From contig NZ_JARKNC010000003.1 in assembly GCF_029360805.1 (NCBI RefSeq), positions 186,001 to 250,000 of the forward strand: a stretch of 64,000 bases of DNA. Reading direction: 5' to 3'. Under the pieces are notes generated by a model. It did not search any database, had not been told where the DNA came from, and saw nothing but the letters and a program-made list of their open reading frames with translations. Every line of letters starts with the position of its first letter. Position 1 is the first letter of the stretch. The position numbers and the translations under genes are program-made. This document shows, piece after piece, positions 1-64,000 of this stretch. Source of the stretch: Daejeonella sp. JGW-45. Its GTDB lineage: Bacteria > Bacteroidota > Bacteroidia > Sphingobacteriales > Sphingobacteriaceae.

Positions 1-347
1 CTTTTAATCTGACCAGTACTGATCAGCACTTGCAGGGCTTCAAAATTGCCGCCCCAATATATTCCATCGCGTATTTCAATTCCGCTGTTCAGCTTATCGT
101 AACAGGAATGGATAAAATGAAGTGTGTCATTAGCTACAGGGCCGCCAATAAATACCGGCAGTCCGCAACTTGAATCCGGAAGCAGATCGCTCACGATCAA
201 ATTACTCCTTTGATTCAATATAAAACCTATCGCACCCTGCTCTTCAATCTCAGTTAAGAGAACAACCGAACGTTTAAAATTGGGATCAAGCATAAATGGC
301 TCTGAAACAAGCAGGGTTCCTTTTTTTGGTTTAATGGGACTTAGCAT
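1..347 (-). CDS. YqgE/AlgH family protein (partial)
   Basis: The frame is open from the ATG at 347 to the window edge, so about 115 N-terminal residues are visible and the C-terminus is outside. Family features are 'DPNFKRSVVLL' at about residue 21, 'GAIGFILNQ' at about 38 and 'FIGGPVANDTLHFIHS' at about 66, which match the conserved core of YqgE/AlgH proteins. The family is widespread, cytosolic and of unsettled function (a transcriptional role was proposed for AlgH in Pseudomonas). It is divergent from pdxH, with about 220 bp between. The family call is firm; function is unknown. Confidence 0.85.
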   Translation of the reverse strand, partial: MLSPIKPKKGTLLVSEPFMLDPNFKRSVVLLTEIEEQGAIGFILNQRSNLIVSDLLPDSSCGLPVFIGGPVANDTLHFIHSCYDKLNSGIEIRDGIYWGGNFEALQVLISTGQIK

Positions 348-379
348 AGGGCTTGGGTTTTGGGCTGCGAGCTTTCTTG

Positions 380-387
380 CAAACGTA
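380..387 (-). promoter_or_regulatory. -7 box for the YqgE/AlgH gene
   Basis: On the minus strand the octamer is TACGTTTG, an exact match to the Bacteroidota -7 consensus TAnnTTTG, 33 bp upstream of the ATG at 347. No good -33 TTG is seen at the usual distance, so this is a motif match only. Confidence 0.4.
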
Positions 388-515
388 CGAGGTTTGGCTT
401 TGTTTTAAAAATAAGAGTTTATAAGCTGATTTCCCACAGCCTGTAGCGAAAGTCCAACGCTCATTTTCACAATTGATAATTATCCGCGAAATGATAAATT
501 CAAGCGGGCATTTAT

Positions 516-523
516 TAAGTTTG
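516..523 (+). promoter_or_regulatory. -7 box for the pdxH-nuoCD group
   Basis: TAAGTTTG matches the Bacteroidota TAnnTTTG box exactly and lies 44 bp before the pdxH ATG. A -33 TTG at the expected distance is not obvious. Confidence 0.4.
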
Positions 524-567
524 CACAGGGGAATACTTTCCCGGGACACATTGCTAATTATTACAGG

Positions 568-1221
568 ATGTCAGTAGAAAAAGAAGTTATTGAAAATCTT
601 CGCCAGGAATACTGCTCTGAAAATTTATCAGAGAAGGATGTGGCAAAAGATCCAATTAAACAATTCGGAAAGTGGTTTAAGGAAGCAATGGACTCGGGTA
701 TACAAGAACCGAATGCCATGACCCTCGCAACGACGACTATTGACAGGAAACCCTCTGCCAGGATCGTTTTATTAAAAGGCTACGAGGAAAGGGGCTTTAT
801 CTTTTACAGCAACTATTTAAGTGCCAAAGGGAAAGAGATGGCTAAGAACCCTGTAGTTGCTCTGGTGTTCTTCTGGCCTGAACTTGCCAGGCAGGTTCGG
901 ATTGAGGGAACCGTTGAAAAATTATCAAAAGAAGAATCTGAAAAGTATTTTTATTCACGTCCAAAGGGAAGCCAGATAGGCGCTGTCGTATCTCCGCAAA
1001 GCCAGGTGATAGAAAACCGGGCTACGCTCGAGAAAAGCTGGGAAGAAATGGAACTCCGTTACGAAAATAAAAATATACCTAAACCGGCTTATTGGGGCGG
1101 ATATGTGGTTAAGCCACAGGTTATAGAATTCTGGCAAGGCCGGCCAAGCAGGCTTCACGACCGGATAGTTTATAAGAAAGCGGATAAACAGAGCTGGAAG
1201 ATCGTTAGGCTGGCTCCCTGA
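568..1221 (+). CDS. pdxH: Pyridoxamine 5'-phosphate oxidase
   Basis: This is the FMN enzyme that oxidises pyridoxamine or pyridoxine 5'-phosphate to pyridoxal 5'-phosphate in the cytosol. At 217 aa it is the usual full length. The FMN-binding segment 'SARIVLLKGYEERGFIFYSN' lies at about residues 64-83, the substrate-loop region 'RQVRIEGTVEKL' near 111, and the conserved C-terminus 'FWQGRPSRLHDR' plus 'WKIVRLAP' closes the protein. The ATG at 568 follows a TAAGTTTG promoter box. The stop is 6 bp before nuoC, so the three genes 568-2941 are probably cotranscribed, an unusual pairing of vitamin B6 salvage with respiratory genes. Confidence 0.95.
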   Translation: MSVEKEVIENLRQEYCSENLSEKDVAKDPIKQFGKWFKEAMDSGIQEPNAMTLATTTIDRKPSARIVLLKGYEERGFIFYSNYLSAKGKEMAKNPVVALVFFWPELARQVRIEGTVEKLSKEESEKYFYSRPKGSQIGAVVSPQSQVIENRATLEKSWEEMELRYENKNIPKPAYWGGYVVKPQVIEFWQGRPSRLHDRIVYKKADKQSWKIVRLAP

Positions 1222-1227
1222 TTTGAT

Positions 1228-1725
1228 ATGACTTTCTCAGAAGTAAAAGAGTTATTAATTGCGAAGTTCGGTGCGGATGTTATTGTTGACGAACAAAGCA
1301 CCGGTCTTCAGCCCGCGCTGTTCATTAAACCGGAGCTGATCGCTGAAGTTTGTCTTGAGCTGCGCGATAACGAACAAACTTATTTCGACTTCCTGTCCTG
1401 CCTTACCGGTGTGGATCACGGCGTGGAAGCAAATAAATTCTCGGTTGTTTATCATTTAGCATCCATACCCTATAAGTCGCAACTGACGTTAAAGGTGGTT
1501 AAGGATCACGACCGCAGCCAGGCTACGCTCCCCTCTTTCCTGACCGTAACTGAAGTTTGGAGAACGGCCGAATGGCATGAACGCGAAGCATTTGATTTGA
1601 CGGGAATTTTCTTTGAAGGTAACCCCGATCTCAGGAGGATACTTCTTCCTGACGATTGGGAAGGCTATCCTTTGAGGAAAGATTACGTTGCAGCGGAAGA
1701 ATATAAAGGGATCAAAATAAAGTAA
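1228..1725 (+). CDS. nuoC: NADH-quinone oxidoreductase subunit C
   Basis: This is the 30-kDa-type subunit of the hydrophilic arm of respiratory complex I. It has 165 aa, typical for unfused NuoC. The diagnostic C-terminal signature is present: '[12 protein letters not shown]' followed by '[20 protein letters not shown]' at about residues 112-150. It starts 6 bp after pdxH and is followed 19 bp later by nuoD. No other nuo genes flank this pair in the window, so in this genome complex I genes must be at least partly encoded elsewhere. Confidence 0.95.
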
Positions 1726-1744
1726 CAAGCCGGTTTCTCTCACA

Positions 1745-2941
1745 ATGGATCATATTAATATGCTTTCAGGCAAAACCAGATACTCTCAGTTAACCGAACA
1801 TCTTGAACCGGAAGAGATGATCATTAATATGGGACCTCAGCACCCGTCTACGCATGGCGTATTGAGGCTGGAACTGATCACAGATGGTGAGATCGTAAAA
1901 GAAGTGATCCCACACATGGGTTACCTGCACAGATGTTTTGAAAAGCATTGTGAAAGCCTTAGCTACCAACAGATCATCCCTTTCGTAGACCGCATGGATT
2001 ACCTGGCGTCGATGAACAATGACCATGCTTTTGTAATGGGTGTTGAGAAAATGCTGGGAATAGACAAAGATATCCCGAAAAGGATTGAATACATACGTGT
2101 TTTAGTTTGTGAACTAAACCGGATCGGCTCGCATCTGATCGCTATTGGTACGTACGGAATTGATATAGGAGCCTTTACTCCATTTTTATGGTGTTTTCGC
2201 GACAGGGAGCACATCATGAATATGCTTGAATGGGCTTCCGGGTCGAGGATGCTTTATAATTACATTTGGATCGGCGGCTTATTTTATGACCTGCCGGTTG
2301 GTTTTGAAGAACGGTGTAAAGAGTTCATCGACTATTTTAAGCCCAAATTGAAGGAGCTTAACGAGCTTCTCACAGATAACCAGATCTTCATCGACAGGAC
2401 TGCGGGGGTTGGAATACTGCCACTCAGTGTAGCCATTGATTATGGCTGTTCAGGACCTATGCTTCGAGGCTCAGGATTAAAGTGGGACTTACGCCGGGTG
2501 GATGAGTATTCGGTATACCCTGAGCTTGAATTTGAAATTCCCGTAGGTAAAGGTGAAATGGGTAAATCGGGCGATTGCTGGGACCGGTATAAGGTTCGCG
2601 TGGATGAAATAGTACAATCAGTGCATATTATCGAACAGTGCCTTGAACGTCTTCAAAAGGACTTAAAACGAAGTCCTGACTTTGACCCACGTGCTAAACT
2701 TCCTAAAAAGATCATACCTAAGGAGCAGGATTTTTACATACGTGCCGAAAATCCCAAGGGAGAGCTTGGCTATTATTTTATTACGGATGGGAAAACTGAG
2801 ATACCGAAACGGGTGAAAGCCCGGGCGCCTAGCTTCAATAATCTTTCTGTCCTGCAGGAGCTGGGACGGGGTGTATTAATAGCAGACCTTATTGCTATCC
2901 TGGGATCGATTGATATTGTGCTTGGGGAAGTGGACCGATAG
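1745..2941 (+). CDS. nuoD: NADH-quinone oxidoreductase subunit D
   Basis: This is the 49-kDa subunit that forms the quinone site with NuoB. It has 398 aa. The N-terminal hallmark '[18 protein letters not shown]' at about residues 27-44 and '[12 protein letters not shown]' at about 56 are intact, as are '[20 protein letters not shown]' near 126 and the C-terminal '[18 protein letters not shown]'. It is a separate gene, not a NuoCD fusion. It ends where an inverted heptad-repeat block begins, and the next gene is convergent and unrelated, so nuoE and the rest do not follow. Confidence 0.96.
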
Positions 2942-3050
2942 CTGTGGGCTGTGGGTTATGGGAAATGAGCTATGGGACGCTTATAAAACAATGACCGACC
3001 GCTTGGTACGTCTGCAAAAGCTCACAGCTCACAGCTGATAGCTCACAGCC
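2941..3050. repeat. Inverted arms of 7-nt repeats (GCTGTGR) between convergent genes
   Basis: The left arm (2941-2977) reads as consecutive heptamers GCTGTGG, GCTGTGG, GTTATGG, GAAATGA, GCTATGG. The right arm (3017-3050) read on the minus strand is GCTGTGA, GCTATCA, GCTGTGA, GCTGTGA. A spacer of about 40 bp separates them, so the transcript could fold into a long imperfect hairpin between nuoD and the convergent protease gene. It fills the whole intergenic gap and may double as a bidirectional terminator, although there is no T run. Confidence 0.7.
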
Positions 3051-4145
3051 CTAATACACCTTCACCATGAAAATATATGGTTCCAGTTTCTTTATTTGAT
3101 CCTGACGGCTCAATCCCGTTAACGTATTTCGCTTATTGAGAACAAGTTTGTTTTCAAGCGAATCCTGAGGAATAGCGGCAATCGATTCTAAAATATAATT
3201 TGACTTGATCGCAAAAGCAGCTCCGTCGGCAAATTTTTGCTTGCCATTTATGATACCTACAACATTCCCTTTACTATCAAGCAGCGGTCCCCCACTGTTA
3301 CCGGGATTTACGGGTATAGATACCTGATAGGCAACTGTATCTCCGGCAAAGCCATTGCGTGAGCTTACGTAGCCTTCACCGTAAACCTGGTCATCTCTTG
3401 GAAAACCAATAGTGTAGACTGTCTGTCCCACATCAGATGCAGACTTCTTAAATGTATACGGAAGAGTAGCTAGCTTGAATGCTGGATCTACAATCTGCAA
3501 AACAGCTATGTCGTGTGCCGGGTCAGTGTAGATCTGTCTAACTTTAAAAGCTTCTCCCAAGGAATTCTGAACATATACCGAATCTGCACCTTTTATTACG
3601 TGATAATTAGTAACCACATAACCATTTGAAGAAAGCGCAAAACCGGTTCCACCAAATTGACCCGGATTAGCCGGAGCTTTAGACGGTTTATCGCCAATGT
3701 TTTTAATCAATGCATTTTGAGAACGCTTAATACTATTGATCTCCCGACGCATTTGCGTATAGTTAGTGGAAATGGCCTCAGAAAAATATCCTGTCATAAA
3801 CAATGTCCCAAACACTGCCACCATAGCGACGGTAGCAGCTATTGCCGTACTAACACGATATTTGGCCCATAAGCGGTGGATCAAAGGAAGTTCCGGTTTC
3901 GCTTCTCTTTTTAATGCATCGATATCAATTTCTTCATAAATGGCATTCATATCTGATGTAAGCTGGACGCGCTCCCCGTATTCCTTTAAATGCCTAACCA
4001 GGTTTTCATGTTCAACCACGTTTAGATCAAACGCAGGATCGTTATTTCTTTTCTGCTGAAAATCAGAACGTTCGGCAGGTGTTAACTCATCCCTTAAGTA
4101 TGCGTCGATCAGATTAGTTATTTCAGTATCCTTATTCATCGCCAT
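3051..4145 (-). CDS. Membrane-anchored trypsin-like serine protease with anti-sigma-like N-terminus
   Basis: This is a predicted single-pass membrane protein of about 364 aa. Residues 1-95 are cytosolic and acidic, including 'ITNLIDAYLRDELTPAERSDF', which resembles the start of anti-sigma factors. A transmembrane helix follows at about 98-119. Residues 165-340 form an S1C/HtrA-like protease domain outside. The catalytic triad is visible: His182 in 'VTNYHVIKG', Asp212 in 'PAHDIAVL' and Ser284 in 'NPGNSGGPLL'. No PDZ domain is seen. The ATG at 4145 (or 4139) is preferred because it lies just after the sigma-factor stop at 4151; a start at 4190 would overlap that gene by 40 bp. The tight link to a sigma factor suggests a proteolytic or sensing role in its control (inference). 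Confidence 0.8.
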   Translation of the reverse strand: MAMNKDTEITNLIDAYLRDELTPAERSDFQQKRNNDPAFDLNVVEHENLVRHLKEYGERVQLTSDMNAIYEEIDIDALKREAKPELPLIHRLWAKYRVSTAIAATVAMVAVFGTLFMTGYFSEAISTNYTQMRREINSIKRSQNALIKNIGDKPSKAPANPGQFGGTGFALSSNGYVVTNYHVIKGADSVYVQNSLGEAFKVRQIYTDPAHDIAVLQIVDPAFKLATLPYTFKKSASDVGQTVYTIGFPRDDQVYGEGYVSSRNGFAGDTVAYQVSIPVNPGNSGGPLLDSKGNVVGIINGKQKFADGAAFAIKSNYILESIAAIPQDSLENKLVLNKRNTLTGLSRQDQIKKLEPYIFMVKVY

Positions 4146-4150
4146 TTTTA

Positions 4151-4717
4151 TTATGACTGAAAAAAAATCTTTTTCAGTCGCTGCAGACATTTATATTTTT
4201 GAGTCTTGGCATTATCCGCATTGGTATAGCCAAACTTCTCAGAGATCTCCTGCATAGACCTGTTTTGAAGATAGTAGTCCTCTATAATAGTTTTACACGG
4301 CTCACCCAATTGCTTAAGCGCCTGCTCCATCAGATGGAACTGCCTGTCTTTTTCTTCGTGTTTCTCAAGATCGTCCTCAACAGGGATAAACTCAGAGAAA
4401 TCTTCTACATTCCGCATATTACGACTCTGGGCGTTTAACCGCTTCAGCCATAAACGCCGGCAGACAGAATAAATGAAAGTTTTAAGCTTGCTGTTCAGCT
4501 CAAAATTTCCACTTTTGACTTTATTATAAAGAACGATAACCGACTCCTGAAAAACGTCTTTAGCGTCATCTTCGTTCCCGTTATTATTAAGTACCAATTG
4601 CAGCACCATCGGGAAATAAGTCTTATAAAGCCGGTTGAGTATATCTTTAGAGTCGTTCAGTATCCCAAGTATGATCTCATTATCTGCTGGAAGTGAACTT
4701 TTTATCTCTTTTCTCAC
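4151..4717 (-). CDS. ECF-type RNA polymerase sigma factor
   Basis: The protein has 188 aa with sigma region 2 at about residues 25-95 ('DDAKDVFQESVIVLYNKV', then 'LKTFIYSVCRRLWLKRL') and region 4 at about 130-185 ('CKTIIEDYYLQNRSMQEISE', then 'KTQKYKCLQRLKKIF'). The only in-frame start is GTG at 4717; the next Met is at residue 37, inside region 2. A good promoter lies 40-68 bp upstream. It is coupled to the protease gene downstream, with 5 bp between stop and start, giving a probable sigma/anti-sigma pair. Target genes are not evident; the divergent lipoprotein gene at 4856 is one candidate. Confidence 0.88.
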   Translation of the reverse strand: MRKEIKSSLPADNEIILGILNDSKDILNRLYKTYFPMVLQLVLNNNGNEDDAKDVFQESVIVLYNKVKSGNFELNSKLKTFIYSVCRRLWLKRLNAQSRNMRNVEDFSEFIPVEDDLEKHEEKDRQFHLMEQALKQLGEPCKTIIEDYYLQNRSMQEISEKFGYTNADNAKTQKYKCLQRLKKIFFQS

Positions 4718-4756
4718 TATTAATACTGTTTAGGCGGAATTGTAACCCAATGATAG

Positions 4757-4785
4757 CAAAAATATTTTTTTATATTTTTTTCAAA
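4757..4785 (-). promoter_or_regulatory. Promoter of the sigma-factor/protease operon
   Basis: Read on the minus strand, TTTG is followed by 17 nt and then TATTTTTG, an exact match to the Bacteroidota pattern TTG-N17-23-TAnnTTTG. The spacer is almost pure A/T. It lies 40 bp upstream of the GTG start at 4717. Confidence 0.6.
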
Positions 4786-4855
4786 TCGCAGGGTTACCTT
4801 TTTAGCTAACGGGTATTAAGTGTAAATTATTTAAATAACTTTTAACCACTAAACA

Positions 4856-5053
4856 ATGAAAAATCTATTCAAATTTGGTTTCTTAGCTTTAGCTATCTCT
4901 TTATCAGTTGCTGCTTGTAACTCTAACAAAACTGAAGAAGCTGCTGCTGACACAATTGATTCTACTGCAGAAGTAACTACTGATTCTTTAGAAGCTCAAA
5001 TTGACACTGTTGATTCAGCTGCAGCTGCTGCTGTTGATTCAGTTCAAAACTAA
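4856..5053 (+). CDS. Small acidic low-complexity lipoprotein
   Basis: The protein has 65 aa. A type II signal peptide (residues 1-20) ends in the lipobox 'SVAAC' with Cys21. The mature part contains almost only Ala, Asp, Glu, Ser, Thr and Val, with spaced 'DT.DS' words, one Lys and no aromatic residues, so it is probably disordered and strongly negative. Such small lipoproteins are common in Bacteroidota and have no known function. It has its own strong terminator at 5074-5107, and its spacing from the divergent sigma factor leaves room for a separate promoter ('TAACTTTT' at about 4836). Codon use is strikingly rich in GCT and GAT, suggesting high expression. Confidence 0.75.
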   Translation: MKNLFKFGFLALAISLSVAACNSNKTEEAAADTIDSTAEVTTDSLEAQIDTVDSAAAAAVDSVQN

Positions 5054-5073
5054 TTAACCCAAAAATTACAATG

Positions 5074-5107
5074 AAAAGCTCTCTCATTAATTTGAGAGAG
5101 CTTTTTT
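5074..5107 (+). terminator. Rho-independent terminator after the small lipoprotein
   Basis: A perfect stem pairs the run AAAAGCTCTCTCA (from 5074) with TGAGAGAGCTTTT (from 5093), with a 6-nt loop, followed by a T tract at 5103-5108. It ends the 4856-5053 transcript. Confidence 0.9.
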
Positions 5108-5120
5108 TGTGCACTTTTTT

Positions 5121-5226
5121 GAGCCAGAATTAAGAGCCAAGAGTCAAGACAATTGGTTCCTATTAAACCAGGCTCTCTAGGCTTTAAGAAGCGCAGTCTT
5201 GAATCTTGATTCCTGGCTCTTGACTC
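5121..5226. repeat. Inverted arms of 7-nt repeats (GTCAAGA family)
   Basis: The left arm (5121-5150) contains heptamers AGCCAGA, ATTAAGA, GCCAAGA, GTCAAGA. The right arm (5196-5226), read on the minus strand, gives GTCAAGA, GCCAGGA, ATCAAGA, TTCAAGA. About 45 bp separates them. The layout is the same as at 2941-3050 but with a different 7-nt word, and again it lies between convergent genes. Confidence 0.7.
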
Positions 5227-5236
5227 TCCTATCCAC

Positions 5237-5266
5237 AAAAAAAACGGGTCTCTTTCGAAACCCGCT
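5237..5266 (-). terminator. Terminator of the first RND efflux operon
   Basis: On the minus strand a CGGGT/ACCCG stem with a 10-nt loop is followed by a run of eight T. It lies 23 bp beyond the stop of the RND pump gene (5289). Confidence 0.75.
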
Positions 5267-5288
5267 TTTCCACCTAATCTAAACTAAA

Positions 5289-8200
5289 CTAAATCGTTTC
5301 AGAAGTCTCTTTCTTTGAAAACAATTTTTTAAGTTTCCTTTTATTTGAATCTGCGAGAAGCAGCATACATGGAACCAATATCAGCGTCAGGAATGTTGCA
5401 AAGCTCAAACCGAAAATCATTGTCCATGATAAAGGGCCCCAGAATGCAACGTTATCCCCACCGAAATACAAATGAGGCTTAAACTCGCTGAATAAGGCTG
5501 TGAAATCTATATTCAAGCCTACCGCGAGAGGAATCAGCCCCAGCATTGTTGCCGTGGCGGTAAGTAAAACAGGCGTCATCCGCGTACGTCCGGCCTCGAG
5601 TATCGCGTCACGAACTCCCATCCCCTGCTCCAGCATCAGATCCATGAACTCTACAAGGAGAATACCGTTACGAACAACTATACCTGCCAAGGCAACGATT
5701 CCTACCCCGGACATTACTATTGACATATCCATCCGGAATATAGTAACTCCGAGTAGTACACCTATGATACTCAGACCGATCTCACTCAGAATGATCAATG
5801 GTTTGGATATCGAATTGAATTGGGCAACAAGAATAATAAGGATGAGTCCTATGGAGATCATTAAGGCCGTTCCAAGAAAGTTCATTGTTTCCTGCTGTTC
5901 CTCCTGTTCACCGGCCATTTTAACTTCTATACCAGCGGGGGTTACATATTGATCGATCTCACTCTGGATATTTGCCACCACTTCGTTCGGGTTATAATCA
6001 CCCAGAACGTTAGAAGATAAAATAATGATCCTTTTTTCCTGCTTACGCTTGATTCCTCCGTATGTGTTAACATAATCAATTGAAGCAAAAGAAGACAATG
6101 GTACCTGGCGAATAATGCCGCCCATTCCCATATCACGGTATGTCATCTTCATATTTCTCAGGGCATCCAGATTATTACGTTGTGTTTCGGTGGCACGTAA
6201 ATTAATTTCATAATCCTCATCTGCATCCCGGAATTTCGATACTTCTTTACCGAAAATTGCTGTCCGCAAATCCATACCGATCTGACCGGTTGATATACCC
6301 TCGCGGTTTGCCCTTTCACGATCTATGTCGAAGATGATCTCCGGCTTATTATTTTGAAAATCCGATTTGAGTTCTTCAACACCTGCTATCTGCTTTGAGA
6401 TCAAATATTGCTTCAGGTTTTCCGAAGTTTTAACCAACGAGTCCAGGTCATTTCCAGTGATCTCAATACTGATCGGTTTAGCTGTCGGCGGACCGCCCTG
6501 CTCCTGAGCGACGGTAATTTCGGCACCAGGAATACCCTTCACGGCCTGGCGGATCCTGTCCAGGTAGACCGACGTGCTTTCGCCTGTCCGCTTACCAAAC
6601 CCGACAAAGGCCACCGTAACTTTACCCATATTGGTATACTGTCCCTGATCCTCGCTTTGCGGATCGGTCACACCAATTGTGACGTTCGAGATAATGGACG
6701 ATACGTCAGGATTATTGCGGCCCACCACTTTTGTCACGTCTTCCTCTACCTTTTTGACAACCTCATTGGTGTATGCCTGATCAGTACCAACCGGCAGGTG
6801 AATGTAGACAAACACAAAGTTAGGATCGCTGGTTGGGAAGAATACAACTTTAGGCGGTATAGCCACCATAAGACCTATTGTAAAAAAGAACAGTCCAACA
6901 GTTCCCCAAAGAATCGCCCTCGGCCAATTCAGTGCCCAATCGAGGAATGCTACATACTTATTTTGCACATTTGGCCAAAAGACAGTTTGAAATTTCTGTA
7001 TAGCCTTGGCCAATAAAAAATGATGAAGCAGGTACAATAAGGCAACGAATACAACAAAGTTACCCAGACCAAAATCTATGAAGTAGGCTAGTAAAGCACT
7101 GCCGGCAAATATCAAAAGGGCTTTCCTGACACCCTTATCAAAACGAGGATTAACGGGGCTGTGGTCTTCTGGTTTCATAAAATCTACGGCAAACACCGGA
7201 TTAATGATATAGGCAACCACCAATGAAGCTAGCAGTGTAATGATAAGCGTCATTGGCAGGAAGAACATAAATTCTCCGATTACTCCCGGCCAGAACAGCA
7301 AGGGAACGAACGGCGCAAGGGTCGTCAGCGTTCCCGAAAGCACCGGCAAGAAGACCTCGGCGGCGGCAATTTTCGCTGCCTTTTTAATAGGAACTTTACC
7401 ATTGTCAAATATCCTGTGCGTATTCTCGATTACTACGATAGCATCATCCACTACGATCCCCAGCCCAAGGAGGAACGAGAACAATACCATCATGTTCATG
7501 GTAAAGCTAAATCCAAATAATCCGCCCAGGGCAGGCATTGCCATAAATGCAATGAACATTGATAGCGGAACTGATAATGCAACGAAAATTGCATTGGTCA
7601 CACCCATAAAGAACATCAGGATGATAGTCACAAGCGCAAACCCAATGATGATCGTATTGATCAGATCGTGTAAAGTTACACGGGTTTTATCCGACTGGTC
7701 GCCGGTGATAGTAATATTAAGGTTTTTGGGAAGTGTAGTGGCCTGCATTTCTTTAACAAGCGCATTGATCTTGTCGGACGCGTCAATCAGGTTCTCACCA
7801 CTCCTCTTCTTAACGTTCAGGGTAATCACATTCTTTCCATACAAACGCGCATAGCTTTCCTGCTCTTTAAAAGAGTCCTTAACCTCAGCAATATCCCTCA
7901 AATACACTGATGCACCTGTTGGTGTTTTAATGATAAGGTTTGCGATTTCGTCTGCTGAAGAAAATTCCTTCTTTACGTTCAGTGTCCTGCGAACACCATC
8001 CATCTTGATGGTACCTCCTGAAATCGTTAAATTTTCATATCCTACCGCACGTTCGATATCTCCAAAAGAAATTTGAGCAGCAGCCATTTTGTTAAGATCA
8101 GCATTAATCTGAACTTCCTGATCGAGCGCTCCTACAATATCCACCCCGGAAATTTCTTTCAGGCTTTCTACCCTATCCTGGATATCTTCGGCATACTTTT

Positions 8201-8681
8201 TAAGACTCTTAAGATCATAATCCCCTGAGACATTCAGATACATGATCGGCAGGTCGGAAAGGTTAATATCCATTACATCGGGATCGTTGGGGAGGTCTGT
8301 TGGCAGATCCTGACGGGCCTTATCCACGGCGTCCTTAACCCTTTGCTTTGCATCCTTTATATCAACATTGGTATTAAACTCAGCCGTTATTATAGAAAAA
8401 TCCTGGTATGAATTTGAAGTTATCTTTTTCAGGCCTGAGGTGGATTTCAGCTGTTTCTCGATCTGCTTGGTAACCAAATTCTCCATATTTGCAGGAGAAG
8501 TTCCGGGATATACAGTTTGGATAAAGATCTTCGGTATAATTACTTCGGGAAAATTCTCTTTCGGCAAACCCTTATATGAGGAATATCCTATTATGGCAAT
8601 AATGATCGTCAGCACATAAATTGCCGTCCGGTTATCAATAGCCCAACTGGATGGTTTAAAATCTTTATTTTTATCTTCCAT
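5289..8681 (-). CDS. RND efflux pump permease (AcrB-like)
   Basis: This is an inner-membrane proton-driven exporter of 1130 aa, slightly longer than AcrB. The N-terminal helix region 'NRTAIYVLTIIIAIIGYSSY' starts at about residue 17. The first porter domain follows, then TM2-6 with 'LLGLGIVVDDAIVVIENTH' at about residue 415, which carries the paired Asp residues of the proton relay. The second half has 'GIVVRNGILLVEFMDL' and a C-terminal TM bundle. It is the last gene of tetR-tolC-adaptor-pump, 41 bp after the adaptor. Extra hydrophobic segments at about residues 525-565 may add membrane contacts. The substrate cannot be read from sequence; the DD pair favours a drug/organic type over a heavy-metal (CusA) type. 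Confidence 0.93.
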   Translation of the reverse strand: MEDKNKDFKPSSWAIDNRTAIYVLTIIIAIIGYSSYKGLPKENFPEVIIPKIFIQTVYPGTSPANMENLVTKQIEKQLKSTSGLKKITSNSYQDFSIITAEFNTNVDIKDAKQRVKDAVDKARQDLPTDLPNDPDVMDINLSDLPIMYLNVSGDYDLKSLKKYAEDIQDRVESLKEISGVDIVGALDQEVQINADLNKMAAAQISFGDIERAVGYENLTISGGTIKMDGVRRTLNVKKEFSSADEIANLIIKTPTGASVYLRDIAEVKDSFKEQESYARLYGKNVITLNVKKRSGENLIDASDKINALVKEMQATTLPKNLNITITGDQSDKTRVTLHDLINTIIIGFALVTIILMFFMGVTNAIFVALSVPLSMFIAFMAMPALGGLFGFSFTMNMMVLFSFLLGLGIVVDDAIVVIENTHRIFDNGKVPIKKAAKIAAAEVFLPVLSGTLTTLAPFVPLLFWPGVIGEFMFFLPMTLIITLLASLVVAYIINPVFAVDFMKPEDHSPVNPRFDKGVRKALLIFAGSALLAYFIDFGLGNFVVFVALLYLLHHFLLAKAIQKFQTVFWPNVQNKYVAFLDWALNWPRAILWGTVGLFFFTIGLMVAIPPKVVFFPTSDPNFVFVYIHLPVGTDQAYTNEVVKKVEEDVTKVVGRNNPDVSSIISNVTIGVTDPQSEDQGQYTNMGKVTVAFVGFGKRTGESTSVYLDRIRQAVKGIPGAEITVAQEQGGPPTAKPISIEITGNDLDSLVKTSENLKQYLISKQIAGVEELKSDFQNNKPEIIFDIDRERANREGISTGQIGMDLRTAIFGKEVSKFRDADEDYEINLRATETQRNNLDALRNMKMTYRDMGMGGIIRQVPLSSFASIDYVNTYGGIKRKQEKRIIILSSNVLGDYNPNEVVANIQSEIDQYVTPAGIEVKMAGEQEEQQETMNFLGTALMISIGLILIILVAQFNSISKPLIILSEIGLSIIGVLLGVTIFRMDMSIVMSGVGIVALAGIVVRNGILLVEFMDLMLEQGMGVRDAILEAGRTRMTPVLLTATATMLGLIPLAVGLNIDFTALFSEFKPHLYFGGDNVAFWGPLSWTMIFGLSFATFLTLILVPCMLLLADSNKRKLKKLFSKKETSETI

Positions 8682-8722
8682 TTTATCTTGGTTGTTATGC
8701 TTTCTTAGAAAGCAGATAATTT

Positions 8723-9820
8723 TTATTGGTTGGCTTTTACGATATCACCCTCGCTTAATCCATCGGTTCCTGCGATTATAACTTTGTCGCCGGTTTTCAA
8801 ACCGGAAAGTATCTCCGCCTTTCCGTCAGATACCTTTCCGGTCTGGATATTCACACGCTTGGCCTTTCCGCTTTCTGAAATAAACAGGTAGTCACCGTTC
8901 TCGGCCTTCTGAATCGCATTAACCGGCACAACCAGGGCTTTATCGTTCTTGTAATCGATTATCTTAAGGATACTCAACATGTTTGGACGGTACTTATTGC
9001 TCGACGGCAGTTTGATTTCAACATTGAAGCTTCTTGAAACAGGATCGATGGTTTTAGAAACAAAGGAAATCGTGGTAGTGATCGTATCGGGCAGGTCCGG
9101 CAGAATAACCTGAACCTTATCTCCCTGATTAACACGCCCGGCATAGGATTCAGCTACCAAGGCCTTTGCTTTTAATTTGCTTGCGTTAATGATTCTGATC
9201 GAAGACATCCCCGGTGAAGCTATTGAACCAACTTTAAGATCCATGGCATCAACAGTACCCGATATGGGCGCTTTAATCTTGTACATCGCAATCTGTGATC
9301 TCAGGGTAGCAATACGACGTTCTGCTGCTTCCTTTTGAGTTTTTGCGTTCAGGAATTGAACTTCCGTCCCAATCTTCTGATCCCATAAGTTCTTCTGACG
9401 CTGATACAGAGTTGTGGCAAGTTCAAGTTGTGTTTGAAGCTCAGATATATTCTGTTTTAAAACGCTGTCATCGATTTGTGCTAACACCTGTCCACGGCCA
9501 ACGTTCTGACCAACGCTGGCAAAAACAGCAGTAACCACTCCCTGTGCCTGTGGATTAACCTGGACATTATCTTCTGCGTCGATCTTTCCCTGAACTTCCA
9601 GGTAATTACTGAAAGTGCTTTCCTGTATCTCTACTATATTGACGCTTTTTATATCTTCAGCAGTCTTTGCGGTCCCAACTTCTGCTTCGAGTGCTGCTAT
9701 CTTGGAGTTGATCTCCACACGCTGCTTTTTGAGCTCTTCAAGCTCGGTCTTTTTATCGGTGGACTTTCCACTGCAGGCTGCGAGAAAAACGACAGCGGCT
9801 ATAAGTAGTAGATTTTTCAT
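8723..9820 (-). CDS. RND periplasmic adaptor (membrane fusion protein), lipoprotein
   Basis: This adaptor joins the pump at 5289 to the TolC-type channel at 9940. The ATG at 9820 is chosen because it starts a clean lipoprotein signal, 'MKNLLLIAAVVFLAACSGK', with the lipidated Cys at residue 16; longer frames to 9913 only add an unlikely leader. About 365 aa follow: a coiled-coil start ('KKTELEELKKQRVEINSK'), a biotinyl/lipoyl-like hairpin domain ('VQVNPQAQGVVTAVFASVGQ'), an alpha-helical hairpin and the beta-barrel with 'LPSSNKYRPNMLSILKI'. The order and spacing fit a single operon. Confidence 0.92.
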   Translation of the reverse strand: MKNLLLIAAVVFLAACSGKSTDKKTELEELKKQRVEINSKIAALEAEVGTAKTAEDIKSVNIVEIQESTFSNYLEVQGKIDAEDNVQVNPQAQGVVTAVFASVGQNVGRGQVLAQIDDSVLKQNISELQTQLELATTLYQRQKNLWDQKIGTEVQFLNAKTQKEAAERRIATLRSQIAMYKIKAPISGTVDAMDLKVGSIASPGMSSIRIINASKLKAKALVAESYAGRVNQGDKVQVILPDLPDTITTTISFVSKTIDPVSRSFNVEIKLPSSNKYRPNMLSILKIIDYKNDKALVVPVNAIQKAENGDYLFISESGKAKRVNIQTGKVSDGKAEILSGLKTGDKVIIAGTDGLSEGDIVKANQ

Positions 9821-9939
9821 AGAACTTGTGTTAATTTTAGAATTTAGTTTTATATGCCCGGAAAAACCATTAGACAGGTTATATCGAAGCGTGTTTTTAG
9901 TTGTAGTGACCATTTTAAAATAGCTTAACTCTGTTATCG

Positions 9940-11277
9940 TTAATAATTGATTCTGCCTAGTGCCTTGTCCATATTCACGCGGTTGATCATCAGATCATAA
10001 AGCGCATTAATATAATTGTTCTGAGCTTCCTTCAGGGATGTTTCGGCCGTTGTAACTTCTATACTTGACCCTACGCCTTCCCCGTATTTAATCTTCGAAA
10101 CTCGTAAAACCTCCTGGGCCAAATCCATATTTCTCTTCTGATTATCCAGGGATTTCAAGCTATTCAAAAATGTAGTCTGGGCCTGATCAACCTCAAGATT
10201 TATCCCGTTCTGAAGATTGATAAGATCATTCTCTGTTTTTAATATGGCCAGTTTAGCGTTACGTACCTGGTTTAATTTGATCCCACCTGAAATAATTGGC
10301 ACAGATAACCGCAATCCAATGATCGTACTTGGAAAGTTTGTTTTGAAAAGCTGAGAAAAATCATTCGACTGAAAGCTTTGTGAGGTACTTCCAAATGCTG
10401 ACAGTGAAGGAAGGAACTGGCTCTTATACCGCTTCAGGTCAAATTCATTTAGTTTCTTTTGCGTTTCGAGCAATGAATATTCAATCCGGTTACGATAAGC
10501 CGTGCTATCGCTAAGGGCCACAGATTGCTCTACCTGTAAACCTGCTATCGAATCAGTTAATGTAAGTTTACTGTTAACCGTCATACCCATCTGAAACTTG
10601 AGGAGGTTAAGATTCAGAGCCAGAAGCCGTATAACATTCTCGCGCTCTGTTTCCAAATTATTCTTCAACACTGTTAAGCGGTCAACGTCAATTTTTTCAA
10701 CAAAGCCGTTTTTAAACATCGCTTCCGTGTCATTGAGCGATTTCCCAAGCCTGTCAAGGTTCGCATCCAGAAGGCTTAGCTGTTCGTTACTAACAAGAAC
10801 TGAGTAATAGGCTTTTGTAACCGCAACAGCAGTTTCAATACGGGTTCTTTTCAGGTTCTTATTGGATAGCTCTTTGTAGGTTTTGGAGGCCTGGATCCCT
10901 ACAAGATATGAACCGTCAAATAATAACTGGTTGAGTTCGAGACCTACCAGGGACTGGTATTTAACACCGAACTGGACCGGTATCTGGGTACCTGGCTGAC
11001 CAAAAAATTCACCCGGAAGCAAACTCGTCGGGAGTTTTATAAAATCCTGGAAATTCGCATTCCCGCTTACCTGCGGTAATCCTATTCCAATAGTTTGCTT
11101 GACCGTATTTCTGGCGATCTCTTCGTCGATCCGCGCGTTGAGCACCGCAACCTGGTGATTTTGAGCATAGTCGATCGCCTGTTGAAGACTGAAGCTCGCA
11201 ACGGTGTCTGCTTGCTGTGCCTTAGCGGAGATCCCGAAAGCAAGGCATACAATTAAGGTTAGATATCTGTATTTCAT
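9940..11277 (-). CDS. TolC-family outer-membrane efflux channel
   Basis: The protein has 445 aa with a Sec signal 'MKYRYLTLIVCLAFGISAKA' before the mature start QQADT. The two OEP repeats are seen as long helical stretches, with 'SLQQAIDYAQNHQVAVLNAR' at about residue 30 and 'VSKIKYGEGVGSSIEVTTAE' near the end, typical of TolC/OprM-type proteins. It lies 6 bp after the tetR gene and 119 bp before the adaptor start at 9820. Confidence 0.93.
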   Translation of the reverse strand: MKYRYLTLIVCLAFGISAKAQQADTVASFSLQQAIDYAQNHQVAVLNARIDEEIARNTVKQTIGIGLPQVSGNANFQDFIKLPTSLLPGEFFGQPGTQIPVQFGVKYQSLVGLELNQLLFDGSYLVGIQASKTYKELSNKNLKRTRIETAVAVTKAYYSVLVSNEQLSLLDANLDRLGKSLNDTEAMFKNGFVEKIDVDRLTVLKNNLETERENVIRLLALNLNLLKFQMGMTVNSKLTLTDSIAGLQVEQSVALSDSTAYRNRIEYSLLETQKKLNEFDLKRYKSQFLPSLSAFGSTSQSFQSNDFSQLFKTNFPSTIIGLRLSVPIISGGIKLNQVRNAKLAILKTENDLINLQNGINLEVDQAQTTFLNSLKSLDNQKRNMDLAQEVLRVSKIKYGEGVGSSIEVTTAETSLKEAQNNYINALYDLMINRVNMDKALGRINY

Positions 11278-11283
11278 ATGTGA

Positions 11284-11901
11284 TTATTCTTCTTCGTTTA
11301 TCTCTTTGTATTTATTAATTAATTTATGCCCCTTTATTGAGCATACTCCGTATAAAAAATGTTCTGTCAGTTCGACCATAACCTGTGCTATTCCATACCG
11401 GCCATTTGTGTATGCAGAGCTATTTGAAAAGATTAAGTCTATCTGCTCCAGTCTCATTTGCGTGAGAATGTCACATTTGATGTCACTGCGGTAATACCCC
11501 TCCTTAATACCCCTCATCAAATTGTTATAGATGGTTTCGTAAAGGCATTTCTGACGAAAATTTTTAAAGGATAACCATGCCTGAGGATGATATTTTTGCA
11601 AGTCATAGAACAGGTTCGGATGCATGTTAGATAGAAGTTCCTGCATATTTGTTACAGCGAAGAAGAGTTCGTGTACTGCATTCTCGGCATTCTCGGATCC
11701 TTCCCTGATCACACACTTCTGGTAACTGAGCTTATTCTCGATCACCATATTTACGATCTCATTCTTATCGCTGAAATGCGTATAGATCGTCTTTTTAGAC
11801 ATGCCAAGGTGCTTGGCGAGGTCATCCATCGTCACACTCTTGAATCCATGCTGACAAAAAAGGTTGTCTGATTCTGAGATTATATAGTCTTTAACTTCCA
11901 A
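11284..11901 (-). CDS. TetR/AcrR-family repressor of the first RND operon
   Basis: The protein has 205 aa. The N-terminal helix-turn-helix is clear: 'VTMDDLAKHLGMSKKTIYTH' at about residues 24-43. The rest is the variable ligand-binding domain. The start is TTG at 11901; an in-frame stop directly precedes it, and AAGGAG sits about 11 nt upstream. It is the first gene of the efflux operon and is preceded by an exact TAGTTTTG promoter box and a 10+10-bp palindrome (11937-11966), so it very probably represses its own operon. Confidence 0.9.
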   Translation of the reverse strand: MEVKDYIISESDNLFCQHGFKSVTMDDLAKHLGMSKKTIYTHFSDKNEIVNMVIENKLSYQKCVIREGSENAENAVHELFFAVTNMQELLSNMHPNLFYDLQKYHPQAWLSFKNFRQKCLYETIYNNLMRGIKEGYYRSDIKCDILTQMRLEQIDLIFSNSSAYTNGRYGIAQVMVELTEHFLYGVCSIKGHKLINKYKEINEEE

Positions 11902-11928
11902 TTATTTATACTCCTTTTTAATGCGCGA

Positions 11929-11966
11929 CAAAACTATGGAAACTTTTTTCAATTCTAAAGTTTCCA
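11929..11966 (-). promoter_or_regulatory. Promoter and palindromic operator of the first RND operon
   Basis: A perfect inverted repeat, TGGAAACTTT (11937-11946) and AAAGTTTCCA (11957-11966) with a 10-bp spacer, directly abuts the -7 box TAGTTTTG (minus strand, 11929-11936), an exact fit to TAnnTTTG. The position covers the -10 to -40 zone of the tetR-tolC-adaptor-pump operon, as expected of an autorepressing TetR protein. Confidence 0.75.
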
Positions 11967-12074
11967 ATGAAAATATTTTTAATTTTTTCTAAAATGGTCA
12001 ATCGAACATGGATATCTTAAGCCGCCCGGCAGTACTAATTCCAAAAACCTTAACTTCGCAGAAATTCTTTCAAA

Positions 12075-13418
12075 ATGAACTTGTCACCTTTATCTGCAAT
12101 CTCCCCTATTGACGGGCGCTATCATAAAGTAACCTCAGAACTTTCGGGCTTTTTCTCTGAATCCGCTTTGATCAAATTCAGGGTTTATGTAGAAATAGAA
12201 TATTTTATCGCCCTTTGCGAGCTGCCGCTACCACAGCTCAGCGGTTTTGACCATGAAAAATTTTCAGCACTAAGATCAATCTATCTGAATTTTAACGATG
12301 GCCACGCACAAGCTGTTAAAGAGATCGAAAAAATAACCAATCACGATGTTAAAGCGGTGGAGTATTTCATAAAAAATGAATTCTCAAAACTTGACCTGGA
12401 TGCATACAAGGAATTTATTCACTTTGGACTTACTTCACAGGATATAAATAATACGGCTATACCTCATTCTTTCAAACTGGCGATAGAAAACTCCTACCTG
12501 CCTGCGCTGAATGAACTTTTAACGCGAATGAAAGAGCGGATTTCTGAATGGGCAGATGTCCCGATGCTTGCCCACACCCACGGTCAGCCGGCCTCGCCTA
12601 CCCGGCTGGGGAAAGAATTGCAGGTATTTGTTGAAAGGATTGAAGTTCAGTTAAGCCAATTACAGGCCATCCCATTCTCTGCAAAATTTGGCGGGGCAAC
12701 CGGCAACTTCAATGCGCATTACGTTGGGTACGGCAGTATCGACTGGACTAAATTTGCCAACAGTTTTGTGAACGACCGGCTGAAACTTAACCGGTCGCAA
12801 TACACTACCCAAATTGAACATTACGACAATTTTGCTGCACATTGCGATGTTTTAAAACGCATCAATAATATCCTGATAGATTTGAACAGGGATCTGTGGT
12901 CGTATATTTCCATGAACTATTTTAAACAGCAGATCAAAGCCGGCGAGGTTGGTTCGTCGGCTATGCCTCATAAAGTAAATCCGATAGATTTTGAAAATTC
13001 TGAAGGAAACCTGGGGCTTGCAAATGCTGTCTTTGAGCACCTGGCCGCAAAATTACCCATATCAAGGCTACAGCGTGACCTGACCGACTCAACAGTCCTG
13101 AGAAATATTGGAGTGCCGGTAGCACATACATTAATAGCGCTAAAGTCCACAGTGAAAGGACTCAATAAATTGCTTATTAATGAGGACGCCATCCGGGCAG
13201 ACCTGGATGCGAACTGGGCTGTTGTCGCCGAAGCGATTCAGACAATACTTCGCCGTGAAGGCTATTCTAATCCGTACGAAACTCTGAAGGAGCTTACAAG
13301 GACGAATACTCACGTAAATCAGTCGACAATAAGCGAATTTGTAGATACCCTTACGGTTTCGGAGGAGGTTAAAGCAGAGCTAAAAAAGATCAGTCCATTC
13401 AATTATACCGGTTTATAG
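12075..13418 (+). CDS. purB: Adenylosuccinate lyase
   Basis: This enzyme releases fumarate from adenylosuccinate and from SAICAR in purine synthesis. It has 447 aa. The superfamily signature 'GSSAMPHKVNPIDFENSEGN' at about residues 297-316 carries the flexible catalytic loop, 'HFGLTSQDINNTA' at about 115 and 'THGQPASPTRLGKE' at about 169 hold the catalytic His/Thr region. The start 'NLSPLSAISPIDGRYHK' is typical of the E. coli-type subfamily. A near-consensus TAACTTCG box lies at 12051-12058, 17 bp before the ATG. Confidence 0.96.
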   Translation: MNLSPLSAISPIDGRYHKVTSELSGFFSESALIKFRVYVEIEYFIALCELPLPQLSGFDHEKFSALRSIYLNFNDGHAQAVKEIEKITNHDVKAVEYFIKNEFSKLDLDAYKEFIHFGLTSQDINNTAIPHSFKLAIENSYLPALNELLTRMKERISEWADVPMLAHTHGQPASPTRLGKELQVFVERIEVQLSQLQAIPFSAKFGGATGNFNAHYVGYGSIDWTKFANSFVNDRLKLNRSQYTTQIEHYDNFAAHCDVLKRINNILIDLNRDLWSYISMNYFKQQIKAGEVGSSAMPHKVNPIDFENSEGNLGLANAVFEHLAAKLPISRLQRDLTDSTVLRNIGVPVAHTLIALKSTVKGLNKLLINEDAIRADLDANWAVVAEAIQTILRREGYSNPYETLKELTRTNTHVNQSTISEFVDTLTVSEEVKAELKKISPFNYTGL

Positions 13419-13473
13419 GCGGTCATGTGCATGTCATAACTTTACAGTCAGCATCTGCAAATTAAAAAATTAG

Positions 13474-13481
13474 TAATTTTG
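13474..13481 (+). promoter_or_regulatory. -7 box for the NifU-type gene
   Basis: TAATTTTG matches TAnnTTTG exactly, 17 bp before the ATG at 13498, implying a very short leader. Confidence 0.5.
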
Positions 13482-13497
13482 CATATATTTTATTGAA

Positions 13498-14058
13498 ATG
13501 AGCACTGCAACAACGACGAATGTATATACCGAAAGTACCCCTAACCCGGCTACTCGGAAATTCCTGGTTAATAAACTATTAACTAATAACAGCGTAGACT
13601 TTCCAACGAAGGAAAGTGCGGAGAAATCTCATTTCGCACGTGAACTGTTCAAATTCAATTTTGTAACAGGAGTGTTTTTTGCAAGTAACTTTGTAACCAT
13701 TACGAAATCCGAGGGATCAGACTGGCGGGATATTGAGCCTATTTTGAAGGAGTTCGTAAAGGGTGCAGTTGAGTCGGAACTCAATATCCTGGAAAAGGAA
13801 GAGACAGCGGCTAATTTTGAAGGCACAGAAACGGAAATCAAAATTCAGCAGATCCTGCACGACTATGTCCGCCCGGCTGTAGAACAGGATGGCGGTGCAA
13901 TAAGCTATAAATCGTATAACGATGGTGTTGTAACCGTGGAACTTCGGGGATCATGCAGCGGATGCCCTTCTTCGACCATCACGCTGAAATCCGGAATTGA
14001 GAATCTGCTAAAACGTATGGTGCCCGAAGTTACGGAAGTAGTTTCTGAAGCACTGTAA
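13498..14058 (+). CDS. NifU/Nfu-type iron-sulfur carrier protein
   Basis: The protein has 186 aa with two domains. An Nfu N-terminal domain ('ESTPNPATRKFLVNKLL') occupies about residues 8-95, and a NifU C-terminal domain about 108-184, with the cluster-binding pair in 'GSCSGCPSSTITLKSGIENL' (CxxC). This is the arrangement of mitochondrial NFU1 and bacterial Nfu carriers that hand 4Fe-4S clusters to target proteins such as lipoate synthase. It is monocistronic, preceded by an exact promoter box and convergent with the inositol-phosphatase gene; an AT-rich hairpin (14064-14088) lies in the 27-bp gap. Confidence 0.9.
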   Translation: MSTATTTNVYTESTPNPATRKFLVNKLLTNNSVDFPTKESAEKSHFARELFKFNFVTGVFFASNFVTITKSEGSDWRDIEPILKEFVKGAVESELNILEKEETAANFEGTETEIKIQQILHDYVRPAVEQDGGAISYKSYNDGVVTVELRGSCSGCPSSTITLKSGIENLLKRMVPEVTEVVSEAL

Positions 14059-14085
14059 GAGGCTAATAATCAATATTTAGAATTA

Positions 14086-14880
14086 TTACTGGTCAAACTC
14101 TTTTCCCAGGACGGCAAGCAGTTCGGTGGAAATCTTTCCGTTAGTTGCAATAATCTCCCGGCGTTCGAAACAATTGTTCCCGCCTTTAAAGTCGAATACC
14201 TGTCCACCCGCCTCTCTGACCAGCACCATACCTGCAGCGATATCATAGGAATTGAGATTATATTCAAAGTAACCGTCAAACCGACCGCAGGCTACATAAG
14301 CCAGATCTATAGCAGCAGATCCGATCCGCCGGATCCCATGACATTTCTGCATTAATACTCTTAGCACATTAATATATTTTTCCATTTTCGAGAACTCGTA
14401 AAAAGGAAAGCCCGTAGCGAGCAGGGTATTCTCTACTGCTGAGGCAAGCGAAACCGAGATGCGCTTTCCATTGAGATATGCCCCACCGTCTTTCCATGCA
14501 GAAAAACACTCCTTCCGGTTTATTTCGTATACAACCCCCAGCACCAATTCGTCTTTTCGCTGAAGTGCAATACTGATCGAAAATGTCGGAACTCCATGAA
14601 TGAAATTTGTAGTTCCATCAAGGGGGTCTATTATCCAGTTATACTCATCGGCCAGAATAGTGCTCGTTTTCTCTTCTGTGATGTATCCGGCCTCTGGAAG
14701 TATCGAAGATAAACCCTTAACCAGGTCTCTTTCAGCAGTTTTATCCACATAGGAAACCATATCGTGCATTCCTTTGTACTCAATGTGCTCCCTGTCAAAT
14801 ATCTTAGATTCGCCGTGGATAAACTCGCCGACTTCCTCAGTGAGAGATATAACTTTCTTAGTTAAAAATGCCAGGTCCAT
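14086..14880 (-). CDS. Inositol monophosphatase family protein
   Basis: This is a Mg/Li-sensitive phosphatase family protein (SuhB-like), 264 aa. The metal-binding motifs are intact: 'ITEEKTS' (Glu) near residue 67, 'WIIDPLDGTTNFIHG' near 80-94 and 'SYDIAAGMVLVREAGG' near 215. The family hydrolyses inositol-1-phosphate and related sugar phosphates; the real substrate here cannot be told from sequence. It starts 1 bp after the stop of lgt (14882), so the two are probably cotranscribed. Confidence 0.92.
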   Translation of the reverse strand: MDLAFLTKKVISLTEEVGEFIHGESKIFDREHIEYKGMHDMVSYVDKTAERDLVKGLSSILPEAGYITEEKTSTILADEYNWIIDPLDGTTNFIHGVPTFSISIALQRKDELVLGVVYEINRKECFSAWKDGGAYLNGKRISVSLASAVENTLLATGFPFYEFSKMEKYINVLRVLMQKCHGIRRIGSAAIDLAYVACGRFDGYFEYNLNSYDIAAGMVLVREAGGQVFDFKGGNNCFERREIIATNGKISTELLAVLGKEFDQ

Positions 14881-14881
14881 A

Positions 14882-16054
14882 TCACTTAACAGGGATGCTT
14901 TCAGGATGTTTTTTGGCGTTATTCAGGGACCAGAAAATTCCTGCTATTCCGGTGATGACCAGTATAGCCGAAATAAGCTCGGCCTGTGTAAACCCGATGC
15001 CAAATACGTGATATTTTGAGTTTACACGTATCGTTTCGATTAAGAAGCGTTCGATACCATTTAGAATAAGATATATAGAAACCATCATGCCCGGTGTTTT
15101 TATCCTGTGGCGTACCGACCACAGGAAAGCAAATATGGCCAATCCCATCAGCACTTCATAAAAGGGAGTTGGATAAACCGGCAGCGGCAACTCGTTGCAA
15201 AAGTTTCCGGTGCAACCCGGAATAGGAACTCCCTCGTTGACAACATTATGAGGATATTTAAAGGACCAAACCCAGTCTGGTGCCCAGCTTAGCCATTCGG
15301 GTTTTGGCGAAGTGTTCTCAATTCCCCAATCTCCGTCACCAGACAAATGACAGCCTATACGGCCAACAGCATAAGCAAGCATCAGCCCAGGCCCTGCAAC
15401 ATCGAGCATATGAATCCACTTGATTCCATATTGCTTTGCCTTATATAATACTGCCGCACCTCCTACCAGGAGCCCGCCATAAAATGTCAGGCCGCTGAAT
15501 GAAAATAGGCCGCCTATGGGGTCTTTGGCAAATTCATCCCAATATTCAAGATTGTGAAAAACCTTTGCTCCAAGAAAACCGCCAACAGCAGCCCACATCA
15601 ACAGGTTACCCATAACCTGATATGGATGAACGAGCTCTTTAACTGTTTTTGGTTTTGCTAAAGCTTCCTTTTTCTTTTCAGTGTAAGACCAGTAGACAAA
15701 TACACCTCCTAATATTAAGCCGCCCAAGATGTTACCTCTTCCGGAAAGTATAAAGGTTTGGGGATTAGCTACGAAGTCTGAGTAATGAAGCAACCCTTCC
15801 AGTAATTTGAACCCCATCAGGAACCCGAAAAACCCGTTTAAAAAAAGCTCGGTCATGGAAGCAGGTTCCCCTACTTTAACTTCTCTGGTAAAGGGGTGTA
15901 CAAGACCCTGCTTTTCCTTTCGTTTAAATTCCTGGGAAAGAGCCCAATATCCGGCAGCAAATGCCAGGGCTACAAAGAAACCAAAAGTTTGAACTGGCAA
16001 TGGAATATTAATCCCGGTAAGGTATTCAATAAGATGGGTTATGGTCGGAAACAT
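14882..16054 (-). CDS. lgt: Prolipoprotein diacylglyceryl transferase (long form)
   Basis: Lgt attaches diacylglycerol to the lipobox Cys of prolipoproteins in the inner membrane. The signature is recognisable as '[17 protein letters not shown]' at about residues 230-246 followed by '[19 protein letters not shown]'. At 390 aa it is about 100 residues longer than E. coli Lgt. The extra length is a lysine-rich loop near 130-150 and a periplasmic insertion around '[12 protein letters not shown]', which contains two Cys. About eight hydrophobic segments are visible. Similar long forms occur in other Bacteroidota. Many lipoproteins in this window are potential clients. Confidence 0.9.
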
Positions 16055-16120
16055 AGGTCAAATATACGTGCAGATATGATAAGCAAGGTAAGATATTTAA
16101 GACTGAAATCAGCGGCTTGA

Positions 16121-17440
16121 TCAGTGAAAAAACACCTCTGCCGGCTCAGATATTTCCATATCCCCATCAAATGCAATGCGTTCAAGTTTAATAGATCTCA
16201 ACTCGTTGACAAGAAGCGGATCATAGGGCGTTTTAACTTTTACATAGTTTCGGCTGAAGCCATGCATAAATCCGTCTTTGTGGTCTGCTTCGAAAAGCAC
16301 TGACGCCGATTTCCCAACCTGGGTTTCATAGAAAGCCCGGCGTTTCTTTTCTGATAAGATGTGAAGCATTTTGCTTCTGTCAGATCTTTGCGAGCCTGGA
16401 ACTTTTCCTTTCATCCCTGCGGCGGGAGTATTGTCTCTTTCTGAATAATTAAAAACGTGCAAATAAGAAACTTCAAGTTCGTTCAGGAAATTGTAGGTAT
16501 CTATAAAATCATCTCTCGTTTCGCCAGGGAAGCCCACAATCACATCGACACCGATACAGCAATCGGGAATAAGCTTACGGATCAAAGCTACCCGGCCGGC
16601 ATATAGTTCTCTTTGATACCTTCTTCGCATTAAGCCCAGAATCTTATTTGAACCCGATTGCAATGGGATATGAAAATGAGGAACAAATTTTTGAGAGGAA
16701 GATACAAATTCTATGATCTCGTCTGACAAGAGATTTGGTTCAATAGATGAAATCCGTATCCTGTCAATCCCATCCAAAGTATCCATAGCTTTAACCAGAT
16801 CAAGAAATCTGTCTTTCCGCTCACCATCGCGGATACCAAAATCGCCGAGATTAACTCCGGTAAGCACGATCTCTTTAACTCCGGATGCAGCAACCTCTTT
16901 AGCCTGCTGCAATACATTTGAAATAGTATCACTCCGGCTGTTGCCCCGGGCCAGCGGGATGGTACAAAAGGTACAAGTATAATCACAGCCATCCTGTACC
17001 TTAAGGAAGGTCCTGGTCCTGTCTCCGTATGAGAACGAAGGCACGAAGTCTCTTGTTGCCTCAATTGGCTGATTATATATTACGGCCTTTTCCCGCTTGG
17101 TAAGATCGGTAATGTATTCGATTATCCTGAACTTCTCTGCAGCCCCTAAAACAATATCCACACCGGGAATTTCAGAGATTTCCCGGGGCTTCAACTGAGC
17201 GTAACAACCGACAATGGCCACATAAGCTCTCGGTGAGTGTTTTAACGCCTGCTCTACTACTTTCCGGCATTTTTTGTCGGCGTGGTCAGTTACCGAGCAA
17301 GTATTTATGATATACACATCCGTTTCATCAGTGAACGAAACAGTCTCAAAGCCTGCATCCCTGAACTGACGACCTATTGCTGAGCTTTCAGAAAAATTAA
17401 GCTTACAGCCAAGTGTGTAAAATGCAACCTTCTTTGTCAT
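16121..17440 (-). CDS. mtaB: tRNA t6A37 methylthiotransferase MtaB
   Basis: This radical-SAM enzyme adds a methylthio group to t6A37 of tRNA. It has 439 aa. The UPF0004 domain has its cluster Cys in 'TLGCKLNFSES', 'INTCSVT' and 'GCYAQLKP'. The radical-SAM triad is in 'GCDYTCTFCTIPLARGNSRS' at about residue 150, and a TRAM-like C-terminal domain follows from about 375. The 'TLGCKLN' start and 'CSVTDHADKK' favour MtaB over MiaB/RimO. The gene ends 66 bp before lgt on the same strand and is preceded by an AGTGGAA heptad array. Confidence 0.92.
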   Translation of the reverse strand: MTKKVAFYTLGCKLNFSESSAIGRQFRDAGFETVSFTDETDVYIINTCSVTDHADKKCRKVVEQALKHSPRAYVAIVGCYAQLKPREISEIPGVDIVLGAAEKFRIIEYITDLTKREKAVIYNQPIEATRDFVPSFSYGDRTRTFLKVQDGCDYTCTFCTIPLARGNSRSDTISNVLQQAKEVAASGVKEIVLTGVNLGDFGIRDGERKDRFLDLVKAMDTLDGIDRIRISSIEPNLLSDEIIEFVSSSQKFVPHFHIPLQSGSNKILGLMRRRYQRELYAGRVALIRKLIPDCCIGVDVIVGFPGETRDDFIDTYNFLNELEVSYLHVFNYSERDNTPAAGMKGKVPGSQRSDRSKMLHILSEKKRRAFYETQVGKSASVLFEADHKDGFMHGFSRNYVKVKTPYDPLLVNELRSIKLERIAFDGDMEISEPAEVFFH

Positions 17441-17466
17441 AGAAAGTGCAAAGATAAGAAAGAAGA

Positions 17467-17508
17467 AGTTGAAAGGTGAAAGTGGAAAGTGGAAAGTTGA
17501 AAGTTGAA
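17467..17508. repeat. Tandem 7-nt repeat array (AGTKGAA x6)
   Basis: Six uninterrupted heptamers read AGTTGAA, AGGTGAA, AGTGGAA, AGTGGAA, AGTTGAA, AGTTGAA. They lie in the 111-bp gap between ubiX and mtaB (both minus strand). The same word recurs at 26031-26058. Confidence 0.85.
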
Positions 17509-17551
17509 AATGGTTGTACAGAGGAAATAACTATTCTGTTGTTAATTCATT

Positions 17552-18124
17552 TCAGTCTTCAGGTGTATTCCCCCACCGATAAGATTCATCTTTTAATCCC
17601 ATCAAGTCTATTACCCGGTTAACCACAGTACCTGCTACTTCTTCGATAGTTTCCGGCAGGCTATAAAAAGAAGGGCTTGCCGGACAGATTATTCCGCCTG
17701 CCTCGGTTACCGCTTTCATATTATTAATATGTATCAAATTATAGGGGGTTTCCCGAACAACCAATATTAACTTGCGCCTTTCCTTCAGCGCAACATCAGC
17801 GGCGCGTGTGATCAGATCGTTGGAAATGCCTGACGCGATGCGGCCGAGTGTTCCCATTGAACAGGGACAAATAATCACGGTGTCATATCCGGCAGAGCCT
17901 GAGGCAAAAGGAGCGTTAAAGTCATTTTTATCAAAAAAAGGGAGATTGTATTGTTCATAATCAGTATTCCCAAGTTCATGCTTCCAGACGTCCTTTGCAT
18001 TACCAGACATAACAACTCCAACATCTGACCATTGTGACCTTAAAGATATCATCTTGTCGAGTAATACTTTTGCATATACCGACCCGCTCGCACCTGTCAG
18101 GGCTATTGCTATTTTTCTTTTCAT
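17552..18124 (-). CDS. ubiX: Flavin prenyltransferase UbiX
   Basis: UbiX makes prenylated FMN, the cofactor of UbiD-type decarboxylases. It has 190 aa, the usual length. The FMN-binding start 'IALTGASGSVYAKVLLDKM' and the segment 'CPCSMGTLGRIASGISNDL' at about residue 93, plus 'VVRETPYNLIHINNM' near 125 and 'PASPSFYSLPETIEE' near 150, are all characteristic. No ubiD is present in the window. The stop is separated from mtaB by the heptad array. Confidence 0.95.
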   Translation of the reverse strand: MKRKIAIALTGASGSVYAKVLLDKMISLRSQWSDVGVVMSGNAKDVWKHELGNTDYEQYNLPFFDKNDFNAPFASGSAGYDTVIICPCSMGTLGRIASGISNDLITRAADVALKERRKLILVVRETPYNLIHINNMKAVTEAGGIICPASPSFYSLPETIEEVAGTVVNRVIDLMGLKDESYRWGNTPED

Positions 18125-18358
18125 ATTATGACTGGTATACAGATCGATGAAGAGCTCATAGATCCTCAGTTTAGGAACAAATATCTCTGAATTTTATCGT
18201 ATAAAAAAACGCCCGTGGCAGATAATCCTATCACTGACTCAAAAATCCCTGTTCATCACAATATCGGTTATTTCGTTACACAAATGCATAAATCAAGTGG
18301 TTTTAATGATTTTCGTGTGACATGATTTGTGAGAGAAAATATCTTATTTTGCAACCGA

Positions 18359-18946
18359 ATGAACGTTCAATTAGACAATAATCCTGAAAAGAAAGAAGCT
18401 ATTCTTCAAAGCACCCTTGAGCTCATTGGTGCGAATGGTTTTCATGGGTCGCCAATGAGCCTCATTGCAAAGAACGCAGGCGTTGCGACGGGTACCATAT
18501 ACCATTACTTTCCCTCAAAAGAGGTCCTGATCTATGAGCTTTTCGAACACATTAAGTCTGTTCTGCAAGTGGCAATGTTCAAGAATGATGATGAAAAAAT
18601 GTCGTATAAGGATCGTTTTTTTAATCTTTTCGTCAATCTCTGCAATTACTACATCAAAAACCCACACGCGCTCACATTCATTGAGCAATATACCAGTTCG
18701 CCATTTTTAAAATGTAACCCTTTTTATAAGGGCAAAAACTATAACCAGGAAATGATCGAATTCTTTAATTATGGCATCGAACGAAGTTATATAAAGAAGA
18801 TCGATGATCACCTGATTGCCCCTGTTTTTCACGGTTCAATCATGTCGACCGCCAAACAGCATATTATGGGCCGTTATAATTTCACTCCGGAATCGCTGCA
18901 AAATGTTGCGCAGATAATCTGGGACGGTATAAAAAAAGACAGTTAA
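18359..18946 (+). CDS. TetR-family regulator of the second RND operon
   Basis: The protein has about 195 aa from the ATG at 18359; an upstream GTG at 18329 is less likely because the helix-turn-helix is already complete from 18359. HTH: 'SLIAKNAGVATGTIYHYFPS' at about residues 33-52. The remainder is the ligand-binding domain, with a Phe/Tyr-rich core. It is the first gene of tetR-tolC-adaptor-pump. The upstream region holds TTATTTTG close to the ATG, and two related words CACAAAT (18280s) and ATTTGTG (18325) in opposite orientation that could be half-operators. Confidence 0.88.
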   Translation: MNVQLDNNPEKKEAILQSTLELIGANGFHGSPMSLIAKNAGVATGTIYHYFPSKEVLIYELFEHIKSVLQVAMFKNDDEKMSYKDRFFNLFVNLCNYYIKNPHALTFIEQYTSSPFLKCNPFYKGKNYNQEMIEFFNYGIERSYIKKIDDHLIAPVFHGSIMSTAKQHIMGRYNFTPESLQNVAQIIWDGIKKDS

Positions 18947-18970
18947 CCCGAGCAAGTTGCTAATACATAT

Positions 18971-20302
18971 ATGAAACACATACAAAGAAGCATGCTGATC
19001 ATACTGATCATCATATCACATACAACCATTACTAAAGCTCAGCAACCAACGGATAGCTTACCGTCGTTGGTCACTCTTGCTGACTGCATAGATTTCGCAC
19101 TTAAAAATCAGCCCTTAATCAAACAGTCTCTTATTGATGAGGAAATTTCAGAGCGGGATATTGACATCTCCTTATCGGGTATTTATCCCCAGATAAGCGG
19201 CCAGGCAAATTTATCACGGTTTCTGAAGCAACCTGTTTCTCTCTTAAACGGCCAGCCCGTGATATTCCAGCCTAAAAACAACTCAAATTTTTTGATTCAG
19301 GCCGACCAGTCATTATTTGACAATGATTTGCTCTTCGCAGCGAAGGGCGCGAAATTTATGCGTCTAAACAGTAAGCAGAATACAGAAAGCAACAAAATAA
19401 ATACTGTAGTTGCCGTTAGCAAGGCTTTCTATGATATTCTGACGAGCCAGGAACAACTAAAGATATTAAGAGAAAATATTGCCCGGGTTGAAAAGCAGTT
19501 TAAAGATTCATATGCGCAATACGACGCAGGTCTGGTCGACAAAATTGACTATAAACGGGCGTCTATTTCTTTAAATAACTCGAAGGCGGACCTGAAAAGA
19601 ATAAACGAATCGCTAAAATATAAGCACGCATACCTTAAACAGCTAATGGGTGTTACCGGAGGAAAGGATATCGACCTGATTTATAACGGATCTAGTCTGG
19701 AAGTTGAAATATTACTTGATACGACACAGTCGCTGAGCTACGAAAACAGGGTTGAATACAAACAGTTGCAAACCCGTAAGCAGATTCAAAATCTAAATAT
19801 TCACTATTATCGAAATGATTTTCTGCCATCTGTGTCGGCGTTCATAAATTATAACAACGTATATCAGAACAATAACTTCGGTTCGCTTTATAACAAGGAC
19901 TTCCCGAGTTCACAGGTCGGTTTACGGTTGGCGCTTCCCGTATTTCAGGGTGGCCGGCGAATCCAGAATCTAAGACGTGCAGTCCTGCAGGATAAAAGAC
20001 TCGATCTCGATATTGTCCAAATAAAGAATGTTATTAATACTGAATATCAGCAGGCTCTGGCCCTGTATAAAACAAATCTGAATGACTGGAAAACCTACCG
20101 CGAAAATGTTGAACTTTCCAAGGATGTTTACAACACTATAAAGCTTCAGTACAATGAGGGGATCAAAACTTATCTCGAACTACTAATCGCCGAATCAGAC
20201 CTAAGATCATCTCAACTTAATTATTTAAACTCCCTGTTCAGTTTATTGTCGACCAAGCTCGACGTACAGCAGGCACAGGGTTCTGTCAACATTAATCAAT
20301 AA
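18971..20302 (+). CDS. TolC-family outer-membrane efflux channel
   Basis: The protein has 443 aa with a Sec signal 'SMLIILIIISHTTITKAQ'. OEP repeats are present, with 'VTLADCIDFALKNQPLIKQS' at about residue 34 and 'TIKLQYNEGIKTYLELLIAE' near the C-terminus. It is paralogous to the channel at 9940 but only moderately similar by eye. It follows the tetR gene by 24 bp and precedes the adaptor by 7 bp. Confidence 0.92.
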   Translation: MKHIQRSMLIILIIISHTTITKAQQPTDSLPSLVTLADCIDFALKNQPLIKQSLIDEEISERDIDISLSGIYPQISGQANLSRFLKQPVSLLNGQPVIFQPKNNSNFLIQADQSLFDNDLLFAAKGAKFMRLNSKQNTESNKINTVVAVSKAFYDILTSQEQLKILRENIARVEKQFKDSYAQYDAGLVDKIDYKRASISLNNSKADLKRINESLKYKHAYLKQLMGVTGGKDIDLIYNGSSLEVEILLDTTQSLSYENRVEYKQLQTRKQIQNLNIHYYRNDFLPSVSAFINYNNVYQNNNFGSLYNKDFPSSQVGLRLALPVFQGGRRIQNLRRAVLQDKRLDLDIVQIKNVINTEYQQALALYKTNLNDWKTYRENVELSKDVYNTIKLQYNEGIKTYLELLIAESDLRSSQLNYLNSLFSLLSTKLDVQQAQGSVNINQ

Positions 20303-20309
20303 TACATTT

Positions 20310-21449
20310 ATGAACATTAACTTTATAAGATCTGGCCTGTTCATCCTCAGTCTGGCCGGCATTATTTCCTGCGGTAACCCTCAAAAGCCTAGTAACCAGG
20401 CGGCGATGGCCGCAATGTCTGTGCCGGTAACTACAGCCACTGCAAGCAGTGAACTTGTAACCGGAGAGGACACTTACCCCGGAACAGTAGTGCCCTTAAA
20501 CGAGGTCGAGCTTCGTGCAGAAGTTGGAGGTTATATTACTAAGATCTTCATTCAAGACGGTCAGAAGGTACAAAAAGGCCAGAAGCTCTATGAAATTGAT
20601 CGCAGCAAATATGACGCGGCTTATCGTCACGCTGTCGCGGGTGTTGAGATTGCAAAGGCAAATCGCGATAAGGCGAAAAAAGATGCAGAAAGATATCAGA
20701 AGCTGGCTGACCAGGATGCGATAGCACGGCAGCGCGTTGATTATGCACTGACCGACCTGGCCAACGCCGAATCGCAAATAGCAGGGAGCCAGGCGATATT
20801 AGCGAATGCAGCAGCTGATTTGCGACGCTCAGTTATCACAGCTCCCCTGTCTGGCAAGCTCGGTATTTCGCAGGTAAAACTAGGCGCCCTGGTGTCTCCT
20901 GGTTCAACACTCTTAAATACGGTATCGACAACATCTCCTGTTGCTGTCGATATATCAATCCCACAGCATGAGATCCCAAGATTCCTCGAGCTTCAAAGAA
21001 AACCAGGTTCTGCAACTGATTCTGTATTCTCTATTCAGCTGAATGATAACAGTACTGTAAATGCCGCTGGCAAGATCGTAGCTGTCGACCGCGCAGTCGA
21101 TCCGCAGACAGGAAGCATAAAAGTCCGGATAAGCTTCCCTAATGATTCAGGAACCCTTATAGCGGGAATGAATTGCAAGGTGAAGGTGCTGAACAAATCC
21201 ACAGAAAAACAGGTATTAATACCTTTCAAAGCCGTCAGCGAACAGTTGGGAGAATTTACCGTATTCGTAGTTGGCGACAGCAGTAAGGTAGATCAGCGCC
21301 GGGTTATAACAGGTACTAAGGTGGCGGATATGATCGTGATCACCGAAGGCTTGAAGGACGGTGAAGTCTACGTAACCGAAGGCGTTCAAAATTTAAGACA
21401 AGGTTCAGTAATAAGCACAGCGAGCACGCAGCCAGCGTCAAAACAGTGA
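20310..21449 (+). CDS. RND periplasmic adaptor, lipoprotein
   Basis: The protein has 379 aa. The signal peptide ends in 'SLAGIISCGN' with the lipidated Cys at residue 21. An AcrA-like layout follows: 'PLNEVELRAEVGGYITKIFI' (lipoyl domain, about 62-81), helical hairpin 'AERYQKLADQDAIARQRVDY', 'VITAPLSGKLGISQVKLGAL' (second lipoyl half) and the beta-barrel/MP domain. It couples the pump at 21464 to the channel at 18971; the three genes are 7-14 bp apart. Confidence 0.93.
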   Translation: MNINFIRSGLFILSLAGIISCGNPQKPSNQAAMAAMSVPVTTATASSELVTGEDTYPGTVVPLNEVELRAEVGGYITKIFIQDGQKVQKGQKLYEIDRSKYDAAYRHAVAGVEIAKANRDKAKKDAERYQKLADQDAIARQRVDYALTDLANAESQIAGSQAILANAAADLRRSVITAPLSGKLGISQVKLGALVSPGSTLLNTVSTTSPVAVDISIPQHEIPRFLELQRKPGSATDSVFSIQLNDNSTVNAAGKIVAVDRAVDPQTGSIKVRISFPNDSGTLIAGMNCKVKVLNKSTEKQVLIPFKAVSEQLGEFTVFVVGDSSKVDQRRVITGTKVADMIVITEGLKDGEVYVTEGVQNLRQGSVISTASTQPASKQ

Positions 21450-21463
21450 TTTAACCCGATAAC

Positions 21464-24400
21464 ATGATATCAGAAGTTTTTATAAAAAGGCCGGTAACGG
21501 CGATAGTTATCTCCATATTAATTGTTTTGATCGGAACAATTGTCATGTTGGGGTTGCCGATAAGTCAATATCCGAATATTTCGCCGCCAACTGTTACTGT
21601 ATCAGGTATTTATACCGGCGCAGATGCCCAGACGGTCGAACAGACGGTAACGACTCCTATCGAGAGTCAAATCAACGGTACTCCCGGCATGAAATACATG
21701 TCGTCGAACAGTACCTCTGACGGACGATCGTCTGTAACGGTAACGTTTGATGTGGGCACCAACATTGATATTGCCGCGTTGGATGTGCAGAACCGCGTCG
21801 GTATCGCTGAGCCGGCTTTGCCTGAGGCTGTCAGGCGATTAGGAGTTACCACAAAAAAGGCGAACACGGATATCCTGATGGTATTGGGTCTGGTTTCCCC
21901 GAACAATACTCATGACCAAAAGTTTCTCTCGAACTATGTTAATCTTTACGTAAAAGACGCACTGTTGAGAGTAAAAGGTGTCGGTGATGTGCAAGCCTTC
22001 GGCCAGCCTTTCAGTATGCGGGTCTGGCTTGATGCCAATAAGCTGGCGCAGCTGGGGATTTCGCCCGCGGATGTCACTTCGGCTATCCAGGAACAGAACA
22101 CACGTATTGCCGGCGGAAGTGTCGGAGGTCCACCTCAATATGGCTCCCAGGTCTTTGAATTTTCTGTCGTTCTCGACGGGGCGCTCAGCACGGAAGAGGA
22201 ATTTAAGAACATCATTGTAAAAACAGGAACAGACGGATCAATAACATACCTTAAGGATATTGCGAGAGTGGAACTCGGCGAATTCTCTTATGTCACACGC
22301 TCAAAGATCAATGGCCAGATCTCATCGATGATGGCTATTAATCAAATGCCAGGCGGAAACGCGGTTGAAACGTATGACGGTATTGTCCAGGCGCTTGAAA
22401 CATTAAAAAAATCCTTTCCGAAGGATATGGATTACGTTATCAGCTACGAAACGGTATCTATTGTCAAGGTTTCACTAAAAGAGGTTGTTTATACCCTTAT
22501 TGAAGCCCTTATCCTGGTGACGATAGTTGTATTCCTCTTCCTTCAGAGCTGGAGGGCAACTTTAATCCCCGTACTCGCCATACCGGTTTCTATCATTGGA
22601 ACATTTATATTTTTTACCGTGATGGGATTCTCCATCAACGTATTGACCATGTTTGGCTTCGTACTTGCCATCGGTATAGTAGTCGATGATGCTATCGTTG
22701 TTGTAGAGGCTGTTCAGCATTACATGGACCACAATGGTTTATCCGCCAAAGAAGCGACACGCAGGGCGATGAAGGACATCACCGGTCCTGTTATTGCGAT
22801 TGCGTTAATTCTTGCCGCGGTATTTATTCCTGTAGGATTTATTCCGGGAATGGTAGGCCAGCTATATCAGCAGTTCGCAATTACGATCGCTGTTTCGGTA
22901 GTTATCTCCGCTTTCGTTGCGCTATCGCTGACACCAGCCCTCTGTTCAATCTTGTTGAAGCCAATGAACCTGAATAAAAATTCTAAAGGACTGGACAAGT
23001 TCTTTTTTAAATTCAACACCTGGTTTCACGGAGTTACGACCCGTTATTCAAACGGAGTACAGAAAGCAATTAAAAAAGCGCCCCTGGTTATAGTCATTCT
23101 GGCTTGCATCTATGCAGGTACTGTGGGATTGTTCAGTACAAAATCTACAGGGTTTATCCCTAATGAGGATGCGGGTATCTTTATCATGGGTATCACGTTG
23201 CCGGAGGGTGCATCCGCAGCAAGAACCGATGAATTTATTACAAAGGTAATCGGCAGACTTCAGGAGAAAGTTCCCGAAATACAGAATATTACCTCCATAG
23301 GGGGGATAAATGTATTAAACCGTTCGTTTAAATCTAACGCCGGAACGTTTTTCGTTCAGCTCAAAAACTGGGAAGAACGGGAACGGGACGTACCGGAGAT
23401 CCTCGGGCTGATTAAGGCTGAATTTAACGGGGAACGCGACGGCAGTGTGCTTGCCGTGGCGCCACCTCCTATCCCCGGACTTGGAATCAGTGGTGGATTT
23501 TCGCTCCTTATTCAGGAACAGCAGGCCGGCGACATCAAGCAATTTGAGGCTGTTGTCGGCAAGTTCCTGCAGGCTGCTAACCAAAGGCCTGAAATTGGCA
23601 TGGCCTATACCCTTTTTAGTTCCAAAACGCCTAACTATCAATTAACCATTAACCGTGAACAGGTGAAAAAAATGGGTGTGTCTGTTGGCGCGGTTTACAG
23701 TACTATTTCCAGTTATCTTGGTAGCAGTTATGTGAACGACTTTACAAAATACGGGCGTAATTTCAGGGTTGTTACCCAGGCAGATACTACTTTCAGGACA
23801 CATATCGAAGACCTGTCGAAGCTGTACGTAAAAAGCACACGCGGCGAATCAGTTCCGTTGAGTACTCTCGTATCGTACAAAATGGTAGAAAATCCTTCTA
23901 TTATAAATCACTATAATCTGTTCAGGTCGATTGAGATCAGCGGCAGTGCCGCGCCGGGGTACAGTAGCGGTGATGCAAACAGAGCACTGAAGGAAGTTTC
24001 GGCTCAGGTGCTTCCTGCAGGCTATACTTACGGATTTTCGGGGCTGAGCCTACAGGAAGAAGAAGCCGGAAGCAGCACCATTTATATTTTTGCGCTTTGT
24101 ATCATCTTTGTATTTCTCTTACTGGCTGCCCTGTATGAAAGCTGGTCGGTACCGTTCTCCGTTCTTCTGGCGGTTCCGCTGGGGGTATTTGGTGCTATCC
24201 TTGCGCTCATGTTAATTCCAAAATTAGACAACAACATTTACGCACAGGTGGGATTGGTTACCCTAATCGGTCTGTCGGCGAAGAATGCGATCCTTATCGT
24301 GGAATTTGCAAAAGAGCGGCTTGACTGGGGGATGGGACTGATCCCGTCCATCATGGATGCTGTCAAATTGAGGCTGCGCCCGATTATTATGACTTCGCTT

Positions 24401-24643
24401 GCCTTTATTTTAGGAGTTGTTCCTTTGATCCTTTCTTCCGGCGCTGGTGCTGTTTCCCGCCAAACTATCGGATGGACGGTATTCGGCGGAATGATTGCAG
24501 CAACATTACTCGCCATTTTTATTGTCCCGGTCCTGTTTGTGCTAATCAGCAGGGTTGCCTATGGCAAAAAGAAGCTGGCAGAACTAGAGGCCTCCTACAT
24601 CCCGCAAGAACACGCCGACGTACTTCATGCTGATGAAGATTAA
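21464..24643 (+). CDS. RND efflux pump permease (HAE1/AcrB family)
   Basis: The protein has 1059 aa, the standard length of hydrophobe/amphiphile exporters. The N-terminus 'FIKRPVTAIVISILIVLIG' and 'LPISQYPNISPPTVTVSGIY' are classical HAE1. The proton-relay Asp pair is in 'LAIGIVVDDAIVVVEAVQH' at about residue 405, and a second-half TM signature is in 'LIGLSAKNAILIVEFAKERL' at about 930. It is closer to AcrB/MexB than the pump at 5289, so the two systems are not recent duplicates. It is followed by a strong terminator. Confidence 0.95.
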   Translation: MISEVFIKRPVTAIVISILIVLIGTIVMLGLPISQYPNISPPTVTVSGIYTGADAQTVEQTVTTPIESQINGTPGMKYMSSNSTSDGRSSVTVTFDVGTNIDIAALDVQNRVGIAEPALPEAVRRLGVTTKKANTDILMVLGLVSPNNTHDQKFLSNYVNLYVKDALLRVKGVGDVQAFGQPFSMRVWLDANKLAQLGISPADVTSAIQEQNTRIAGGSVGGPPQYGSQVFEFSVVLDGALSTEEEFKNIIVKTGTDGSITYLKDIARVELGEFSYVTRSKINGQISSMMAINQMPGGNAVETYDGIVQALETLKKSFPKDMDYVISYETVSIVKVSLKEVVYTLIEALILVTIVVFLFLQSWRATLIPVLAIPVSIIGTFIFFTVMGFSINVLTMFGFVLAIGIVVDDAIVVVEAVQHYMDHNGLSAKEATRRAMKDITGPVIAIALILAAVFIPVGFIPGMVGQLYQQFAITIAVSVVISAFVALSLTPALCSILLKPMNLNKNSKGLDKFFFKFNTWFHGVTTRYSNGVQKAIKKAPLVIVILACIYAGTVGLFSTKSTGFIPNEDAGIFIMGITLPEGASAARTDEFITKVIGRLQEKVPEIQNITSIGGINVLNRSFKSNAGTFFVQLKNWEERERDVPEILGLIKAEFNGERDGSVLAVAPPPIPGLGISGGFSLLIQEQQAGDIKQFEAVVGKFLQAANQRPEIGMAYTLFSSKTPNYQLTINREQVKKMGVSVGAVYSTISSYLGSSYVNDFTKYGRNFRVVTQADTTFRTHIEDLSKLYVKSTRGESVPLSTLVSYKMVENPSIINHYNLFRSIEISGSAAPGYSSGDANRALKEVSAQVLPAGYTYGFSGLSLQEEEAGSSTIYIFALCIIFVFLLLAALYESWSVPFSVLLAVPLGVFGAILALMLIPKLDNNIYAQVGLVTLIGLSAKNAILIVEFAKERLDWGMGLIPSIMDAVKLRLRPIIMTSLAFILGVVPLILSSGAGAVSRQTIGWTVFGGMIAATLLAIFIVPVLFVLISRVAYGKKKLAELEASYIPQEHADVLHADED

Positions 24644-24652
24644 TTAATAAAG

Positions 24653-24682
24653 AAGCCGCCCACTTGAAATGGGCGGCTTTTT
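24653..24682. terminator. Rho-independent terminator between convergent genes
   Basis: AAGCCGCCCA pairs with TGGGCGGCTT across a 7-nt loop and is followed by T5. It lies between the second RND pump and the convergent DEAD-box-like gene; the plus-strand T run is clear, and A residues on the left give a weaker minus-strand version. Confidence 0.88.
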
Positions 24683-24687
24683 AATAT

Positions 24688-25974
24688 TTACCGGTTTTTA
24701 AATTTCATTTTTGCTTTCTCCCGGGAGCTGTAATTATAGTCCTTATTGTTGCTTGCTTTCTTTTCATGGAATGCTGCGCCGCTTAGCTTTTCTTCCCCTG
24801 CTAACTTCGCTTTGCTTTTTTTTTCTTTAACGTTGCCAGAAGCAACTACCAAATCATCAGGAAGCTCTGCAACCGGGATCCCCTGCCCGATGGCTTGTTC
24901 TATTTTTTTAACTGTAACTAATTCTATATCGGTTGAGAAACTTATAGCCAGGCTGTTAGCATTTCTGTCGTTCTTAACAATACGGCTGATATAGGTTTCT
25001 TTTTCCGCGGGTATTTCAAGATGAAGAACAAAAGGTATTCCGCTCAGATCTATGCTTTCTTTAATATCATCTGCAACTATTAATATCCTGACATCTTGCG
25101 ACTCCTTAAAGTCATCGATCAGGTCGAATCCCGGATGATCGAAAAAAAGCGGTTTATAAACAGCGATCTGATCATCAAGATTTCGGAAGAGGCTTTTAAA
25201 AACTTTTTGCGCAGTTAACCTGGTGTTGACAAACACCACCACCTTGTCAAAAATCTCAGCATCAGCCATCAGCATATCCAGGAGATTCAGCTTGGTTTTA
25301 TAATCGGGAACATGGTATAAAACCTGTTCGAGGGTTTCGAGCTTCTGTTCTCCCAGTTCGGCTACCTCGACGATCGCCGGCTGATTCATGAATTGATCAA
25401 CCAATAAATGCAGCTTATTGTGCCGCACTTCGGTAAATACCAGGCGCTGGCATTTAACAATGCTTCTCGCAAGTTCAGCGACAGGAAGCTGCATACCTTT
25501 TTTAATAATTTCCGCGGCATCGTCCACGATAAACATCAATATCTTATTGAGATTGAGACCGAGCTTGAGATAAACGGCACGCGCCCTGTCGGGAGTAGCA
25601 ATGACTATATCAGATCCATCGGTAACAGCATTTATTTGGGATTCCATGTTTCCCTCAGGATAAAGGGGAACAATGCGTATGGTATTATTCCTGTTTAGAA
25701 GTTCAAACCTTTCCATTAGCTCATCAATCCGTTCTTTGTCCGGAACGAGGATCAATGCTCTGGGCGCTTCCTCAAAACCGTATTTCAACCGCATTAAAAC
25801 CCCCAGCACATAGCTTGTCGTTTTTCCAGACCCTTCCGGCCCAACGGCAATAATATCCTGTCCCCCAAGTATACGCGACATGGTTTTGAGCTGAATTTCT
25901 TTTGGCCCAAGAAAACCCGCTTCGGTCATTGACCGGATAAGGGGTTTACTTAATTTAAGTTTATCTAGTAGCAC
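24688..25974 (-). CDS. DEAD-box helicase-like protein with degenerate motifs
   Basis: A 428-aa protein with the two RecA-like domains of DEAD-box RNA helicases. The Q motif region 'GFLGPKEIQLKTMSRIL' and the Walker A 'GPEGSGKTT' are kept. Other core motifs are altered: PTREL is 'VPDKER', motif II DEAD reads 'DDAA' in 'IVDDAAEIIKKG', SAT reads 'TEV', and the HRxGRxxR motif VI reads 'SRIVKNDR'. Motif Ib 'ATPDR' and motif IV 'VVFVNTRLTA' survive. The tail (375-428) is Lys/Ser-rich. The frame is intact, so this is divergence, not decay. It may bind RNA and ATP without efficient unwinding. The start is GTG at 25974; no neighbour suggests a role. Confidence 0.85.
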   Translation of the reverse strand: MLLDKLKLSKPLIRSMTEAGFLGPKEIQLKTMSRILGGQDIIAVGPEGSGKTTSYVLGVLMRLKYGFEEAPRALILVPDKERIDELMERFELLNRNNTIRIVPLYPEGNMESQINAVTDGSDIVIATPDRARAVYLKLGLNLNKILMFIVDDAAEIIKKGMQLPVAELARSIVKCQRLVFTEVRHNKLHLLVDQFMNQPAIVEVAELGEQKLETLEQVLYHVPDYKTKLNLLDMLMADAEIFDKVVVFVNTRLTAQKVFKSLFRNLDDQIAVYKPLFFDHPGFDLIDDFKESQDVRILIVADDIKESIDLSGIPFVLHLEIPAEKETYISRIVKNDRNANSLAISFSTDIELVTVKKIEQAIGQGIPVAELPDDLVVASGNVKEKKSKAKLAGEEKLSGAAFHEKKASNNKDYNYSSREKAKMKFKNR

Positions 25975-26030
25975 AGGTTGGAATTGAAACGCAAAAGTAA
26001 GGATTTAGATCGGACTGCGGGGGGGTATGG

Positions 26031-26058
26031 AGTGGAAAGTGGAAAGTGGAGAGTGGAG
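26031..26058. repeat. Tandem 7-nt repeat array (AGTGGAR x4)
   Basis: Four heptamers AGTGGAA, AGTGGAA, AGTGGAG, AGTGGAG, just upstream of the DEAD-box-like gene and beyond the stop of apbE. The word matches that at 17467-17508. A G6 run lies directly upstream. Confidence 0.8.
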
Positions 26059-26112
26059 AGGTTTCTTTTCCGATTTAATCGGGGATCTCCACATGAAGAG
26101 GCAATACTAACG

Positions 26113-27105
26113 TCATTCCAGCTGGCTATTGATGTCGATATTCAGATTTTTTGTGGCTCTTACCCTGCCTTTATCATCAACAAGTATAGCCCGATAGCGG
26201 GGAAATGCCTTTAACAGCTTTAAGCCTTTCTTCTTTCCCAGCACCATGATCGATGTACTGAGGCCGTTGGCAAATTCGGCATTCGGACCTAAGACGGTCA
26301 CGCTGGATAAGCCGGAAACAGGATATCCGGTTTTAGGATTAATTATATGTGCGTATCGTTTATCGTTAAACACCACATACTTTTCATAGCTGCCGGAAGT
26401 TACCGCTGCTTCATTCTCCAGAGGCAAAACGGCAAACAGTTCATTGTTATCAATAGGATTTGTGACCCCTATTTTCCATTTATTCCCGTCGGGGTGCCTG
26501 CCCCAGGTATTCATATCTCCCGACCCATTGACTATACCTGCCTGTACACCTTTTCCGATCATAAGCTCGCGACATTTGTCGGCCGCATAGCCTTCACCCA
26601 ATGCCCCAAACCCAATCTTCATCCCCTCCTCTTTCAAAAAAATAGTGCCCTTGACTTTGTCAAGCAGAATGTTCTGATAACCGATTTTCTTCACAGATTT
26701 TTTTATCGCTTCAGGCGAGGGCATTTCAGACATCGAACCATCGAACTTCCAGATACGGTCCATCGCAGCAAAGCTAATATCGAAAGCGCCACCGGTTATT
26801 CTGGAAAGATATAAGGCACGTTCAGTCAGTTCAAAAACCTCCTTGTCAACTTTAACAGGCCGTATCCCTGCATTACGGTTCACTTCTGATATTTGGGTTT
26901 GTGGTCGCCAGTCTGAGATTAAGTTTTCTATACGCGTTACCTCAGCAACCACAGTATCGATATAGGCATCGGCCGCGACAGTATCTTTAGCAACTATCGT
27001 GATGTCGAACCTGCTCCCCATAAGTCGCACAGCCCGCTGTTGAAGGACCTGGGCGTTGCTGCTATATACAAACAGGAAAAAGAAAAGTGCCAATACGTAT
27101 TTCAT
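26113..27105 (-). CDS. apbE: FAD:protein FMN transferase (ApbE)
   Basis: ApbE attaches FMN covalently to Thr/Ser of target flavoproteins outside the cytosol. It has 330 aa with a Sec signal peptide ending in 'VYSSNAQ'. The core motifs are 'RLMGSRFDITIVAKD' near residue 27, 'GFGALGEGYAADKC' near 168, 'GIVNGSGDMNTWGRHPDG' near 190, and the metal/FAD site 'VTSGSYEKYVVFNDKRYAHI' plus 'NPKTGYPVSG' near 236-265. The typical partners (Nqr or Rnf subunits) are not in the window. Confidence 0.94.
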   Translation of the reverse strand: MKYVLALFFFLFVYSSNAQVLQQRAVRLMGSRFDITIVAKDTVAADAYIDTVVAEVTRIENLISDWRPQTQISEVNRNAGIRPVKVDKEVFELTERALYLSRITGGAFDISFAAMDRIWKFDGSMSEMPSPEAIKKSVKKIGYQNILLDKVKGTIFLKEEGMKIGFGALGEGYAADKCRELMIGKGVQAGIVNGSGDMNTWGRHPDGNKWKIGVTNPIDNNELFAVLPLENEAAVTSGSYEKYVVFNDKRYAHIINPKTGYPVSGLSSVTVLGPNAEFANGLSTSIMVLGKKKGLKLLKAFPRYRAILVDDKGRVRATKNLNIDINSQLE

Positions 27106-27336
27106 ATCAGTAGGAATCCATCTGTATCTGCCCCCTCGACTGATAGAAGCGACACTGCTTATTAATTTAAGTATTTCATCGTTTTGTAGTCCGGTCGGAC
27201 TAATTTTGAGATATTGTCTTTGTACTTCGTCCTTAAAGTTAATAAGAATTATACTGAATAGCTCTATTTATCCCACTATACAGTAATTAACGGTAACTCC
27301 GTCAACACCCGGCACTTGCTTTACAAAGCACCGGCA

Positions 27337-27370
27337 TTGCGTATTTTATATCGGCAAATTATTATCTTTA
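27337..27370 (+). promoter_or_regulatory. Possible promoter of cfa
   Basis: TTG (27337-27339), 23 nt, then TATCTTTA (27363-27370), one mismatch from TAnnTTTG; the ATG at 27391 follows 20 bp later. The rest of the gap 27106-27336 between apbE and cfa shows nothing else recognisable. Confidence 0.35.
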
Positions 27371-27390
27371 AAGGCAAGCTGAATGACTCA

Positions 27391-28506
27391 ATGATTTCCG
27401 TCAGAAAAATAATCTTCGATACATTTGCCCAGGTTGGCATTACCATTAACGGCGATAAACCCTGGGATATGCAAGTACACAACCCCAAATTTTACGACAA
27501 AATTCTAAGCGGGGGTTCAGTCGGCTTCGGCGAGGCATATATGGCCGGGTGGTGGGATTGTGAAGCCCTCGATGAATTCTTCTTCAGGGTACTGTACCAT
27601 CGCGTGGATAAGAAAATACCCATCGACGTCTACACGGTATTTTATGCTTTGAAGGCTAAGTTCAAGAACCTGCAGACGAAAGGCAGGGCCAGAGAAGTTG
27701 CTTACAAACATTACGACATCGGTAATGAGCTTTTTGAAAAGATGCTTGATAAGCAAATGATGTATTCATGCGGTTATTGGAAAACGGCAACCAACCTTGA
27801 TGAAGCTCAGACAGCAAAGCTCGAGCTGATCTGCCGTAAGCTGAAACTGGAAAAAGGAATGACCGTACTTGAGATTGGCTGCGGTTGGGGCGGGTTTGCC
27901 AAATATGCCGCCGAAAACTATGGCGTATCAGTGGTGGGTATTACAATTTCTGAACAACAGGCGATCCTTGCACGTGAAGTTACGAAGGGCCTTCCAATTG
28001 AGATCAGGCTCCAGGACTATCGCGATGTTGAAGGTCAATTCGACCGGGTGGTTTCTATTGCGATGCTGGAAGCGGTAGGTCACCGCAATTTTAGAACGTA
28101 CATGGAAGTGGCTGAAAGAAACCTTACAAAGGACGGCATCTTCCTGATCCATACCATTGGCGGTAACTACGATGCTAAAACTACCGACCCCTGGATAGAT
28201 AAATATATTTTTCCTAATGGGATGCTGCCATCCGCAAGCCAGCTTTCTAAAGCATGGCAGGGGCTTTTCGTGCTGGAAGACTGGCATAATTTCGGCCCGG
28301 ATTATGAGCCAACCCTACTTGCCTGGCTCAAAAACTTCGAGGAGAGCTGGGACAGCATTAAAGATAATTATGATGAAACGTTTTACCGGATGTGGCGCTA
28401 TTTCCTGTGTGCAAGTGCAGCATCATTCCGGTCGCGCAAAAACCACCTTTGGCATATTGTTCTAACCAAACCTATGCATGTGGGCGGGTATGAATCGGTG
28501 CGGTAG
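27391..28506 (+). CDS. cfa: Cyclopropane-fatty-acyl-phospholipid synthase
   Basis: This SAM-dependent enzyme methylenates unsaturated acyl chains of membrane phospholipids. It has 371 aa from the ATG at 27391, chosen because the match to Cfa begins there ('GITINGDKPWDMQVHNPKFY' at about 17); a longer frame from 27316 adds an unrelated leader. The SAM site is 'VLEIGCGWGGFAKYAAENYG' at about residues 160-179, with 'SIAMLEAVGHRNFRTYME' near 220 and 'YIFPNGMLPS' near 272. The stop is 3 bp from the convergent aldo-keto reductase that opens the catabolic locus. Confidence 0.94.
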   Translation: MISVRKIIFDTFAQVGITINGDKPWDMQVHNPKFYDKILSGGSVGFGEAYMAGWWDCEALDEFFFRVLYHRVDKKIPIDVYTVFYALKAKFKNLQTKGRAREVAYKHYDIGNELFEKMLDKQMMYSCGYWKTATNLDEAQTAKLELICRKLKLEKGMTVLEIGCGWGGFAKYAAENYGVSVVGITISEQQAILAREVTKGLPIEIRLQDYRDVEGQFDRVVSIAMLEAVGHRNFRTYMEVAERNLTKDGIFLIHTIGGNYDAKTTDPWIDKYIFPNGMLPSASQLSKAWQGLFVLEDWHNFGPDYEPTLLAWLKNFEESWDSIKDNYDETFYRMWRYFLCASAASFRSRKNHLWHIVLTKPMHVGGYESVR

Positions 28507-28509
28507 AAT

Positions 28510-29391
28510 TCACATTACCTTCAACGCATTGCATGTGCGGTCATTTAAAGAGGAAAAAGCCTGATCTATATGCTGAAAATTCCTGGCGCCAACAAGTACT
28601 ATTGAAATAGAAGGTTGATTCATTACCCAAGCCATTCCAAGATCTTCGGGCTTTAGCTGGTGCATCCGCGCTGTATCTAATAAAATATCCAGACGATGAC
28701 CAGCGGAATCATTAAAATAAATCTGTCTGTGTGCAGGTACCAAATCGAACCTGGACCCGAGCACAACCTGCTTTTTGTGTTTTCCGGTTAAGAAACCTGC
28801 TCCAAGTGGACTATATATTATTAGTTTAACGTTATAACGGTTGCAGACCTTTATCAGTTGGTCGTCTACCATACTCACAGCATAGTTGTGAAGGTTTTGA
28901 ATATACTTAAACCTGCTGTGGCCCGCAGAATCCTGTTTCAACAATGCATATTTCAATTGTGCAGCGGTAAAATTACTGCATCCTGAAACCTTAATAGAGC
29001 CCTCTCTTGTGAGATTGTCTATTGTTTCCAAGACTTCCGGATCCTTTATACTATTATCCCAATCATGAAAGAGTACCAGATCAAGACTAGATACGCCCAA
29101 ATTATTTAAACTTTTTTTCACTGAAGCACGAATGCTGCCCGCAGAATACGGTGGCGATATTTTTGTTGCTATCGTCATATCAGGAGCAATGGAACTATTT
29201 AGTTTTAACCACTTCCCGATTATGATCTCTGACCCACCTGCACTATAAGATGAAGCAGTATCAAAAAATCTTATTCCCTTGGAATATGCATGATCCATCA
29301 GACCAAAAGCCGTCAAATCATCGACTTCCCTGCCGAACGTGACGCAGCCTAAACCTATTGAAGGTGTGACACTCTGGTTTTCTATTTGCAT
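28510..29391 (-). CDS. Aldo-keto reductase
   Basis: NAD(P)H-dependent AKR of 293 aa from the ATG at 29391; the frame reaches 29460 but that extension overlaps the promoter. The catalytic tetrad is visible: Asp in 'IRFFDTASSYSAGG' (with Tyr), Lys in 'TIATKIS' and His in 'DLVLFHDWD'. The coenzyme end 'VLVGARNFQHIDQAFSSL' is at the C-terminus. It diverges from the aldolase at 29627 and carries its own copy of the GntR-type operator directly after its promoter. It probably reduces or oxidises a sugar or sugar aldehyde from the locus (inference); a fucose-dehydrogenase-like role is possible. Confidence 0.88.
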   Translation of the reverse strand: MQIENQSVTPSIGLGCVTFGREVDDLTAFGLMDHAYSKGIRFFDTASSYSAGGSEIIIGKWLKLNSSIAPDMTIATKISPPYSAGSIRASVKKSLNNLGVSSLDLVLFHDWDNSIKDPEVLETIDNLTREGSIKVSGCSNFTAAQLKYALLKQDSAGHSRFKYIQNLHNYAVSMVDDQLIKVCNRYNVKLIIYSPLGAGFLTGKHKKQVVLGSRFDLVPAHRQIYFNDSAGHRLDILLDTARMHQLKPEDLGMAWVMNQPSISIVLVGARNFQHIDQAFSSLNDRTCNALKVM

Positions 29392-29413
29392 TATTGGTTT
29401 AGGGTTCAAGAAA

Positions 29414-29460
29414 TATGTATTACATATAACAATGATATAAAACATGATAATTATTTCCAA
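29414..29460 (-). promoter_or_regulatory. Promoter and GntR-type operator of the aldo-keto reductase
   Basis: Read on the minus strand: TTG (29458-29460), 20 nt, TATCATTG (29430-29437), then the operator TATGTATTACATA (29414-29426), a perfect 6+6 palindrome around one base. The core GT-nnn-AC is the form bound by FadR/FCD-type GntR regulators. The layout matches the SusC and 60338 promoters, with the operator over the transcription start. Confidence 0.72.
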
Positions 29461-29554
29461 CAGAATTCGAGCAGAATATGTCCGAAGTAGGATAATGTGT
29501 TGATCTTGTTTGATTTAAGCTTATTGTTTTGGCATTAATTAATATCATAATAAA

Positions 29555-29567
29555 TATGTAATACTTA
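29555..29567 (+). promoter_or_regulatory. GntR-type operator upstream of the aldolase gene
   Basis: TATGTAATACTTA, the same 13-mer class as at 29414, 56763 and 60450, lies 59 bp before the ATG at 29627. The core promoter is not clear in this AT-rich region. The two operators at 29414 and 29555 flank the divergent intergenic space, so one regulator could control both genes. Confidence 0.65.
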
Positions 29568-29626
29568 TTAAAAAATATATCTTAGCTTAAATATTATACT
29601 AGTCGAATAATTAAACAAACAATAAA

Positions 29627-30493
29627 ATGCCAAAGAAACTTGAAGGGGTAATAATTGCTCTTCCTACGCCTCTAACGAAAGACGAAAATATCGACATTGC
29701 ATCATTAAGAACCCTGGTAGACTATTGTATTACGGAAGGCACAAACGGAATAATGATCCTGGGTACAATGGGAGAAGGTGCTTCCTTACTGGATTGTCAA
29801 AGACAACAGATGATAGAAAGCACTGTAGAACAGGTTAATGGAAGAATTCCGGTGTTGGCGACTGCGTCTGGATCGTCAACAAGGAGGAATATTGAACATG
29901 TTAAAGCGATTGACAAAAGCGGGGCAGATTATATTGTTTGCACTTCACCATACTATTATAAATACCCGGATCCGGAAAGTCTGATCCAGCATATAGAAAG
30001 GATCGCTGATATTGCGGATACACCACTGATCTTTTATAATGCTCCCCTATTTACCGGCAATGCGGTTCATACAGATATTCTGGAAAGAATAATCCACATG
30101 GAGAAAGTTGCCGGGATAAAAGACTCCAGCTGTAATTTCGGAAATTTCGTTGAACTTCTAAGACGATATCCCGACAAGGAAACACGACCAGGCACCATTA
30201 TGCAGGGTGACGAATCGGTTTTTGATTCAAGCTTATTGATGGGAGCTGATGGTGTGGTCTCAGGCGGAGGTGTGGCATTTATCAAATTACTTACTCAATT
30301 GTATGGTGCCGCCGTATCAAATGACAGGATGAGATCGATACAATATCAACAGCAGTTTTCAAAAGAGTTGTCTAAGCTCCTTACTTCCGATCCTCAGCGA
30401 AATTGGCTATACAGCATTAAAAACGAACTGGTTAAAACCCGGGTAATATCGAATGCTTATGTCACGGCTCCCTTTCCTGATTCCATCATATAA
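29627..30493 (+). CDS. DHDPS/N-acetylneuraminate lyase family aldolase (288 aa)
   Basis: Class I pyruvate-dependent aldolase fold, cytosolic. The conserved phosphate/carboxylate loop reads 'LGTMGEGASL' (GTTGE in DHDPS) at about residue 44, the catalytic Tyr is in 'LIFYNAPLF' at about 137 and the Schiff-base Lys in 'VAGIKDSSCNF' at about 165. It therefore has a complete catalytic set. Family members include DapA, NanA, KDG aldolase and 5-keto-4-deoxyglucarate dehydratase. The catabolic context and lack of lysine genes argue for cleavage of a 2-keto-3-deoxy sugar acid or a sialic-acid-like ulosonate. It heads a two-gene plus-strand unit with a sialidase-like gene 70 bp downstream. Confidence 0.9.
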   Translation: MPKKLEGVIIALPTPLTKDENIDIASLRTLVDYCITEGTNGIMILGTMGEGASLLDCQRQQMIESTVEQVNGRIPVLATASGSSTRRNIEHVKAIDKSGADYIVCTSPYYYKYPDPESLIQHIERIADIADTPLIFYNAPLFTGNAVHTDILERIIHMEKVAGIKDSSCNFGNFVELLRRYPDKETRPGTIMQGDESVFDSSLLMGADGVVSGGGVAFIKLLTQLYGAAVSNDRMRSIQYQQQFSKELSKLLTSDPQRNWLYSIKNELVKTRVISNAYVTAPFPDSII

Positions 30494-30563
30494 ATTGAAT
30501 AAGATTATAACATTAGCTTGATTCACATTAAAAATCCGCTGCATAGGTAATCACATTACGAAA

Positions 30564-32285
30564 ATGGCAAAATATCCGATTCTGGGAATAGTATCAATGA
30601 GTATGCTATTATTCACCGCCGCAACTAAAAGGGAATTCAAACACACTCTGCAAGATTCCGTTAAGCATGAATTCTTTGGCATGAGGATGAGAGTAATTCC
30701 GGAAAAGACAAATGAAATTTATGCACCTGTTATTGTTAATAAAGCCCCCGGGAACGAAGCAACGATGGTGCGTCTTCCCTATGAGTTGAAAATATTTTTC
30801 GTGAACCGGCCGGGTAAAGCGGATCATATGATGTCGGTCTCCTCTGCTGATAATGGAATAACATGGTCAGCACCCACTAAAGAGTTTGATTTGCCAGGTC
30901 AGGCATACTATGCCAATAACGTAATTACGGACACAGAGGGTAATCTGCATTGTGTATTTCATATATTCGATAAAGGCGAGAATGGATATCAGGGAAGGCA
31001 TCTTAATTTGTGGTATACGCGGATGGAAAAAGGCGGTGAAAAGTGGATCGAGCCAAGGAAAATTTATGACGGATACGTAGGCTCTATCAGAAGCTTTATT
31101 CAATTAAAAAACAAAAGGCTCTTGTTTTCTTTTGCCAGGGCAGTTCCGGAACGAAGCAAGAAGCCGGAAGGCAATGCGATTGACTACGGCTGGCATAATA
31201 TAAGCACGCTTTATTCAGACGATCTGGGAGAAAAATGGCAGTTTTCGGAAGATCACCTGAAAATACCAGTTGAAAGTTCGCAAACTACCCGGTATGGAGG
31301 AGTGGAACCAAATGTTATCGAGCTTGCAAACAATAAATTATGGATGCTGATACGTACTAATAAAGGCCATATATATCAGTCGTTTTCAAGTAATTCCGGG
31401 CAAAACTGGCAATTGCCGGAAAAATCTGATTTTATATCCTCAGATTCTCCGGCTACCACTCTTCGTCTTGCAGATAACAGGATAGTGATGATATGGAACA
31501 GCAATCAACGATGGGACAATAAACGCACTTATGCTATTGGTGGCAGAGAAGCATTACATGCTGCAATTTCGGAAGATGAAGGAAAGTCGTGGAAGGGATT
31601 CCGGGAGGTGTTGTTAAGTCCGTATAAGCAACACGATGAGAAAGGCGACAGAGGTACCGCGTATCCTTCGGCAGTTCAAACGCCTGATGGCAAAATAGTC
31701 TTTGTTTCGGGCCAGGCGGAGGAGAGAGCTATAGTTAAATTCGACCCGGAGTGGTTGGAAGAGAGGACTCAGATTGACGATTTTTCCGAAGGATTAATTC
31801 AATGGAGCCTATCGGGAACTGACGGCTCTAAAAAACTCGTCCCGGCTGATTCCGGCAAACGGAATGCGGGATTTCTAATTACTAGGGCAGGCGGAAATTC
31901 AGACGCTGTATGGAATTTCCCGATGACCAAAAAAGGCAAATTGTCTATTGAAGTGCTTGCCAGTCAAGGCAAAGGCATCAACCTGGCTTTAACTGATCAT
32001 TTTTCCATCTCTTCTGATACCGTAGCATCAGATAATGCCATTTTCAATTTCACAATCCCAGCTGAAAGCTTTAAGAAAAATGATAAAACCACCCGCATTG
32101 AAATATTATGGGACAGTAACCGCAAAACCTCATCATTGTATTTGAATAAGTCACTATTCAGCGAGAAAACTTTCAAGCGTAGCCCTGTCTTCGGTGTCAA
32201 TTATTTAAGATTAGGAATTCCGGGTAAAGCACCTGATCTCAATGGATTCCGGGTTCGGTCGATAAGCGTTTCGCAATTAAAATAA
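30564..32285 (+). CDS. Sialidase-like BNR protein with C-terminal accessory domain
   Basis: 573 aa, the largest BNR protein here. The N-terminus is weakly hydrophobic ('ILGIVSMSMLLFTAAT'), a possible signal. Residues about 60-400 form a beta-propeller with Asp-boxes 'SSADNGITW', 'YSDDLGEKW', 'FSSNSGQNW' and 'ISEDEGKSW'. Residues about 410-573 form a separate beta-rich domain, perhaps carbohydrate-binding, not seen in the other BNR proteins of the locus. Canonical FRIP is not visible. The only sialidase-like gene on the plus strand, it follows the aldolase at 29627 and likely shares its promoter. The substrate is unknown. Confidence 0.8.
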   Translation: MAKYPILGIVSMSMLLFTAATKREFKHTLQDSVKHEFFGMRMRVIPEKTNEIYAPVIVNKAPGNEATMVRLPYELKIFFVNRPGKADHMMSVSSADNGITWSAPTKEFDLPGQAYYANNVITDTEGNLHCVFHIFDKGENGYQGRHLNLWYTRMEKGGEKWIEPRKIYDGYVGSIRSFIQLKNKRLLFSFARAVPERSKKPEGNAIDYGWHNISTLYSDDLGEKWQFSEDHLKIPVESSQTTRYGGVEPNVIELANNKLWMLIRTNKGHIYQSFSSNSGQNWQLPEKSDFISSDSPATTLRLADNRIVMIWNSNQRWDNKRTYAIGGREALHAAISEDEGKSWKGFREVLLSPYKQHDEKGDRGTAYPSAVQTPDGKIVFVSGQAEERAIVKFDPEWLEERTQIDDFSEGLIQWSLSGTDGSKKLVPADSGKRNAGFLITRAGGNSDAVWNFPMTKKGKLSIEVLASQGKGINLALTDHFSISSDTVASDNAIFNFTIPAESFKKNDKTTRIEILWDSNRKTSSLYLNKSLFSEKTFKRSPVFGVNYLRLGIPGKAPDLNGFRVRSISVSQLK

Positions 32286-32304
32286 TATTGTCCTCAATTA
32301 ACCA

Positions 32305-32610
32305 TCACTAGTGTCCGGTTAAAATTAAGTTCCTGATAAGATATGTACTTATGTTTTTCATTCAATGCTTTTTAACCGATTTTCAAAAGGAATCCTACCT
32401 ATACCAATACGGGTAAGCTTGACCCCGAAGGTGGTCACATGTTTATAGAAAAATTCCTTCTAATCGTTTTCCCGACCCCGAAGGTGGTCGTATATGATAA
32501 TTTCAAATACATGCGACCACCTTCGGGGTCGTTTGACGGGAATATCTGATTACTATAGACATACGACCACCTTCGGGGTCGAAGAGCAAAAAAAACCGGG
32601 CACTTAGTGA
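32305..32610. mobile_element. MITE-like element with imperfect terminal inverted repeats
   Basis: The gap 32286-32643 between convergent genes holds no gene. Its edges carry an inverted repeat: TCACTAGTGTCCGGTT at 32305-32320 and, on the minus strand, TCACTAAGTGCCCGGTT at 32594-32610 (one indel, one mismatch). The interior holds four copies of an 18-bp palindromic unit but no transposase frame. This fits a small non-autonomous element or the leftover ends of an IS. No target-site duplication could be recognised, so the call is tentative. Confidence 0.5.
32421..32581. repeat. Four copies of an 18-bp palindromic unit, two in each orientation
   Basis: The unit is CGACCCCGAAGGTGGTCG. Copies lie at 32421-32436 (partial) and 32473-32490 on the plus strand, and at 32514-32531 and 32564-32581 inverted. 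Each unit can form a small hairpin (CGACC..GGTCG), copy 2 pairs with copy 3 across 23 bp, and copy 1 with copy 4 outside it, giving a nested cruciform. A shared tail of the form RYATGTnTATAG follows several copies, showing that the repeat unit is longer than the palindrome. Confidence 0.85.
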
Positions 32611-32643
32611 TTAAGCATCACCAATCCGAGTAGTTTTATTATA

Positions 32644-33396
32644 TTATTTTCCTCGCATGAGTTTAGAAACTGTCGGATTAATTGCTTTCGCTAAAGTCTC
32701 ATATCCCTTCAATGTGAGATGCACCCTATCAGCTGTCATCAGGTCTTTCGACACAGTTCCATCTGCCTCTAAAAACATTTTGCTGATATTCAAATAAAAT
32801 ATCCTACGACGATCTGCTATTTTCGAAGCCTGCTCACTAGCTTTATTAAGCCTGTCTGCTGCTGCAGCAGTAGCAGTGCCACGCGGAAGAATGGACAATA
32901 ACAATATCTTCATGTCAGGGAGCCTGTTTATTAACCTGCAACAAACAGCTTTTATCCCATCTGCGATCTCTTCAGCCGAATAACCCTCGACATGATTGCT
33001 CCCAATTAGCACTATAGCCAGTTTTGGAGATATACCGTCAATTTCTCCGTGGTCCAGGCGCCATAATACATTCTGTGTTTTGTCCCCATCGAAACCCATG
33101 TTCACCGCGTTATACGCAGCGTAATATTTGTTCCATGTATCAGCTCCTGTACTTTCCCATCGCTGTGTCAGTGAATTCCCGACAAAAATCAAATCTGCCT
33201 TACCTTGTTTAATACGTTCAACTACGGCATGATGTCTCACCATCCATGCGGCACGTTCTCTCGGAACCGGTGTTACTGCTTCGTGAGCTTTACTTTCTAC
33301 ACATGGATTTTCAACCACCAGGTTACGGTGAGTAATACAACCCGTTTGCGTGATTGTAAATATAATGGCTATAGTGGAAGGCTTCAAAGCTCTCAT
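32644..33396 (-). CDS. SGNH/GDSL hydrolase, probable lipoprotein
   Basis: About 250 aa from the ATG at 33396, which lies 1 bp after the stop of the upstream gene. The N-terminus 'TIAIIFTITQTGC' suggests a lipobox. SGNH blocks are 'IFVGNSLTQRWE' (nucleophile Ser), 'NMGFDGDKTQNVLWRL' (Gly), 'LIGSNHVEGY' (Asn) and 'DRVHLTLKGY' (Asp/His). Such enzymes remove acyl groups, often O-acetyl, from carbohydrates. It is the last gene of the long minus-strand group and is probably translationally coupled to the mutarotase-like gene. Confidence 0.87.
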   Translation of the reverse strand: MRALKPSTIAIIFTITQTGCITHRNLVVENPCVESKAHEAVTPVPRERAAWMVRHHAVVERIKQGKADLIFVGNSLTQRWESTGADTWNKYYAAYNAVNMGFDGDKTQNVLWRLDHGEIDGISPKLAIVLIGSNHVEGYSAEEIADGIKAVCCRLINRLPDMKILLLSILPRGTATAAAADRLNKASEQASKIADRRRIFYLNISKMFLEADGTVSKDLMTADRVHLTLKGYETLAKAINPTVSKLMRGK

Positions 33397-33397
33397 G

Positions 33398-34456
33398 TTA
33401 AAACGGGTTATGCTTATCAACAACCGGGTTCATACTTAGTTCAATATTTTGACCGCTAACATTGTCCTTTATGACAACATCACCGTTAGAGTAGTAAATT
33501 TCATCTACCCCTTTAAATCCGGGGTTAACGTCACACAAAAATGAAAGGTATTTTCTAGATGACTTTTCACCAGCGTCTATATATTCGCAGGTATTTTCCC
33601 CGAAAACCTTCCAGTCGCCATCACTAAGCATCTGTTTGAAAGACTTATGAATACCCGTGGTTCCAAACTCTATACCCCTGTACCGGATTGAACTACCCAG
33701 CCAGTCCTGCCAAAGGATAATCCATGGGTAATCTGAGCGTTTCCATAAATATCCTAAAAGCAGGTTGTGTGTTGGAGAATACGCAGTAACCCAGCCCATC
33801 TTATCCGTCTTTTTAACGACATATGAAAAAACCGAAGAGTACTCTTTTTTAGGAGCACTTAAATCGATGGTGGTCATATCCCTGCACAAACCCATTGGCC
33901 AGTTTGACGCATACATTTCACGATCTACCCCAAAACTATGGTCAAATCCGGCTTCAGCATTGCAATTGACTACTGTGTCATGATCCAGGAACGGTTGTCC
34001 CAGCGTTGGATGTTGAACCATGTTATACAACCGGCCAAGGGCAGAGGTATTGTACACTTCTTCAGTAACCATATACAAAGGGCTATCCCTGCTCAGGTCA
34101 ATGCGCCTGTTAACATGAAGGCCTTCCATTGGGCTGAAAGCGCGCATTTCTAATCTCATCAGACCAGTATCTTCTGTTTCCCAGTGGATATTGCATAACT
34201 GCCCATGATCAGGCATACCCGCCTTTATTTCGCCATCAGAGGGCCTGCCCCATCTGCCCAAGCAAAGAAAGTGTCCCTGATACGGTGCGCCAGCTTTATT
34301 ATTTTCAGGCATCTGCTCTGCAGGTAATCGAAAGTTTAATGGATTGATCTTCTTTCCATGCACGCAAAATTTGGTAATCGCTCCGCCAAACGGATCAATT
34401 TCCACCGAACATGACCCGTTCTGCAATACTTTTACGGTTTCACGAGATAGCCTCAT
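33398..34456 (-). CDS. Aldose-1-epimerase-like protein
   Basis: About 352 aa from the ATG at 34456. The predicted fold is a galactose-mutarotase-like beta-sandwich: an N-terminal 'EIDPFGGAITKFCVHGKKIN', 'GHFLCLGRWGRPSDGE' and the central 'NMVQHPTLGQPFLDHDTVVN', where His-Pro and Asp recall the active-site region of DUF4432/aldose-epimerase-like proteins. No signal peptide is seen. It would act on the anomeric form of a sugar or sugar acid imported by the MFS carrier just upstream (34479), 22 bp away. Substrate unknown. Confidence 0.65.
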   Translation of the reverse strand: MRLSRETVKVLQNGSCSVEIDPFGGAITKFCVHGKKINPLNFRLPAEQMPENNKAGAPYQGHFLCLGRWGRPSDGEIKAGMPDHGQLCNIHWETEDTGLMRLEMRAFSPMEGLHVNRRIDLSRDSPLYMVTEEVYNTSALGRLYNMVQHPTLGQPFLDHDTVVNCNAEAGFDHSFGVDREMYASNWPMGLCRDMTTIDLSAPKKEYSSVFSYVVKKTDKMGWVTAYSPTHNLLLGYLWKRSDYPWIILWQDWLGSSIRYRGIEFGTTGIHKSFKQMLSDGDWKVFGENTCEYIDAGEKSSRKYLSFLCDVNPGFKGVDEIYYSNGDVVIKDNVSGQNIELSMNPVVDKHNPF

Positions 34457-34478
34457 ACGAACCCAGTGCAGCAAATTA

Positions 34479-35747
34479 TTAATTCGGATGTACTGATACA
34501 GCCGAACCTGCCGGCCGCGGTCTGACCGTAAATAACAAGGCAGCGCAGACGAGCATTGTTAAAGCTCCAAACTGATATATAACACTTAAATCAATTTTCT
34601 GATCGCGTAAAAACCCTCCGGCGTATAAGCTTATTCCACCAACAATGCAACTGAACATATTAAGAACTCCGTACCCTGTGGCGAGGTAACGGGCATCAGC
34701 CACCATACAAAGAATAGGCATCATATTCGAGTCGCAAAAGGCCTTGGTCAATGCATACAGCATAAAAAATGTTATTGCCACAGCAAGAATTGAAGTACTT
34801 GTGGCTATAAAGATACTGGGAGCCGCTATACAAAGGCCTATGAAAGGCACGAGAATACGCGCACGGGCATTTTTCCTGGTCCATCTGTCAGCCAGAAACC
34901 CGCCTAAGAGCACTCCAACAAGGGAAGCTGGATATAAGTATGCCGTAGCATACAGCCCGGACACTGACTGCGACAAGCTGAACTGTTCTTTATAATAAGT
35001 TGGAAGCCAGCCTACTACCAACCATACGGCAACTGCAGCTAAACTCCAGTAAATAAGCAAAATAATAAATGCCCGCGTGGTGAACAGATCCTTAATACCA
35101 GCAAAAAAATTAACTCCCGTATTCTTAATTTTTACCTGACCGGGAGTTTCTTCGGCGGGGGCATCCTTCAAAACCAGGAGAAGTATTGCAGAATAAACAA
35201 TACCTATTATCCCCAGAACGGAGAATGCCGTTGTCCACGCATAATCTTCAGCAATCCAGCCGCCAACAAAACCAAGGCTCTGACCTATCATGATCCCTGC
35301 CATATGAATTCCCGTTGCGAGCGACCTGGTAGAGCCACGGTGATAATCTGTAATCAGCGCAAGCCCCGCGGGAATATAACAAGCTTCACTAATGCCCATT
35401 AAAGCTCTTGTAACAAGTAATTGTTCAAACGTAGTTGCGTAAGAGGTAAGCCAGGTTACCATCGACCATACAAACAAGCTCACAATAATAACCTTGCTGC
35501 GATTAAATCTGTCAGCAAGATATCCGGCAAAGGGGCTAAGAAGACCATAGATCCATAAAAAAACAGAAGTAAGAAGACCAAATTGCGCATCTGTCATGGG
35601 CATATCGTCTATTATCGAAACACGCATGGTAGTGATAATAGTACGATCGAGATAGTTCAAACATCCCACTATACTTAGAAGTCCCACGAAAAGCCAGGCT
35701 CTTGCATGTAATTTGGGTTCGGTAGAAATTGTTTTGTTTGCGCTCAT
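34479..35747 (-). CDS. MFS transporter (anion:cation symporter type)
   Basis: About 422 aa, twelve hydrophobic segments. The ATG at 35747 is preferred over a TTG at 35774. MFS signature A appears as 'GYLADRFNRSKVIIV' between TM2 and TM3, and 'YLDRTIITTMR' after TM1 is typical of the ACS family, which carries hexuronates, glucarate, sialic acid and similar organic anions. 'GGFLADRWTRKNARARIL' marks the second half. It is the only inner-membrane carrier of the locus and so probably imports the product made in the periplasm. Confidence 0.9.
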   Translation of the reverse strand: MSANKTISTEPKLHARAWLFVGLLSIVGCLNYLDRTIITTMRVSIIDDMPMTDAQFGLLTSVFLWIYGLLSPFAGYLADRFNRSKVIIVSLFVWSMVTWLTSYATTFEQLLVTRALMGISEACYIPAGLALITDYHRGSTRSLATGIHMAGIMIGQSLGFVGGWIAEDYAWTTAFSVLGIIGIVYSAILLLVLKDAPAEETPGQVKIKNTGVNFFAGIKDLFTTRAFIILLIYWSLAAVAVWLVVGWLPTYYKEQFSLSQSVSGLYATAYLYPASLVGVLLGGFLADRWTRKNARARILVPFIGLCIAAPSIFIATSTSILAVAITFFMLYALTKAFCDSNMMPILCMVADARYLATGYGVLNMFSCIVGGISLYAGGFLRDQKIDLSVIYQFGALTMLVCAALLFTVRPRPAGSAVSVHPN

Positions 35748-35797
35748 TTTTAACGTATTGACATTATTTATCAAATTCCCAAAGGCTTCCTAGCCCA

Positions 35798-36586
35798 CTA
35801 CCAGCTTGTCCAACCGCCATCTACTAACAGGTTATGCCCGGTTATAAAAGCGGAGGCGTCAGATGCCAGGAATACTACTGGCCCTTTAATGTCTTCATCA
35901 TCAGCAAATCTTCCCAAAGGAGTTAAGCGCTTATAATTCTCTATAAATTCATCCTTCCCTGTCATTTTCTCGACGCCTGGCCCATATCCGCCCGGGCTAA
36001 TGCAATTTGCACGGATATTAAACTTCCCATAGTAATTTGCGATCCATTTAGTAAACCCGACCATTGCCCATTTATCATAAGTATAGTTTAAAGGACTGGA
36101 CATTCCTGTATCCCCATAAACAGGGAAATTGGGCCCAACAGTTCCTTGTATAGAGCCAATATTGACAATATTTCCAGCTCCATGTTCTCTCATCGTCTTG
36201 ATAACAGCCTGAGTTAGCAATATCATGCCTGTGGAATTAATACCCTGGGCTTTTTCCCATTCTTCTTTGGTGATATCTTCCAGATCTTTTAAACCCTCTC
36301 TCGATACCGCGTTATTGATAAGCACATCAATTCTGCCATGTGTTTTAATGATTTTTTGTGTAAAATGATGTATAGACTGCTCATCAGCCAGGTCAAGAGA
36401 CATACCTTCGGCCTTTAAATTTTGCGCCTTAAGTTCCTCTGCAAATGATTGGCATTTAAATTCATCTCTTGATGCAATTATCACCTGCGCACCTGCTTCT
36501 GCGAGAGCTGATGAAATGGGTTTTCCATACAGGCCGGCACCACCTGTTACTATTGCTACTTTATTATCCAGTCTGAACATTTTCAT
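35798..36586 (-). CDS. Short-chain dehydrogenase/reductase (SDR 1)
   Basis: 262 aa classical SDR. Cofactor motif 'VTGGAGLYGKPIS' at about residue 14, 'LINNAVSREG' at about 89, catalytic Ser in 'VNIGSIQGTVGP', and YxxxK as 'YTYDK' at about 170 followed by 'NCISPGGYGPG'. The C-terminus 'ASAFITGHNLLVDGGW' is standard. An insertion ('PVYGDTGMSSPLNYT') before the active-site Tyr resembles that of SDRs in nonulosonate/sugar loci. The C-terminus and spacing suggest cotranscription with the MFS gene 50 bp downstream. Probable sugar or sugar-acid dehydrogenase. Confidence 0.9.
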   Translation of the reverse strand: MKMFRLDNKVAIVTGGAGLYGKPISSALAEAGAQVIIASRDEFKCQSFAEELKAQNLKAEGMSLDLADEQSIHHFTQKIIKTHGRIDVLINNAVSREGLKDLEDITKEEWEKAQGINSTGMILLTQAVIKTMREHGAGNIVNIGSIQGTVGPNFPVYGDTGMSSPLNYTYDKWAMVGFTKWIANYYGKFNIRANCISPGGYGPGVEKMTGKDEFIENYKRLTPLGRFADDEDIKGPVVFLASDASAFITGHNLLVDGGWTSW

Positions 36587-36679
36587 TTAATTAGGTTGTC
36601 TTTTAATGCAGATACCATGAGTGAAATTTGCCAGTGTATATTTGAGCAAGAACTCATAATAATCTCGATATTAATCAAT

Positions 36680-37621
36680 TTACAGCTTCCAAACACCTGG
36701 TGTTATAATGTGCTCGGGCATAATTTTAAATAGCTCTTCTATGGATTGTTTAACATTCAAGGGAATACTTTTTGAATTTAAAAGATTGATATTCTCTATC
36801 ACCTGCTGTTCCGTAGTTGCTCCAAAAACAATGCTGGTGACGCCTTTGAGATCTTTGACATACGAAAACGCCAGTTCTGCTATGCTCATGCCGGCCCGGA
36901 CCGCCAGATCATGCAAAGCCTCAAGATATGGTCTGGCATCGCTAAGGCTTCCTTGAAGAGCAGATGGCTGCATAAAAAATAATCCCTGTAGAAAGACACT
37001 TCTGACAAAGACAAATTTCTTTTCAAGATGCAGGCGCTGCAACATGCCATTACTGATAAGTCTCTGATCAAATATATTTAGAGGTACCTGCATCCCAGCT
37101 ACTATGGGAACATCCAGAAACCGTTCTACTTCATTAGGGTAATATACTGAGACACCTGCCAGATCAATAAGCCCATCATCTTTCAGATCCTGAAGTATGG
37201 AGGGCAGTACTTCCAGAACCAGATCGACTGGCTGGTCCTTCCCCTTATGAAACAGACAAACAGGAACCTGGCTGATCCTTAAATTGCTGCATGAAGATCT
37301 GATGCTATTATATGCATGCTCCCTGGCCTTATCTTTATTTAACAGAGTTTCGTTATCAATCTCAAACTTAGTCACCAGGTTCGTTGCGGAATGATCTTTA
37401 TCCTGGTCGAGAAAACTACCCACAAGTAATTCTGCGTCACCATAATTTCTAGCTGTATCGATCGTATTGATCCCCATACTGAGCGCCGTCGACAATATGC
37501 TGAAACTTTTTTCCCGTGAGGGCCTGCCTTCGGCATTTGATATTCCGTAATCCAATCCTAAAGCCACAGTCCCTAGGCTGAGTTTAGAAATCGTATATCT
37601 ATTTACTTTAGAATACTCCAT
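36680..37621 (-). CDS. Aldo-keto reductase 2
   Basis: 313 aa. AKR tetrad: Asp and Tyr in 'INTIDTARNYGDAELLVG', Lys in 'NLVTKFEI' and His in 'VCLFHKGKD'. The C-terminal 'VFGATTEQQVIENINLL' is the NADP-binding end. It is only distantly like the AKR at 28510. It follows the Kelch gene by 9 bp and precedes SDR 1, so it belongs to the core operon. Substrate unknown; a sugar aldehyde is likely. Confidence 0.88.
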   Translation of the reverse strand: MEYSKVNRYTISKLSLGTVALGLDYGISNAEGRPSREKSFSILSTALSMGINTIDTARNYGDAELLVGSFLDQDKDHSATNLVTKFEIDNETLLNKDKAREHAYNSIRSSCSNLRISQVPVCLFHKGKDQPVDLVLEVLPSILQDLKDDGLIDLAGVSVYYPNEVERFLDVPIVAGMQVPLNIFDQRLISNGMLQRLHLEKKFVFVRSVFLQGLFFMQPSALQGSLSDARPYLEALHDLAVRAGMSIAELAFSYVKDLKGVTSIVFGATTEQQVIENINLLNSKSIPLNVKQSIEELFKIMPEHIITPGVWKL

Positions 37622-37630
37622 GAACTGTGG

Positions 37631-38662
37631 TTATTGCTCGCTTATTTGATAAATAGTATTGGTTCTGACTCCGGGCTTTACCTCACCACTGATATAAATC
37701 CAGCGATTGTCCCAGCATACAACCGGCAAGGTAACTCTTGCTGTTATACCCACTTCTCTTCCCACATAATCCCATGAATCTGTATCGATAGTATATAAAA
37801 GCACGTCTTGTGAAATCCCGGGATGCGCAACGGGGTCCGTATACAAAGCAGTCAACGGATCTACTCCGCCCCAGAAGACGATCTTCCCGCTCTCGAGTAC
37901 TGGCAAAGGGCTACCTGCGGCAGATATTCCCTTTGGCATGGGAGTTACCGAACGCCATATCCCGGTCCATACTCCGTTAGATTTATATGGGATAAGACTA
38001 TAAGCATCATCAAGTATATGTCTATGATATCTATTTAGTGTATTTAACCTGACTGTTTCGCCTCCAAACAAGTAAAATTTTCCATTATGTGAAGCACACA
38101 TTGGCAACAGACGTTCGCTGCCCGGCCAGGAAGGCAACTGAGACCACCCTTCGGAAATATTTTCAAGATCCAGCAGGTAACATTTTTTTGTAGCCTTACC
38201 AGTCTGTGAATTATTTCCACCGGCAATTATAATGACATTGTTAACCAGAGTTCCGGCCATATTAGCAATCGGTAAGGGAAGATCAGGCAAATTTGTTGAA
38301 TCCAATCCCTGGCCGTTCCAGCTATATACAAGTACCTTGGCCGAATAACCGGATTCATTGTTGCCACCGATAATAATAATTTTGTCTTTATACGATACCG
38401 ATACTCCGTAAGCCAGTGGGAAAGGTAGTTTCTCGGTTAATTTCACCCAGTCTCCTTCTTTCCGAAGCATGTAAATCTCATCGTACCATTTCTTTTTACC
38501 GTCTTCCCACGGAAGTTTATCCGGAAAGTTTACGCCTCCGAAGCAAAAGAGCATTTCCCGGCTTTCACCTGCGTACATGCCCGCCCAACCTTCGCCGGGC
38601 AAGGAAGATATATGAGTGAAGGCCAAAGAATTCTTCGCAGGTGATTTTATTGCGTCTATCAT
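37631..38662 (-). CDS. Kelch-repeat NanM-like mutarotase
   Basis: 343 aa, six-bladed Kelch propeller without a signal peptide. Blades show 'LFCFGGVNFPDKLPWEDGKK', 'IIIIGGNNESG', 'VIIIAGGNNSQTGK', 'FYLFGGETVRLN' and 'IVFWGGVDPLTALYTDPVA'. The first and fifth fit the signature of the N-acetylneuraminate epimerase NanM (YjhT) and its circularly permuted relatives (TIGR03548 class), which speed alpha/beta conversion of released sialic acid. E. coli NanM is periplasmic, whereas this protein has no visible export signal. It is linked to AKR 2 and the lactonase by gaps of 9 and 31 bp. Confidence 0.82.
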   Translation of the reverse strand: MIDAIKSPAKNSLAFTHISSLPGEGWAGMYAGESREMLFCFGGVNFPDKLPWEDGKKKWYDEIYMLRKEGDWVKLTEKLPFPLAYGVSVSYKDKIIIIGGNNESGYSAKVLVYSWNGQGLDSTNLPDLPLPIANMAGTLVNNVIIIAGGNNSQTGKATKKCYLLDLENISEGWSQLPSWPGSERLLPMCASHNGKFYLFGGETVRLNTLNRYHRHILDDAYSLIPYKSNGVWTGIWRSVTPMPKGISAAGSPLPVLESGKIVFWGGVDPLTALYTDPVAHPGISQDVLLYTIDTDSWDYVGREVGITARVTLPVVCWDNRWIYISGEVKPGVRTNTIYQISEQ

Positions 38663-38693
38663 CGTCTAACTGTGAAATACATATTGAATGCTC

Positions 38694-39518
38694 CTACCAT
38701 CTGATTTTAAATATTGCTCCCGGACCAGGCTCTCCGTATCCACCGGTCACTATTAATGTCTGCTCATCTATGAGGCACAAATTACTGGTAAGAGGCATGC
38801 CGGTATCTATTGAGGATACTGTTTCTCCTCTATCGGAAATCACCTGAATCGCTCCCATTCCATAATGAGCTACCAACAATTCGCCACGGCTATTCAGGGC
38901 TAACCCATCCGGAAGGTTATCCTGCTCTTTTCCTGAAGAATGGCGAGGCAAATTTGCATGCAATTGGAAATCGCCATCCGCTAAACCTGGCGCTTTTAAC
39001 TTTATTATTAGAATCCGGTTTTTATAGCTTTCAGCCACGTAAAGCGATTTTCCGTCTGATGATAATACCAGGCCATTGGGATAATCCAGACCATTGGCAA
39101 CAATTTTCTGTTCTCCGTTTATCCCAAGAAAGCATACTTTTCCTTCATATCTTTTCGAATCCGTAAAATAAACACCCCCATCGGCATCCGCAATCAGATC
39201 ATTTGGCGCATAAACGGGCTGGTCAGAACAGAAACCTTCGATCTCATTCCTTAAAAACCTTCCTTCTGAACTAAAGCGCCTTATCGCCAATAATGCAACA
39301 TCGCATACAAGATGATCCCCATCACGCAATATAATCTGACCGTTTGGACACGGCGATTCAGCCCATATAGAAATCCCATTATCCCGATCAATTTTCAAGA
39401 TACTGCCTCCGGAAAGAGTTGTGCAATAAAAGTTCCCCTGACGATCGGCAACAGGCCCTTCAGTATAAAATTGCAGGTCCGCAATTTGCTCCCTTATGAT
39501 AGTTCTACTTTCATTCAT
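38694..39518 (-). CDS. SMP-30/gluconolactonase-type lactonase
   Basis: About 274 aa from the ATG at 39518; the longer frame starts at an unlikely TTG. Six-bladed SGL propeller with metal ligands: Glu in 'FYTEGPVADRQGNFY', Asn in 'VYAPNDLIADADGGVYFTD' and Asp in 'DNLPDGLALNSRGEL'. 'LDYPNGLVLSSDGKSLYVAE' is family-typical. The family opens sugar-acid lactones. In this operon it would follow an SDR/AKR sugar dehydrogenase (inference). No signal peptide, so cytosolic. Confidence 0.9.
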   Translation of the reverse strand: MNESRTIIREQIADLQFYTEGPVADRQGNFYCTTLSGGSILKIDRDNGISIWAESPCPNGQIILRDGDHLVCDVALLAIRRFSSEGRFLRNEIEGFCSDQPVYAPNDLIADADGGVYFTDSKRYEGKVCFLGINGEQKIVANGLDYPNGLVLSSDGKSLYVAESYKNRILIIKLKAPGLADGDFQLHANLPRHSSGKEQDNLPDGLALNSRGELLVAHYGMGAIQVISDRGETVSSIDTGMPLTSNLCLIDEQTLIVTGGYGEPGPGAIFKIRW

Positions 39519-39592
39519 ACAGATCAATATCTTCAAAAGGAAACATTCGTTTACGCCTGTTCGCGTAATAAAATTCTAACCATCACTGGTTA

Positions 39593-39976
39593 TTATTTCC
39601 CGCAGTATGCTACGACATCTACCTCAAACTTAAGGAGGTCGCCCAGACAGCCTATCAACGTCGTCCTTGCAGGATATGGTTCGCTAAAGAACTCTTTATA
39701 AATCCGGTTAAATTCCGCCAGGTATTCCTGCTTTCCTACATAATTACGTACCTGAACAACATGTTCGAAACCGAGTCCGCCTGCCTCAAGTATGAGTTTC
39801 AGATTTTCAAATGACCTTCTGCATTCTTCTTCAAACGTGCCTACAACAATATTTCCCGTCTTATCCACCGAGGCCTGGCCAGAAACGAAAACATAGTCGC
39901 CACATTGCAGCGCAGGTGAAAATGGGAGGTGGCTGACCGGAAGGTCCTTTCCTGTAATTATTTTCTTATTAAGCAT
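39593..39976 (-). CDS. RidA family enamine/imine deaminase
   Basis: 127 aa, trimeric RidA/YjgF/UK114 fold. Family segments are 'LPFSPALQCGDYVFVSGQAS', 'QVRNYVGKQEYLAEFNRIY' and 'PYPARTTLIG', which holds the Arg that binds the substrate carboxylate. The usual Glu in the last strand (IEAIA) reads Asp in 'FEVDVVAYC'. RidA proteins hydrolyse the reactive enamine released by PLP dehydratases; a threonine-synthase-like PLP enzyme is encoded two genes upstream, which fits that role. Confidence 0.9.
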   Translation of the reverse strand: MLNKKIITGKDLPVSHLPFSPALQCGDYVFVSGQASVDKTGNIVVGTFEEECRRSFENLKLILEAGGLGFEHVVQVRNYVGKQEYLAEFNRIYKEFFSEPYPARTTLIGCLGDLLKFEVDVVAYCGK

Positions 39977-40055
39977 TATTGTATATTAATTTAGTATTCC
40001 TGATTTCATTTGATCAAAACGTTTGACCGTATATTTATCTGCACGGCCAAAGTCT

Positions 40056-40973
40056 TTACGACACTTTTATTTCTTGTGATCTTTGTGCTGTTATTACCTC
40101 CAGTGTTTCCATAATATCGATCACAGTCTGCTCATCCCAATTGGATTGCGTATTACCCAGGGGAGCTTTTGTACGACCTATATCTATATTGTACTTCAAT
40201 AACATGGCCTTTCGCAAAAATGGCCAGATGTTTGGCAGTACCAATTGGATAGTTTTCTGAAATGCCAGCATAAATTCTTTAGCAAGCGCATAGTCGCCAT
40301 TTGTAAAGGCGTTCTGTACAAGCTTACATTCAACTCCCCATAAATTGTAAAATGTACCAATGGCACCTACAGTACCACAAAGTGATGCGTGACAGAACAA
40401 TTCATCGGAACCGCTGAATAACTTCAACTTATCCCCGGCATAATTATGGATCAGACTGATCTCCAATAACTGGTTAGTAGTTAGCTTCATCCCGGCAACA
40501 TTGGGAATTTGCATTACTTTTTTAACGAAAGCTGTAGTATCTCCCATAGAATTATCCCCCAGCTGATAGGGAAAAAAGGGCAGATCAGTTGCTATTGCAA
40601 TATTTTTGTAATGCTCTAATGCAGATTCTGTATTTCCAGAGAAATAGATTGGCCCGACAGAAGATATACCGTCGACTTTACATGTTTTTGCGTGTTTAGC
40701 TAACCGAACCGACTCATCCGTTGTTAAGGAACCGACCTGGACAATTACAGGAACCCTTCCAGCTGTAACTTCGCTAACCACTTCAGTGACTTTTTTTCTC
40801 TGTTCTTCCGTAAAAAGGACACCCTGGCCGGTAGAACCAAGTATGTATAAACCATCCAAATTCTGGCCGATCAGTAACTCCACTAATTTCTCTAACTGAT
40901 CAAAAGCAGGTTCCCCATTTTCGGACACGGGAGTTAACATTGCAGGCCAAAGACCTTGAAATTTATCTTTCAT
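40056..40973 (-). CDS. DHDPS/N-acetylneuraminate lyase family aldolase (305 aa)
   Basis: Complete TIM-barrel aldolase of the NAL type: 'LYILGSTGQGVLFTEEQR' at about residue 43 (GSTGE-like), Tyr in 'LPFFPYQLG' at about 137 and the Schiff-base Lys in 'VAGMKLTTNQ' at about 163, then 'LFSGSDELFCHASLCGTVGA'. GST rather than GTT is typical of N-acetylneuraminate lyases. It is 3 bp after the PLP enzyme gene, strong evidence of a joint pathway. Product is pyruvate plus an aldose, as inferred from the family. A related but different aldolase is at 29627. Confidence 0.92.
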   Translation of the reverse strand: MKDKFQGLWPAMLTPVSENGEPAFDQLEKLVELLIGQNLDGLYILGSTGQGVLFTEEQRKKVTEVVSEVTAGRVPVIVQVGSLTTDESVRLAKHAKTCKVDGISSVGPIYFSGNTESALEHYKNIAIATDLPFFPYQLGDNSMGDTTAFVKKVMQIPNVAGMKLTTNQLLEISLIHNYAGDKLKLFSGSDELFCHASLCGTVGAIGTFYNLWGVECKLVQNAFTNGDYALAKEFMLAFQKTIQLVLPNIWPFLRKAMLLKYNIDIGRTKAPLGNTQSNWDEQTVIDIMETLEVITAQRSQEIKVS

Positions 40974-40976
40974 TTG

Positions 40977-42089
40977 CTATAGTATTGTGTTTATTCTGGA
41001 ATTTATATATTCAAAAGATTCTGCACCGTCCATAAAGTAATAATTGACGGCACCAATTGAGATATTATCTGCTGAAACCGCATCCTTAAAGCCATGGCCT
41101 GTAACCAGGCAAACGATAGTATCATTTTCATTTATTTCATTGTTGGCCAGGGCGTTCTTCAAACCCGCGAGAGCGACGGCACCAGCTGGCTCGCAAAAAA
41201 TACCCTCCTGAGTTGCCAGTTCCTGCTGACTTTGGTAAATTAACTCATCGGCTACAGTATATCCGGTACCCTTTGCAGCCCTGCACATAGTAATCACGTC
41301 ATTGCCGTCAAGTACGCTGGGCACTTGCAAACCACTGATGGCGGTGGTGCTCGCAGTAATTTCCTCAGCGTTTGCAAAACCCTTCCTAAGCGCCCCGGAA
41401 ATGGTGTCGTTACCTACCGGCTGAACGCAGTGTACCTTTGGTACCCGGTAGCCTGGTGTAGCATCTTGCCATTTATTAAAGCCTTTCACAACTGCCAGGG
41501 TCAATCCCCCTCCTCCGGCCGGGGAAAATACATGGTCAGTTGTATTGAGCATATTTTCAGCAATTTCATAGGCTATGGTTTGTACGCCAGCCATTCCAAC
41601 AGGGCTGTATTGGTAAGCGCTGATCTGAACAGCCGTTCCAAAGCTTTCCGCTGTCTTCTGCAGATCTGCCATTACAGCCTTAGTAACATCCCCGTTCTTC
41701 CCAAAATCTTTGACCATTAATGTTTCACAGCCATAAACCTGCATCTGTTTCATTTTGCCAGCGGGCGCACCGTCAACAACTGTGAGAAAGCATTTGATGT
41801 CCGCAGCTGCGCAATAGGCTGCCAGCGCTGCACCCGTGTTTCCGCTTGAAGTAGCGAGACAGAATCGCATTTTCTGCTGAAGCAGGTCAGACACCGCACT
41901 TGCAGCAAACCTGTCTTTATATGAACCCGAAGGGTTAACCATTTCAAGTTTGAAATATAAATTATCAAGGCCCATTGCCGGCCCTAGTCTCCGGGACCGG
42001 ACTAATGGCGTCTCGCCCTCACCAAGTGTTATCTTACAATTATCCTCGATTTGAGGCAGTAAGTGACTGTATTTCCAGATCCCTTTCAA
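40977..42089 (-). CDS. Threonine-synthase-like PLP enzyme (fold type II)
   Basis: 370 aa. PLP Lys in 'NPSGSYKDRFAASAV' at about residue 57, phosphate-binding 'ATSSGNTGAALAAY' at about 79-92, 'FSPAGGGGLTLAVVKGF' at about 189, 'VTGHGFKD' near 335. It lacks the extra domain of many threonine synthases. The start is TTG at 42089, overlapping the upstream SDR stop (TTGA), so it is translationally coupled. The company of RidA and a NAL-type aldolase in one operon points to a dehydratase/deaminase of an amino sugar acid rather than threonine synthesis (inference). Confidence 0.8.
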   Translation of the reverse strand: MKGIWKYSHLLPQIEDNCKITLGEGETPLVRSRRLGPAMGLDNLYFKLEMVNPSGSYKDRFAASAVSDLLQQKMRFCLATSSGNTGAALAAYCAAADIKCFLTVVDGAPAGKMKQMQVYGCETLMVKDFGKNGDVTKAVMADLQKTAESFGTAVQISAYQYSPVGMAGVQTIAYEIAENMLNTTDHVFSPAGGGGLTLAVVKGFNKWQDATPGYRVPKVHCVQPVGNDTISGALRKGFANAEEITASTTAISGLQVPSVLDGNDVITMCRAAKGTGYTVADELIYQSQQELATQEGIFCEPAGAVALAGLKNALANNEINENDTIVCLVTGHGFKDAVSADNISIGAVNYYFMDGAESFEYINSRINTIL

Positions 42090-42901
42090 AATTCTTCCGG
42101 GTATTGAAGTTTTTTCATTGTATATGCATTAAAATTATGAGAGAAGCCGCCATCTACCACGATAGTTGTTCCGGTTATAAAGGAGGCTTCTTCGGTTGAA
42201 AGCCAGTAAGATACATTAGCTATCTCTTCTGAAATACCCGCCCGTTTAAGTGGCGTATTATCGTTCATGTGTTCTCCCAATCGGGCACTGATATTATTTC
42301 CTTCTCCGTCGGTGTAATCACTGCTTAAGTCTGTTTTTATATTCCCGGGGTTTACTGAAATCACCCTAATATTCTTCGGTCCGTATAACGCAGCCAATTC
42401 ATAAGTGAGGCTTTCAATTCCACCCTTACATACTATATAAGCGGGACTTGTTCCTCCCGCCCGCTGAGACATCACGCTGGAAACGTTGACAATAACACCT
42501 GCAATCCTCCTTTCTTCCATCACAGCAGCAGCATATTTCGCTAAAAAGGCAGGAGCTGTTAAGCATACTTTTATCGTCTTTTCCCAGTTCCCGAGCGATA
42601 TAGATCGCATGGTTTGAATGGTTCTCCAGGCTGCATTATTGATGAGCACATCTATTCTCCCCCATTTCTGCACGGTATTTTCAATAATCTGCTCTAAAAA
42701 TTCCTCGTTAGCCAGATCACCATCACAAACCAGAGCCTCCAGCCTGTTGCCCTGTTCAATTTCGGCTCTGAGCTGTTCCAGTTCTTCGCGGTCTCTTCCA
42801 ACTAATGTTACATGGTAGTTATTCGACGCAAATTTCAAAGCTGTACTTCGACCAATACCTTTGGATGCGCCTGTTATTATAGCAACTTTATTATTATTCA
42901 T
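42086..42901 (-). CDS. Short-chain dehydrogenase/reductase (SDR 2)
   Basis: 271 aa classical SDR: 'IITGASKGIGRSTALKF' at about residue 8, 'LINNAAWRTIQT' near 89, Ser in 'VNVSSVMSQRAGG' and YxxxK as 'YIVCK' at about 160, 'ISVNPGNIKTDL' near 185, and 'FITGTTIVVDGGF'. It overlaps the PLP gene by 4 bp and the aspartoacylase-like gene by 8 bp, so the three are a tightly coupled block. It is the best candidate for the first oxidation of the sugar (inference). Confidence 0.9.
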   Translation of the reverse strand: MNNNKVAIITGASKGIGRSTALKFASNNYHVTLVGRDREELEQLRAEIEQGNRLEALVCDGDLANEEFLEQIIENTVQKWGRIDVLINNAAWRTIQTMRSISLGNWEKTIKVCLTAPAFLAKYAAAVMEERRIAGVIVNVSSVMSQRAGGTSPAYIVCKGGIESLTYELAALYGPKNIRVISVNPGNIKTDLSSDYTDGEGNNISARLGEHMNDNTPLKRAGISEEIANVSYWLSTEEASFITGTTIVVDGGFSHNFNAYTMKKLQYPEEF

Positions 42902-43829
42902 AAATCACCCTTTCGTTTAAAGATCCTATCGGCAGTATCCCACCTAAAGCATCACCGGGCTTAACTTTTACCATTGCCCTCAACAGAAAAACCAAACCAT
43001 CTATATCTGCATACATATCAATCTGTTTACCGGAAAAAGACTCGACAACCTTTCCGAATAATTCGCCGGCTTTGATCTTATCTCCAATTTTTACTTCGGC
43101 AACGAATATTCCATCCACAGGAGAGGGCATTTTACCCTGTAAATAACCGCTATCCTGCCGGTGATCCTCAATCCAGTACTTATCTACAAAGCTATCTGAT
43201 CCAGCCGGTCCGTTAAGCATATTCAAATAGTTCAACAATCGCATAAAACCCGTTTTATAAGCATTAACAACTTGCATTCGAAATCCTGTCCCTCCTCCAA
43301 ATTCCAGGTATATTGCAGGAATGTTTGCATCTCTCGCAACAGAAAGAGTTCTTCCATCAGGCCGATAATCAGTTCCCCAAACTAGAGGCAAATTGAAAGC
43401 CAGCGCCATTTCCTGCTGCTTTTCGAGAATTTCAGGTGAGGGATGTAATACATATCCGGCTAAGGGGTATATTTCAAAAGCTGGTCCACCCGTGTGCATG
43501 TCTATAAAATAATCTGATTCCTTAATAAGGGCACTGATCTCTGAGGCAACTCTCTCGGTTATTGTGCCATCAGATTTGCCGGGACATATCCGGGCAAGAT
43601 CCAATCCGTCTTCGCCATATCTTATGCCATTAACATAAGCAGTTTCATTAGTTAAAGGAACAATGGTTACGCTGCCAGATTTCAATAGTCCGGGCACTTC
43701 ATTAACTAATTGCATAGCAGCTAGCATCGGCTCATATTCATCACCATGTACTCCTGCCGTCAACAGGACTCTTGGTCCGGCTTTGCCGCTATCTACACGA
43801 TAAAATTTTACTAGTTTGTTGTCTTCCAC
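42894..43829 (-). CDS. Succinylglutamate desuccinylase/aspartoacylase family hydrolase
   Basis: 311 aa, zinc carboxypeptidase-like fold (M14-related AstE/AspA family). Zinc ligands HxxE in 'TAGVHGDEYEPML' at about residue 27 and His in 'YFIDMHTGGPAFE' at about 119. A C-terminal beta domain ('PVDGIFVAEVKIGDKIKAGE') follows. The start is GTG at 43829; an in-frame stop directly precedes it. The family cleaves N-acyl groups from amino acids. In this operon it may remove an N-acyl group from an amino sugar acid before deamination (inference). Confidence 0.83.
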   Translation of the reverse strand: MEDNKLVKFYRVDSGKAGPRVLLTAGVHGDEYEPMLAAMQLVNEVPGLLKSGSVTIVPLTNETAYVNGIRYGEDGLDLARICPGKSDGTITERVASEISALIKESDYFIDMHTGGPAFEIYPLAGYVLHPSPEILEKQQEMALAFNLPLVWGTDYRPDGRTLSVARDANIPAIYLEFGGGTGFRMQVVNAYKTGFMRLLNYLNMLNGPAGSDSFVDKYWIEDHRQDSGYLQGKMPSPVDGIFVAEVKIGDKIKAGELFGKVVESFSGKQIDMYADIDGLVFLLRAMVKVKPGDALGGILPIGSLNERVIYE

Positions 43830-43874
43830 TTATCATTGATAAATTAATCTCCTGTCCGAATGCAACCTTAAACA

Positions 43875-44690
43875 CTAATGTTCCCCTTCGTAATAAGGGC
43901 CACCGCCTGTAGGATCACTCGCATTAAAGATGCCCAGCTCCTTAAACATTAATCTTGCAATCTCTGTGTGGCCCGACCCATTTGGATGCAGGGGATCATT
44001 CAGCCATTCCTTAAAAACTTTGGCTTGAGAAGTTTTTGCTATAGCCTGTTTCCAATATTCCCAGTTATCCACGAGGATTACCTTCTGTTCTTCTGCAACA
44101 CTTTTTATAGCTTCCACATATTTATGCAGGCTCGATCTTTCGGGAGCTTTGTCTGTAATAATTAGATTTGGTGTTTGTAAGATGGGAATAGCGCCTAAAG
44201 CCCTTATACCGCTAACTAAAGAATCCAGGTTTGTCTTAAATAACTCTAAGCTTATATTCCGGCCATCGGCGCAATCATTCGTCCCAAACATCAACGAGAC
44301 CACCGAAGGCTTATATTGCTTTACTCTCCAGTCAAAATCTTCCATAAGGTTTCGCGTGGTGTTTCCGCTTATGCCGGTATTAATAATATGATCACGGCTG
44401 CGCTTCATTTCCCACCTTAATCGCTCAGAAAATACCTCGGGGTACGACCGGTAGCCATGCGTGTGCTTAACACCCGCTGTAATACTGTCACCGGTCAATA
44501 CCCATTTGAGCGGGTCCTTCTTTTTTAAAAGATCTGTGATCTTGTCTCTGTCAGAAAGATCCGCTATACTATTTTTTTGATCCTCCGTCAGTAGCGTCAG
44601 GAAAGAAGGTAATACAAATGGAATTGCTACCGAAAAAACAGATCCGTAAAGAAATTTTCTTCTTGAATATTTGGTTTGGTTTGAATTCAT
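43875..44690 (-). CDS. Secreted SGNH/GDSL hydrolase with Tat-like signal
   Basis: 271 aa. The N-terminus has 'SRRKFLYG' before a hydrophobic stretch, a twin-arginine-type signal. SGNH blocks are 'VLTGDSITAGVKHTHGYRSY' (Ser), 'NTGISGNTTRNLMEDFDW', 'LMFGTNDCAD' (Asn) and 'NDPLHPNGSGHTEIARLM' (Asp/His). It differs clearly from the SGNH enzyme at 32644. Probably de-O-acylates a glycan in the periplasm. It lies between a sialidase-like gene (44 bp upstream) and the coupled block. Confidence 0.88.
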   Translation of the reverse strand: MNSNQTKYSRRKFLYGSVFSVAIPFVLPSFLTLLTEDQKNSIADLSDRDKITDLLKKKDPLKWVLTGDSITAGVKHTHGYRSYPEVFSERLRWEMKRSRDHIINTGISGNTTRNLMEDFDWRVKQYKPSVVSLMFGTNDCADGRNISLELFKTNLDSLVSGIRALGAIPILQTPNLIITDKAPERSSLHKYVEAIKSVAEEQKVILVDNWEYWKQAIAKTSQAKVFKEWLNDPLHPNGSGHTEIARLMFKELGIFNASDPTGGGPYYEGEH

Positions 44691-44734
44691 ATCCCCTCTA
44701 TTATTTGCTTTTTCACCAATATATTGGCCTAAGG

Positions 44735-45847
44735 TTATTTATAGATAAAATCCAGGCTAAGCTTTGTAATTTGTGTAACTGCCAGTCCTGTGCCTTTGGG
44801 ACGATTTCCAGCACAATGGCCAAGTAAAATGTCTTTTTTTGTAAAGTGGATGGCGGTATAGCAGTACCAGCCATCGGGATCATCTTCAAGAGTTTTAATA
44901 TTTCCCCAGGTTCGCCCTTCATCCTTTGAAATACCAATATTAAAGGGCGTCCGCTTTTGATCCCGGGCGTTGTTGTTCCACACCATTACTAAATCACCTG
45001 TAGATGGAACCCGCGCGATAGATGCTGGAGAAAGAGGCGAGTTAATGTTACTCGGTTCGATATGACTCCATGTCTCGCCTTTATCTTTAGAATATGACAA
45101 CTGCTGAACCCCACCACTGGCCCGAATAAACATCATAACGGTACCGTTGTTTAACTCTACAACACCGGGCTCCTGGGTAATAATATCTGTCGTATTAGGA
45201 ACAGCCTTGCTGCAGGTCCAGGATGCACCATTATTATCCGAATAATAGTTATATATAATTGCCTTATCCTGCCATTTTCCCTGGCTTGTTTTGTGCATCG
45301 CAACCGGCATAAGAAGCCTTCCGCTTTTCAACTGAACCACCCGATTATTATTCAGTACAAAATACCCCTGCTTATCGGTAATACATGAAACCGGATCACT
45401 CCAGGTTCGCGCTTCATCTGTTGAAATCCGCATCATCGGCATACAATCTTCTTCAGAATTCTTTCGTGCATAAAACAAGGCGATCGAACCGTTATTCAGC
45501 CTGAGCAGTGATACGGACATTACATTCATAGTGCCCTCCTGCTCTACTACAAGCTGATCTTCAGTGCTCCATGTTTTCCCCTTATCGCCTGAATAGCGGC
45601 TTGCCAGATACCCGTTCCCAAAATCACTGCCTGATTTGCCTGAAAAATGGCTATAGATAAACAGGATCCTGCCATCTTTTAAAGTAATAAAGTCACCCTC
45701 ACTGTTTCTGGGGTTATTTTCTCCAGGATTAAGTCTGAGAACTGCACTTTTCGAGGGTTCCTTATTGCTCGTTGAAAGCACGTTACAGCCGGATAATGCG
45801 GCTATCATTACTGTCAGGAAAATTAGGTTGATCTTTTTAGACATCAT
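44735..45847 (-). CDS. Sialidase-like BNR lipoprotein A
   Basis: About 370 aa from the ATG at 45847. Lipobox in 'LTVMIAALSGCN'. Five Asp-boxes: 'YSGDKGKTW', 'ISTDEARTW', 'YSDNNGASW', 'YSKDKGETW' and 'ISKDEGRTW', a six-bladed propeller. Near the middle, 'TQEPGVVELNNGTVMMFIRA' matches the segment holding the catalytic Glu and one Arg in GH33 sialidases, but the N-terminal FRIP is replaced by 'NPRNSEGDFI'. It is a close paralogue of the proteins at 49461 and 50731. Ends with 'LSLDFIYK'. Confidence 0.85.
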   Translation of the reverse strand: MMSKKINLIFLTVMIAALSGCNVLSTSNKEPSKSAVLRLNPGENNPRNSEGDFITLKDGRILFIYSHFSGKSGSDFGNGYLASRYSGDKGKTWSTEDQLVVEQEGTMNVMSVSLLRLNNGSIALFYARKNSEEDCMPMMRISTDEARTWSDPVSCITDKQGYFVLNNNRVVQLKSGRLLMPVAMHKTSQGKWQDKAIIYNYYSDNNGASWTCSKAVPNTTDIITQEPGVVELNNGTVMMFIRASGGVQQLSYSKDKGETWSHIEPSNINSPLSPASIARVPSTGDLVMVWNNNARDQKRTPFNIGISKDEGRTWGNIKTLEDDPDGWYCYTAIHFTKKDILLGHCAGNRPKGTGLAVTQITKLSLDFIYK

Positions 45848-46012
45848 GTATTTCAATTATTAGCTATTTCTCAGCGTTTACTTATAAATCGATTTAAGAC
45901 CTGGTTTCTGATTTGGAATTTAACGCCCGTAAAGCATACCTCCCTAATATGTCTTGGCTGCTCAATAAGACGGGATCCGTATTTCAAGAACGTAAGCCAT
46001 TTGAACTTTACC

Positions 46013-46939
46013 TTATACTTTCCCTAGGGCAAATATTCTGTTCGTTGCCTGAATCGTTACTATTTTGGAATAATGATAAACCGTTGAAATCATTTTACCG
46101 TCTTTTGTGATCGGTGTTGGAGCCTCTATGACAAAATCAGCAAAATGATCTTGATTAAAGGCTATAAATGCCAAACTCAGACTGTCAATTTGTTCATCGT
46201 ATATTTTTGACAGATCCGGATAGACAATAGGTCCCGTATCAACCTGATACAGCTTTCTGGCATGGTTAATATTCATCGTCTTACAAGGAGCTTCAATGAC
46301 CGCACGAAGTCCGGTTTCATCATTTTTGAGTTCGGTTTGTGTAACGATTGGAATTCCTGCAGCGGTAGCGTCACGTATTTTTTCAAATGTGTTGAGTTCG
46401 GTAATTACCTCAGGAACTGGTGTGTATATTACAGGATTACCTCCCCACATTCCTTCCATTTTTTTTACAGAGCGATATCTGTCTCCCCGCTTATCCGCAT
46501 GACGACGAAAAACCAATACTTTACCTGCTCCGAAAACAGGGAGAAAGTCGTAGTTATCGCTATAGAACAAATCCTTTTCACCAAAAGTATTCTCACTTTT
46601 ACAGGAGGCTCCCTGATAATAAACAACATGTTTCCCGGATTTTGTATCGGTTATAGTTGTCCTGCTTTCAATCCACATTCTGGCAGAGTTATACTTTCCA
46701 GTATTGCATAAAAAGGACTTACCATAATCAATGCATTTCGATTGATCCATATCTTCTGCCCTCAGACCGGCTTCATTCATGCCCGACACCGAGGCAGACG
46801 CACCGAGTACACCTGATGCTACTATCAGGCCGGTAGTTCTGATAAAAGTCCGTCGCGAAGCGTCTGTTTTTTCTTCTAAACTTAAGGGAATCTCATTAGA
46901 AATAGTCCGCAGACTACCTTTTACAGTTTTCTTATTCAT
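46013..46939 (-). CDS. Secreted protein of unknown function with Tat-like signal
   Basis: 308 aa, not recognised. The N-terminus holds 'DASRRTFIRTTGLIVASGVL', a Tat-type signal after a long cytosolic leader. The body has 'YYQGASCKSENTFGEKDLFY', 'YDFLPVFGAGKVLVFRRHAD', and acidic and Tyr-rich segments; four Cys residues could form disulfides. It sits between two sialidase-like genes (7 bp from the next upstream gene), so it belongs to the locus. A carbohydrate-binding or accessory role is possible but unproven. Gap 45857-46012 shows no feature. Confidence 0.75.
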   Translation of the reverse strand: MNKKTVKGSLRTISNEIPLSLEEKTDASRRTFIRTTGLIVASGVLGASASVSGMNEAGLRAEDMDQSKCIDYGKSFLCNTGKYNSARMWIESRTTITDTKSGKHVVYYQGASCKSENTFGEKDLFYSDNYDFLPVFGAGKVLVFRRHADKRGDRYRSVKKMEGMWGGNPVIYTPVPEVITELNTFEKIRDATAAGIPIVTQTELKNDETGLRAVIEAPCKTMNINHARKLYQVDTGPIVYPDLSKIYDEQIDSLSLAFIAFNQDHFADFVIEAPTPITKDGKMISTVYHYSKIVTIQATNRIFALGKV

Positions 46940-46945
46940 AATATT

Positions 46946-48115
46946 CTAGTTTAAAAAGTCTTTTTCATGCAATTTTATACTTAGCTCACCAGCAAACCCT
47001 GCATACGTTGTAGTTACCCATATCTCTCCGGGTCTTGCTTCAAACACACGCGGATATGCTAAATTCCTAATTTTACTTTTTTCTGTAATCCCAGCTATAA
47101 CCGTTGGCTTAGTCCAGGTCTTGCCATCATCATCAGAAAACATGATCGACAACTCTTCACGGTTATTACTATGAGCAACTTCAGAAGATATACCATCGCC
47201 GCCGCTTAATGGGTATGTCTTTTTACCTTCCGGATAAGCACGATTCCAGACAAGTACCAGGCGACCACTTTTAAGCCTTTGGAGTAAGCCGGGTGCGGAA
47301 CTAGCATCAATTTTGGTGGGTTTAAAATTTTTCCAGGTTAAGCCTTCATTTTCTGAAAAAGCTTCCCAGAATACTCCCCAATTTGTACGCATTAGCATCC
47401 ATATACGGCCATCACGGAGTTGCTCAATAGTCGCTTCAGTAACGCCGCTATGATGGCCTACACCGCCAAGATCAATGATATTCGAACGAATCCAGCTCAG
47501 ACCATTTGTCTTTGAAGTATACGTTAAAACCGTGTGGTGGCCCGGATTATGGCGCATCATCATGGTGCTAATCACAACATTGCCATCCTTCGTCTCTATA
47601 ATATCACGGGTTGCCCCTGTCCACTCATCATGGAGCTTTTGGGGAGCCTGCCATGTCTTTCCATCATCCAGACTTCTGACTGCATAAGTTGGTATTGTTG
47701 CACCCGGCGAATCTGCAATGTCATTTTGCCAGTTCCAATTAGCCTTTTCTTTATCATTTGCAAAGGCCAGTATAATAACTCCATCTTTGGTACGGATCAA
47801 CGCCCTTTCAATCCGGATATCAAACCGGTCGGCATCAGCAAAAATGGGATATTCGGCCCAGGTTTTGCCCTCGTCCTTACTAATGCAACTTTTATTTCCT
47901 TCAACAGTTAGAAGATCTCCATTACCCAATCGGACAAACGGCCCTGTTTTCAATCCGGGAATTTCCTCCGCCTTGTCGTGAATCCAATAACCCTTGGAGC
48001 TGAGTTTGCTGCGGCTTGCAGATGATTGTGCTGAAACAAAATGTGAAGTAGTTACGAGAGCCAATAGAATAATTGAGGCCCGAAATGTCTTGAAGATTGT
48101 CAATTTAAGATCCAT
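46946..48115 (-). CDS. Sialidase-like BNR protein B
   Basis: 389 aa with a Sec signal peptide ending in 'SHFVSAQS'. Asp-boxes: 'ISKDEGKTW', 'RSLDDGKTW', 'FSENEGLTW' and 'FSDDDGKTW'. The catalytic-type segment reads 'VTEATIEQLRDGRIWMLMRT', with Glu and Arg in the positions expected of sialidases. No FRIP; 'GPFVRLGNGDLL' takes its place. It is not a close relative of the triplet at 44735/49461/50731. Stop is 6 bp from the Tat-type protein and 12 bp from the next BNR gene. Confidence 0.85.
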   Translation of the reverse strand: MDLKLTIFKTFRASIILLALVTTSHFVSAQSSASRSKLSSKGYWIHDKAEEIPGLKTGPFVRLGNGDLLTVEGNKSCISKDEGKTWAEYPIFADADRFDIRIERALIRTKDGVIILAFANDKEKANWNWQNDIADSPGATIPTYAVRSLDDGKTWQAPQKLHDEWTGATRDIIETKDGNVVISTMMMRHNPGHHTVLTYTSKTNGLSWIRSNIIDLGGVGHHSGVTEATIEQLRDGRIWMLMRTNWGVFWEAFSENEGLTWKNFKPTKIDASSAPGLLQRLKSGRLVLVWNRAYPEGKKTYPLSGGDGISSEVAHSNNREELSIMFSDDDGKTWTKPTVIAGITEKSKIRNLAYPRVFEARPGEIWVTTTYAGFAGELSIKLHEKDFLN

Positions 48116-48127
48116 ACTTTTAATTAT

Positions 48128-49384
48128 TTATTTCACTAGTTTATTCTTTTTTGACCAGATGACGCGGGCCGCCCAGACGGTACCGTTAGCGCCGCGCGGA
48201 TGAGGTTTATCCCCAACCATGTACTCAGCATCTGTCACCCATGATTCACTTTGTGTTATCGCAGAAGCTCCAAAATTACCTAGCATAACACCCCTTTCAG
48301 GCATCAGCACCTGTTCGGTAGCCCGAATTACATTTAATTTTACCGGGTCGACTTGTGCCACGAATAAGGGAGCCCGGTTGCGTGCAATGTGATCATTCTG
48401 TGCACCTCTCCTGGTATATGAAAGAAATAATCCACCACTATGCACCAACCAGTGAGCTTGCGTATTGTAGCTGCCAAGGTCGCTTCCGTCATCAAACGTC
48501 CATGGCTTATATGGGCTCCAGTGCAACCCATCTTTACTTGTAGCCACATAAGCTTTAAAGTTGTTCCTCATAGTGAGGTAATACGTTCCTTTAAATAGTA
48601 CAAGCGAGGGCTCTCCAAGACCTCTACCGCCCATTACGGTCATCTCATCACCATGTTGCAGGTAGGATAAGGTAGTACCGTCGAATGAGCATTCGAGCAC
48701 TGTAACAGAAGATTCACCCAATTCAGGTCCGCTGAAATAGATTGGGAGGAGAATTTTCCCATCGGGCTTGACAAGCCACTGAACGCATCCGGGATTAACA
48801 AGAAAGAACTTAGAATTAGCGTCAGGTACATCATTAATCATTTTCCAGGGCGTCCATAAATTGGTCACCGGATCAAAAATGGCGTATGCTGCGTCATGGG
48901 AACGCGGCTTGTCAAGCAATTGCTTTCCCTGTTTGCTATACCTCACTTTAATTCCAATAGCAATAAGCTTACCCGTTTTATCATGCCAACCCGGAGTGAC
49001 ATCGGCAACACTCACTGTCGTACCGTCCGGTTCGTATTGCCATTTAAGTTGTGGTATCTCAACAGGGGCAGACCAGTTTTTCCCAAGATCATCTGTCCTC
49101 ATATAATACATCCCTGAATAGTAATCACTTACGTTCAAATGTTTCTGAATAGTCATAATAACCGCCGGATTTCCGCGCTTTCCAAATCCCGGAATTGCAG
49201 CAGCACGCGGGTGAAACCAGGAAAAGTTTTTATTAAGCTCCTGGTGAGCCACATCAGTCTGAACACGAAATTGAAGCCGTTCTAATTTATTCACAGGCTC
49301 CCGGTAGAATCCGTAAAAAACTGTTACTGAAATAACTAGTACAGAGGCTAATAAGACTGACCGTTTCATGGATTTTTTTTGCAT
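48128..49384 (-). CDS. Sialidase-like BNR protein C
   Basis: 418 aa; an N-terminal hydrophobic anchor 'RSVLLASVLVISVTVFYGFY' suggests a signal or membrane anchor (starts at 49384 or 49369). Asp-boxes are few: 'RTDDLGKNW' and 'ATSKDGLHW'. The segment 'GRGLGEPSLVLFKGTYYLTM' supplies a Glu in the usual place and 'RNNFKAYVATSKDGLHW' an Arg. 'HPRAAAIPGFGKRGNPAVIM' at about residue 57 is the only Arg near the position of FRIP. The protein is divergent from the others and may have another substrate. Confidence 0.75.
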   Translation of the reverse strand: MQKKSMKRSVLLASVLVISVTVFYGFYREPVNKLERLQFRVQTDVAHQELNKNFSWFHPRAAAIPGFGKRGNPAVIMTIQKHLNVSDYYSGMYYMRTDDLGKNWSAPVEIPQLKWQYEPDGTTVSVADVTPGWHDKTGKLIAIGIKVRYSKQGKQLLDKPRSHDAAYAIFDPVTNLWTPWKMINDVPDANSKFFLVNPGCVQWLVKPDGKILLPIYFSGPELGESSVTVLECSFDGTTLSYLQHGDEMTVMGGRGLGEPSLVLFKGTYYLTMRNNFKAYVATSKDGLHWSPYKPWTFDDGSDLGSYNTQAHWLVHSGGLFLSYTRRGAQNDHIARNRAPLFVAQVDPVKLNVIRATEQVLMPERGVMLGNFGASAITQSESWVTDAEYMVGDKPHPRGANGTVWAARVIWSKKNKLVK

Positions 49385-49460
49385 TTTATTTGTTCTATAT
49401 GCTCATTTACTGTGAGTCTAGCTCCCCGAGCTTTTCCGACGGATCAGCATTTTATTTAAA

Positions 49461-50558
49461 CTATTTGTAAATCCAATCGATATTCACCCTTACTACATCT
49501 GAAGATGATTTATTCTTATCGGCCCGGTTCCAAAATCCAAACAATACGTTCTTTCGGGTAAAATGAATTGCCGTGTAACAAAAAGAACCTGCAGGGTCAT
49601 TTTCAAGATCTTTGGTCCTTTCCCATGTTACACCCTCATCTCGAGATATAGCAATACTTAACGGTGTGCGTTTCTGATCGGCGCCATTATTATTCCATGC
49701 TAATAATAAATCTCCGGTAGATGGTATTCTGGTAATTGAAGCCGGAGCAACCGGAGATTTTATTTCGCTTGGTTTAATATGGCTCCATGTTTTACCTCTG
49801 TCCTTAGAAAACGATAATTGCTGCACCCCGCCGCTCGCCCTGATAAACATCATAATTGTACCATCTTTTAATTCAACTACGCCTGGTTCCTGGGTAATAA
49901 TATCGGAATTATTAGGTACCGCTTCACTGGATGTCCAACTAATGCCATTATCATCAGAAAAATAAGCATAAATGGTTGCCTTCTCCTGCCATTTCCCATG
50001 TAGTGTTCCATGTAAAGCAACCGGCATAAGGAGCCTTCCGTTTTTCAACTGAATTACCCTGTTGTTGTTCATTGCAAAATATCCTTTCTTATCAATTATA
50101 CATGGAACAGGAGTACTCCAGGTTTTCGCCTCATCATTTGAAACCCGCATCATTGGCACACAATCTTCCTGAGAGTTTTTTCTTAAGTAGAATAATCCAA
50201 TACTGCCGTTTTTCAACCTGATCAAGGAAACTGACATAACGTTTACATCACCCTCCTGTTCCACTACAAGCTGATCTTCGGTGCTCCATGTTTTTCCCAT
50301 ATCGTCTGAATAGCGGCTTGCCAGGTAGGCGCTTCCAAAATCGCTGCCGGAGGGACTTGAAAAATGGCTATAGATAAAAAGAATCTTGCCATTCTTTAAA
50401 GTAATAAAGTCTCCTTCACTATTTCGTGAATTGCTTATTCCCGGAAGAAGTTGAAGTACCTTTTTTTTGCCCTGACGTTCTTCATTACCAATGTTCACCG
50501 ATCTACTCTTACAACCTAAGGCAAAGAGCATCAACAAATACAAGCCAACTATTCTCAT
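49461..50558 (-). CDS. Sialidase-like BNR lipoprotein D
   Basis: 365 aa. The lipobox 'MLFALGCKS' is near the start. Asp-boxes 'YSDDMGKTW', 'VSNDEAKTW', 'FSDDNGISW', 'FSKDRGKTW' and 'ISRDEGVTW' are spaced as in 44735, and 'NSRNSEGDFITLKNGKILFI' is nearly the same as in its paralogues. 'TQEPGVVELKDGTIMMFIRA' carries the catalytic-type Glu and Arg. The C-terminus 'VRVNIDWIYK' ends the propeller. With 44735 and 50731 it forms a set of three close paralogues. Confidence 0.87.
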   Translation of the reverse strand: MRIVGLYLLMLFALGCKSRSVNIGNEERQGKKKVLQLLPGISNSRNSEGDFITLKNGKILFIYSHFSSPSGSDFGSAYLASRYSDDMGKTWSTEDQLVVEQEGDVNVMSVSLIRLKNGSIGLFYLRKNSQEDCVPMMRVSNDEAKTWSTPVPCIIDKKGYFAMNNNRVIQLKNGRLLMPVALHGTLHGKWQEKATIYAYFSDDNGISWTSSEAVPNNSDIITQEPGVVELKDGTIMMFIRASGGVQQLSFSKDRGKTWSHIKPSEIKSPVAPASITRIPSTGDLLLAWNNNGADQKRTPLSIAISRDEGVTWERTKDLENDPAGSFCYTAIHFTRKNVLFGFWNRADKNKSSSDVVRVNIDWIYK

Positions 50559-50570
50559 TATTCCCGGATG

Positions 50571-50672
50571 CTATTTATAGAACCATTTGCTGATATTTAC
50601 CGGAAATGCGCGCTGGTCCATGACCAGCTCCATCACCAGCGTAGAATTCAGTCCGGCAGATGAATGATATTT
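50571..50672 (-). pseudogene. Possible eroded tail of another sialidase-like gene
   Basis: The 172-bp gap between two sialidase-like genes has an open frame on the minus strand that ends in 'ISKWFYK' and a stop at 50571, resembling the C-termini of the neighbours ('VNIDWIYK', 'LNLDWIYN'). About 33 residues (50571-50672) remain before an upstream stop; 'YHSSAGLNSTLVMELVMDQ' loosely parallels 'YTAIHFTRKNVLFGFW'. No start codon or upstream body exists. The likeness is short, so this is a suggestion only. Confidence 0.3.
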
Positions 50673-50730
50673 TCATCATATAAGGTAGTTGAAAGAGGCT
50701 ACCACTTTTTTTACTTAACTGCATGTTCGA

Positions 50731-51909
50731 TTAATTATAAATCCAGTCAAGATTAAGCTTTGTAATTTGCGTGACGGCCAAACCCGTCCCCTTTGGCCGG
50801 TTACCAGCACAGTGTCCCAATAAAACGTCTTTGCCGGTGAAATGTATAGCTATGTAGCAATACCAGCCATCCGGATCGCTCTCAACATTTTTGACGTTTT
50901 GCCACGTTTTACCTTCGTCCCTGGAGATTGCAACAGTAAGTGGGGTCCGTTTGCCTTTTATCGCCGGATCATCACCGCCATTATTATTCCAGACAAGAAG
51001 CAGGTCGCCTGTTGTCGGAATTCTTTCTATAGATGCAGGCGAAACCGGGGATTTAATATTACTTGGCTTAACCGATGACCATGTTACACCTTTATCCTTT
51101 GAATAAGATATACACTGAGCTCCTGCATCCGACCGTATTATCATTAAAACGTCCTTGTTCTTTAATTCTACGATCCCGGGCTCCTGTGTTAAAAATTTTT
51201 CAGGATTAGGAACTTCTACACCCGATTTCCAGGTAAGTCCATTGTCATCCGAATAGTAACTCCATAAGCTTCCTTTATTCAGACCCGATCCCTCTGCAAT
51301 GTTATACAGGTTTACCGCCATTAATAGCCTGCCGTTACTCAATTGAATTACACGGTTATTATTCAAAACAAAATAACCTTGTTTGTCAGTAATACAGGCC
51401 ACCGGCTCACTCCATGTTTTTGCTTCATCGCTTGAGAATCTAACCATTGGTATGCAGTCAGTCTCTGAATTTTTCTTTAAATAGAACAGAGCTATTTTTC
51501 CATTTTTCAATCTAAGCAATGAAACGGACATCACATTCATGGTACCTTCTCTTTCGACAACTTTCACGTCCTCAGAACTCCACGTACTCCCGCCATCATC
51601 CGAAAACCTTGACGCCAGATAAGCTGGTGAATGGTCACCTCCTTGCGAACCAAAATAGCGGCTGTAAATGAACAGTATACGGCCGCTCTTTAAATTGATA
51701 AAGTCTCCCTCGCTATTCCGCGGGTTGTCAGGCCCTGGTTCCAGCCTAAGTACAATTTCTTTCCCCGGATTGGCCGCCTTATTTGTGAAACCCACTTGAA
51801 GAAATAATAACAGCAAACAAACAGGCATAGTAATAAGGCCGGATATTTTGAGACTATTAGCAAAACCGGACCGATTCCGCCAATCTTTATAAGAAGATAT
51901 CGTTTTCAT
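50731..51909 (-). CDS. Sialidase-like BNR protein E
   Basis: 392 aa. A hydrophobic stretch 'LITMPVCLLLLFLQVGF' at about residues 26-42 suggests a signal with a long n-region. Asp-boxes 'FSDDGGSTW', 'FSSDEAKTW', 'YSDDNGLTW', 'YSKDKGVTW', 'ISRDEGKTW'. 'NPRNSEGDFINLKSGRILFI' again stands in place of FRIP, and 'TQEPGIVELKNKDVLMIIRS' holds the catalytic-type Glu and Arg. Third of the close paralogues with 44735 and 49461. It follows susD by 105 bp, the first of the enzyme genes downstream of SusC/SusD. Confidence 0.87.
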   Translation of the reverse strand: MKTISSYKDWRNRSGFANSLKISGLITMPVCLLLLFLQVGFTNKAANPGKEIVLRLEPGPDNPRNSEGDFINLKSGRILFIYSRYFGSQGGDHSPAYLASRFSDDGGSTWSSEDVKVVEREGTMNVMSVSLLRLKNGKIALFYLKKNSETDCIPMVRFSSDEAKTWSEPVACITDKQGYFVLNNNRVIQLSNGRLLMAVNLYNIAEGSGLNKGSLWSYYSDDNGLTWKSGVEVPNPEKFLTQEPGIVELKNKDVLMIIRSDAGAQCISYSKDKGVTWSSVKPSNIKSPVSPASIERIPTTGDLLLVWNNNGGDDPAIKGKRTPLTVAISRDEGKTWQNVKNVESDPDGWYCYIAIHFTGKDVLLGHCAGNRPKGTGLAVTQITKLNLDWIYN

Positions 51910-52014
51910 GAAATATAATTTGTTTTATGGCGAGGAAGCTTCCATAGGCTTTTTAGTTTATGGAATCTACCCGGCGGTTGAATTAACTCAAATCACTTTA
52001 GCGAATTATTACTC

Positions 52015-53508
52015 CTAGTACCCCGGATTTTGTATGACTTTAGGCTCTACGCTTAACGTCGACTGCGCTATTGGAAATAACAATAAATGATTCTTTCCCA
52101 ACTGGGTTTGAAGCGAAGGCACCAACTCAAATGCCTTTCCAAACCTCAGTAAATCCCACCAGTAGTGGCCTTCAAAAGCGGTTTCCAACAAGCGCTCTTT
52201 AAGTATTTCTGCATCGTTTTGATCTTTAGAACCATTGGCAAAAACAAACTGAGAGTAATTGGTTCCGTAAGCCCGCTGTCTGACCTTATTAACTTCAACA
52301 GATGGATCCTGGCCTAAAGCATTTTTTGCTTCAGCCTTCATCAATAGAATATCGCCATATCTATAAATTACATAATCATCATACCACCATCTTTGACCTG
52401 CGATAAGCACCCCATCATACTTGGTTTGTATAGTAGTATAATAGCTTTTTACCCCCGATGGGTAACCACCGTTATATACATAGATCTCCTTAAATGTTGC
52501 ATTTTTCCGTTGATCTAAATCGCTAAACTGGCTCCGGACATGGGGCATTACCTGCATGTAGGAGTACCCCCTTCCTCCCGTTACAATTGGCCTGGTTGCA
52601 GGATCCAAATCACTGCTATTCGGAAGCGATTGCGGATGTAAGAAACTTTGATCATATGGAAATGACTCTCCTGATTCCTGATCCATATACCTTACTGCAA
52701 AAATAATTTCTTTGTTACCTTTATTCGTGTAGTCGAATATGCTGGCAAAATTGGCCAGTAAGGAAACATCACTGGTTTCAATGTCATTCAATGCAGTCAA
52801 TGCTGTTGTAAAATCCGCATTTCCGCCGTTCATTCTTTTGCCTGTCCATAAATAAACCTCCGCTTTTACGGCATTTGCCGCTGGTTTTGACCAAATGAAT
52901 CTGCCCGTAGGAAAAGTGTTATTAGGAAAAAGAGGTATAGCGGCATCTAAATCTTTTTTAATGAAGCTGAATAGTTGTTCTATGGTAGCTCTTTCCCGCT
53001 GGCTGGATTCTGAATAACCCTCGGTTGGAGTATCCACAATTGGAACCCCGCCCCATGTTCTGGCCATAACAAAATAACAGAATGCGCGCATCGTGTAAGC
53101 CTGGGCCAGAATATTTTTTTTGTTCGCTTCAGATGAAAATGTAATACCAGGAACGTATTTCAAAATTAAATTTGCATCGTGAATTACCGTGTATAAACCT
53201 AACCAAGTCGGCAGCTGTGACGATGCGTTCAAGGTATTTCTATATAAAGGTCCCTGATTAACGGGTTCTCCGCCCACACTAGGGCCAAAAGTGTTACTTC
53301 TAATGTCGCCCAACAGGAACAAGTTTGCTGTTTGTGGACGAAATCTCGCGTACATTCCTGTTATTGCCCCATTCGCATCATTCTCGGTTTTCCAGTAAGA
53401 AGCGGCCGATATCTGGCTTATAGGTTCTAAGTTTAGATCATCCGTACAAGAACTGACCGATAAGATAATCACCAAAAATAACGTGAGGGCTTTATGTAAT
53501 TTTTTCAT
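52015..53508 (-). CDS. SusD/RagB-family nutrient-binding lipoprotein
   Basis: 497 aa surface lipoprotein. Signal 'TLFLVIILSVSSCTDDLNLEP' with Cys at about residue 21. SusD features include 'ISAASYWKTENDANGAITGM' (about 34-53), 'AQAYTMRAFCYFVMARTWGG' (about 130-149), the TPR-rich helical core and 'YRYGDILLMKAEAKNALG' near 390. The C-terminal 'LRFGKAFELVPSL' is typical. It forms a pair with SusC, 48 bp upstream, binding the glycan that SusC imports. Confidence 0.95.
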   Translation of the reverse strand: MKKLHKALTLFLVIILSVSSCTDDLNLEPISQISAASYWKTENDANGAITGMYARFRPQTANLFLLGDIRSNTFGPSVGGEPVNQGPLYRNTLNASSQLPTWLGLYTVIHDANLILKYVPGITFSSEANKKNILAQAYTMRAFCYFVMARTWGGVPIVDTPTEGYSESSQRERATIEQLFSFIKKDLDAAIPLFPNNTFPTGRFIWSKPAANAVKAEVYLWTGKRMNGGNADFTTALTALNDIETSDVSLLANFASIFDYTNKGNKEIIFAVRYMDQESGESFPYDQSFLHPQSLPNSSDLDPATRPIVTGGRGYSYMQVMPHVRSQFSDLDQRKNATFKEIYVYNGGYPSGVKSYYTTIQTKYDGVLIAGQRWWYDDYVIYRYGDILLMKAEAKNALGQDPSVEVNKVRQRAYGTNYSQFVFANGSKDQNDAEILKERLLETAFEGHYWWDLLRFGKAFELVPSLQTQLGKNHLLLFPIAQSTLSVEPKVIQNPGY

Positions 53509-53556
53509 AACTATAATATTTAAAAGCTGTATTAATATGTTGATTGGCTTCGCTAG

Positions 53557-56500
53557 TTAGAGAGTAACGTTTAGACCAAAAATGATATTCCTGGGAATAG
53601 GGTATCTGCCATTATCCTGGCCACCGTATTCAGGATTCAATCCTGAGTATTTAGTGAAATAGTGTAAGTTATGCCCTGTTACGTTAAATCTTAGAGCAGA
53701 AATTTTAGCTTTCTGCAATAGAGCTTTAGGTACATCGTAAGTAAATGTCAGCTCACGAATGGCCAAAAAATCACCTTTTTCATAAAATCTTGTAGTCCCG
53801 GCAGCTCCTCTGTATAACTTATTACGGACTTGCTGATCCGCATAAACAAATACGGGTAGTTCTGACACATCACCTGGCTTCTGCCATGACTGCAGTAATT
53901 CTTTGGAAAGTCCGTTATCACCCTGTAACTGAGCAATCATAGTCAGGTTAGTGTAATTGAAAATTGTCTGGCCCGCTGTAAAATCCGTCCTTATATAAAG
54001 ACCCATATTTTTATAGCTAAATGAATTGGAGAAGCCACCTGTCCATTTTGGATACATGTTTCCTGCGTAAACTTGGTCGCGGGTATCCAATATTTTATTC
54101 CCATCCAGATCTGCAATGATAGCATCACCTCCATATACCTTTTTATCAGCAATAGGAGTTAAATTATCCAGCGGCGCGTTAGCAGCTTCTGCATCAGTAG
54201 CATAAACTCCCAGCATGTTATAGGTATAATAATCACCCATAGTACCCCCCTCCTGTAGTCCGCCTTTCCACACGTAAGAATTGGTTTTGGAATCCCAAAC
54301 TTCTACTCCGCCGATCCGGTTATTTTTAATTCCGTTATAAGGAAGCTTAAGTATTTTGTTAGAAACTCTTGCAACGTTAAACCCAAGATCCCATTGGAAG
54401 TTAGATGTACCGGGCATAATCCTGGTATTAAGTTCAAGCTCTACTCCCTTGTTCTCTAAACTTCCTGCATTCGTCAGTGTGCTGGAAAATCCTGTGGAAT
54501 GAGGCATGCTCAAACTGGCAAGCAGGTTATCAGTTACGCGACGGTAAACGTCAAATACAACATTAACTCTATTATTAAATACCCCCAGGTCCAGTCCGAA
54601 ATCAAGCGTTTTGGACTGCTCCCACTGAAGCTCACTGTTAGCAATTACCGTATTCTGTACCGCGGCAGATCCTCCATACCTGACTCCAACATTATACTGG
54701 CCTTGTGCAGTATACGGCCCGAGGCCGCTTATATTACCATTTACGCCATAGCTTGCTCTCAGCTTTAACTTCAACAAGTTCTCTGGCAAACCACTCCAGA
54801 ATCTCTCTTTATGCACATTCCATCCCAAAGAAATACCAGGAAATAGCCCCCATTTATACGCTTCTCCCAGATTGGATGCACCATCGTATCTCGCGTTAAC
54901 GGAAAGAAGATATTTTTGCTTAAAGTCATAATTGATTCTCCCGAAATACCCAAAAATCAGCTGTTCACTTTCGGCGCTGCTTATAGATACCGGCAACGCT
55001 GACGCGTTTAATGTTGGGATTAAATCTGTGGCTGCATCCCGCCCATTACCACTTAAACTGCTTGAGAATGTACTATAATAAGAGAACCCGGCTTTAGCTT
55101 CAAAATTATGGTCATCTTTTAATGATTTGATATAGGTAAAGACTCCATCCGCCTGCTTTTGCAAACTTTTTGAATTTGAACTGCTGGCGGCCCGGGTGGT
55201 AACATAGGATAAGGGACCATTCCAGAATGCCCTTTGAAAACTCCTCGCATCACCAGTCACCTGCCACAGCGACACCTGAGGGTCGAACGTAAGACCAGGC
55301 AATATTTTCCATTGCGCCCCAAAGGCAACTGTCAGATCATCGCCAACATTTCTCCGGTCTACAGTATTTAAAAGATACTCGCTGTTCCCCAGGCTTGAGC
55401 TTGCGCCTGGAGCCAGGGTACCATCTTCAAATTTATATTTTGCTGTTGGTGGTAATCCTATCGACCTTCCAAATGTAGCCTCTGAAGTCGGATTATTATC
55501 CTGGCTGTTTGAATATATCAAACGTCCGAAAACCTTTAAATTGTCTTTGATATTAAAGTCGCCGTTTATATGTCCATTAAGTCTTTTGAAATTTGTCGTA
55601 ATAACAATTCCATCATTATTAAGGTATCCTAGTCCCGCACTGAAAGAACCCTTATCTGTTCCACCTGACGCGCTTATGCTATGGTTTCCTGATATTCCGG
55701 TACGATATATATTATTCTGAAAATCAAAATCATCAAAAATAATCGTTTTGGTTGGATCGATAGGATCAGGCATGCTCTGCCATCCTTCATTCAATTTATG
55801 CTGATTCTGAGCATTAAGATACTGTGTAGTATACGCTGTATTTTTCGTAAGATCATTGCCAGTTCCGGCGCTGCTGGCTGAAGAAAGGATCGCCAATTGA
55901 GCCGGCTTATTTCCCCAAGTTGCAGAACGATAAATTCCTAATCTTTGAAACTGTATGTAATCTCTCGCACTAAGAAGATCGTACTCTTCAACATTGTCGG
56001 AAATTGTCAGATCATATTTATAATCAATTACAGCTTTCCCTGATTTTCCAGATTTAGTAGTAATAATAACTACTCCATTGGAAGCACGGGCTCCATAAAT
56101 TGAAGTCGCAGCGGCGTCCTTAAGAACCTGCAAAGATTCAACATCAGACTGGTCAATTGTATTAATATTGCTTCTGATAACCCCATCTACGACATATAAG
56201 GGTCCCGCACCATCGGGATTGTTTATAGAAGTGCCACCCCTTATGATTATGCGGGGGCCTGATCCCGGCATACCTGAAGTAGTTTGAACCCTAACGCCGG
56301 AAAGAGTACCTTGCAATGCTGAAGCTACATTTGAAAATGGAACATTAGCAAGTACTTTAGTATCAAGCTTTGAGACCGACGTGGTAATTGTTTCTCTTGA
56401 TTGAGACCCATAACCTATAACTACTACTTCTTGTAAACTCTCTAAACTTGCTAAAAGCGTAACGTCAATTACTTTTCTTCCAGAGATTTCAACCTCCTGG

Positions 56501-56736
56501 TTTTGCATCCCAATAAATGAAAAAATCAAAACACCATTGCCATCGGAAACTGGTATCGAATAACTACCTGTTGTGTTCGTATTTGCACCTATCGAAGTGC
56601 CCTTTAATTTAACACTAACTCCGGGGAGAGTTTCACCACTTCGATCTTTGACAGTACCTGTAATGATGGTTTGTGCAAATCCTTCAAAAGCACAGAGCAT
56701 CAAAAAGGAAACAGAATAAAGTAAAATTTTCTTCAT
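53557..56736 (-). CDS. SusC/RagA-family TonB-linked outer-membrane porin
   Basis: 1059 aa TonB-dependent receptor. Signal peptide ends in 'CAFEGFAQ'. Residues about 22-100 form a carboxypeptidase-regulatory-like domain ('GTVKDRSGETLPGVSVKLKG'). The TonB-box/plug region follows with 'EVVVIGYGSQSRETITTSVS' and 'GPLYVVDGVIRSNINTIDQS', then the 22-strand barrel ending in 'YPIPRNIIFGLNVTL'. It is preceded by a GntR-type operator and promoter at 56763-56809, so it likely starts the long operon (56736 to 32644). Confidence 0.96.
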   Translation of the reverse strand: MKKILLYSVSFLMLCAFEGFAQTIITGTVKDRSGETLPGVSVKLKGTSIGANTNTTGSYSIPVSDGNGVLIFSFIGMQNQEVEISGRKVIDVTLLASLESLQEVVVIGYGSQSRETITTSVSKLDTKVLANVPFSNVASALQGTLSGVRVQTTSGMPGSGPRIIIRGGTSINNPDGAGPLYVVDGVIRSNINTIDQSDVESLQVLKDAAATSIYGARASNGVVIITTKSGKSGKAVIDYKYDLTISDNVEEYDLLSARDYIQFQRLGIYRSATWGNKPAQLAILSSASSAGTGNDLTKNTAYTTQYLNAQNQHKLNEGWQSMPDPIDPTKTIIFDDFDFQNNIYRTGISGNHSISASGGTDKGSFSAGLGYLNNDGIVITTNFKRLNGHINGDFNIKDNLKVFGRLIYSNSQDNNPTSEATFGRSIGLPPTAKYKFEDGTLAPGASSSLGNSEYLLNTVDRRNVGDDLTVAFGAQWKILPGLTFDPQVSLWQVTGDARSFQRAFWNGPLSYVTTRAASSSNSKSLQKQADGVFTYIKSLKDDHNFEAKAGFSYYSTFSSSLSGNGRDAATDLIPTLNASALPVSISSAESEQLIFGYFGRINYDFKQKYLLSVNARYDGASNLGEAYKWGLFPGISLGWNVHKERFWSGLPENLLKLKLRASYGVNGNISGLGPYTAQGQYNVGVRYGGSAAVQNTVIANSELQWEQSKTLDFGLDLGVFNNRVNVVFDVYRRVTDNLLASLSMPHSTGFSSTLTNAGSLENKGVELELNTRIMPGTSNFQWDLGFNVARVSNKILKLPYNGIKNNRIGGVEVWDSKTNSYVWKGGLQEGGTMGDYYTYNMLGVYATDAEAANAPLDNLTPIADKKVYGGDAIIADLDGNKILDTRDQVYAGNMYPKWTGGFSNSFSYKNMGLYIRTDFTAGQTIFNYTNLTMIAQLQGDNGLSKELLQSWQKPGDVSELPVFVYADQQVRNKLYRGAAGTTRFYEKGDFLAIRELTFTYDVPKALLQKAKISALRFNVTGHNLHYFTKYSGLNPEYGGQDNGRYPIPRNIIFGLNVTL

Positions 56737-56762
56737 AACAATGTGGTTTAATAGTTCATTAA

Positions 56763-56809
56763 TAAGTCTTACATATTACAATACTAAACAATATTTTCTT
56801 TTATGCAAA
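56763..56809 (-). promoter_or_regulatory. Promoter and GntR-type operator of the susC operon
   Basis: Minus strand: TTTG (56806-56809), 19 nt, TAGTATTG (56779-56786), then the operator TATGTAAGACTTA (56763-56775) over the start of transcription, 27 bp before the susC ATG. The segment 56758-56811 is nearly identical to 60445-60498 (about six differences in 54 bp), so both sites are bound by the same factor. The remaining gap to 56932 shows nothing further. Confidence 0.78.
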
Positions 56810-56932
56810 TAAAAATGAAAAAATGTAGGACATATTTATCCGTAACTACAAGGAAGGAAAGGATTTGAAATTTATTTCAGACAGAACCAGGTAGAAATAT
56901 TAAAAAGCAAGGCAGGCAAATTAAGAGCGTAC

Positions 56933-58843
56933 CTATCGGATCACCTCCAAATCAATAACAGAAACCCGCTCCGTACGGTTCTTTCTGGAATCAGGCTCTC
57001 CGCTTACCAACCACCATTGCTTATCATTAACCCGTATGAGCGGAGCGGTAGCGGATGGAGTAATTAATTCTCCCGTCTTAATCATTGACATATCATTCAA
57101 ACTTAACACCCAAACGTCTTTATGTACGTTAATCGGTTTGCTATTGTCAGCCCTTCCTGTGATGATAAGATGATCATCATCAATACGCTGGCTAGTCCAG
57201 GCATAACCTTTAAAAGGCAGATCAGCAAGCTTTGTCCATGTATTCGCTTCAGGATCGTAGCGATACGCATCGCTCAGTGCCAGGCCCTCTGATGAACCGC
57301 CCAGCAAATAAAGATATTTCCCATTGGATACCAGCGATGGGAGTATTCTGGCTACGCCGGGAATGGGTTCGACTTCGCGCCAGAGTTCTTTAGTATTCTT
57401 CAAATCAAGAACGAACATTTTAGCCGTGCTCACCCCATCCGCGGATCCACCGGCGACATAGAATTTGTGATTAATAATTGCTCCTGCACCCGAGTGTAAC
57501 GCTAGGGGCAATTTAGGCAGCGGTTTCCATCCTTCCTTCAATGAATTGAGCCGGTAAGCGTCTCCAAAAGCAATCTTCCCATCATCTGTACCCCCCGCGA
57601 AGTAAACTCCGCTATCATCTGAAGCATACATGGAATAAGCCACCGGGTGTGGTAATGCTGGTCCGGATATCCATTTATCCTGATTAAAAAGCACTGCATC
57701 CTTCAGCCAGGTCTTCGTAATCTTGTCTTTGCTCCACGTATTACCTCCAGCTACTATAACCTTCCCCTCTATTTTGCCTCCTATATGGCCCCCCCGTGCC
57801 AGGTTCTCGTCCAGTGATACACCTTTTGTTACTGTAGTGGTGTATTTCATATTCGGACTCAATCCCATCTTTGAAAAGGTTTCACGCATATTTCTTAGTT
57901 CAGGCTCTGCCAGTGTCTCTGGTTTAGGTCTGATAAATCGTTTAGGTCCGCCGAAATATTCAATTGCAGTACTCCAAAGAGCAAAGGAAAACTTCTCCAT
58001 AAAAGGCACATCATATTTCAGTATAATTTCCGTCGCAGTTCTCACATCGTTTTTCTGCATTGCCTGCCAGAATTTTTGCCCGATTGCAGGTGCGTACGTA
58101 TATAGTGTACTATAATAAGCCGGGGAACCGTAGGGATAACCCTGAAGGTACCTTCCATCGTTACCTCCTCCAAAAATTGCAAGCCTGTCGCCAAACAGGA
58201 TTTGCCTGCTGACATAATATGGATAGTCAACATCTTCCTTCATGGCGACAATCGATTTATTCTTCACGAGTTCTGTGAGCAGCTCTACAGAATAAAATCC
58301 ATGCAATATAATGCCCAGTTTCGTTTCCTTCGCAACATCCTGATAAAATTTAACGACGTCTTCAGTACTGGCAGTGTTTGGAAGATCTTTTGGCCTCGAA
58401 ACCTGAACTGCACTGTAACCCAGTAACTCAGCATACCGTACATAATCCATCACATCTTCCCTGTCCCATGCACCTGTTGATGCGATGGTTAAGGCTTTTC
58501 CGTCGACAGCCTTAGCCACAAAACTTGTTAACTCCCTGATCTCCTCATATGACAAAAGATTATATTTGGAATTGCCTGACGTGAGTGTTACTACTCCGCA
58601 GCCATAAGCCAGAGCCGGTTTGATCATATCCTCTATTCCTTTGAAGTCAATCTCGTAAGTCTCGGTAAAAGGCGTAGGAAAGGAAAGGATCGGACCTTTT
58701 AATTTTTCCCTGAACTCCACTGGAGTAAGAAGTTTTCGAGTCGTGACAGACGTACCCTGGGCTTTTGAATCCACGGTCCATGCTGACTGTAATATTATCA
58801 GCATACAGATAGTTAAACGACATTTCCCGGCAAGCTTGTTCAT
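56933..58843 (-). CDS. Secreted fusion: NAL/DHDPS-like domain + Kelch propeller
   Basis: 636 aa from the ATG at 58843, which gives a clean signal ('LTICMLIILQSAWTVDSKAQ') after an AGGGG at about 7 nt. Residues 40-320 have the TIM-barrel aldolase pattern: 'LKGPILSFPTPFTETYEIDF' and the Schiff-base-type Lys202 in 'SIVAMKEDVDY'. GSTGE is 'TSGNSK', and the catalytic Tyr loop reads 'GIILHGFYS', with about seven residues missing. Residues 330-636 form a Kelch propeller with GG turns 'VIVAGGNTW', 'VYFAGGTDDG', 'FYVAGGSADGV', 'LYLLGGSSEG'. It precedes the susC promoter. Both separate domains also occur in this locus. Likely non-aldolase or altered catalysis. Confidence 0.85.
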   Translation of the reverse strand: MNKLAGKCRLTICMLIILQSAWTVDSKAQGTSVTTRKLLTPVEFREKLKGPILSFPTPFTETYEIDFKGIEDMIKPALAYGCGVVTLTSGNSKYNLLSYEEIRELTSFVAKAVDGKALTIASTGAWDREDVMDYVRYAELLGYSAVQVSRPKDLPNTASTEDVVKFYQDVAKETKLGIILHGFYSVELLTELVKNKSIVAMKEDVDYPYYVSRQILFGDRLAIFGGGNDGRYLQGYPYGSPAYYSTLYTYAPAIGQKFWQAMQKNDVRTATEIILKYDVPFMEKFSFALWSTAIEYFGGPKRFIRPKPETLAEPELRNMRETFSKMGLSPNMKYTTTVTKGVSLDENLARGGHIGGKIEGKVIVAGGNTWSKDKITKTWLKDAVLFNQDKWISGPALPHPVAYSMYASDDSGVYFAGGTDDGKIAFGDAYRLNSLKEGWKPLPKLPLALHSGAGAIINHKFYVAGGSADGVSTAKMFVLDLKNTKELWREVEPIPGVARILPSLVSNGKYLYLLGGSSEGLALSDAYRYDPEANTWTKLADLPFKGYAWTSQRIDDDHLIITGRADNSKPINVHKDVWVLSLNDMSMIKTGELITPSATAPLIRVNDKQWWLVSGEPDSRKNRTERVSVIDLEVIR

Positions 58844-58943
58844 GTTGCCCCTTTTCTGCGTTATCATTATTTGTTTCATACGACAGGCGCTGGTGGTCAA
58901 AATCAATGATTAATATTTAGGGTATAGCGGTTGCTGCAGGATT

Positions 58944-60338
58944 TTACAAGCTGAGAGTATATTTATATGAATTCGCATTCCAGGTCTCCTTATTTTCTCC
59001 CAGGCGTGTCAGGTACATTTCTATTTCCTTTGTTTCACGATTTTCAAACAGTGAGAAATTTGAGAACTGAACCAGCTCGGTATCCTTCGCGGGATCACGG
59101 TCATCCAACACTGTGAGCGTACTTTTAATAAAAGATGGTCCCTCCTCATTTACTTCTACTATCTGAAGCGGGTACCTGGGACGATTACCCTTCGGAGGAT
59201 CATTTGTTATGTTTCCAACCCAATAGAGCTTTCCCGTTTTTGAGCTGCGTATTGTTTTGTGTATGGATGCAGGTGAGTAAAACTGTTCGCCTGTATCGTA
59301 GCGCATATCTTTTATTTCACTCCAGGTATGTCCCCCGTCTTTAGAAACTGAAAACCATTTTCTTCCGGGAGATACCGGGGTATCATTCCCCCGCATAATG
59401 AGCATTAAGTTACCGTTCTTTAATTCGCTGAGATCGAGCTCAACCAGTCCGCGTGAGGATATCTTCCTGGGCAGAAATATTGCTTCGGATTTTTTCCAGT
59501 TATAGTTTTGTTTTCCCTTATCCCACGTTCCTATAAAACACATTGCACCGGCAACGTTTCCTTTTCTGTAGTTATTAGGAAAAATAACAGGATACTTTTC
59601 ATCCTCGTCATTTTTATATGGCACCGGCACAGTAGCACTGATCAGGACTGTACCATTTTTCAATGCCAATGCATTTCCAATGTACATTTCATTGGTCCAT
59701 AACCAATCTTTCTTACCCCAGTCTTTCGGATCAAAATCAGGTCCTTCTTCATATTTAAGCTGAAAGGTGTCTCCCCAGGTTTGACCATTATCTTCAGAAA
59801 GCTGATAATATCCATGATCCCAGAAAAGCCGTTCGCCTTTCCATACACTTTTCAAAGCTTCTTCAGGTTTACCCTGAAATATTCTCTGAAAAACAGGTTT
59901 AATTAACCTACCTGAAACAGCGTCAAGCGGCCCGGTTCCTTTTTGACTGGCTCCCCCGCTTTGAGTGAACTGACCGTCGGTTTGTGTCTCTGTCGGGATC
60001 GGGATCCATGGCTTCCAGGTACGTCCGTTATCGTCTGACGTTCGTCCCAATTGCATGATATGCCAGTCGCTTGATTGCATAAATAATAAGGTTTCCTGCC
60101 GGCGCAACCCTGAGCCGATATAGTGCATTCCTGTCATAGGTGCCAGGCTGGCGTCAGGTCCTTTAATATGAACTTCTCTTTTTATCTGGCAGATCGGACC
60201 CCTGGTTATCTTAACCTTGTCCTCTGTTTCAATGACTGCTGCTGAAAGCGATTCCGGCAACAGCCATGACCCAACAAGGGAAGTGATGCCTAGCTGAGAA
60301 CTCTTTTTTAAGAAACTGCGTCTAACTAATGATTTCAT
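58944..60338 (-). CDS. Sialidase-like BNR protein F with Tat-type signal
   Basis: About 464 aa from the ATG at 60338; the frame extends to 60386, but 'KSLVRRSFLKKSSQLGITSL' gives the Tat motif at the start. Asp-boxes: 'TSDDNGRTW', 'LSEDNGQTW' and 'VSKDGGHTW'. It has an acidic insert ('YEEGPDFDPKDWGKKDWLWT') not seen in the other BNR proteins. 'ISSRGLVELDLSELKNGNLM' followed by 'MRGNDTPV' holds a Glu and Arg. It heads the operon segment with the operator at 60450 and is followed by the aldolase-Kelch fusion (100 bp). Confidence 0.82.
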   Translation of the reverse strand: MKSLVRRSFLKKSSQLGITSLVGSWLLPESLSAAVIETEDKVKITRGPICQIKREVHIKGPDASLAPMTGMHYIGSGLRRQETLLFMQSSDWHIMQLGRTSDDNGRTWKPWIPIPTETQTDGQFTQSGGASQKGTGPLDAVSGRLIKPVFQRIFQGKPEEALKSVWKGERLFWDHGYYQLSEDNGQTWGDTFQLKYEEGPDFDPKDWGKKDWLWTNEMYIGNALALKNGTVLISATVPVPYKNDEDEKYPVIFPNNYRKGNVAGAMCFIGTWDKGKQNYNWKKSEAIFLPRKISSRGLVELDLSELKNGNLMLIMRGNDTPVSPGRKWFSVSKDGGHTWSEIKDMRYDTGEQFYSPASIHKTIRSSKTGKLYWVGNITNDPPKGNRPRYPLQIVEVNEEGPSFIKSTLTVLDDRDPAKDTELVQFSNFSLFENRETKEIEMYLTRLGENKETWNANSYKYTLSL

Positions 60339-60449
60339 GTATTTATTTTTTCCTGTGTTATGTTTATTGGCCGTTGAGCTTGTCAATTTTTACGGGCTCT
60401 CACGGTCTGTGATGTTTGCTTCAATTATTTGCTCCCTATTCGTAATTAA

Positions 60450-60496
60450 TAAGTCTTACATATAACAATACTAAACATTATTTTCCGCTATACAAA
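60450..60496 (-). promoter_or_regulatory. Promoter and GntR-type operator upstream of BNR protein F
   Basis: Minus strand: TTTG (60493-60496), 19 nt, TAGTATTG (60466-60473), operator TATGTAAGACTTA (60450-60462). Same spacing and nearly the same sequence as the susC promoter. A leader of about 110 nt follows to the ATG at 60338. Confidence 0.78.
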
Positions 60497-60657
60497 TAAT
60501 CTGTCCGGCGGATTGTCGAAAAGTTTCGAAGGAGTTAATGTTAGATGGATAACGAATTACGCGAAGAAAGAGATTAGACCCGGTATCGATATAAAAAGTA
60601 TCAGATTGTCAAAAGGCTTTACATTTTAAAAAATTAGACATATTAATTTCTAATGAG

Positions 60658-60665
60658 TAATTTTG
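60658..60665 (+). promoter_or_regulatory. -7 box for the GntR regulator gene
   Basis: TAATTTTG is an exact TAnnTTTG match 47 bp upstream of the TTG start at 60712. No clear -33 TTG. Confidence 0.45.
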
Positions 60666-60711
60666 CGCCGAACTCGATTGTGAGTTACGTATCCATTAAT
60701 AAGAAAATACT

Positions 60712-61407
60712 TTGACAGCATTTAAACTTTCCAAAATACGTCCCGTTGAAAGCCTCACTCAAGTAGATAAAATTGAAATCACGTTACAGGAATATTTTCG
60801 GAACGAGAACTTCGCTCCCGGCGATTCTATTCCGAAAGAAGTAGAGCTCGCAGAGGCAATGGGAGTTAGCCGTACAGCTATCAGAGAAGCGATAGCCAGA
60901 TTTAAAACTTTAGGAATAATCGAGTCCCGGAAGAACAGAGGAATGATCTTAACCCGCCCAGATATTTTAAATAATATGCAACGGTTAATGGACCCTCAAT
61001 TACTGCATGGGGACACCATGAAAGAGATATTCGAAATGAGGCTGGTTATAGAAATAGGTTTGGCCGACATTCTTTTTCCCAGAAAGACTGAAGCCGGTTT
61101 AGTTAAGTTAGAACGGATAGTAGAGAGGGAAGAAAAAACGGATAATAAAATCGAAAAGGTAAAATGTGATGTTGAGTTTCATTCCATGCTATATGAAATT
61201 TCGCAGAACGAAACCATTCAACGGTTTCAGAAAATGCTGTTGCCCATATTCGATTACATGGACAATGAATTACATATTAAAAGTCAGATACCGGATGTGG
61301 GATATGCATCACACAGGGTATTGCTCGAGGTATTAAAAAACGGCACCCCTGAAGAATTCAGAAGTAAGATGAAAAATCACTTATTTAATTATTTCGAGAA
61401 GGTATAG
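60712..61407 (+). CDS. GntR-family (FadR/FCD) transcriptional regulator
   Basis: 231 aa. Winged HTH: 'GDSIPKEVELAEAMGVSRTA' with 'IREAIARFKTLGIIESRKNR' at about residues 37-77. FCD ligand-binding domain at about 100-225, with 'FEMRLVIEIGLADIL' and His in 'DVEFHSMLYEISQNE' as possible metal/ligand residues. The start is TTG at 60712, with a stop codon just upstream. FCD regulators respond to carboxylic acids or sugar acids. The 13-mer operators GT-nnn-AC in this window fit its class, so it is the probable regulator of the locus. Confidence 0.88.
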   Translation: MTAFKLSKIRPVESLTQVDKIEITLQEYFRNENFAPGDSIPKEVELAEAMGVSRTAIREAIARFKTLGIIESRKNRGMILTRPDILNNMQRLMDPQLLHGDTMKEIFEMRLVIEIGLADILFPRKTEAGLVKLERIVEREEKTDNKIEKVKCDVEFHSMLYEISQNETIQRFQKMLLPIFDYMDNELHIKSQIPDVGYASHRVLLEVLKNGTPEEFRSKMKNHLFNYFEKV

Positions 61408-61457
61408 AATCAATCCTTTCTGGTAAACACACCAGTTCTTCCTAAGGCCAGCCTCCA

Positions 61458-61479
61458 AAATACCCATATTTGGGTATTT
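61458..61479. promoter_or_regulatory. Perfect 9+9-bp palindrome upstream of a lipoprotein
   Basis: AAATACCCA, 4-nt spacer, TGGGTATTT; arms are exact. It lies about 52 bp before the ATG at 61532, where an operator would sit. It is unlike the GntR-type operator, so a separate DNA-binding protein is implied. Confidence 0.55.
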
Positions 61480-61531
61480 GCATCATGCATTTTGCCGCAT
61501 AGTTTTGATGGATCATTCATCCTAAATCATT

Positions 61532-62290
61532 ATGCGAAAAATCCTTATCACACTTTGTATTGCGTTTGTTCTAGTCGCCTGCGAAAAGCAGGATGCTGCC
61601 AACTCCCGCGAAGACAAGATACTGACATGCGGATCTTCCCTGACCGCTCCCTTCCAGTGTATATCGGCCGCTGGCAAATCAACCTTAACTACCACGAAGA
61701 TCCCCGAACTTTACGGTTACTGGGATTCCGACGATTTTGATTTTTGTGTAAATTATAAGAGCGATGGAACAGGTACAATTACCTTTAAACCTTCAGGATT
61801 GTCAAAGGGTTCAACTCAGAAAATCAAGTGGGGAGCGATGGTGAACTCGAAAGGCGAACTGGTGCTGTCAAATGCCGGAACGATCTATATCGCCCACGAA
61901 AGTCTCGAAGGCTCTCTTGACCCTCAAATTGCCCTTATGAGCTTCAAGCAATCTACCAAACAATGGTGGGGCTTCGACCTGAGATCAGTCAGCTCATGCC
62001 CGACCGTATCGGGTGGCGGAACTCCGGGAACCGGAGGTAACGGTAACATTATATTTTATACTAAATCCGATCTTGGCTGCGGCAGTATTAAGGTGACGAT
62101 CAATGGTCAAACCGGCACTATAAATCAATACTTCAGCAGCGGGGCTCCGGCATGCGGGAATAATGGCGGAGCGAACTTTAGTCTCCCGGCCGGAAATTAT
62201 ACCTTTACAGCAGAATGTACCAATTATAAATGGACGTCCACACCGGTTACCATTACCGCCGGCCAGTGTTTCAAAATGGAACTTAAGTAA
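61532..62290 (+). CDS. Putative lipoprotein of unknown function
   Basis: 252 aa. A signal peptide and lipobox 'IAFVLVACEKQ' (Cys at residue 17). Two parts: residues about 30-160 with 'ELYGYWDSDDFDFCVNYKSD' and 'GTGTITFKPSGL', and a Gly-rich linker ('TVSGGGTPGTGGNGN') to a Cys-containing beta domain 'LGCGSIKVTINGQTGTINQY' and 'LPAGNYTFTAECTNYKW'. The second looks like a small beta-sandwich. Six or more Cys residues suggest disulfides. Preceded by a 9+9-bp palindrome and followed by a terminator; not obviously part of the sugar locus. Confidence 0.78.
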   Translation: MRKILITLCIAFVLVACEKQDAANSREDKILTCGSSLTAPFQCISAAGKSTLTTTKIPELYGYWDSDDFDFCVNYKSDGTGTITFKPSGLSKGSTQKIKWGAMVNSKGELVLSNAGTIYIAHESLEGSLDPQIALMSFKQSTKQWWGFDLRSVSSCPTVSGGGTPGTGGNGNIIFYTKSDLGCGSIKVTINGQTGTINQYFSSGAPACGNNGGANFSLPAGNYTFTAECTNYKWTSTPVTITAGQCFKMELK

Positions 62291-62314
62291 TTCGGAGAAT
62301 TTTAACTTAAAGAA

Positions 62315-62350
62315 GGTGACGATTTGAATAGAAGTCGTCACCCTTTTTTA
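62315..62350 (+). terminator. Terminator after the 61532 lipoprotein
   Basis: GGTGACGA pairs with TCGTCACC (62335-62342) across a 12-nt loop and is followed by T6 within 62344-62349. The rest of the gap to 62503 shows no feature. Confidence 0.82.
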
Positions 62351-62503
62351 TTTCAAATAGGTTTCATTTGTACCTTCTTCGTTTTTTCTTCGTCTCCAAC
62401 CCCATTTTAACTACCGTCAGGGCAATAATAGACGAAGTAGGTACGAACGAGAACACTAGAAGGTGGTTTGCTTGTGCCTGGCTGATAAAATTTGGATGCA
62501 AAG

Positions 62504-63088
62504 CTAATTCGTAGAGTCACCACGAAAAGCACGCGAAGGCACCAGTCTGTAGTCTGCGTCACTGATACCTTTTACTCCCCGCGGCTTTTTCCTTGTTATA
62601 ACCGTATCTGCCGGCCTGGGTAGCGCCAGCGGTTGTTCTGTTACTTTCTGCACAGGTTCATTCTTTAGAGTTTTATGAGCTGGAAGTTGTTCAGGTTCTC
62701 TTATTTCAGAAGTAATTTTTTCGGAAACAACGACTGGCTTGCTAGCGTTAACTTTGATTGGAGGTGTTGTATGATCTGGAGTCGTCTCCTTATTTTTTAA
62801 AGGCTGTTCGTGCCGGATTACCGGCGGTTCGTGTTCTAGATCTTTTTCCCTTTCTGGGTTCTGTTTTGAAATAAATATATAGATAATAATCGCTATAAAA
62901 AGTGTCAACAGGCCCCCGCCTATCCACCAGTTGGAATTATTTAAACCACCCGAACCCGATGAATTATTTGGCATCTCTATGTTTAACTGGTGTTCAATAG
63001 TGGCCCAGATAGCATCCGCCTGATCAGGCACAGGCAGTTCCTGCAGTTTTTGAGCGATCAATTGTTCGTATGTGGTTGGTTGACTCAT
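62504..63088 (-). CDS. Single-pass membrane partner of the sigma factor (probable anti-sigma)
   Basis: About 194 aa from the ATG at 63088, which overlaps the sigma stop by 4 bp (ATGA). Cytosolic residues 1-60 ('LIAQKLQELPVPDQADAIWA', 'TIEHQLNIEMP'), a transmembrane helix 'WWIGGGLLTLFIAIIIYIFI' at about 55-74, and a long Pro/Lys/Glu-rich periplasmic tail without recognisable domain. Short cytosolic helix plus membrane span and translational coupling to a sigma factor suggest an anti-sigma role (inference). No zinc-binding motif seen. Confidence 0.7.
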   Translation of the reverse strand: MSQPTTYEQLIAQKLQELPVPDQADAIWATIEHQLNIEMPNNSSGSGGLNNSNWWIGGGLLTLFIAIIIYIFISKQNPEREKDLEHEPPVIRHEQPLKNKETTPDHTTPPIKVNASKPVVVSEKITSEIREPEQLPAHKTLKNEPVQKVTEQPLALPRPADTVITRKKPRGVKGISDADYRLVPSRAFRGDSTN

Positions 63089-63633
63089 ACCGAGTTTAAG
63101 TATTCTATTTTTTGTTGCAATGCTTTTCGGGCTTCGCTCAAGTGCCATTTACTGGTTCCTTCGCTTATGCCCAGGGCTTCCGCAATCTCTTTATGCTTAT
63201 AACCCTCTACCGCGTACAAAACAAACACGGCATGAGTGGCGGGGGGAAGTTTCTGGATCATGGTCATTATTTCACTTGCATTTAAACGATCCAGGGCGGC
63301 ATTATCAATAGCAGGTTCGGCAACGGTCTCAATCTCCAGATTATCTATAAACCGGTTTCTTGACTTAATATGATCAAGGCCTTCATTGATAACGATCCGC
63401 TTTACCCAGGAATAGATGGTCCCTTTACTTTCATCGAACGTATGGATATGTTTAAATATGCGTACAAAAGCATGACTTAGAATATCCGCGGCATCAAGCT
63501 CATCTCTTGAATAACGCATAGCAGCAGACATAGCAAATTTGTAGAGCATGCGGTAAAGCACTTCCTGGGCTCTCCGGTCGTTACTCCGGCAGCCTTCTAA
63601 GATCAGCTTTATTTCTGCTTCCTGTTTGGTCAC
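63085..63633 (-). CDS. ECF-type RNA polymerase sigma factor
   Basis: 182 aa. Region 2 at about residues 25-95 ('ELDAADILSHAFVRIFKHIH' with 'GTIYSWVKRIVINEGLDHIK'), region 4 at about 120-175 ('LPPATHAVFVLYAVEGYKHK', 'EIAEALGISEGTSKWHLSEA'). The only start is GTG at 63633. Followed by its membrane partner with a 4-bp overlap. Related in layout, not in sequence, to the pair at 3051-4717. Confidence 0.92.
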   Translation of the reverse strand: MTKQEAEIKLILEGCRSNDRRAQEVLYRMLYKFAMSAAMRYSRDELDAADILSHAFVRIFKHIHTFDESKGTIYSWVKRIVINEGLDHIKSRNRFIDNLEIETVAEPAIDNAALDRLNASEIMTMIQKLPPATHAVFVLYAVEGYKHKEIAEALGISEGTSKWHLSEARKALQQKIEYLNSV

Positions 63634-63662
63634 TATTTCAACGCTATGATAGTTCCGTGTCT

Positions 63663-64000
63663 TTAATCTACAGCACCTGCTGATCCAAGTCTGCGGAGAA
63701 GAATTGCCGAGGATATGGAGGCCAGTATCAACCTGGTCTCTTTATCCAGATCGTTATATATCCATACACTATTGTCGTATACATCGATAATGCCCACAAC
63801 ACCGTCATCAATCCGTAGCTCATAACCCGCAGGCATTTGAACGGGCATATTTACCTGCCTGCCTTTTGGAGTAGTCATTTTTTTGGCACGTACGGTTCTA
63901 ATAATAATCGTTTCGTCCCCGTTAGTGGCGTAGCCTTCCTCCTCGGCGTACGGCAGGTCCAGGAAACGCTTTGCCGTATCTCTTTTTGCATCGTAATTCG
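63663..64000 (-). CDS. C-terminal part of an unidentified protein (partial)
   Basis: The frame is open from the window edge to a stop at 63663, about 112 residues. It includes 'AKRFLDLPYAEEEGYATNGD', 'TIIIRTVRAKKMTTPKGRQV', 'YELRIDDGVVGIIDVYDNSV' and 'TRLILASISSAILLRR'. Not recognised. Its stop is 29 bp before the sigma gene on the same strand, so the genes may be cotranscribed. Confidence 0.6.
   Translation of the reverse strand, partial: NYDAKRDTAKRFLDLPYAEEEGYATNGDETIIIRTVRAKKMTTPKGRQVNMPVQMPAGYELRIDDGVVGIIDVYDNSVWIYNDLDKETRLILASISSAILLRRLGSAGAVD

Follow-up and report, generated by a model that had tools for sequence, protein, structure and literature searches.

The 27 genes between positions 28510 and 61407 of the window (the whole 64,000-nt stretch of DNA analysed) appear to form a single regulon of the sialidase type, without the usual epimerase, kinase, and NagA/NagB route. 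We lean towards reading this locus as a regulon for the utilisation of a sugar of the nonulosonic (sialic acid) type, with a lower pathway that is oxidative and would need no amino sugar kinase. From the gene families, their conservation, the recurring gene set, and the palindrome in the promoters, we infer the reactions and their order, the binding of the GntR regulator, and the identity of the sugar.

Gene content of the locus

Genes are on the minus strand unless marked plus. Pfam and NCBIfam profiles confirmed the gene content and coordinates of the original prediction: SusC and SusD, three DHDPS/NAL domains (genes at 29627, 40056, and 56933), two NanM/Kelch domains (37631 and 56933), two GDSL esterases, one SGL lactonase, two SDRs, two AKRs, one MFS transporter, RidA, one PLP enzyme, and a GntR/FCD regulator are all present. 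Overlooked in that prediction were an AstE/AspA-type deacylase (42894-43829), a DUF4432 gene (33398-34474), and a protein for which a Pfam search gave no match (46013-46939). The first of these, a zinc deacylase, is the key gene for interpreting the locus.

The SusC-like TonB-dependent transporter (53557-56736; PF13715, PF07715) and the SusD-like protein (52015-53508; PF07980, 88 bits) are accompanied by an MFS transporter (34479-35774; PF07690, 183 bits), the proposed inner-membrane importer. GDSL esterase 1 lies at 32644-33423 (PF13472, 66 bits) and GDSL esterase 2 at 43875-44690 (PF13472, 101 bits); the N-terminus of the latter suggests that it is exported. The DUF4432-like protein scores 24.6 bits, below the cut-off of 32.5, and the protein without a Pfam match has a twin-arginine-like N-terminus and relatives in loci L013 and L011 (about 60 and 70% identity, respectively). 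AKR1 (28510-29460; PF00248, 182.6 bits) likely has its true start near 29391, given a palindrome at 29414. SDR_B (35798-36586; gluconate 5-dehydrogenase-like in profile matches) and AKR2 (36680-37621; PF00248, 106 bits) are without a sure role in the scheme proposed below.

Sialidase-like proteins

All seven BNR proteins of the original prediction were located, and six of them reach the Pfam BNR_2 cut-off. BNR2 (44735-45856; PF13088, 113.5 bits; BNR-A alignment) and BNR5 (49461-50558; PF13088, 116 bits), both with lipoprotein-like N-termini, belong with BNR6 (50731-51909; predicted sialidase fold, catalytic residues kept) to a type that we call BNR-A. BNR1 (30564-32285, plus; PF13088, 97 bits) has a signal-like N-terminus and is homologous to BNR-A in a profile comparison (probability 99.8). 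BNR3 (46946-48115; PF13088, 100 bits) matches PDB 8axs (E 2e-13), and BNR7 (58944-60386; PF13088, 34.9 bits; profile match probability 98.0) is probably exported. The divergent and possibly sialidase-like BNR4 (48128-49384) falls below the cut-off (27.2 against 31.4 bits); one Glu and two Arg align weakly with the other BNR proteins (profile comparison, probability 38%, E 3e-4).

A structure model of BNR6 (pLDDT 83.5) superposed on a Micromonospora sialidase with Z 37.5 over 313 residues at 2.4 Å, and among the first 33 matches of the structure search, all but a designed metalloprotein and a receptor fusion were sialidases. By this superposition, the BNR-A group has the sialidase fold over the whole domain. 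BNR6 residues R64, D92, E243, R259, R321, and Y352 are invariant in 20 BNR-A sequences, so that the Arg triad (R64, R259, R321), the Asp acid/base (D92), and the Glu-Tyr pair (E243, Y352) are all kept. The second half of BNR6 aligns residue by residue with PDB 9db6 and 4fj6; R64 and D92 are paired with sialidase residues solely through the superposed ranges. The BNR-A proteins are kin to GH33 and are putative GH33-type sialidases.

The expansion of BNR proteins had been taken to imply several linkages or decorations of one glycan. This idea does not extend to relatives: nine of the ten BNR-A loci of the order have one BNR-A copy, some of them with one to three other BNR types besides.

Aldolases and NanM-type proteins

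For the NAL-type (N-acetylneuraminate-lyase type) aldolase (40056-40973; PF00701, 168.6 bits), the first 29 PDB matches of a profile of its orthologs were all named NAL, many of them variants of the E. coli enzyme, and the profile ranks named NALs over DapA and YagE. Y136, K163, T165, D190, and E191 are invariant in 16 sequences; the lysine and the sugar-site residues are therefore kept, and the D190/E191-type pair presumably contacts the glycerol side chain of the substrate. Family kinship points to an N-acetylneuraminate lyase, but the score of 171.6 of 281 bits is under the NCBIfam cut-off for NAL.

DHDPS1 (29627-30493, plus; PF00701, 156 bits) has mostly DapA, and also YagE, as PDB neighbours. 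We propose that it is a second cleavage enzyme, a 2-keto-3-deoxyaldonate aldolase. A DHDPS domain fused to a NanM/Kelch domain, with a signal-like N-terminus, is encoded at 56933-58906 (PF00701, 62.8 bits; PF24996, 79.4 bits). The separate NanM/Kelch mutarotase-like protein (37631-38662; PF24996, 129 bits) scores 154 bits with TIGR03548, below the cut-off of 243, and inspection of its N-terminus revealed no export signal.

Enzymes of the proposed lower pathway

The deacylase (PF24827, 92 bits) has DoeB as its best NCBIfam model (78 of 403 bits), and its PDB neighbours include DoeB 6twl. H28, E31, R80, H112, and E176 are invariant in 16 sequences, and the enzyme is a candidate N-acetyl-aldonate deacetylase. 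SDR_A (42086-42901), whose PDB neighbours are glucose 1-dehydrogenases, has its catalytic S142, Y155, and K159 invariant in 19 sequences and may be a hexosamine 1-dehydrogenase. The sugar specificity of an SDR is not readable from sequence. The PLP enzyme (40977-42089; PF00291, 236 bits), with K58 invariant in 19 sequences, has threonine synthases, not dehydratases, as its nearest solved relatives; we take this threonine-synthase-like PF00291 type to be of fold type II. It is a putative 2-amino-aldonate ammonia-lyase. RidA (39593-39976; PF01042, 75.6 bits; R104 and E118 invariant in 19 sequences) would act as an enamine/imine hydrolase. The SMP-30/SGL lactonase (38694-39536; PF08450, 99.5 bits) has E26, N112, N154, and D210 invariant in 16 sequences. 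These genes are tightly packed: the deacylase and SDR_A genes overlap by 8 bp, those of SDR_A and the PLP enzyme by 4 bp, and 3 bp separate the PLP enzyme gene from that of NAL.

Promoter palindromes and regulator

A palindrome scan found the perfect palindrome TATGTANTACATA at 29414-29426, a proposed GntR operator, and TATGTAATACTTA, with one mismatch, at 29555-29567, 72 bp before DHDPS1. A 40-bp promoter element containing TAAGTCTTACATA (two mismatches) is located upstream of SusC (56759-56798, plus), and a second copy, identical at 38 of 40 positions, upstream of BNR7 (60446-60485, plus). Palindromes of this type thus mark the promoters of the locus, that of DHDPS1 among them. The GntR/FCD regulator (60712-61407, plus; PF00392, PF07729) is 80% identical to the regulator of locus L039, which adjoins a one-mismatch palindrome; L039 also has a relative of DHDPS1 with a one-mismatch palindrome. 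The regulator may bind TATGTANTACATA.

Ordinary nan locus of the same genome

An ordinary Bacteroidota-type nan locus is located on another contig, with genes for GntR, SusC, SusD, NAL, NanM, MFS, a BNR protein, a SASA esterase, and an AGE epimerase. Its GntR is 41% identical to the regulator in the window, and near-identical palindromes are found in its promoter region. The earlier statement that NanE, NanK, NagA, and NagB are missing holds for the 27 locus genes, none of which matches NanE/AGE, but not for the genome, which has this nan locus. The window has no PF04131 or PF07221 match and none of the four ROK matches of the genome; three NagB-family matches elsewhere in the genome are not told apart from 6-phosphogluconolactonases. 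A NanE set elsewhere in the genome, induced together with the locus, had been named as evidence against a different sugar; the set itself does exist.

The presence of the ordinary nan locus fits a second, different substrate, and the sugar of the window locus may be another nonulosonic acid. The claim of a different sugar is supported to the extent that the regulon lacks the usual route in a genome that also has an ordinary nan locus. That the missing NanE, NanK, and NagA/NagB by themselves mean a different sugar is not supported: together with the deacylase, the genes form a self-consistent oxidative route for the amino sugar that a NAL releases.

Conservation in relatives

Thirteen further genomes of the order carry the PLP gene, and we examined the stretches around it. 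The deacylase, SDR_A, PLP enzyme, RidA, lactonase, and NanM-like genes occur together in all 13, and NAL accompanies them in 12. The MFS transporter is found in 12/13 loci, and SDR_B and AKR2 in 10/13 each. The core set is also present in L011 and G556. No deacylase was found in the stretches examined of three Dyadobacter loci, and the 7.9-kb contig of L012, whose PLP relative has 58% identity, is without the other core genes.

The second cleavage slot is filled by unrelated families acting on keto acids, which differ between loci: DHDPS1 in the window, G209, and G232, RraA in L013-L015 and L101, and HpcH/HpaI in L101. In G043, whose DHDPS is only distantly related (27%), the slot is taken by a FAH-type gene downstream of a class III aminotransferase (AT3) and its palindrome; the nearest model of this gene is 2,4-didehydro-3-deoxyrhamnonate hydrolase, with a score under the cut-off.

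Proposed pathway

BNR-A sialidases and esterases would free the sugar outside the cytoplasm, and SusC/SusD and the MFS carrier would import it. The NanM-type mutarotase and NAL would yield pyruvate and an N-acetylhexosamine, most likely ManNAc. SDR_A would oxidise C1 of the latter to a lactone, the SGL lactonase would open it to the N-acetyl-aldonate, and the DoeB-type deacylase would remove acetate. The PLP enzyme would then remove water and release the amino group as enamine/imine, which RidA would hydrolyse to a 2-keto-3-deoxyaldonate (KDG in the case of ManNAc). DHDPS1, or other enzymes in other loci, would split this into pyruvate and an aldehyde, the latter handled by an AKR. GntR would control the locus via TATGTANTACATA.

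The amino sugar released by NAL may well be ManNAc. An NAD-dependent reaction that oxidises ManNAc to the lactone is well established (EC 1.1.1.233; PMC4016182). A derivation by hand of the configuration at C2 gives L for mannosaminate and D for glucosaminate; both the deacylase (DoeB-like) and the PLP enzyme (threonine-synthase-like) belong to L-amino-acid types, which is what ManNAc would call for. MlrC (M81) and AT3, found in 13/13 loci, have no place in this scheme and count against it. Also against it are the AGE-family genes near NAL in G039 and G122, the unsure roles of SDR_B and AKR2, the findings in the Dyadobacter loci and L012, the distant DHDPS of G043, the ordinary NAL of seven genomes, the kinship of the PLP enzyme to threonine synthases, and an SDR specificity that sequence does not reveal.

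Alternative explanations

Instead of Neu5Ac, the same oxidative logic could serve some other nonulosonic acid of bacteria, such as a legionaminic-type 5,7-diamino sugar; MlrC would then act on its second N-acyl group and AT3 on its second amine. We consider this unlikely but the strongest competitor. It would give AT3 and MlrC a task, and the L-configuration argument, again worked out by hand, admits the legionaminic series, whose hexose lacks the 6-hydroxyl and so cannot enter NanK/NagAB. A nan-type NAL at 60% identity or more occurs in seven of 14 genomes and is absent from the other seven; where present, it makes a second sugar plausible and would look redundant if the sugar were Neu5Ac. 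Next to AT3 in G043 come a gene that is similar at its start to the FAD-linked oxidase of L094 and then the FAH-type gene, nearest to an enzyme of a 6-deoxy sugar (rhamnonate). On the other hand, NAL keeps the Asp-Glu pair presumed to contact the glycerol side chain, a glycerate kinase near 5/13 loci suits a 6-hydroxylated sugar, and the window locus is without MlrC and AT3. Elsewhere in the host genome, about 10 kb apart, there are relatives of these two that share 61% and 77% identity with their L011 counterparts; a scan of the stretches around them, allowing two mismatches, found no palindrome. Somewhat more doubtful is the fuller version, a third, kinase-free nonulosonic acid route, patchy in Bacteroidota, that treats the NAL product as an L-amino acid precursor, has a natural substrate such as legionaminic acid, and uses MlrC and AT3 for the second amino group. 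Our literature search found no catabolic pathway for legionaminic acid.

It is improbable that this is a sialic acid locus whose downstream steps are ordinary, in which AGE epimerase, ROK kinase, and NagAB are supplied from elsewhere and the SDR, PLP enzyme, and deacylase act on a side substrate from the same glycan. AGE, ROK, and NagB-family genes do occur elsewhere in the genome, and some AGE-family match is found in 13/14 genomes. Both G039 and G122 have an AGE-family gene, with 35-37% identity to that of the nan locus, on the same strand as NAL and one gene away from it; this gene could feed ManNAc to GlcNAc instead. However, a close relative of the nan-locus AGE (68% or more) is lacking in 6/14 genomes, the ordinary NAL is lacking in half, and the core genes accompany NAL in nearly all loci.

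Least probable of all is action of the NAL-type enzyme on another 2-keto-3-deoxy acid and of the BNR proteins on another acidic sugar: BNR1, 3, 4, and 7 are divergent and the DHDPS/NAL superfamily is functionally broad, but BNR-A superposes on sialidases throughout the domain with six catalytic residues kept, the NAL profile favours named NALs, and nitrogen-free sugars would make a deacylase and an ammonia-lyase needless.

Comparison with known systems

The Bacteroidota sialic acid pathway (NanL, NanE-II, RokA, NagA/NagB), as described for Bacteroides fragilis in the part of PMC10017367 used here, has SusC/D, a sialidase-like protein, an esterase, NanM, MFS, and NAL in common with the window locus, which differs in having a dehydrogenase, lactonase, deacylase, PLP enzyme, and RidA but no epimerase or kinase. 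In the portion of the review literature used, the sialic acid routes (NanA/K/E in E. coli, NanL/NanE-II/RokA in Bacteroides, and 2,7-anhydro-Neu5Ac into NanA/K/E in Ruminococcus) pass via a phosphorylated amino sugar. If the preferred oxidative scheme is true, its oxidise-deacetylate-deaminate route would be a third type of sialic acid catabolism, missed by surveys that define the process via nanA, nanK, and nanE, of which one exists. Should the sugar prove to be a bacterial nonulosonic acid, the locus would reveal how surface sugars of this kind are recycled by bacteria. The proposed pathway is testable with a handful of purified enzymes.

N-acylmannosamine 1-dehydrogenase (EC 1.1.1.233) catalyses the reaction proposed for SDR_A, ManNAc to the lactone with NAD; in the part of the literature used, it was encountered as an assay reagent, and under the oxidative scheme it would gain a pathway. 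Non-phosphorylating sugar acid routes, such as the oxidative rhamnose route, proceed through a dehydrogenase, a lactonase, and a 2-keto-3-deoxy acid, and then an aldolase or a diketo-acid hydrolase. The order of steps would be the same here, but for an amino sugar, with deacylase and ammonia-lyase replacing the sugar acid dehydratase.

The ong pathway of Pseudoalteromonas for GlcNAc1A (oxidised chitin) leads to KDG by way of a deacetylase, a PLP deaminase, and a RidA protein that is essential, according to the part of PMC9537276 used, which also gives phosphorylation as the first step in the breakdown of free amino sugars, ManNAc included. By analogy, the proposed logic from N-acetyl-aldonate to 2-keto-3-deoxyaldonate would be common to both, and the window likewise has RidA in the cluster. 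The enzymes differ in type: those of ong are of D-amino-acid types, with a D-aminoacylase fold and relatives of D-serine and D-threonine enzymes, and OngB is a (beta/alpha)8 barrel (PMC12017989, in part), whereas the window deacylase is AstE/AspA-type; the deaminase OngC is of fold type III, whereas the window PLP enzyme is threonine-synthase-like (PF00291). Oxidation in ong is by LPMO, while the window sugar would come from a nonulosonic acid and be oxidised by a dehydrogenase, and an aldolase would take the place of the KDG kinase.

Gene content of the locus

Pfam and NCBIfam scans of the 33-kb stretch (28510-61407) found 27 genes and confirmed the gene set listed in the original prediction. 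The locus encodes SusC/SusD, seven BNR (sialidase-like) proteins, two GDSL esterases, and an MFS carrier. There are three DHDPS/NAL domains, one of them fused to a Kelch/NanM domain, plus one free NanM-type Kelch protein. The remaining enzymes are an SGL lactonase, two SDRs, two AKRs, RidA, and a PLP enzyme of the PALP family; the regulator is of the GntR/FCD type. In the fused protein (56933-58906), the DHDPS-type lyase and NanM/Kelch domains follow a signal-like N-terminus. The protein encoded at 46013-46939 had no Pfam match; its counterparts in a Chitinophagaceae MAG (L011) and in Dyadobacter bucti (L013), with about 60-70% identity, adjoin BNR genes, and in D. bucti SusC/D genes are also near.

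One gene had been overlooked: an AstE/AspA-family deacylase (42894-43829), which is decisive for interpreting the locus. Among its best solved relatives is DoeB, an N-acetyl-L-2,4-diaminobutyrate deacetylase. The deacylase gene shares 8 bp with that of one SDR (SDR_A, 42086-42901), which in turn shares 4 bp with the PLP gene (40977-42089), and a gap of 3 bp separates the latter from the NAL gene (40056-40973). Because these four genes overlap or nearly touch, they are probably expressed together.

Conservation in related genomes

A profile search for the PLP enzyme (threshold E 1e-70) gave 14 positive genomes among 400 from the order and 2 among 395 from the phylum, our genome included in both counts; the 13 same-genus genomes listed had no match. 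One scan of named genomes retrieved the enzyme from L011, from a short contig of another Chitinophagaceae MAG (L012), from D. bucti, and in two copies from D. frigoris (L014, L015), along with two distant Lachnospiraceae matches. L016 and L017 (another phylum, 25-27% identity) were left out, and L012, a contig of 7.9 kb, was omitted from the gene-set counts.

Each of the other 13 order genomes with the PLP gene also has, in the stretches around it, the deacylase, SDR_A, RidA, the lactonase, a NanM-like gene, an M81 protein (MlrC), and a class III aminotransferase (AT3). NAL, the MFS carrier, and GntR accompany it in 12 of these loci each, SDR_B, AKR2, and a BNR protein of the BNR-A type in 10 each (BNR-A as a single copy in 9 of its 10), glycerate kinase in 5, and DHDPS1 in 2. 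These counts used BLASTP at E 1e-20, with two or three fetched stretches pooled per genome, some of which end at contig ends. One of these genomes, G043, has no NAL of this type and carries a distant DHDPS (27%). The core set also occurs in G556, from the same class and another family. The PLP gene stands in the same kind of cluster in the 13 order genomes, G556, L011, and L013-L015; L012 is the exception, with none of the other genes on its contig. NAL was not found in the fetched D. frigoris loci, two NALs of 53% identity lying elsewhere in that genome, and the deacylase was not found in the fetched stretches of the Dyadobacter loci. Next to the MFS gene, five genomes encode proteins that match GHL10 weakly, with scores under the cut-off (L045:17447-19129 and relatives). 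The gene set is real, conserved, and coherent.

Integrity of the enzymes

Judged by conserved residues and models, the enzymes look intact. A BNR6 model built from 20 relatives (pLDDT 83.5) matched a Micromonospora sialidase with Z 37.5 over 313 residues at 2.4 A, other sialidases following close behind, and residues R64, D92, E243, R259, R321, and Y352 are invariant in the 20 sequences. BNR1, BNR3, and BNR7 match the BNR-A type in profile comparison; BNR4 gave a model of low quality (pLDDT 55.5). When the NAL profile was compared with the PDB, its first 29 matches all bore the name neuraminate lyase, and many were variants of the E. coli enzyme. Invariant or kept are residues that we take to be the functional ones: the Tyr, Lys, Thr, and Asp-Glu pair of NAL (16 sequences), the putative zinc site and arginine of the deacylase (16), the PLP lysine (19), the SDR Ser/Tyr/Lys (19), the RidA Arg/Glu (19), and, in the lactonase, four metal ligands (16).

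Proposed regulatory sites

The palindrome TATGTANTACATA occurs without mismatch 16 times in the 292,898 bases of the 14 loci, a count that is descriptive only, since the motif itself derives from them. Other stretches of the same genomes (350,026 bases) hold 4 mismatch-free sites, of which three were already counted through overlapping stretches and the fourth precedes AT3 in G043. When up to one mismatch is allowed, a site is present in ten of the 14 loci. Sites lie upstream of NAL, BNR-A, SusC, GntR, and DHDPS1 in various loci; the counts include a few intragenic ones. The window has a perfect site at 29414 and one-mismatch sites at 29555 and, inside the deacylase gene, at 43442. Two-mismatch sites number 13 in the window against about 5.7 expected, alone not far above chance; those at 56763 and 60450 therefore rest on a repeated 40-bp element before SusC and BNR7, whose two copies are identical at 38 of 40 positions. 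RNA families were absent from 28000-62500, and tRNAs from the whole window. Following BNR1 (32421-32580) are four copies of GACCCCGAAGGTGGTC, two direct and two inverted, which could form nested hairpins (0 in 100 shuffles); five more copies in other stretches of the genome (L007, L009, L072) mark it as a dispersed repeat.

A separate, ordinary sialic acid locus

Five PF00701 members were found in the genome with the Pfam profile. One belongs to an ordinary Bacteroidota-type sialic acid locus on another contig (L019:375-14958), where NAL is surrounded by GntR, SusC, SusD (these three identified by reading), NanM, MFS, a BNR protein, a SASA esterase, and an AGE epimerase. Near-identical sites, TATGTTATACATA and TATGTCATACATA, occur in this locus, and its GntR shares 41% identity with ours, which suggests that the two controls share descent. 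Outside our locus the genome also has four ROK and three NagB-family matches, and one marginal NanE match (PF04131, 28.1 bits) within a longer frame. The lack of epimerase, kinase, and NagB noted in the original prediction therefore holds for the locus and not for the organism.

At E 1e-15, a second, ordinary NAL (at least 60%) was found in 7 of the 14 genomes, so the sugar of our locus may be a different nonulosonic acid. Among the other seven, G039, G132, G227, and G365 have only the locus NAL, G043 has none, and G209 and G369 have further relatives of 41-43%.

A proposed kinase-free oxidative route and its alternatives

Our best explanation, held with slightly better than even confidence, is a kinase-free oxidative route. 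NAL would release pyruvate and an N-acetylhexosamine, which the glucose-1-dehydrogenase-like SDR and the lactonase would convert to an N-acetyl-aldonate. The deacylase would expose the amino group; water and ammonia would then be removed by the PLP enzyme together with RidA, giving a 2-keto-3-deoxyaldonate that DHDPS1 (29627-30493) would split. The last position is filled by DHDPS1 in the window, G209, and G232, by an RraA-type protein in L013-L015 and another fetched stretch (L101), and also by an HpcH/HpaI-type protein in L101. In G043, downstream of AT3, it is held by an FAH-type gene nearest 2,4-didehydro-3-deoxy-L-rhamnonate hydrolase (355 bits against a cut-off of 500). Unrelated families acting on keto acids in one position suggest a 2-keto-3-deoxy acid intermediate. 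Glycerate kinase lies near five loci; the next gene is alike in three of these, and glyoxylate-reductase-like in the single case scanned. No firm role can be assigned to SDR_B or AKR2; one possibility is that KDG is oxidised at C4 and then hydrolysed, yielding pyruvate and glycerate.

MlrC and AT3, found in all 13 loci, have no role in the oxidative scheme. In our genome, relatives of the two lie outside the locus and share 61% and 77% identity with their L011 counterparts. A cluster on contig C7 of our genome (L093 and L094, 84-120 kb) contains MlrC, AT3, and a GlcD-like FAD/Fe-S oxidase, together with 3-hydroxyacyl-CoA-dehydrogenase-like, amidohydrolase, RidA-family, and gamma-glutamyltranspeptidase genes; it may represent another pathway for an amino acid or amino sugar. 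No copy of the palindrome was found in the parts of C7 that carry MlrC and AT3.

The released hexosamine might instead take an epimerase route, its downstream steps encoded elsewhere, which we consider unlikely. An AGE-family epimerase-like gene stands one gene from NAL in G039 and G122 (35-37%; L095:11261-12433 and L096:2840-4012), where such a route is possible; for this reason we set the oxidative route slightly lower and this alternative slightly higher. Pseudaminic acid is a less likely substrate, on the configuration argument that follows. A pectin or Kdo reading was rejected: unless the substrate is an amino sugar, the deacylase, PLP enzyme, and RidA would serve no purpose. The PLP enzyme is too rare, and stands in a cluster, to be the organism's own threonine synthase.

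Comparison with the ong pathway

No precedent for the gene set was found in the open-access literature searched, among the titles and abstract beginnings of the matches listed. If the enzymes act as their families suggest, the oxidative route would be a new variant of sialic-acid-type catabolism. The oxidative ong pathway of Pseudoalteromonas converts N-acetylglucosaminate to KDG with a deacetylase and a PLP deaminase, a RidA protein being essential for growth (PMC9537276). Its deacetylase adopts the fold of D-aminoacylases (PMC12017989), and its deaminase has relatives among enzymes that act on D-serine and D-threonine. Once oxidation is past, the two routes would follow the same course. The ong deacetylase and deaminase are of D-amino-acid type, whereas both counterparts in our locus belong to L-amino-acid families. 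Worked out by hand, glucosaminate is a D-amino acid, which would account for the kinship of the ong deaminase, and mannosaminate, the C2 epimer expected from sialic acid, is an L-amino acid. We infer that the L-type enzymes of the locus match L-configured mannosaminate, and this is the most telling single argument for the oxidative route.
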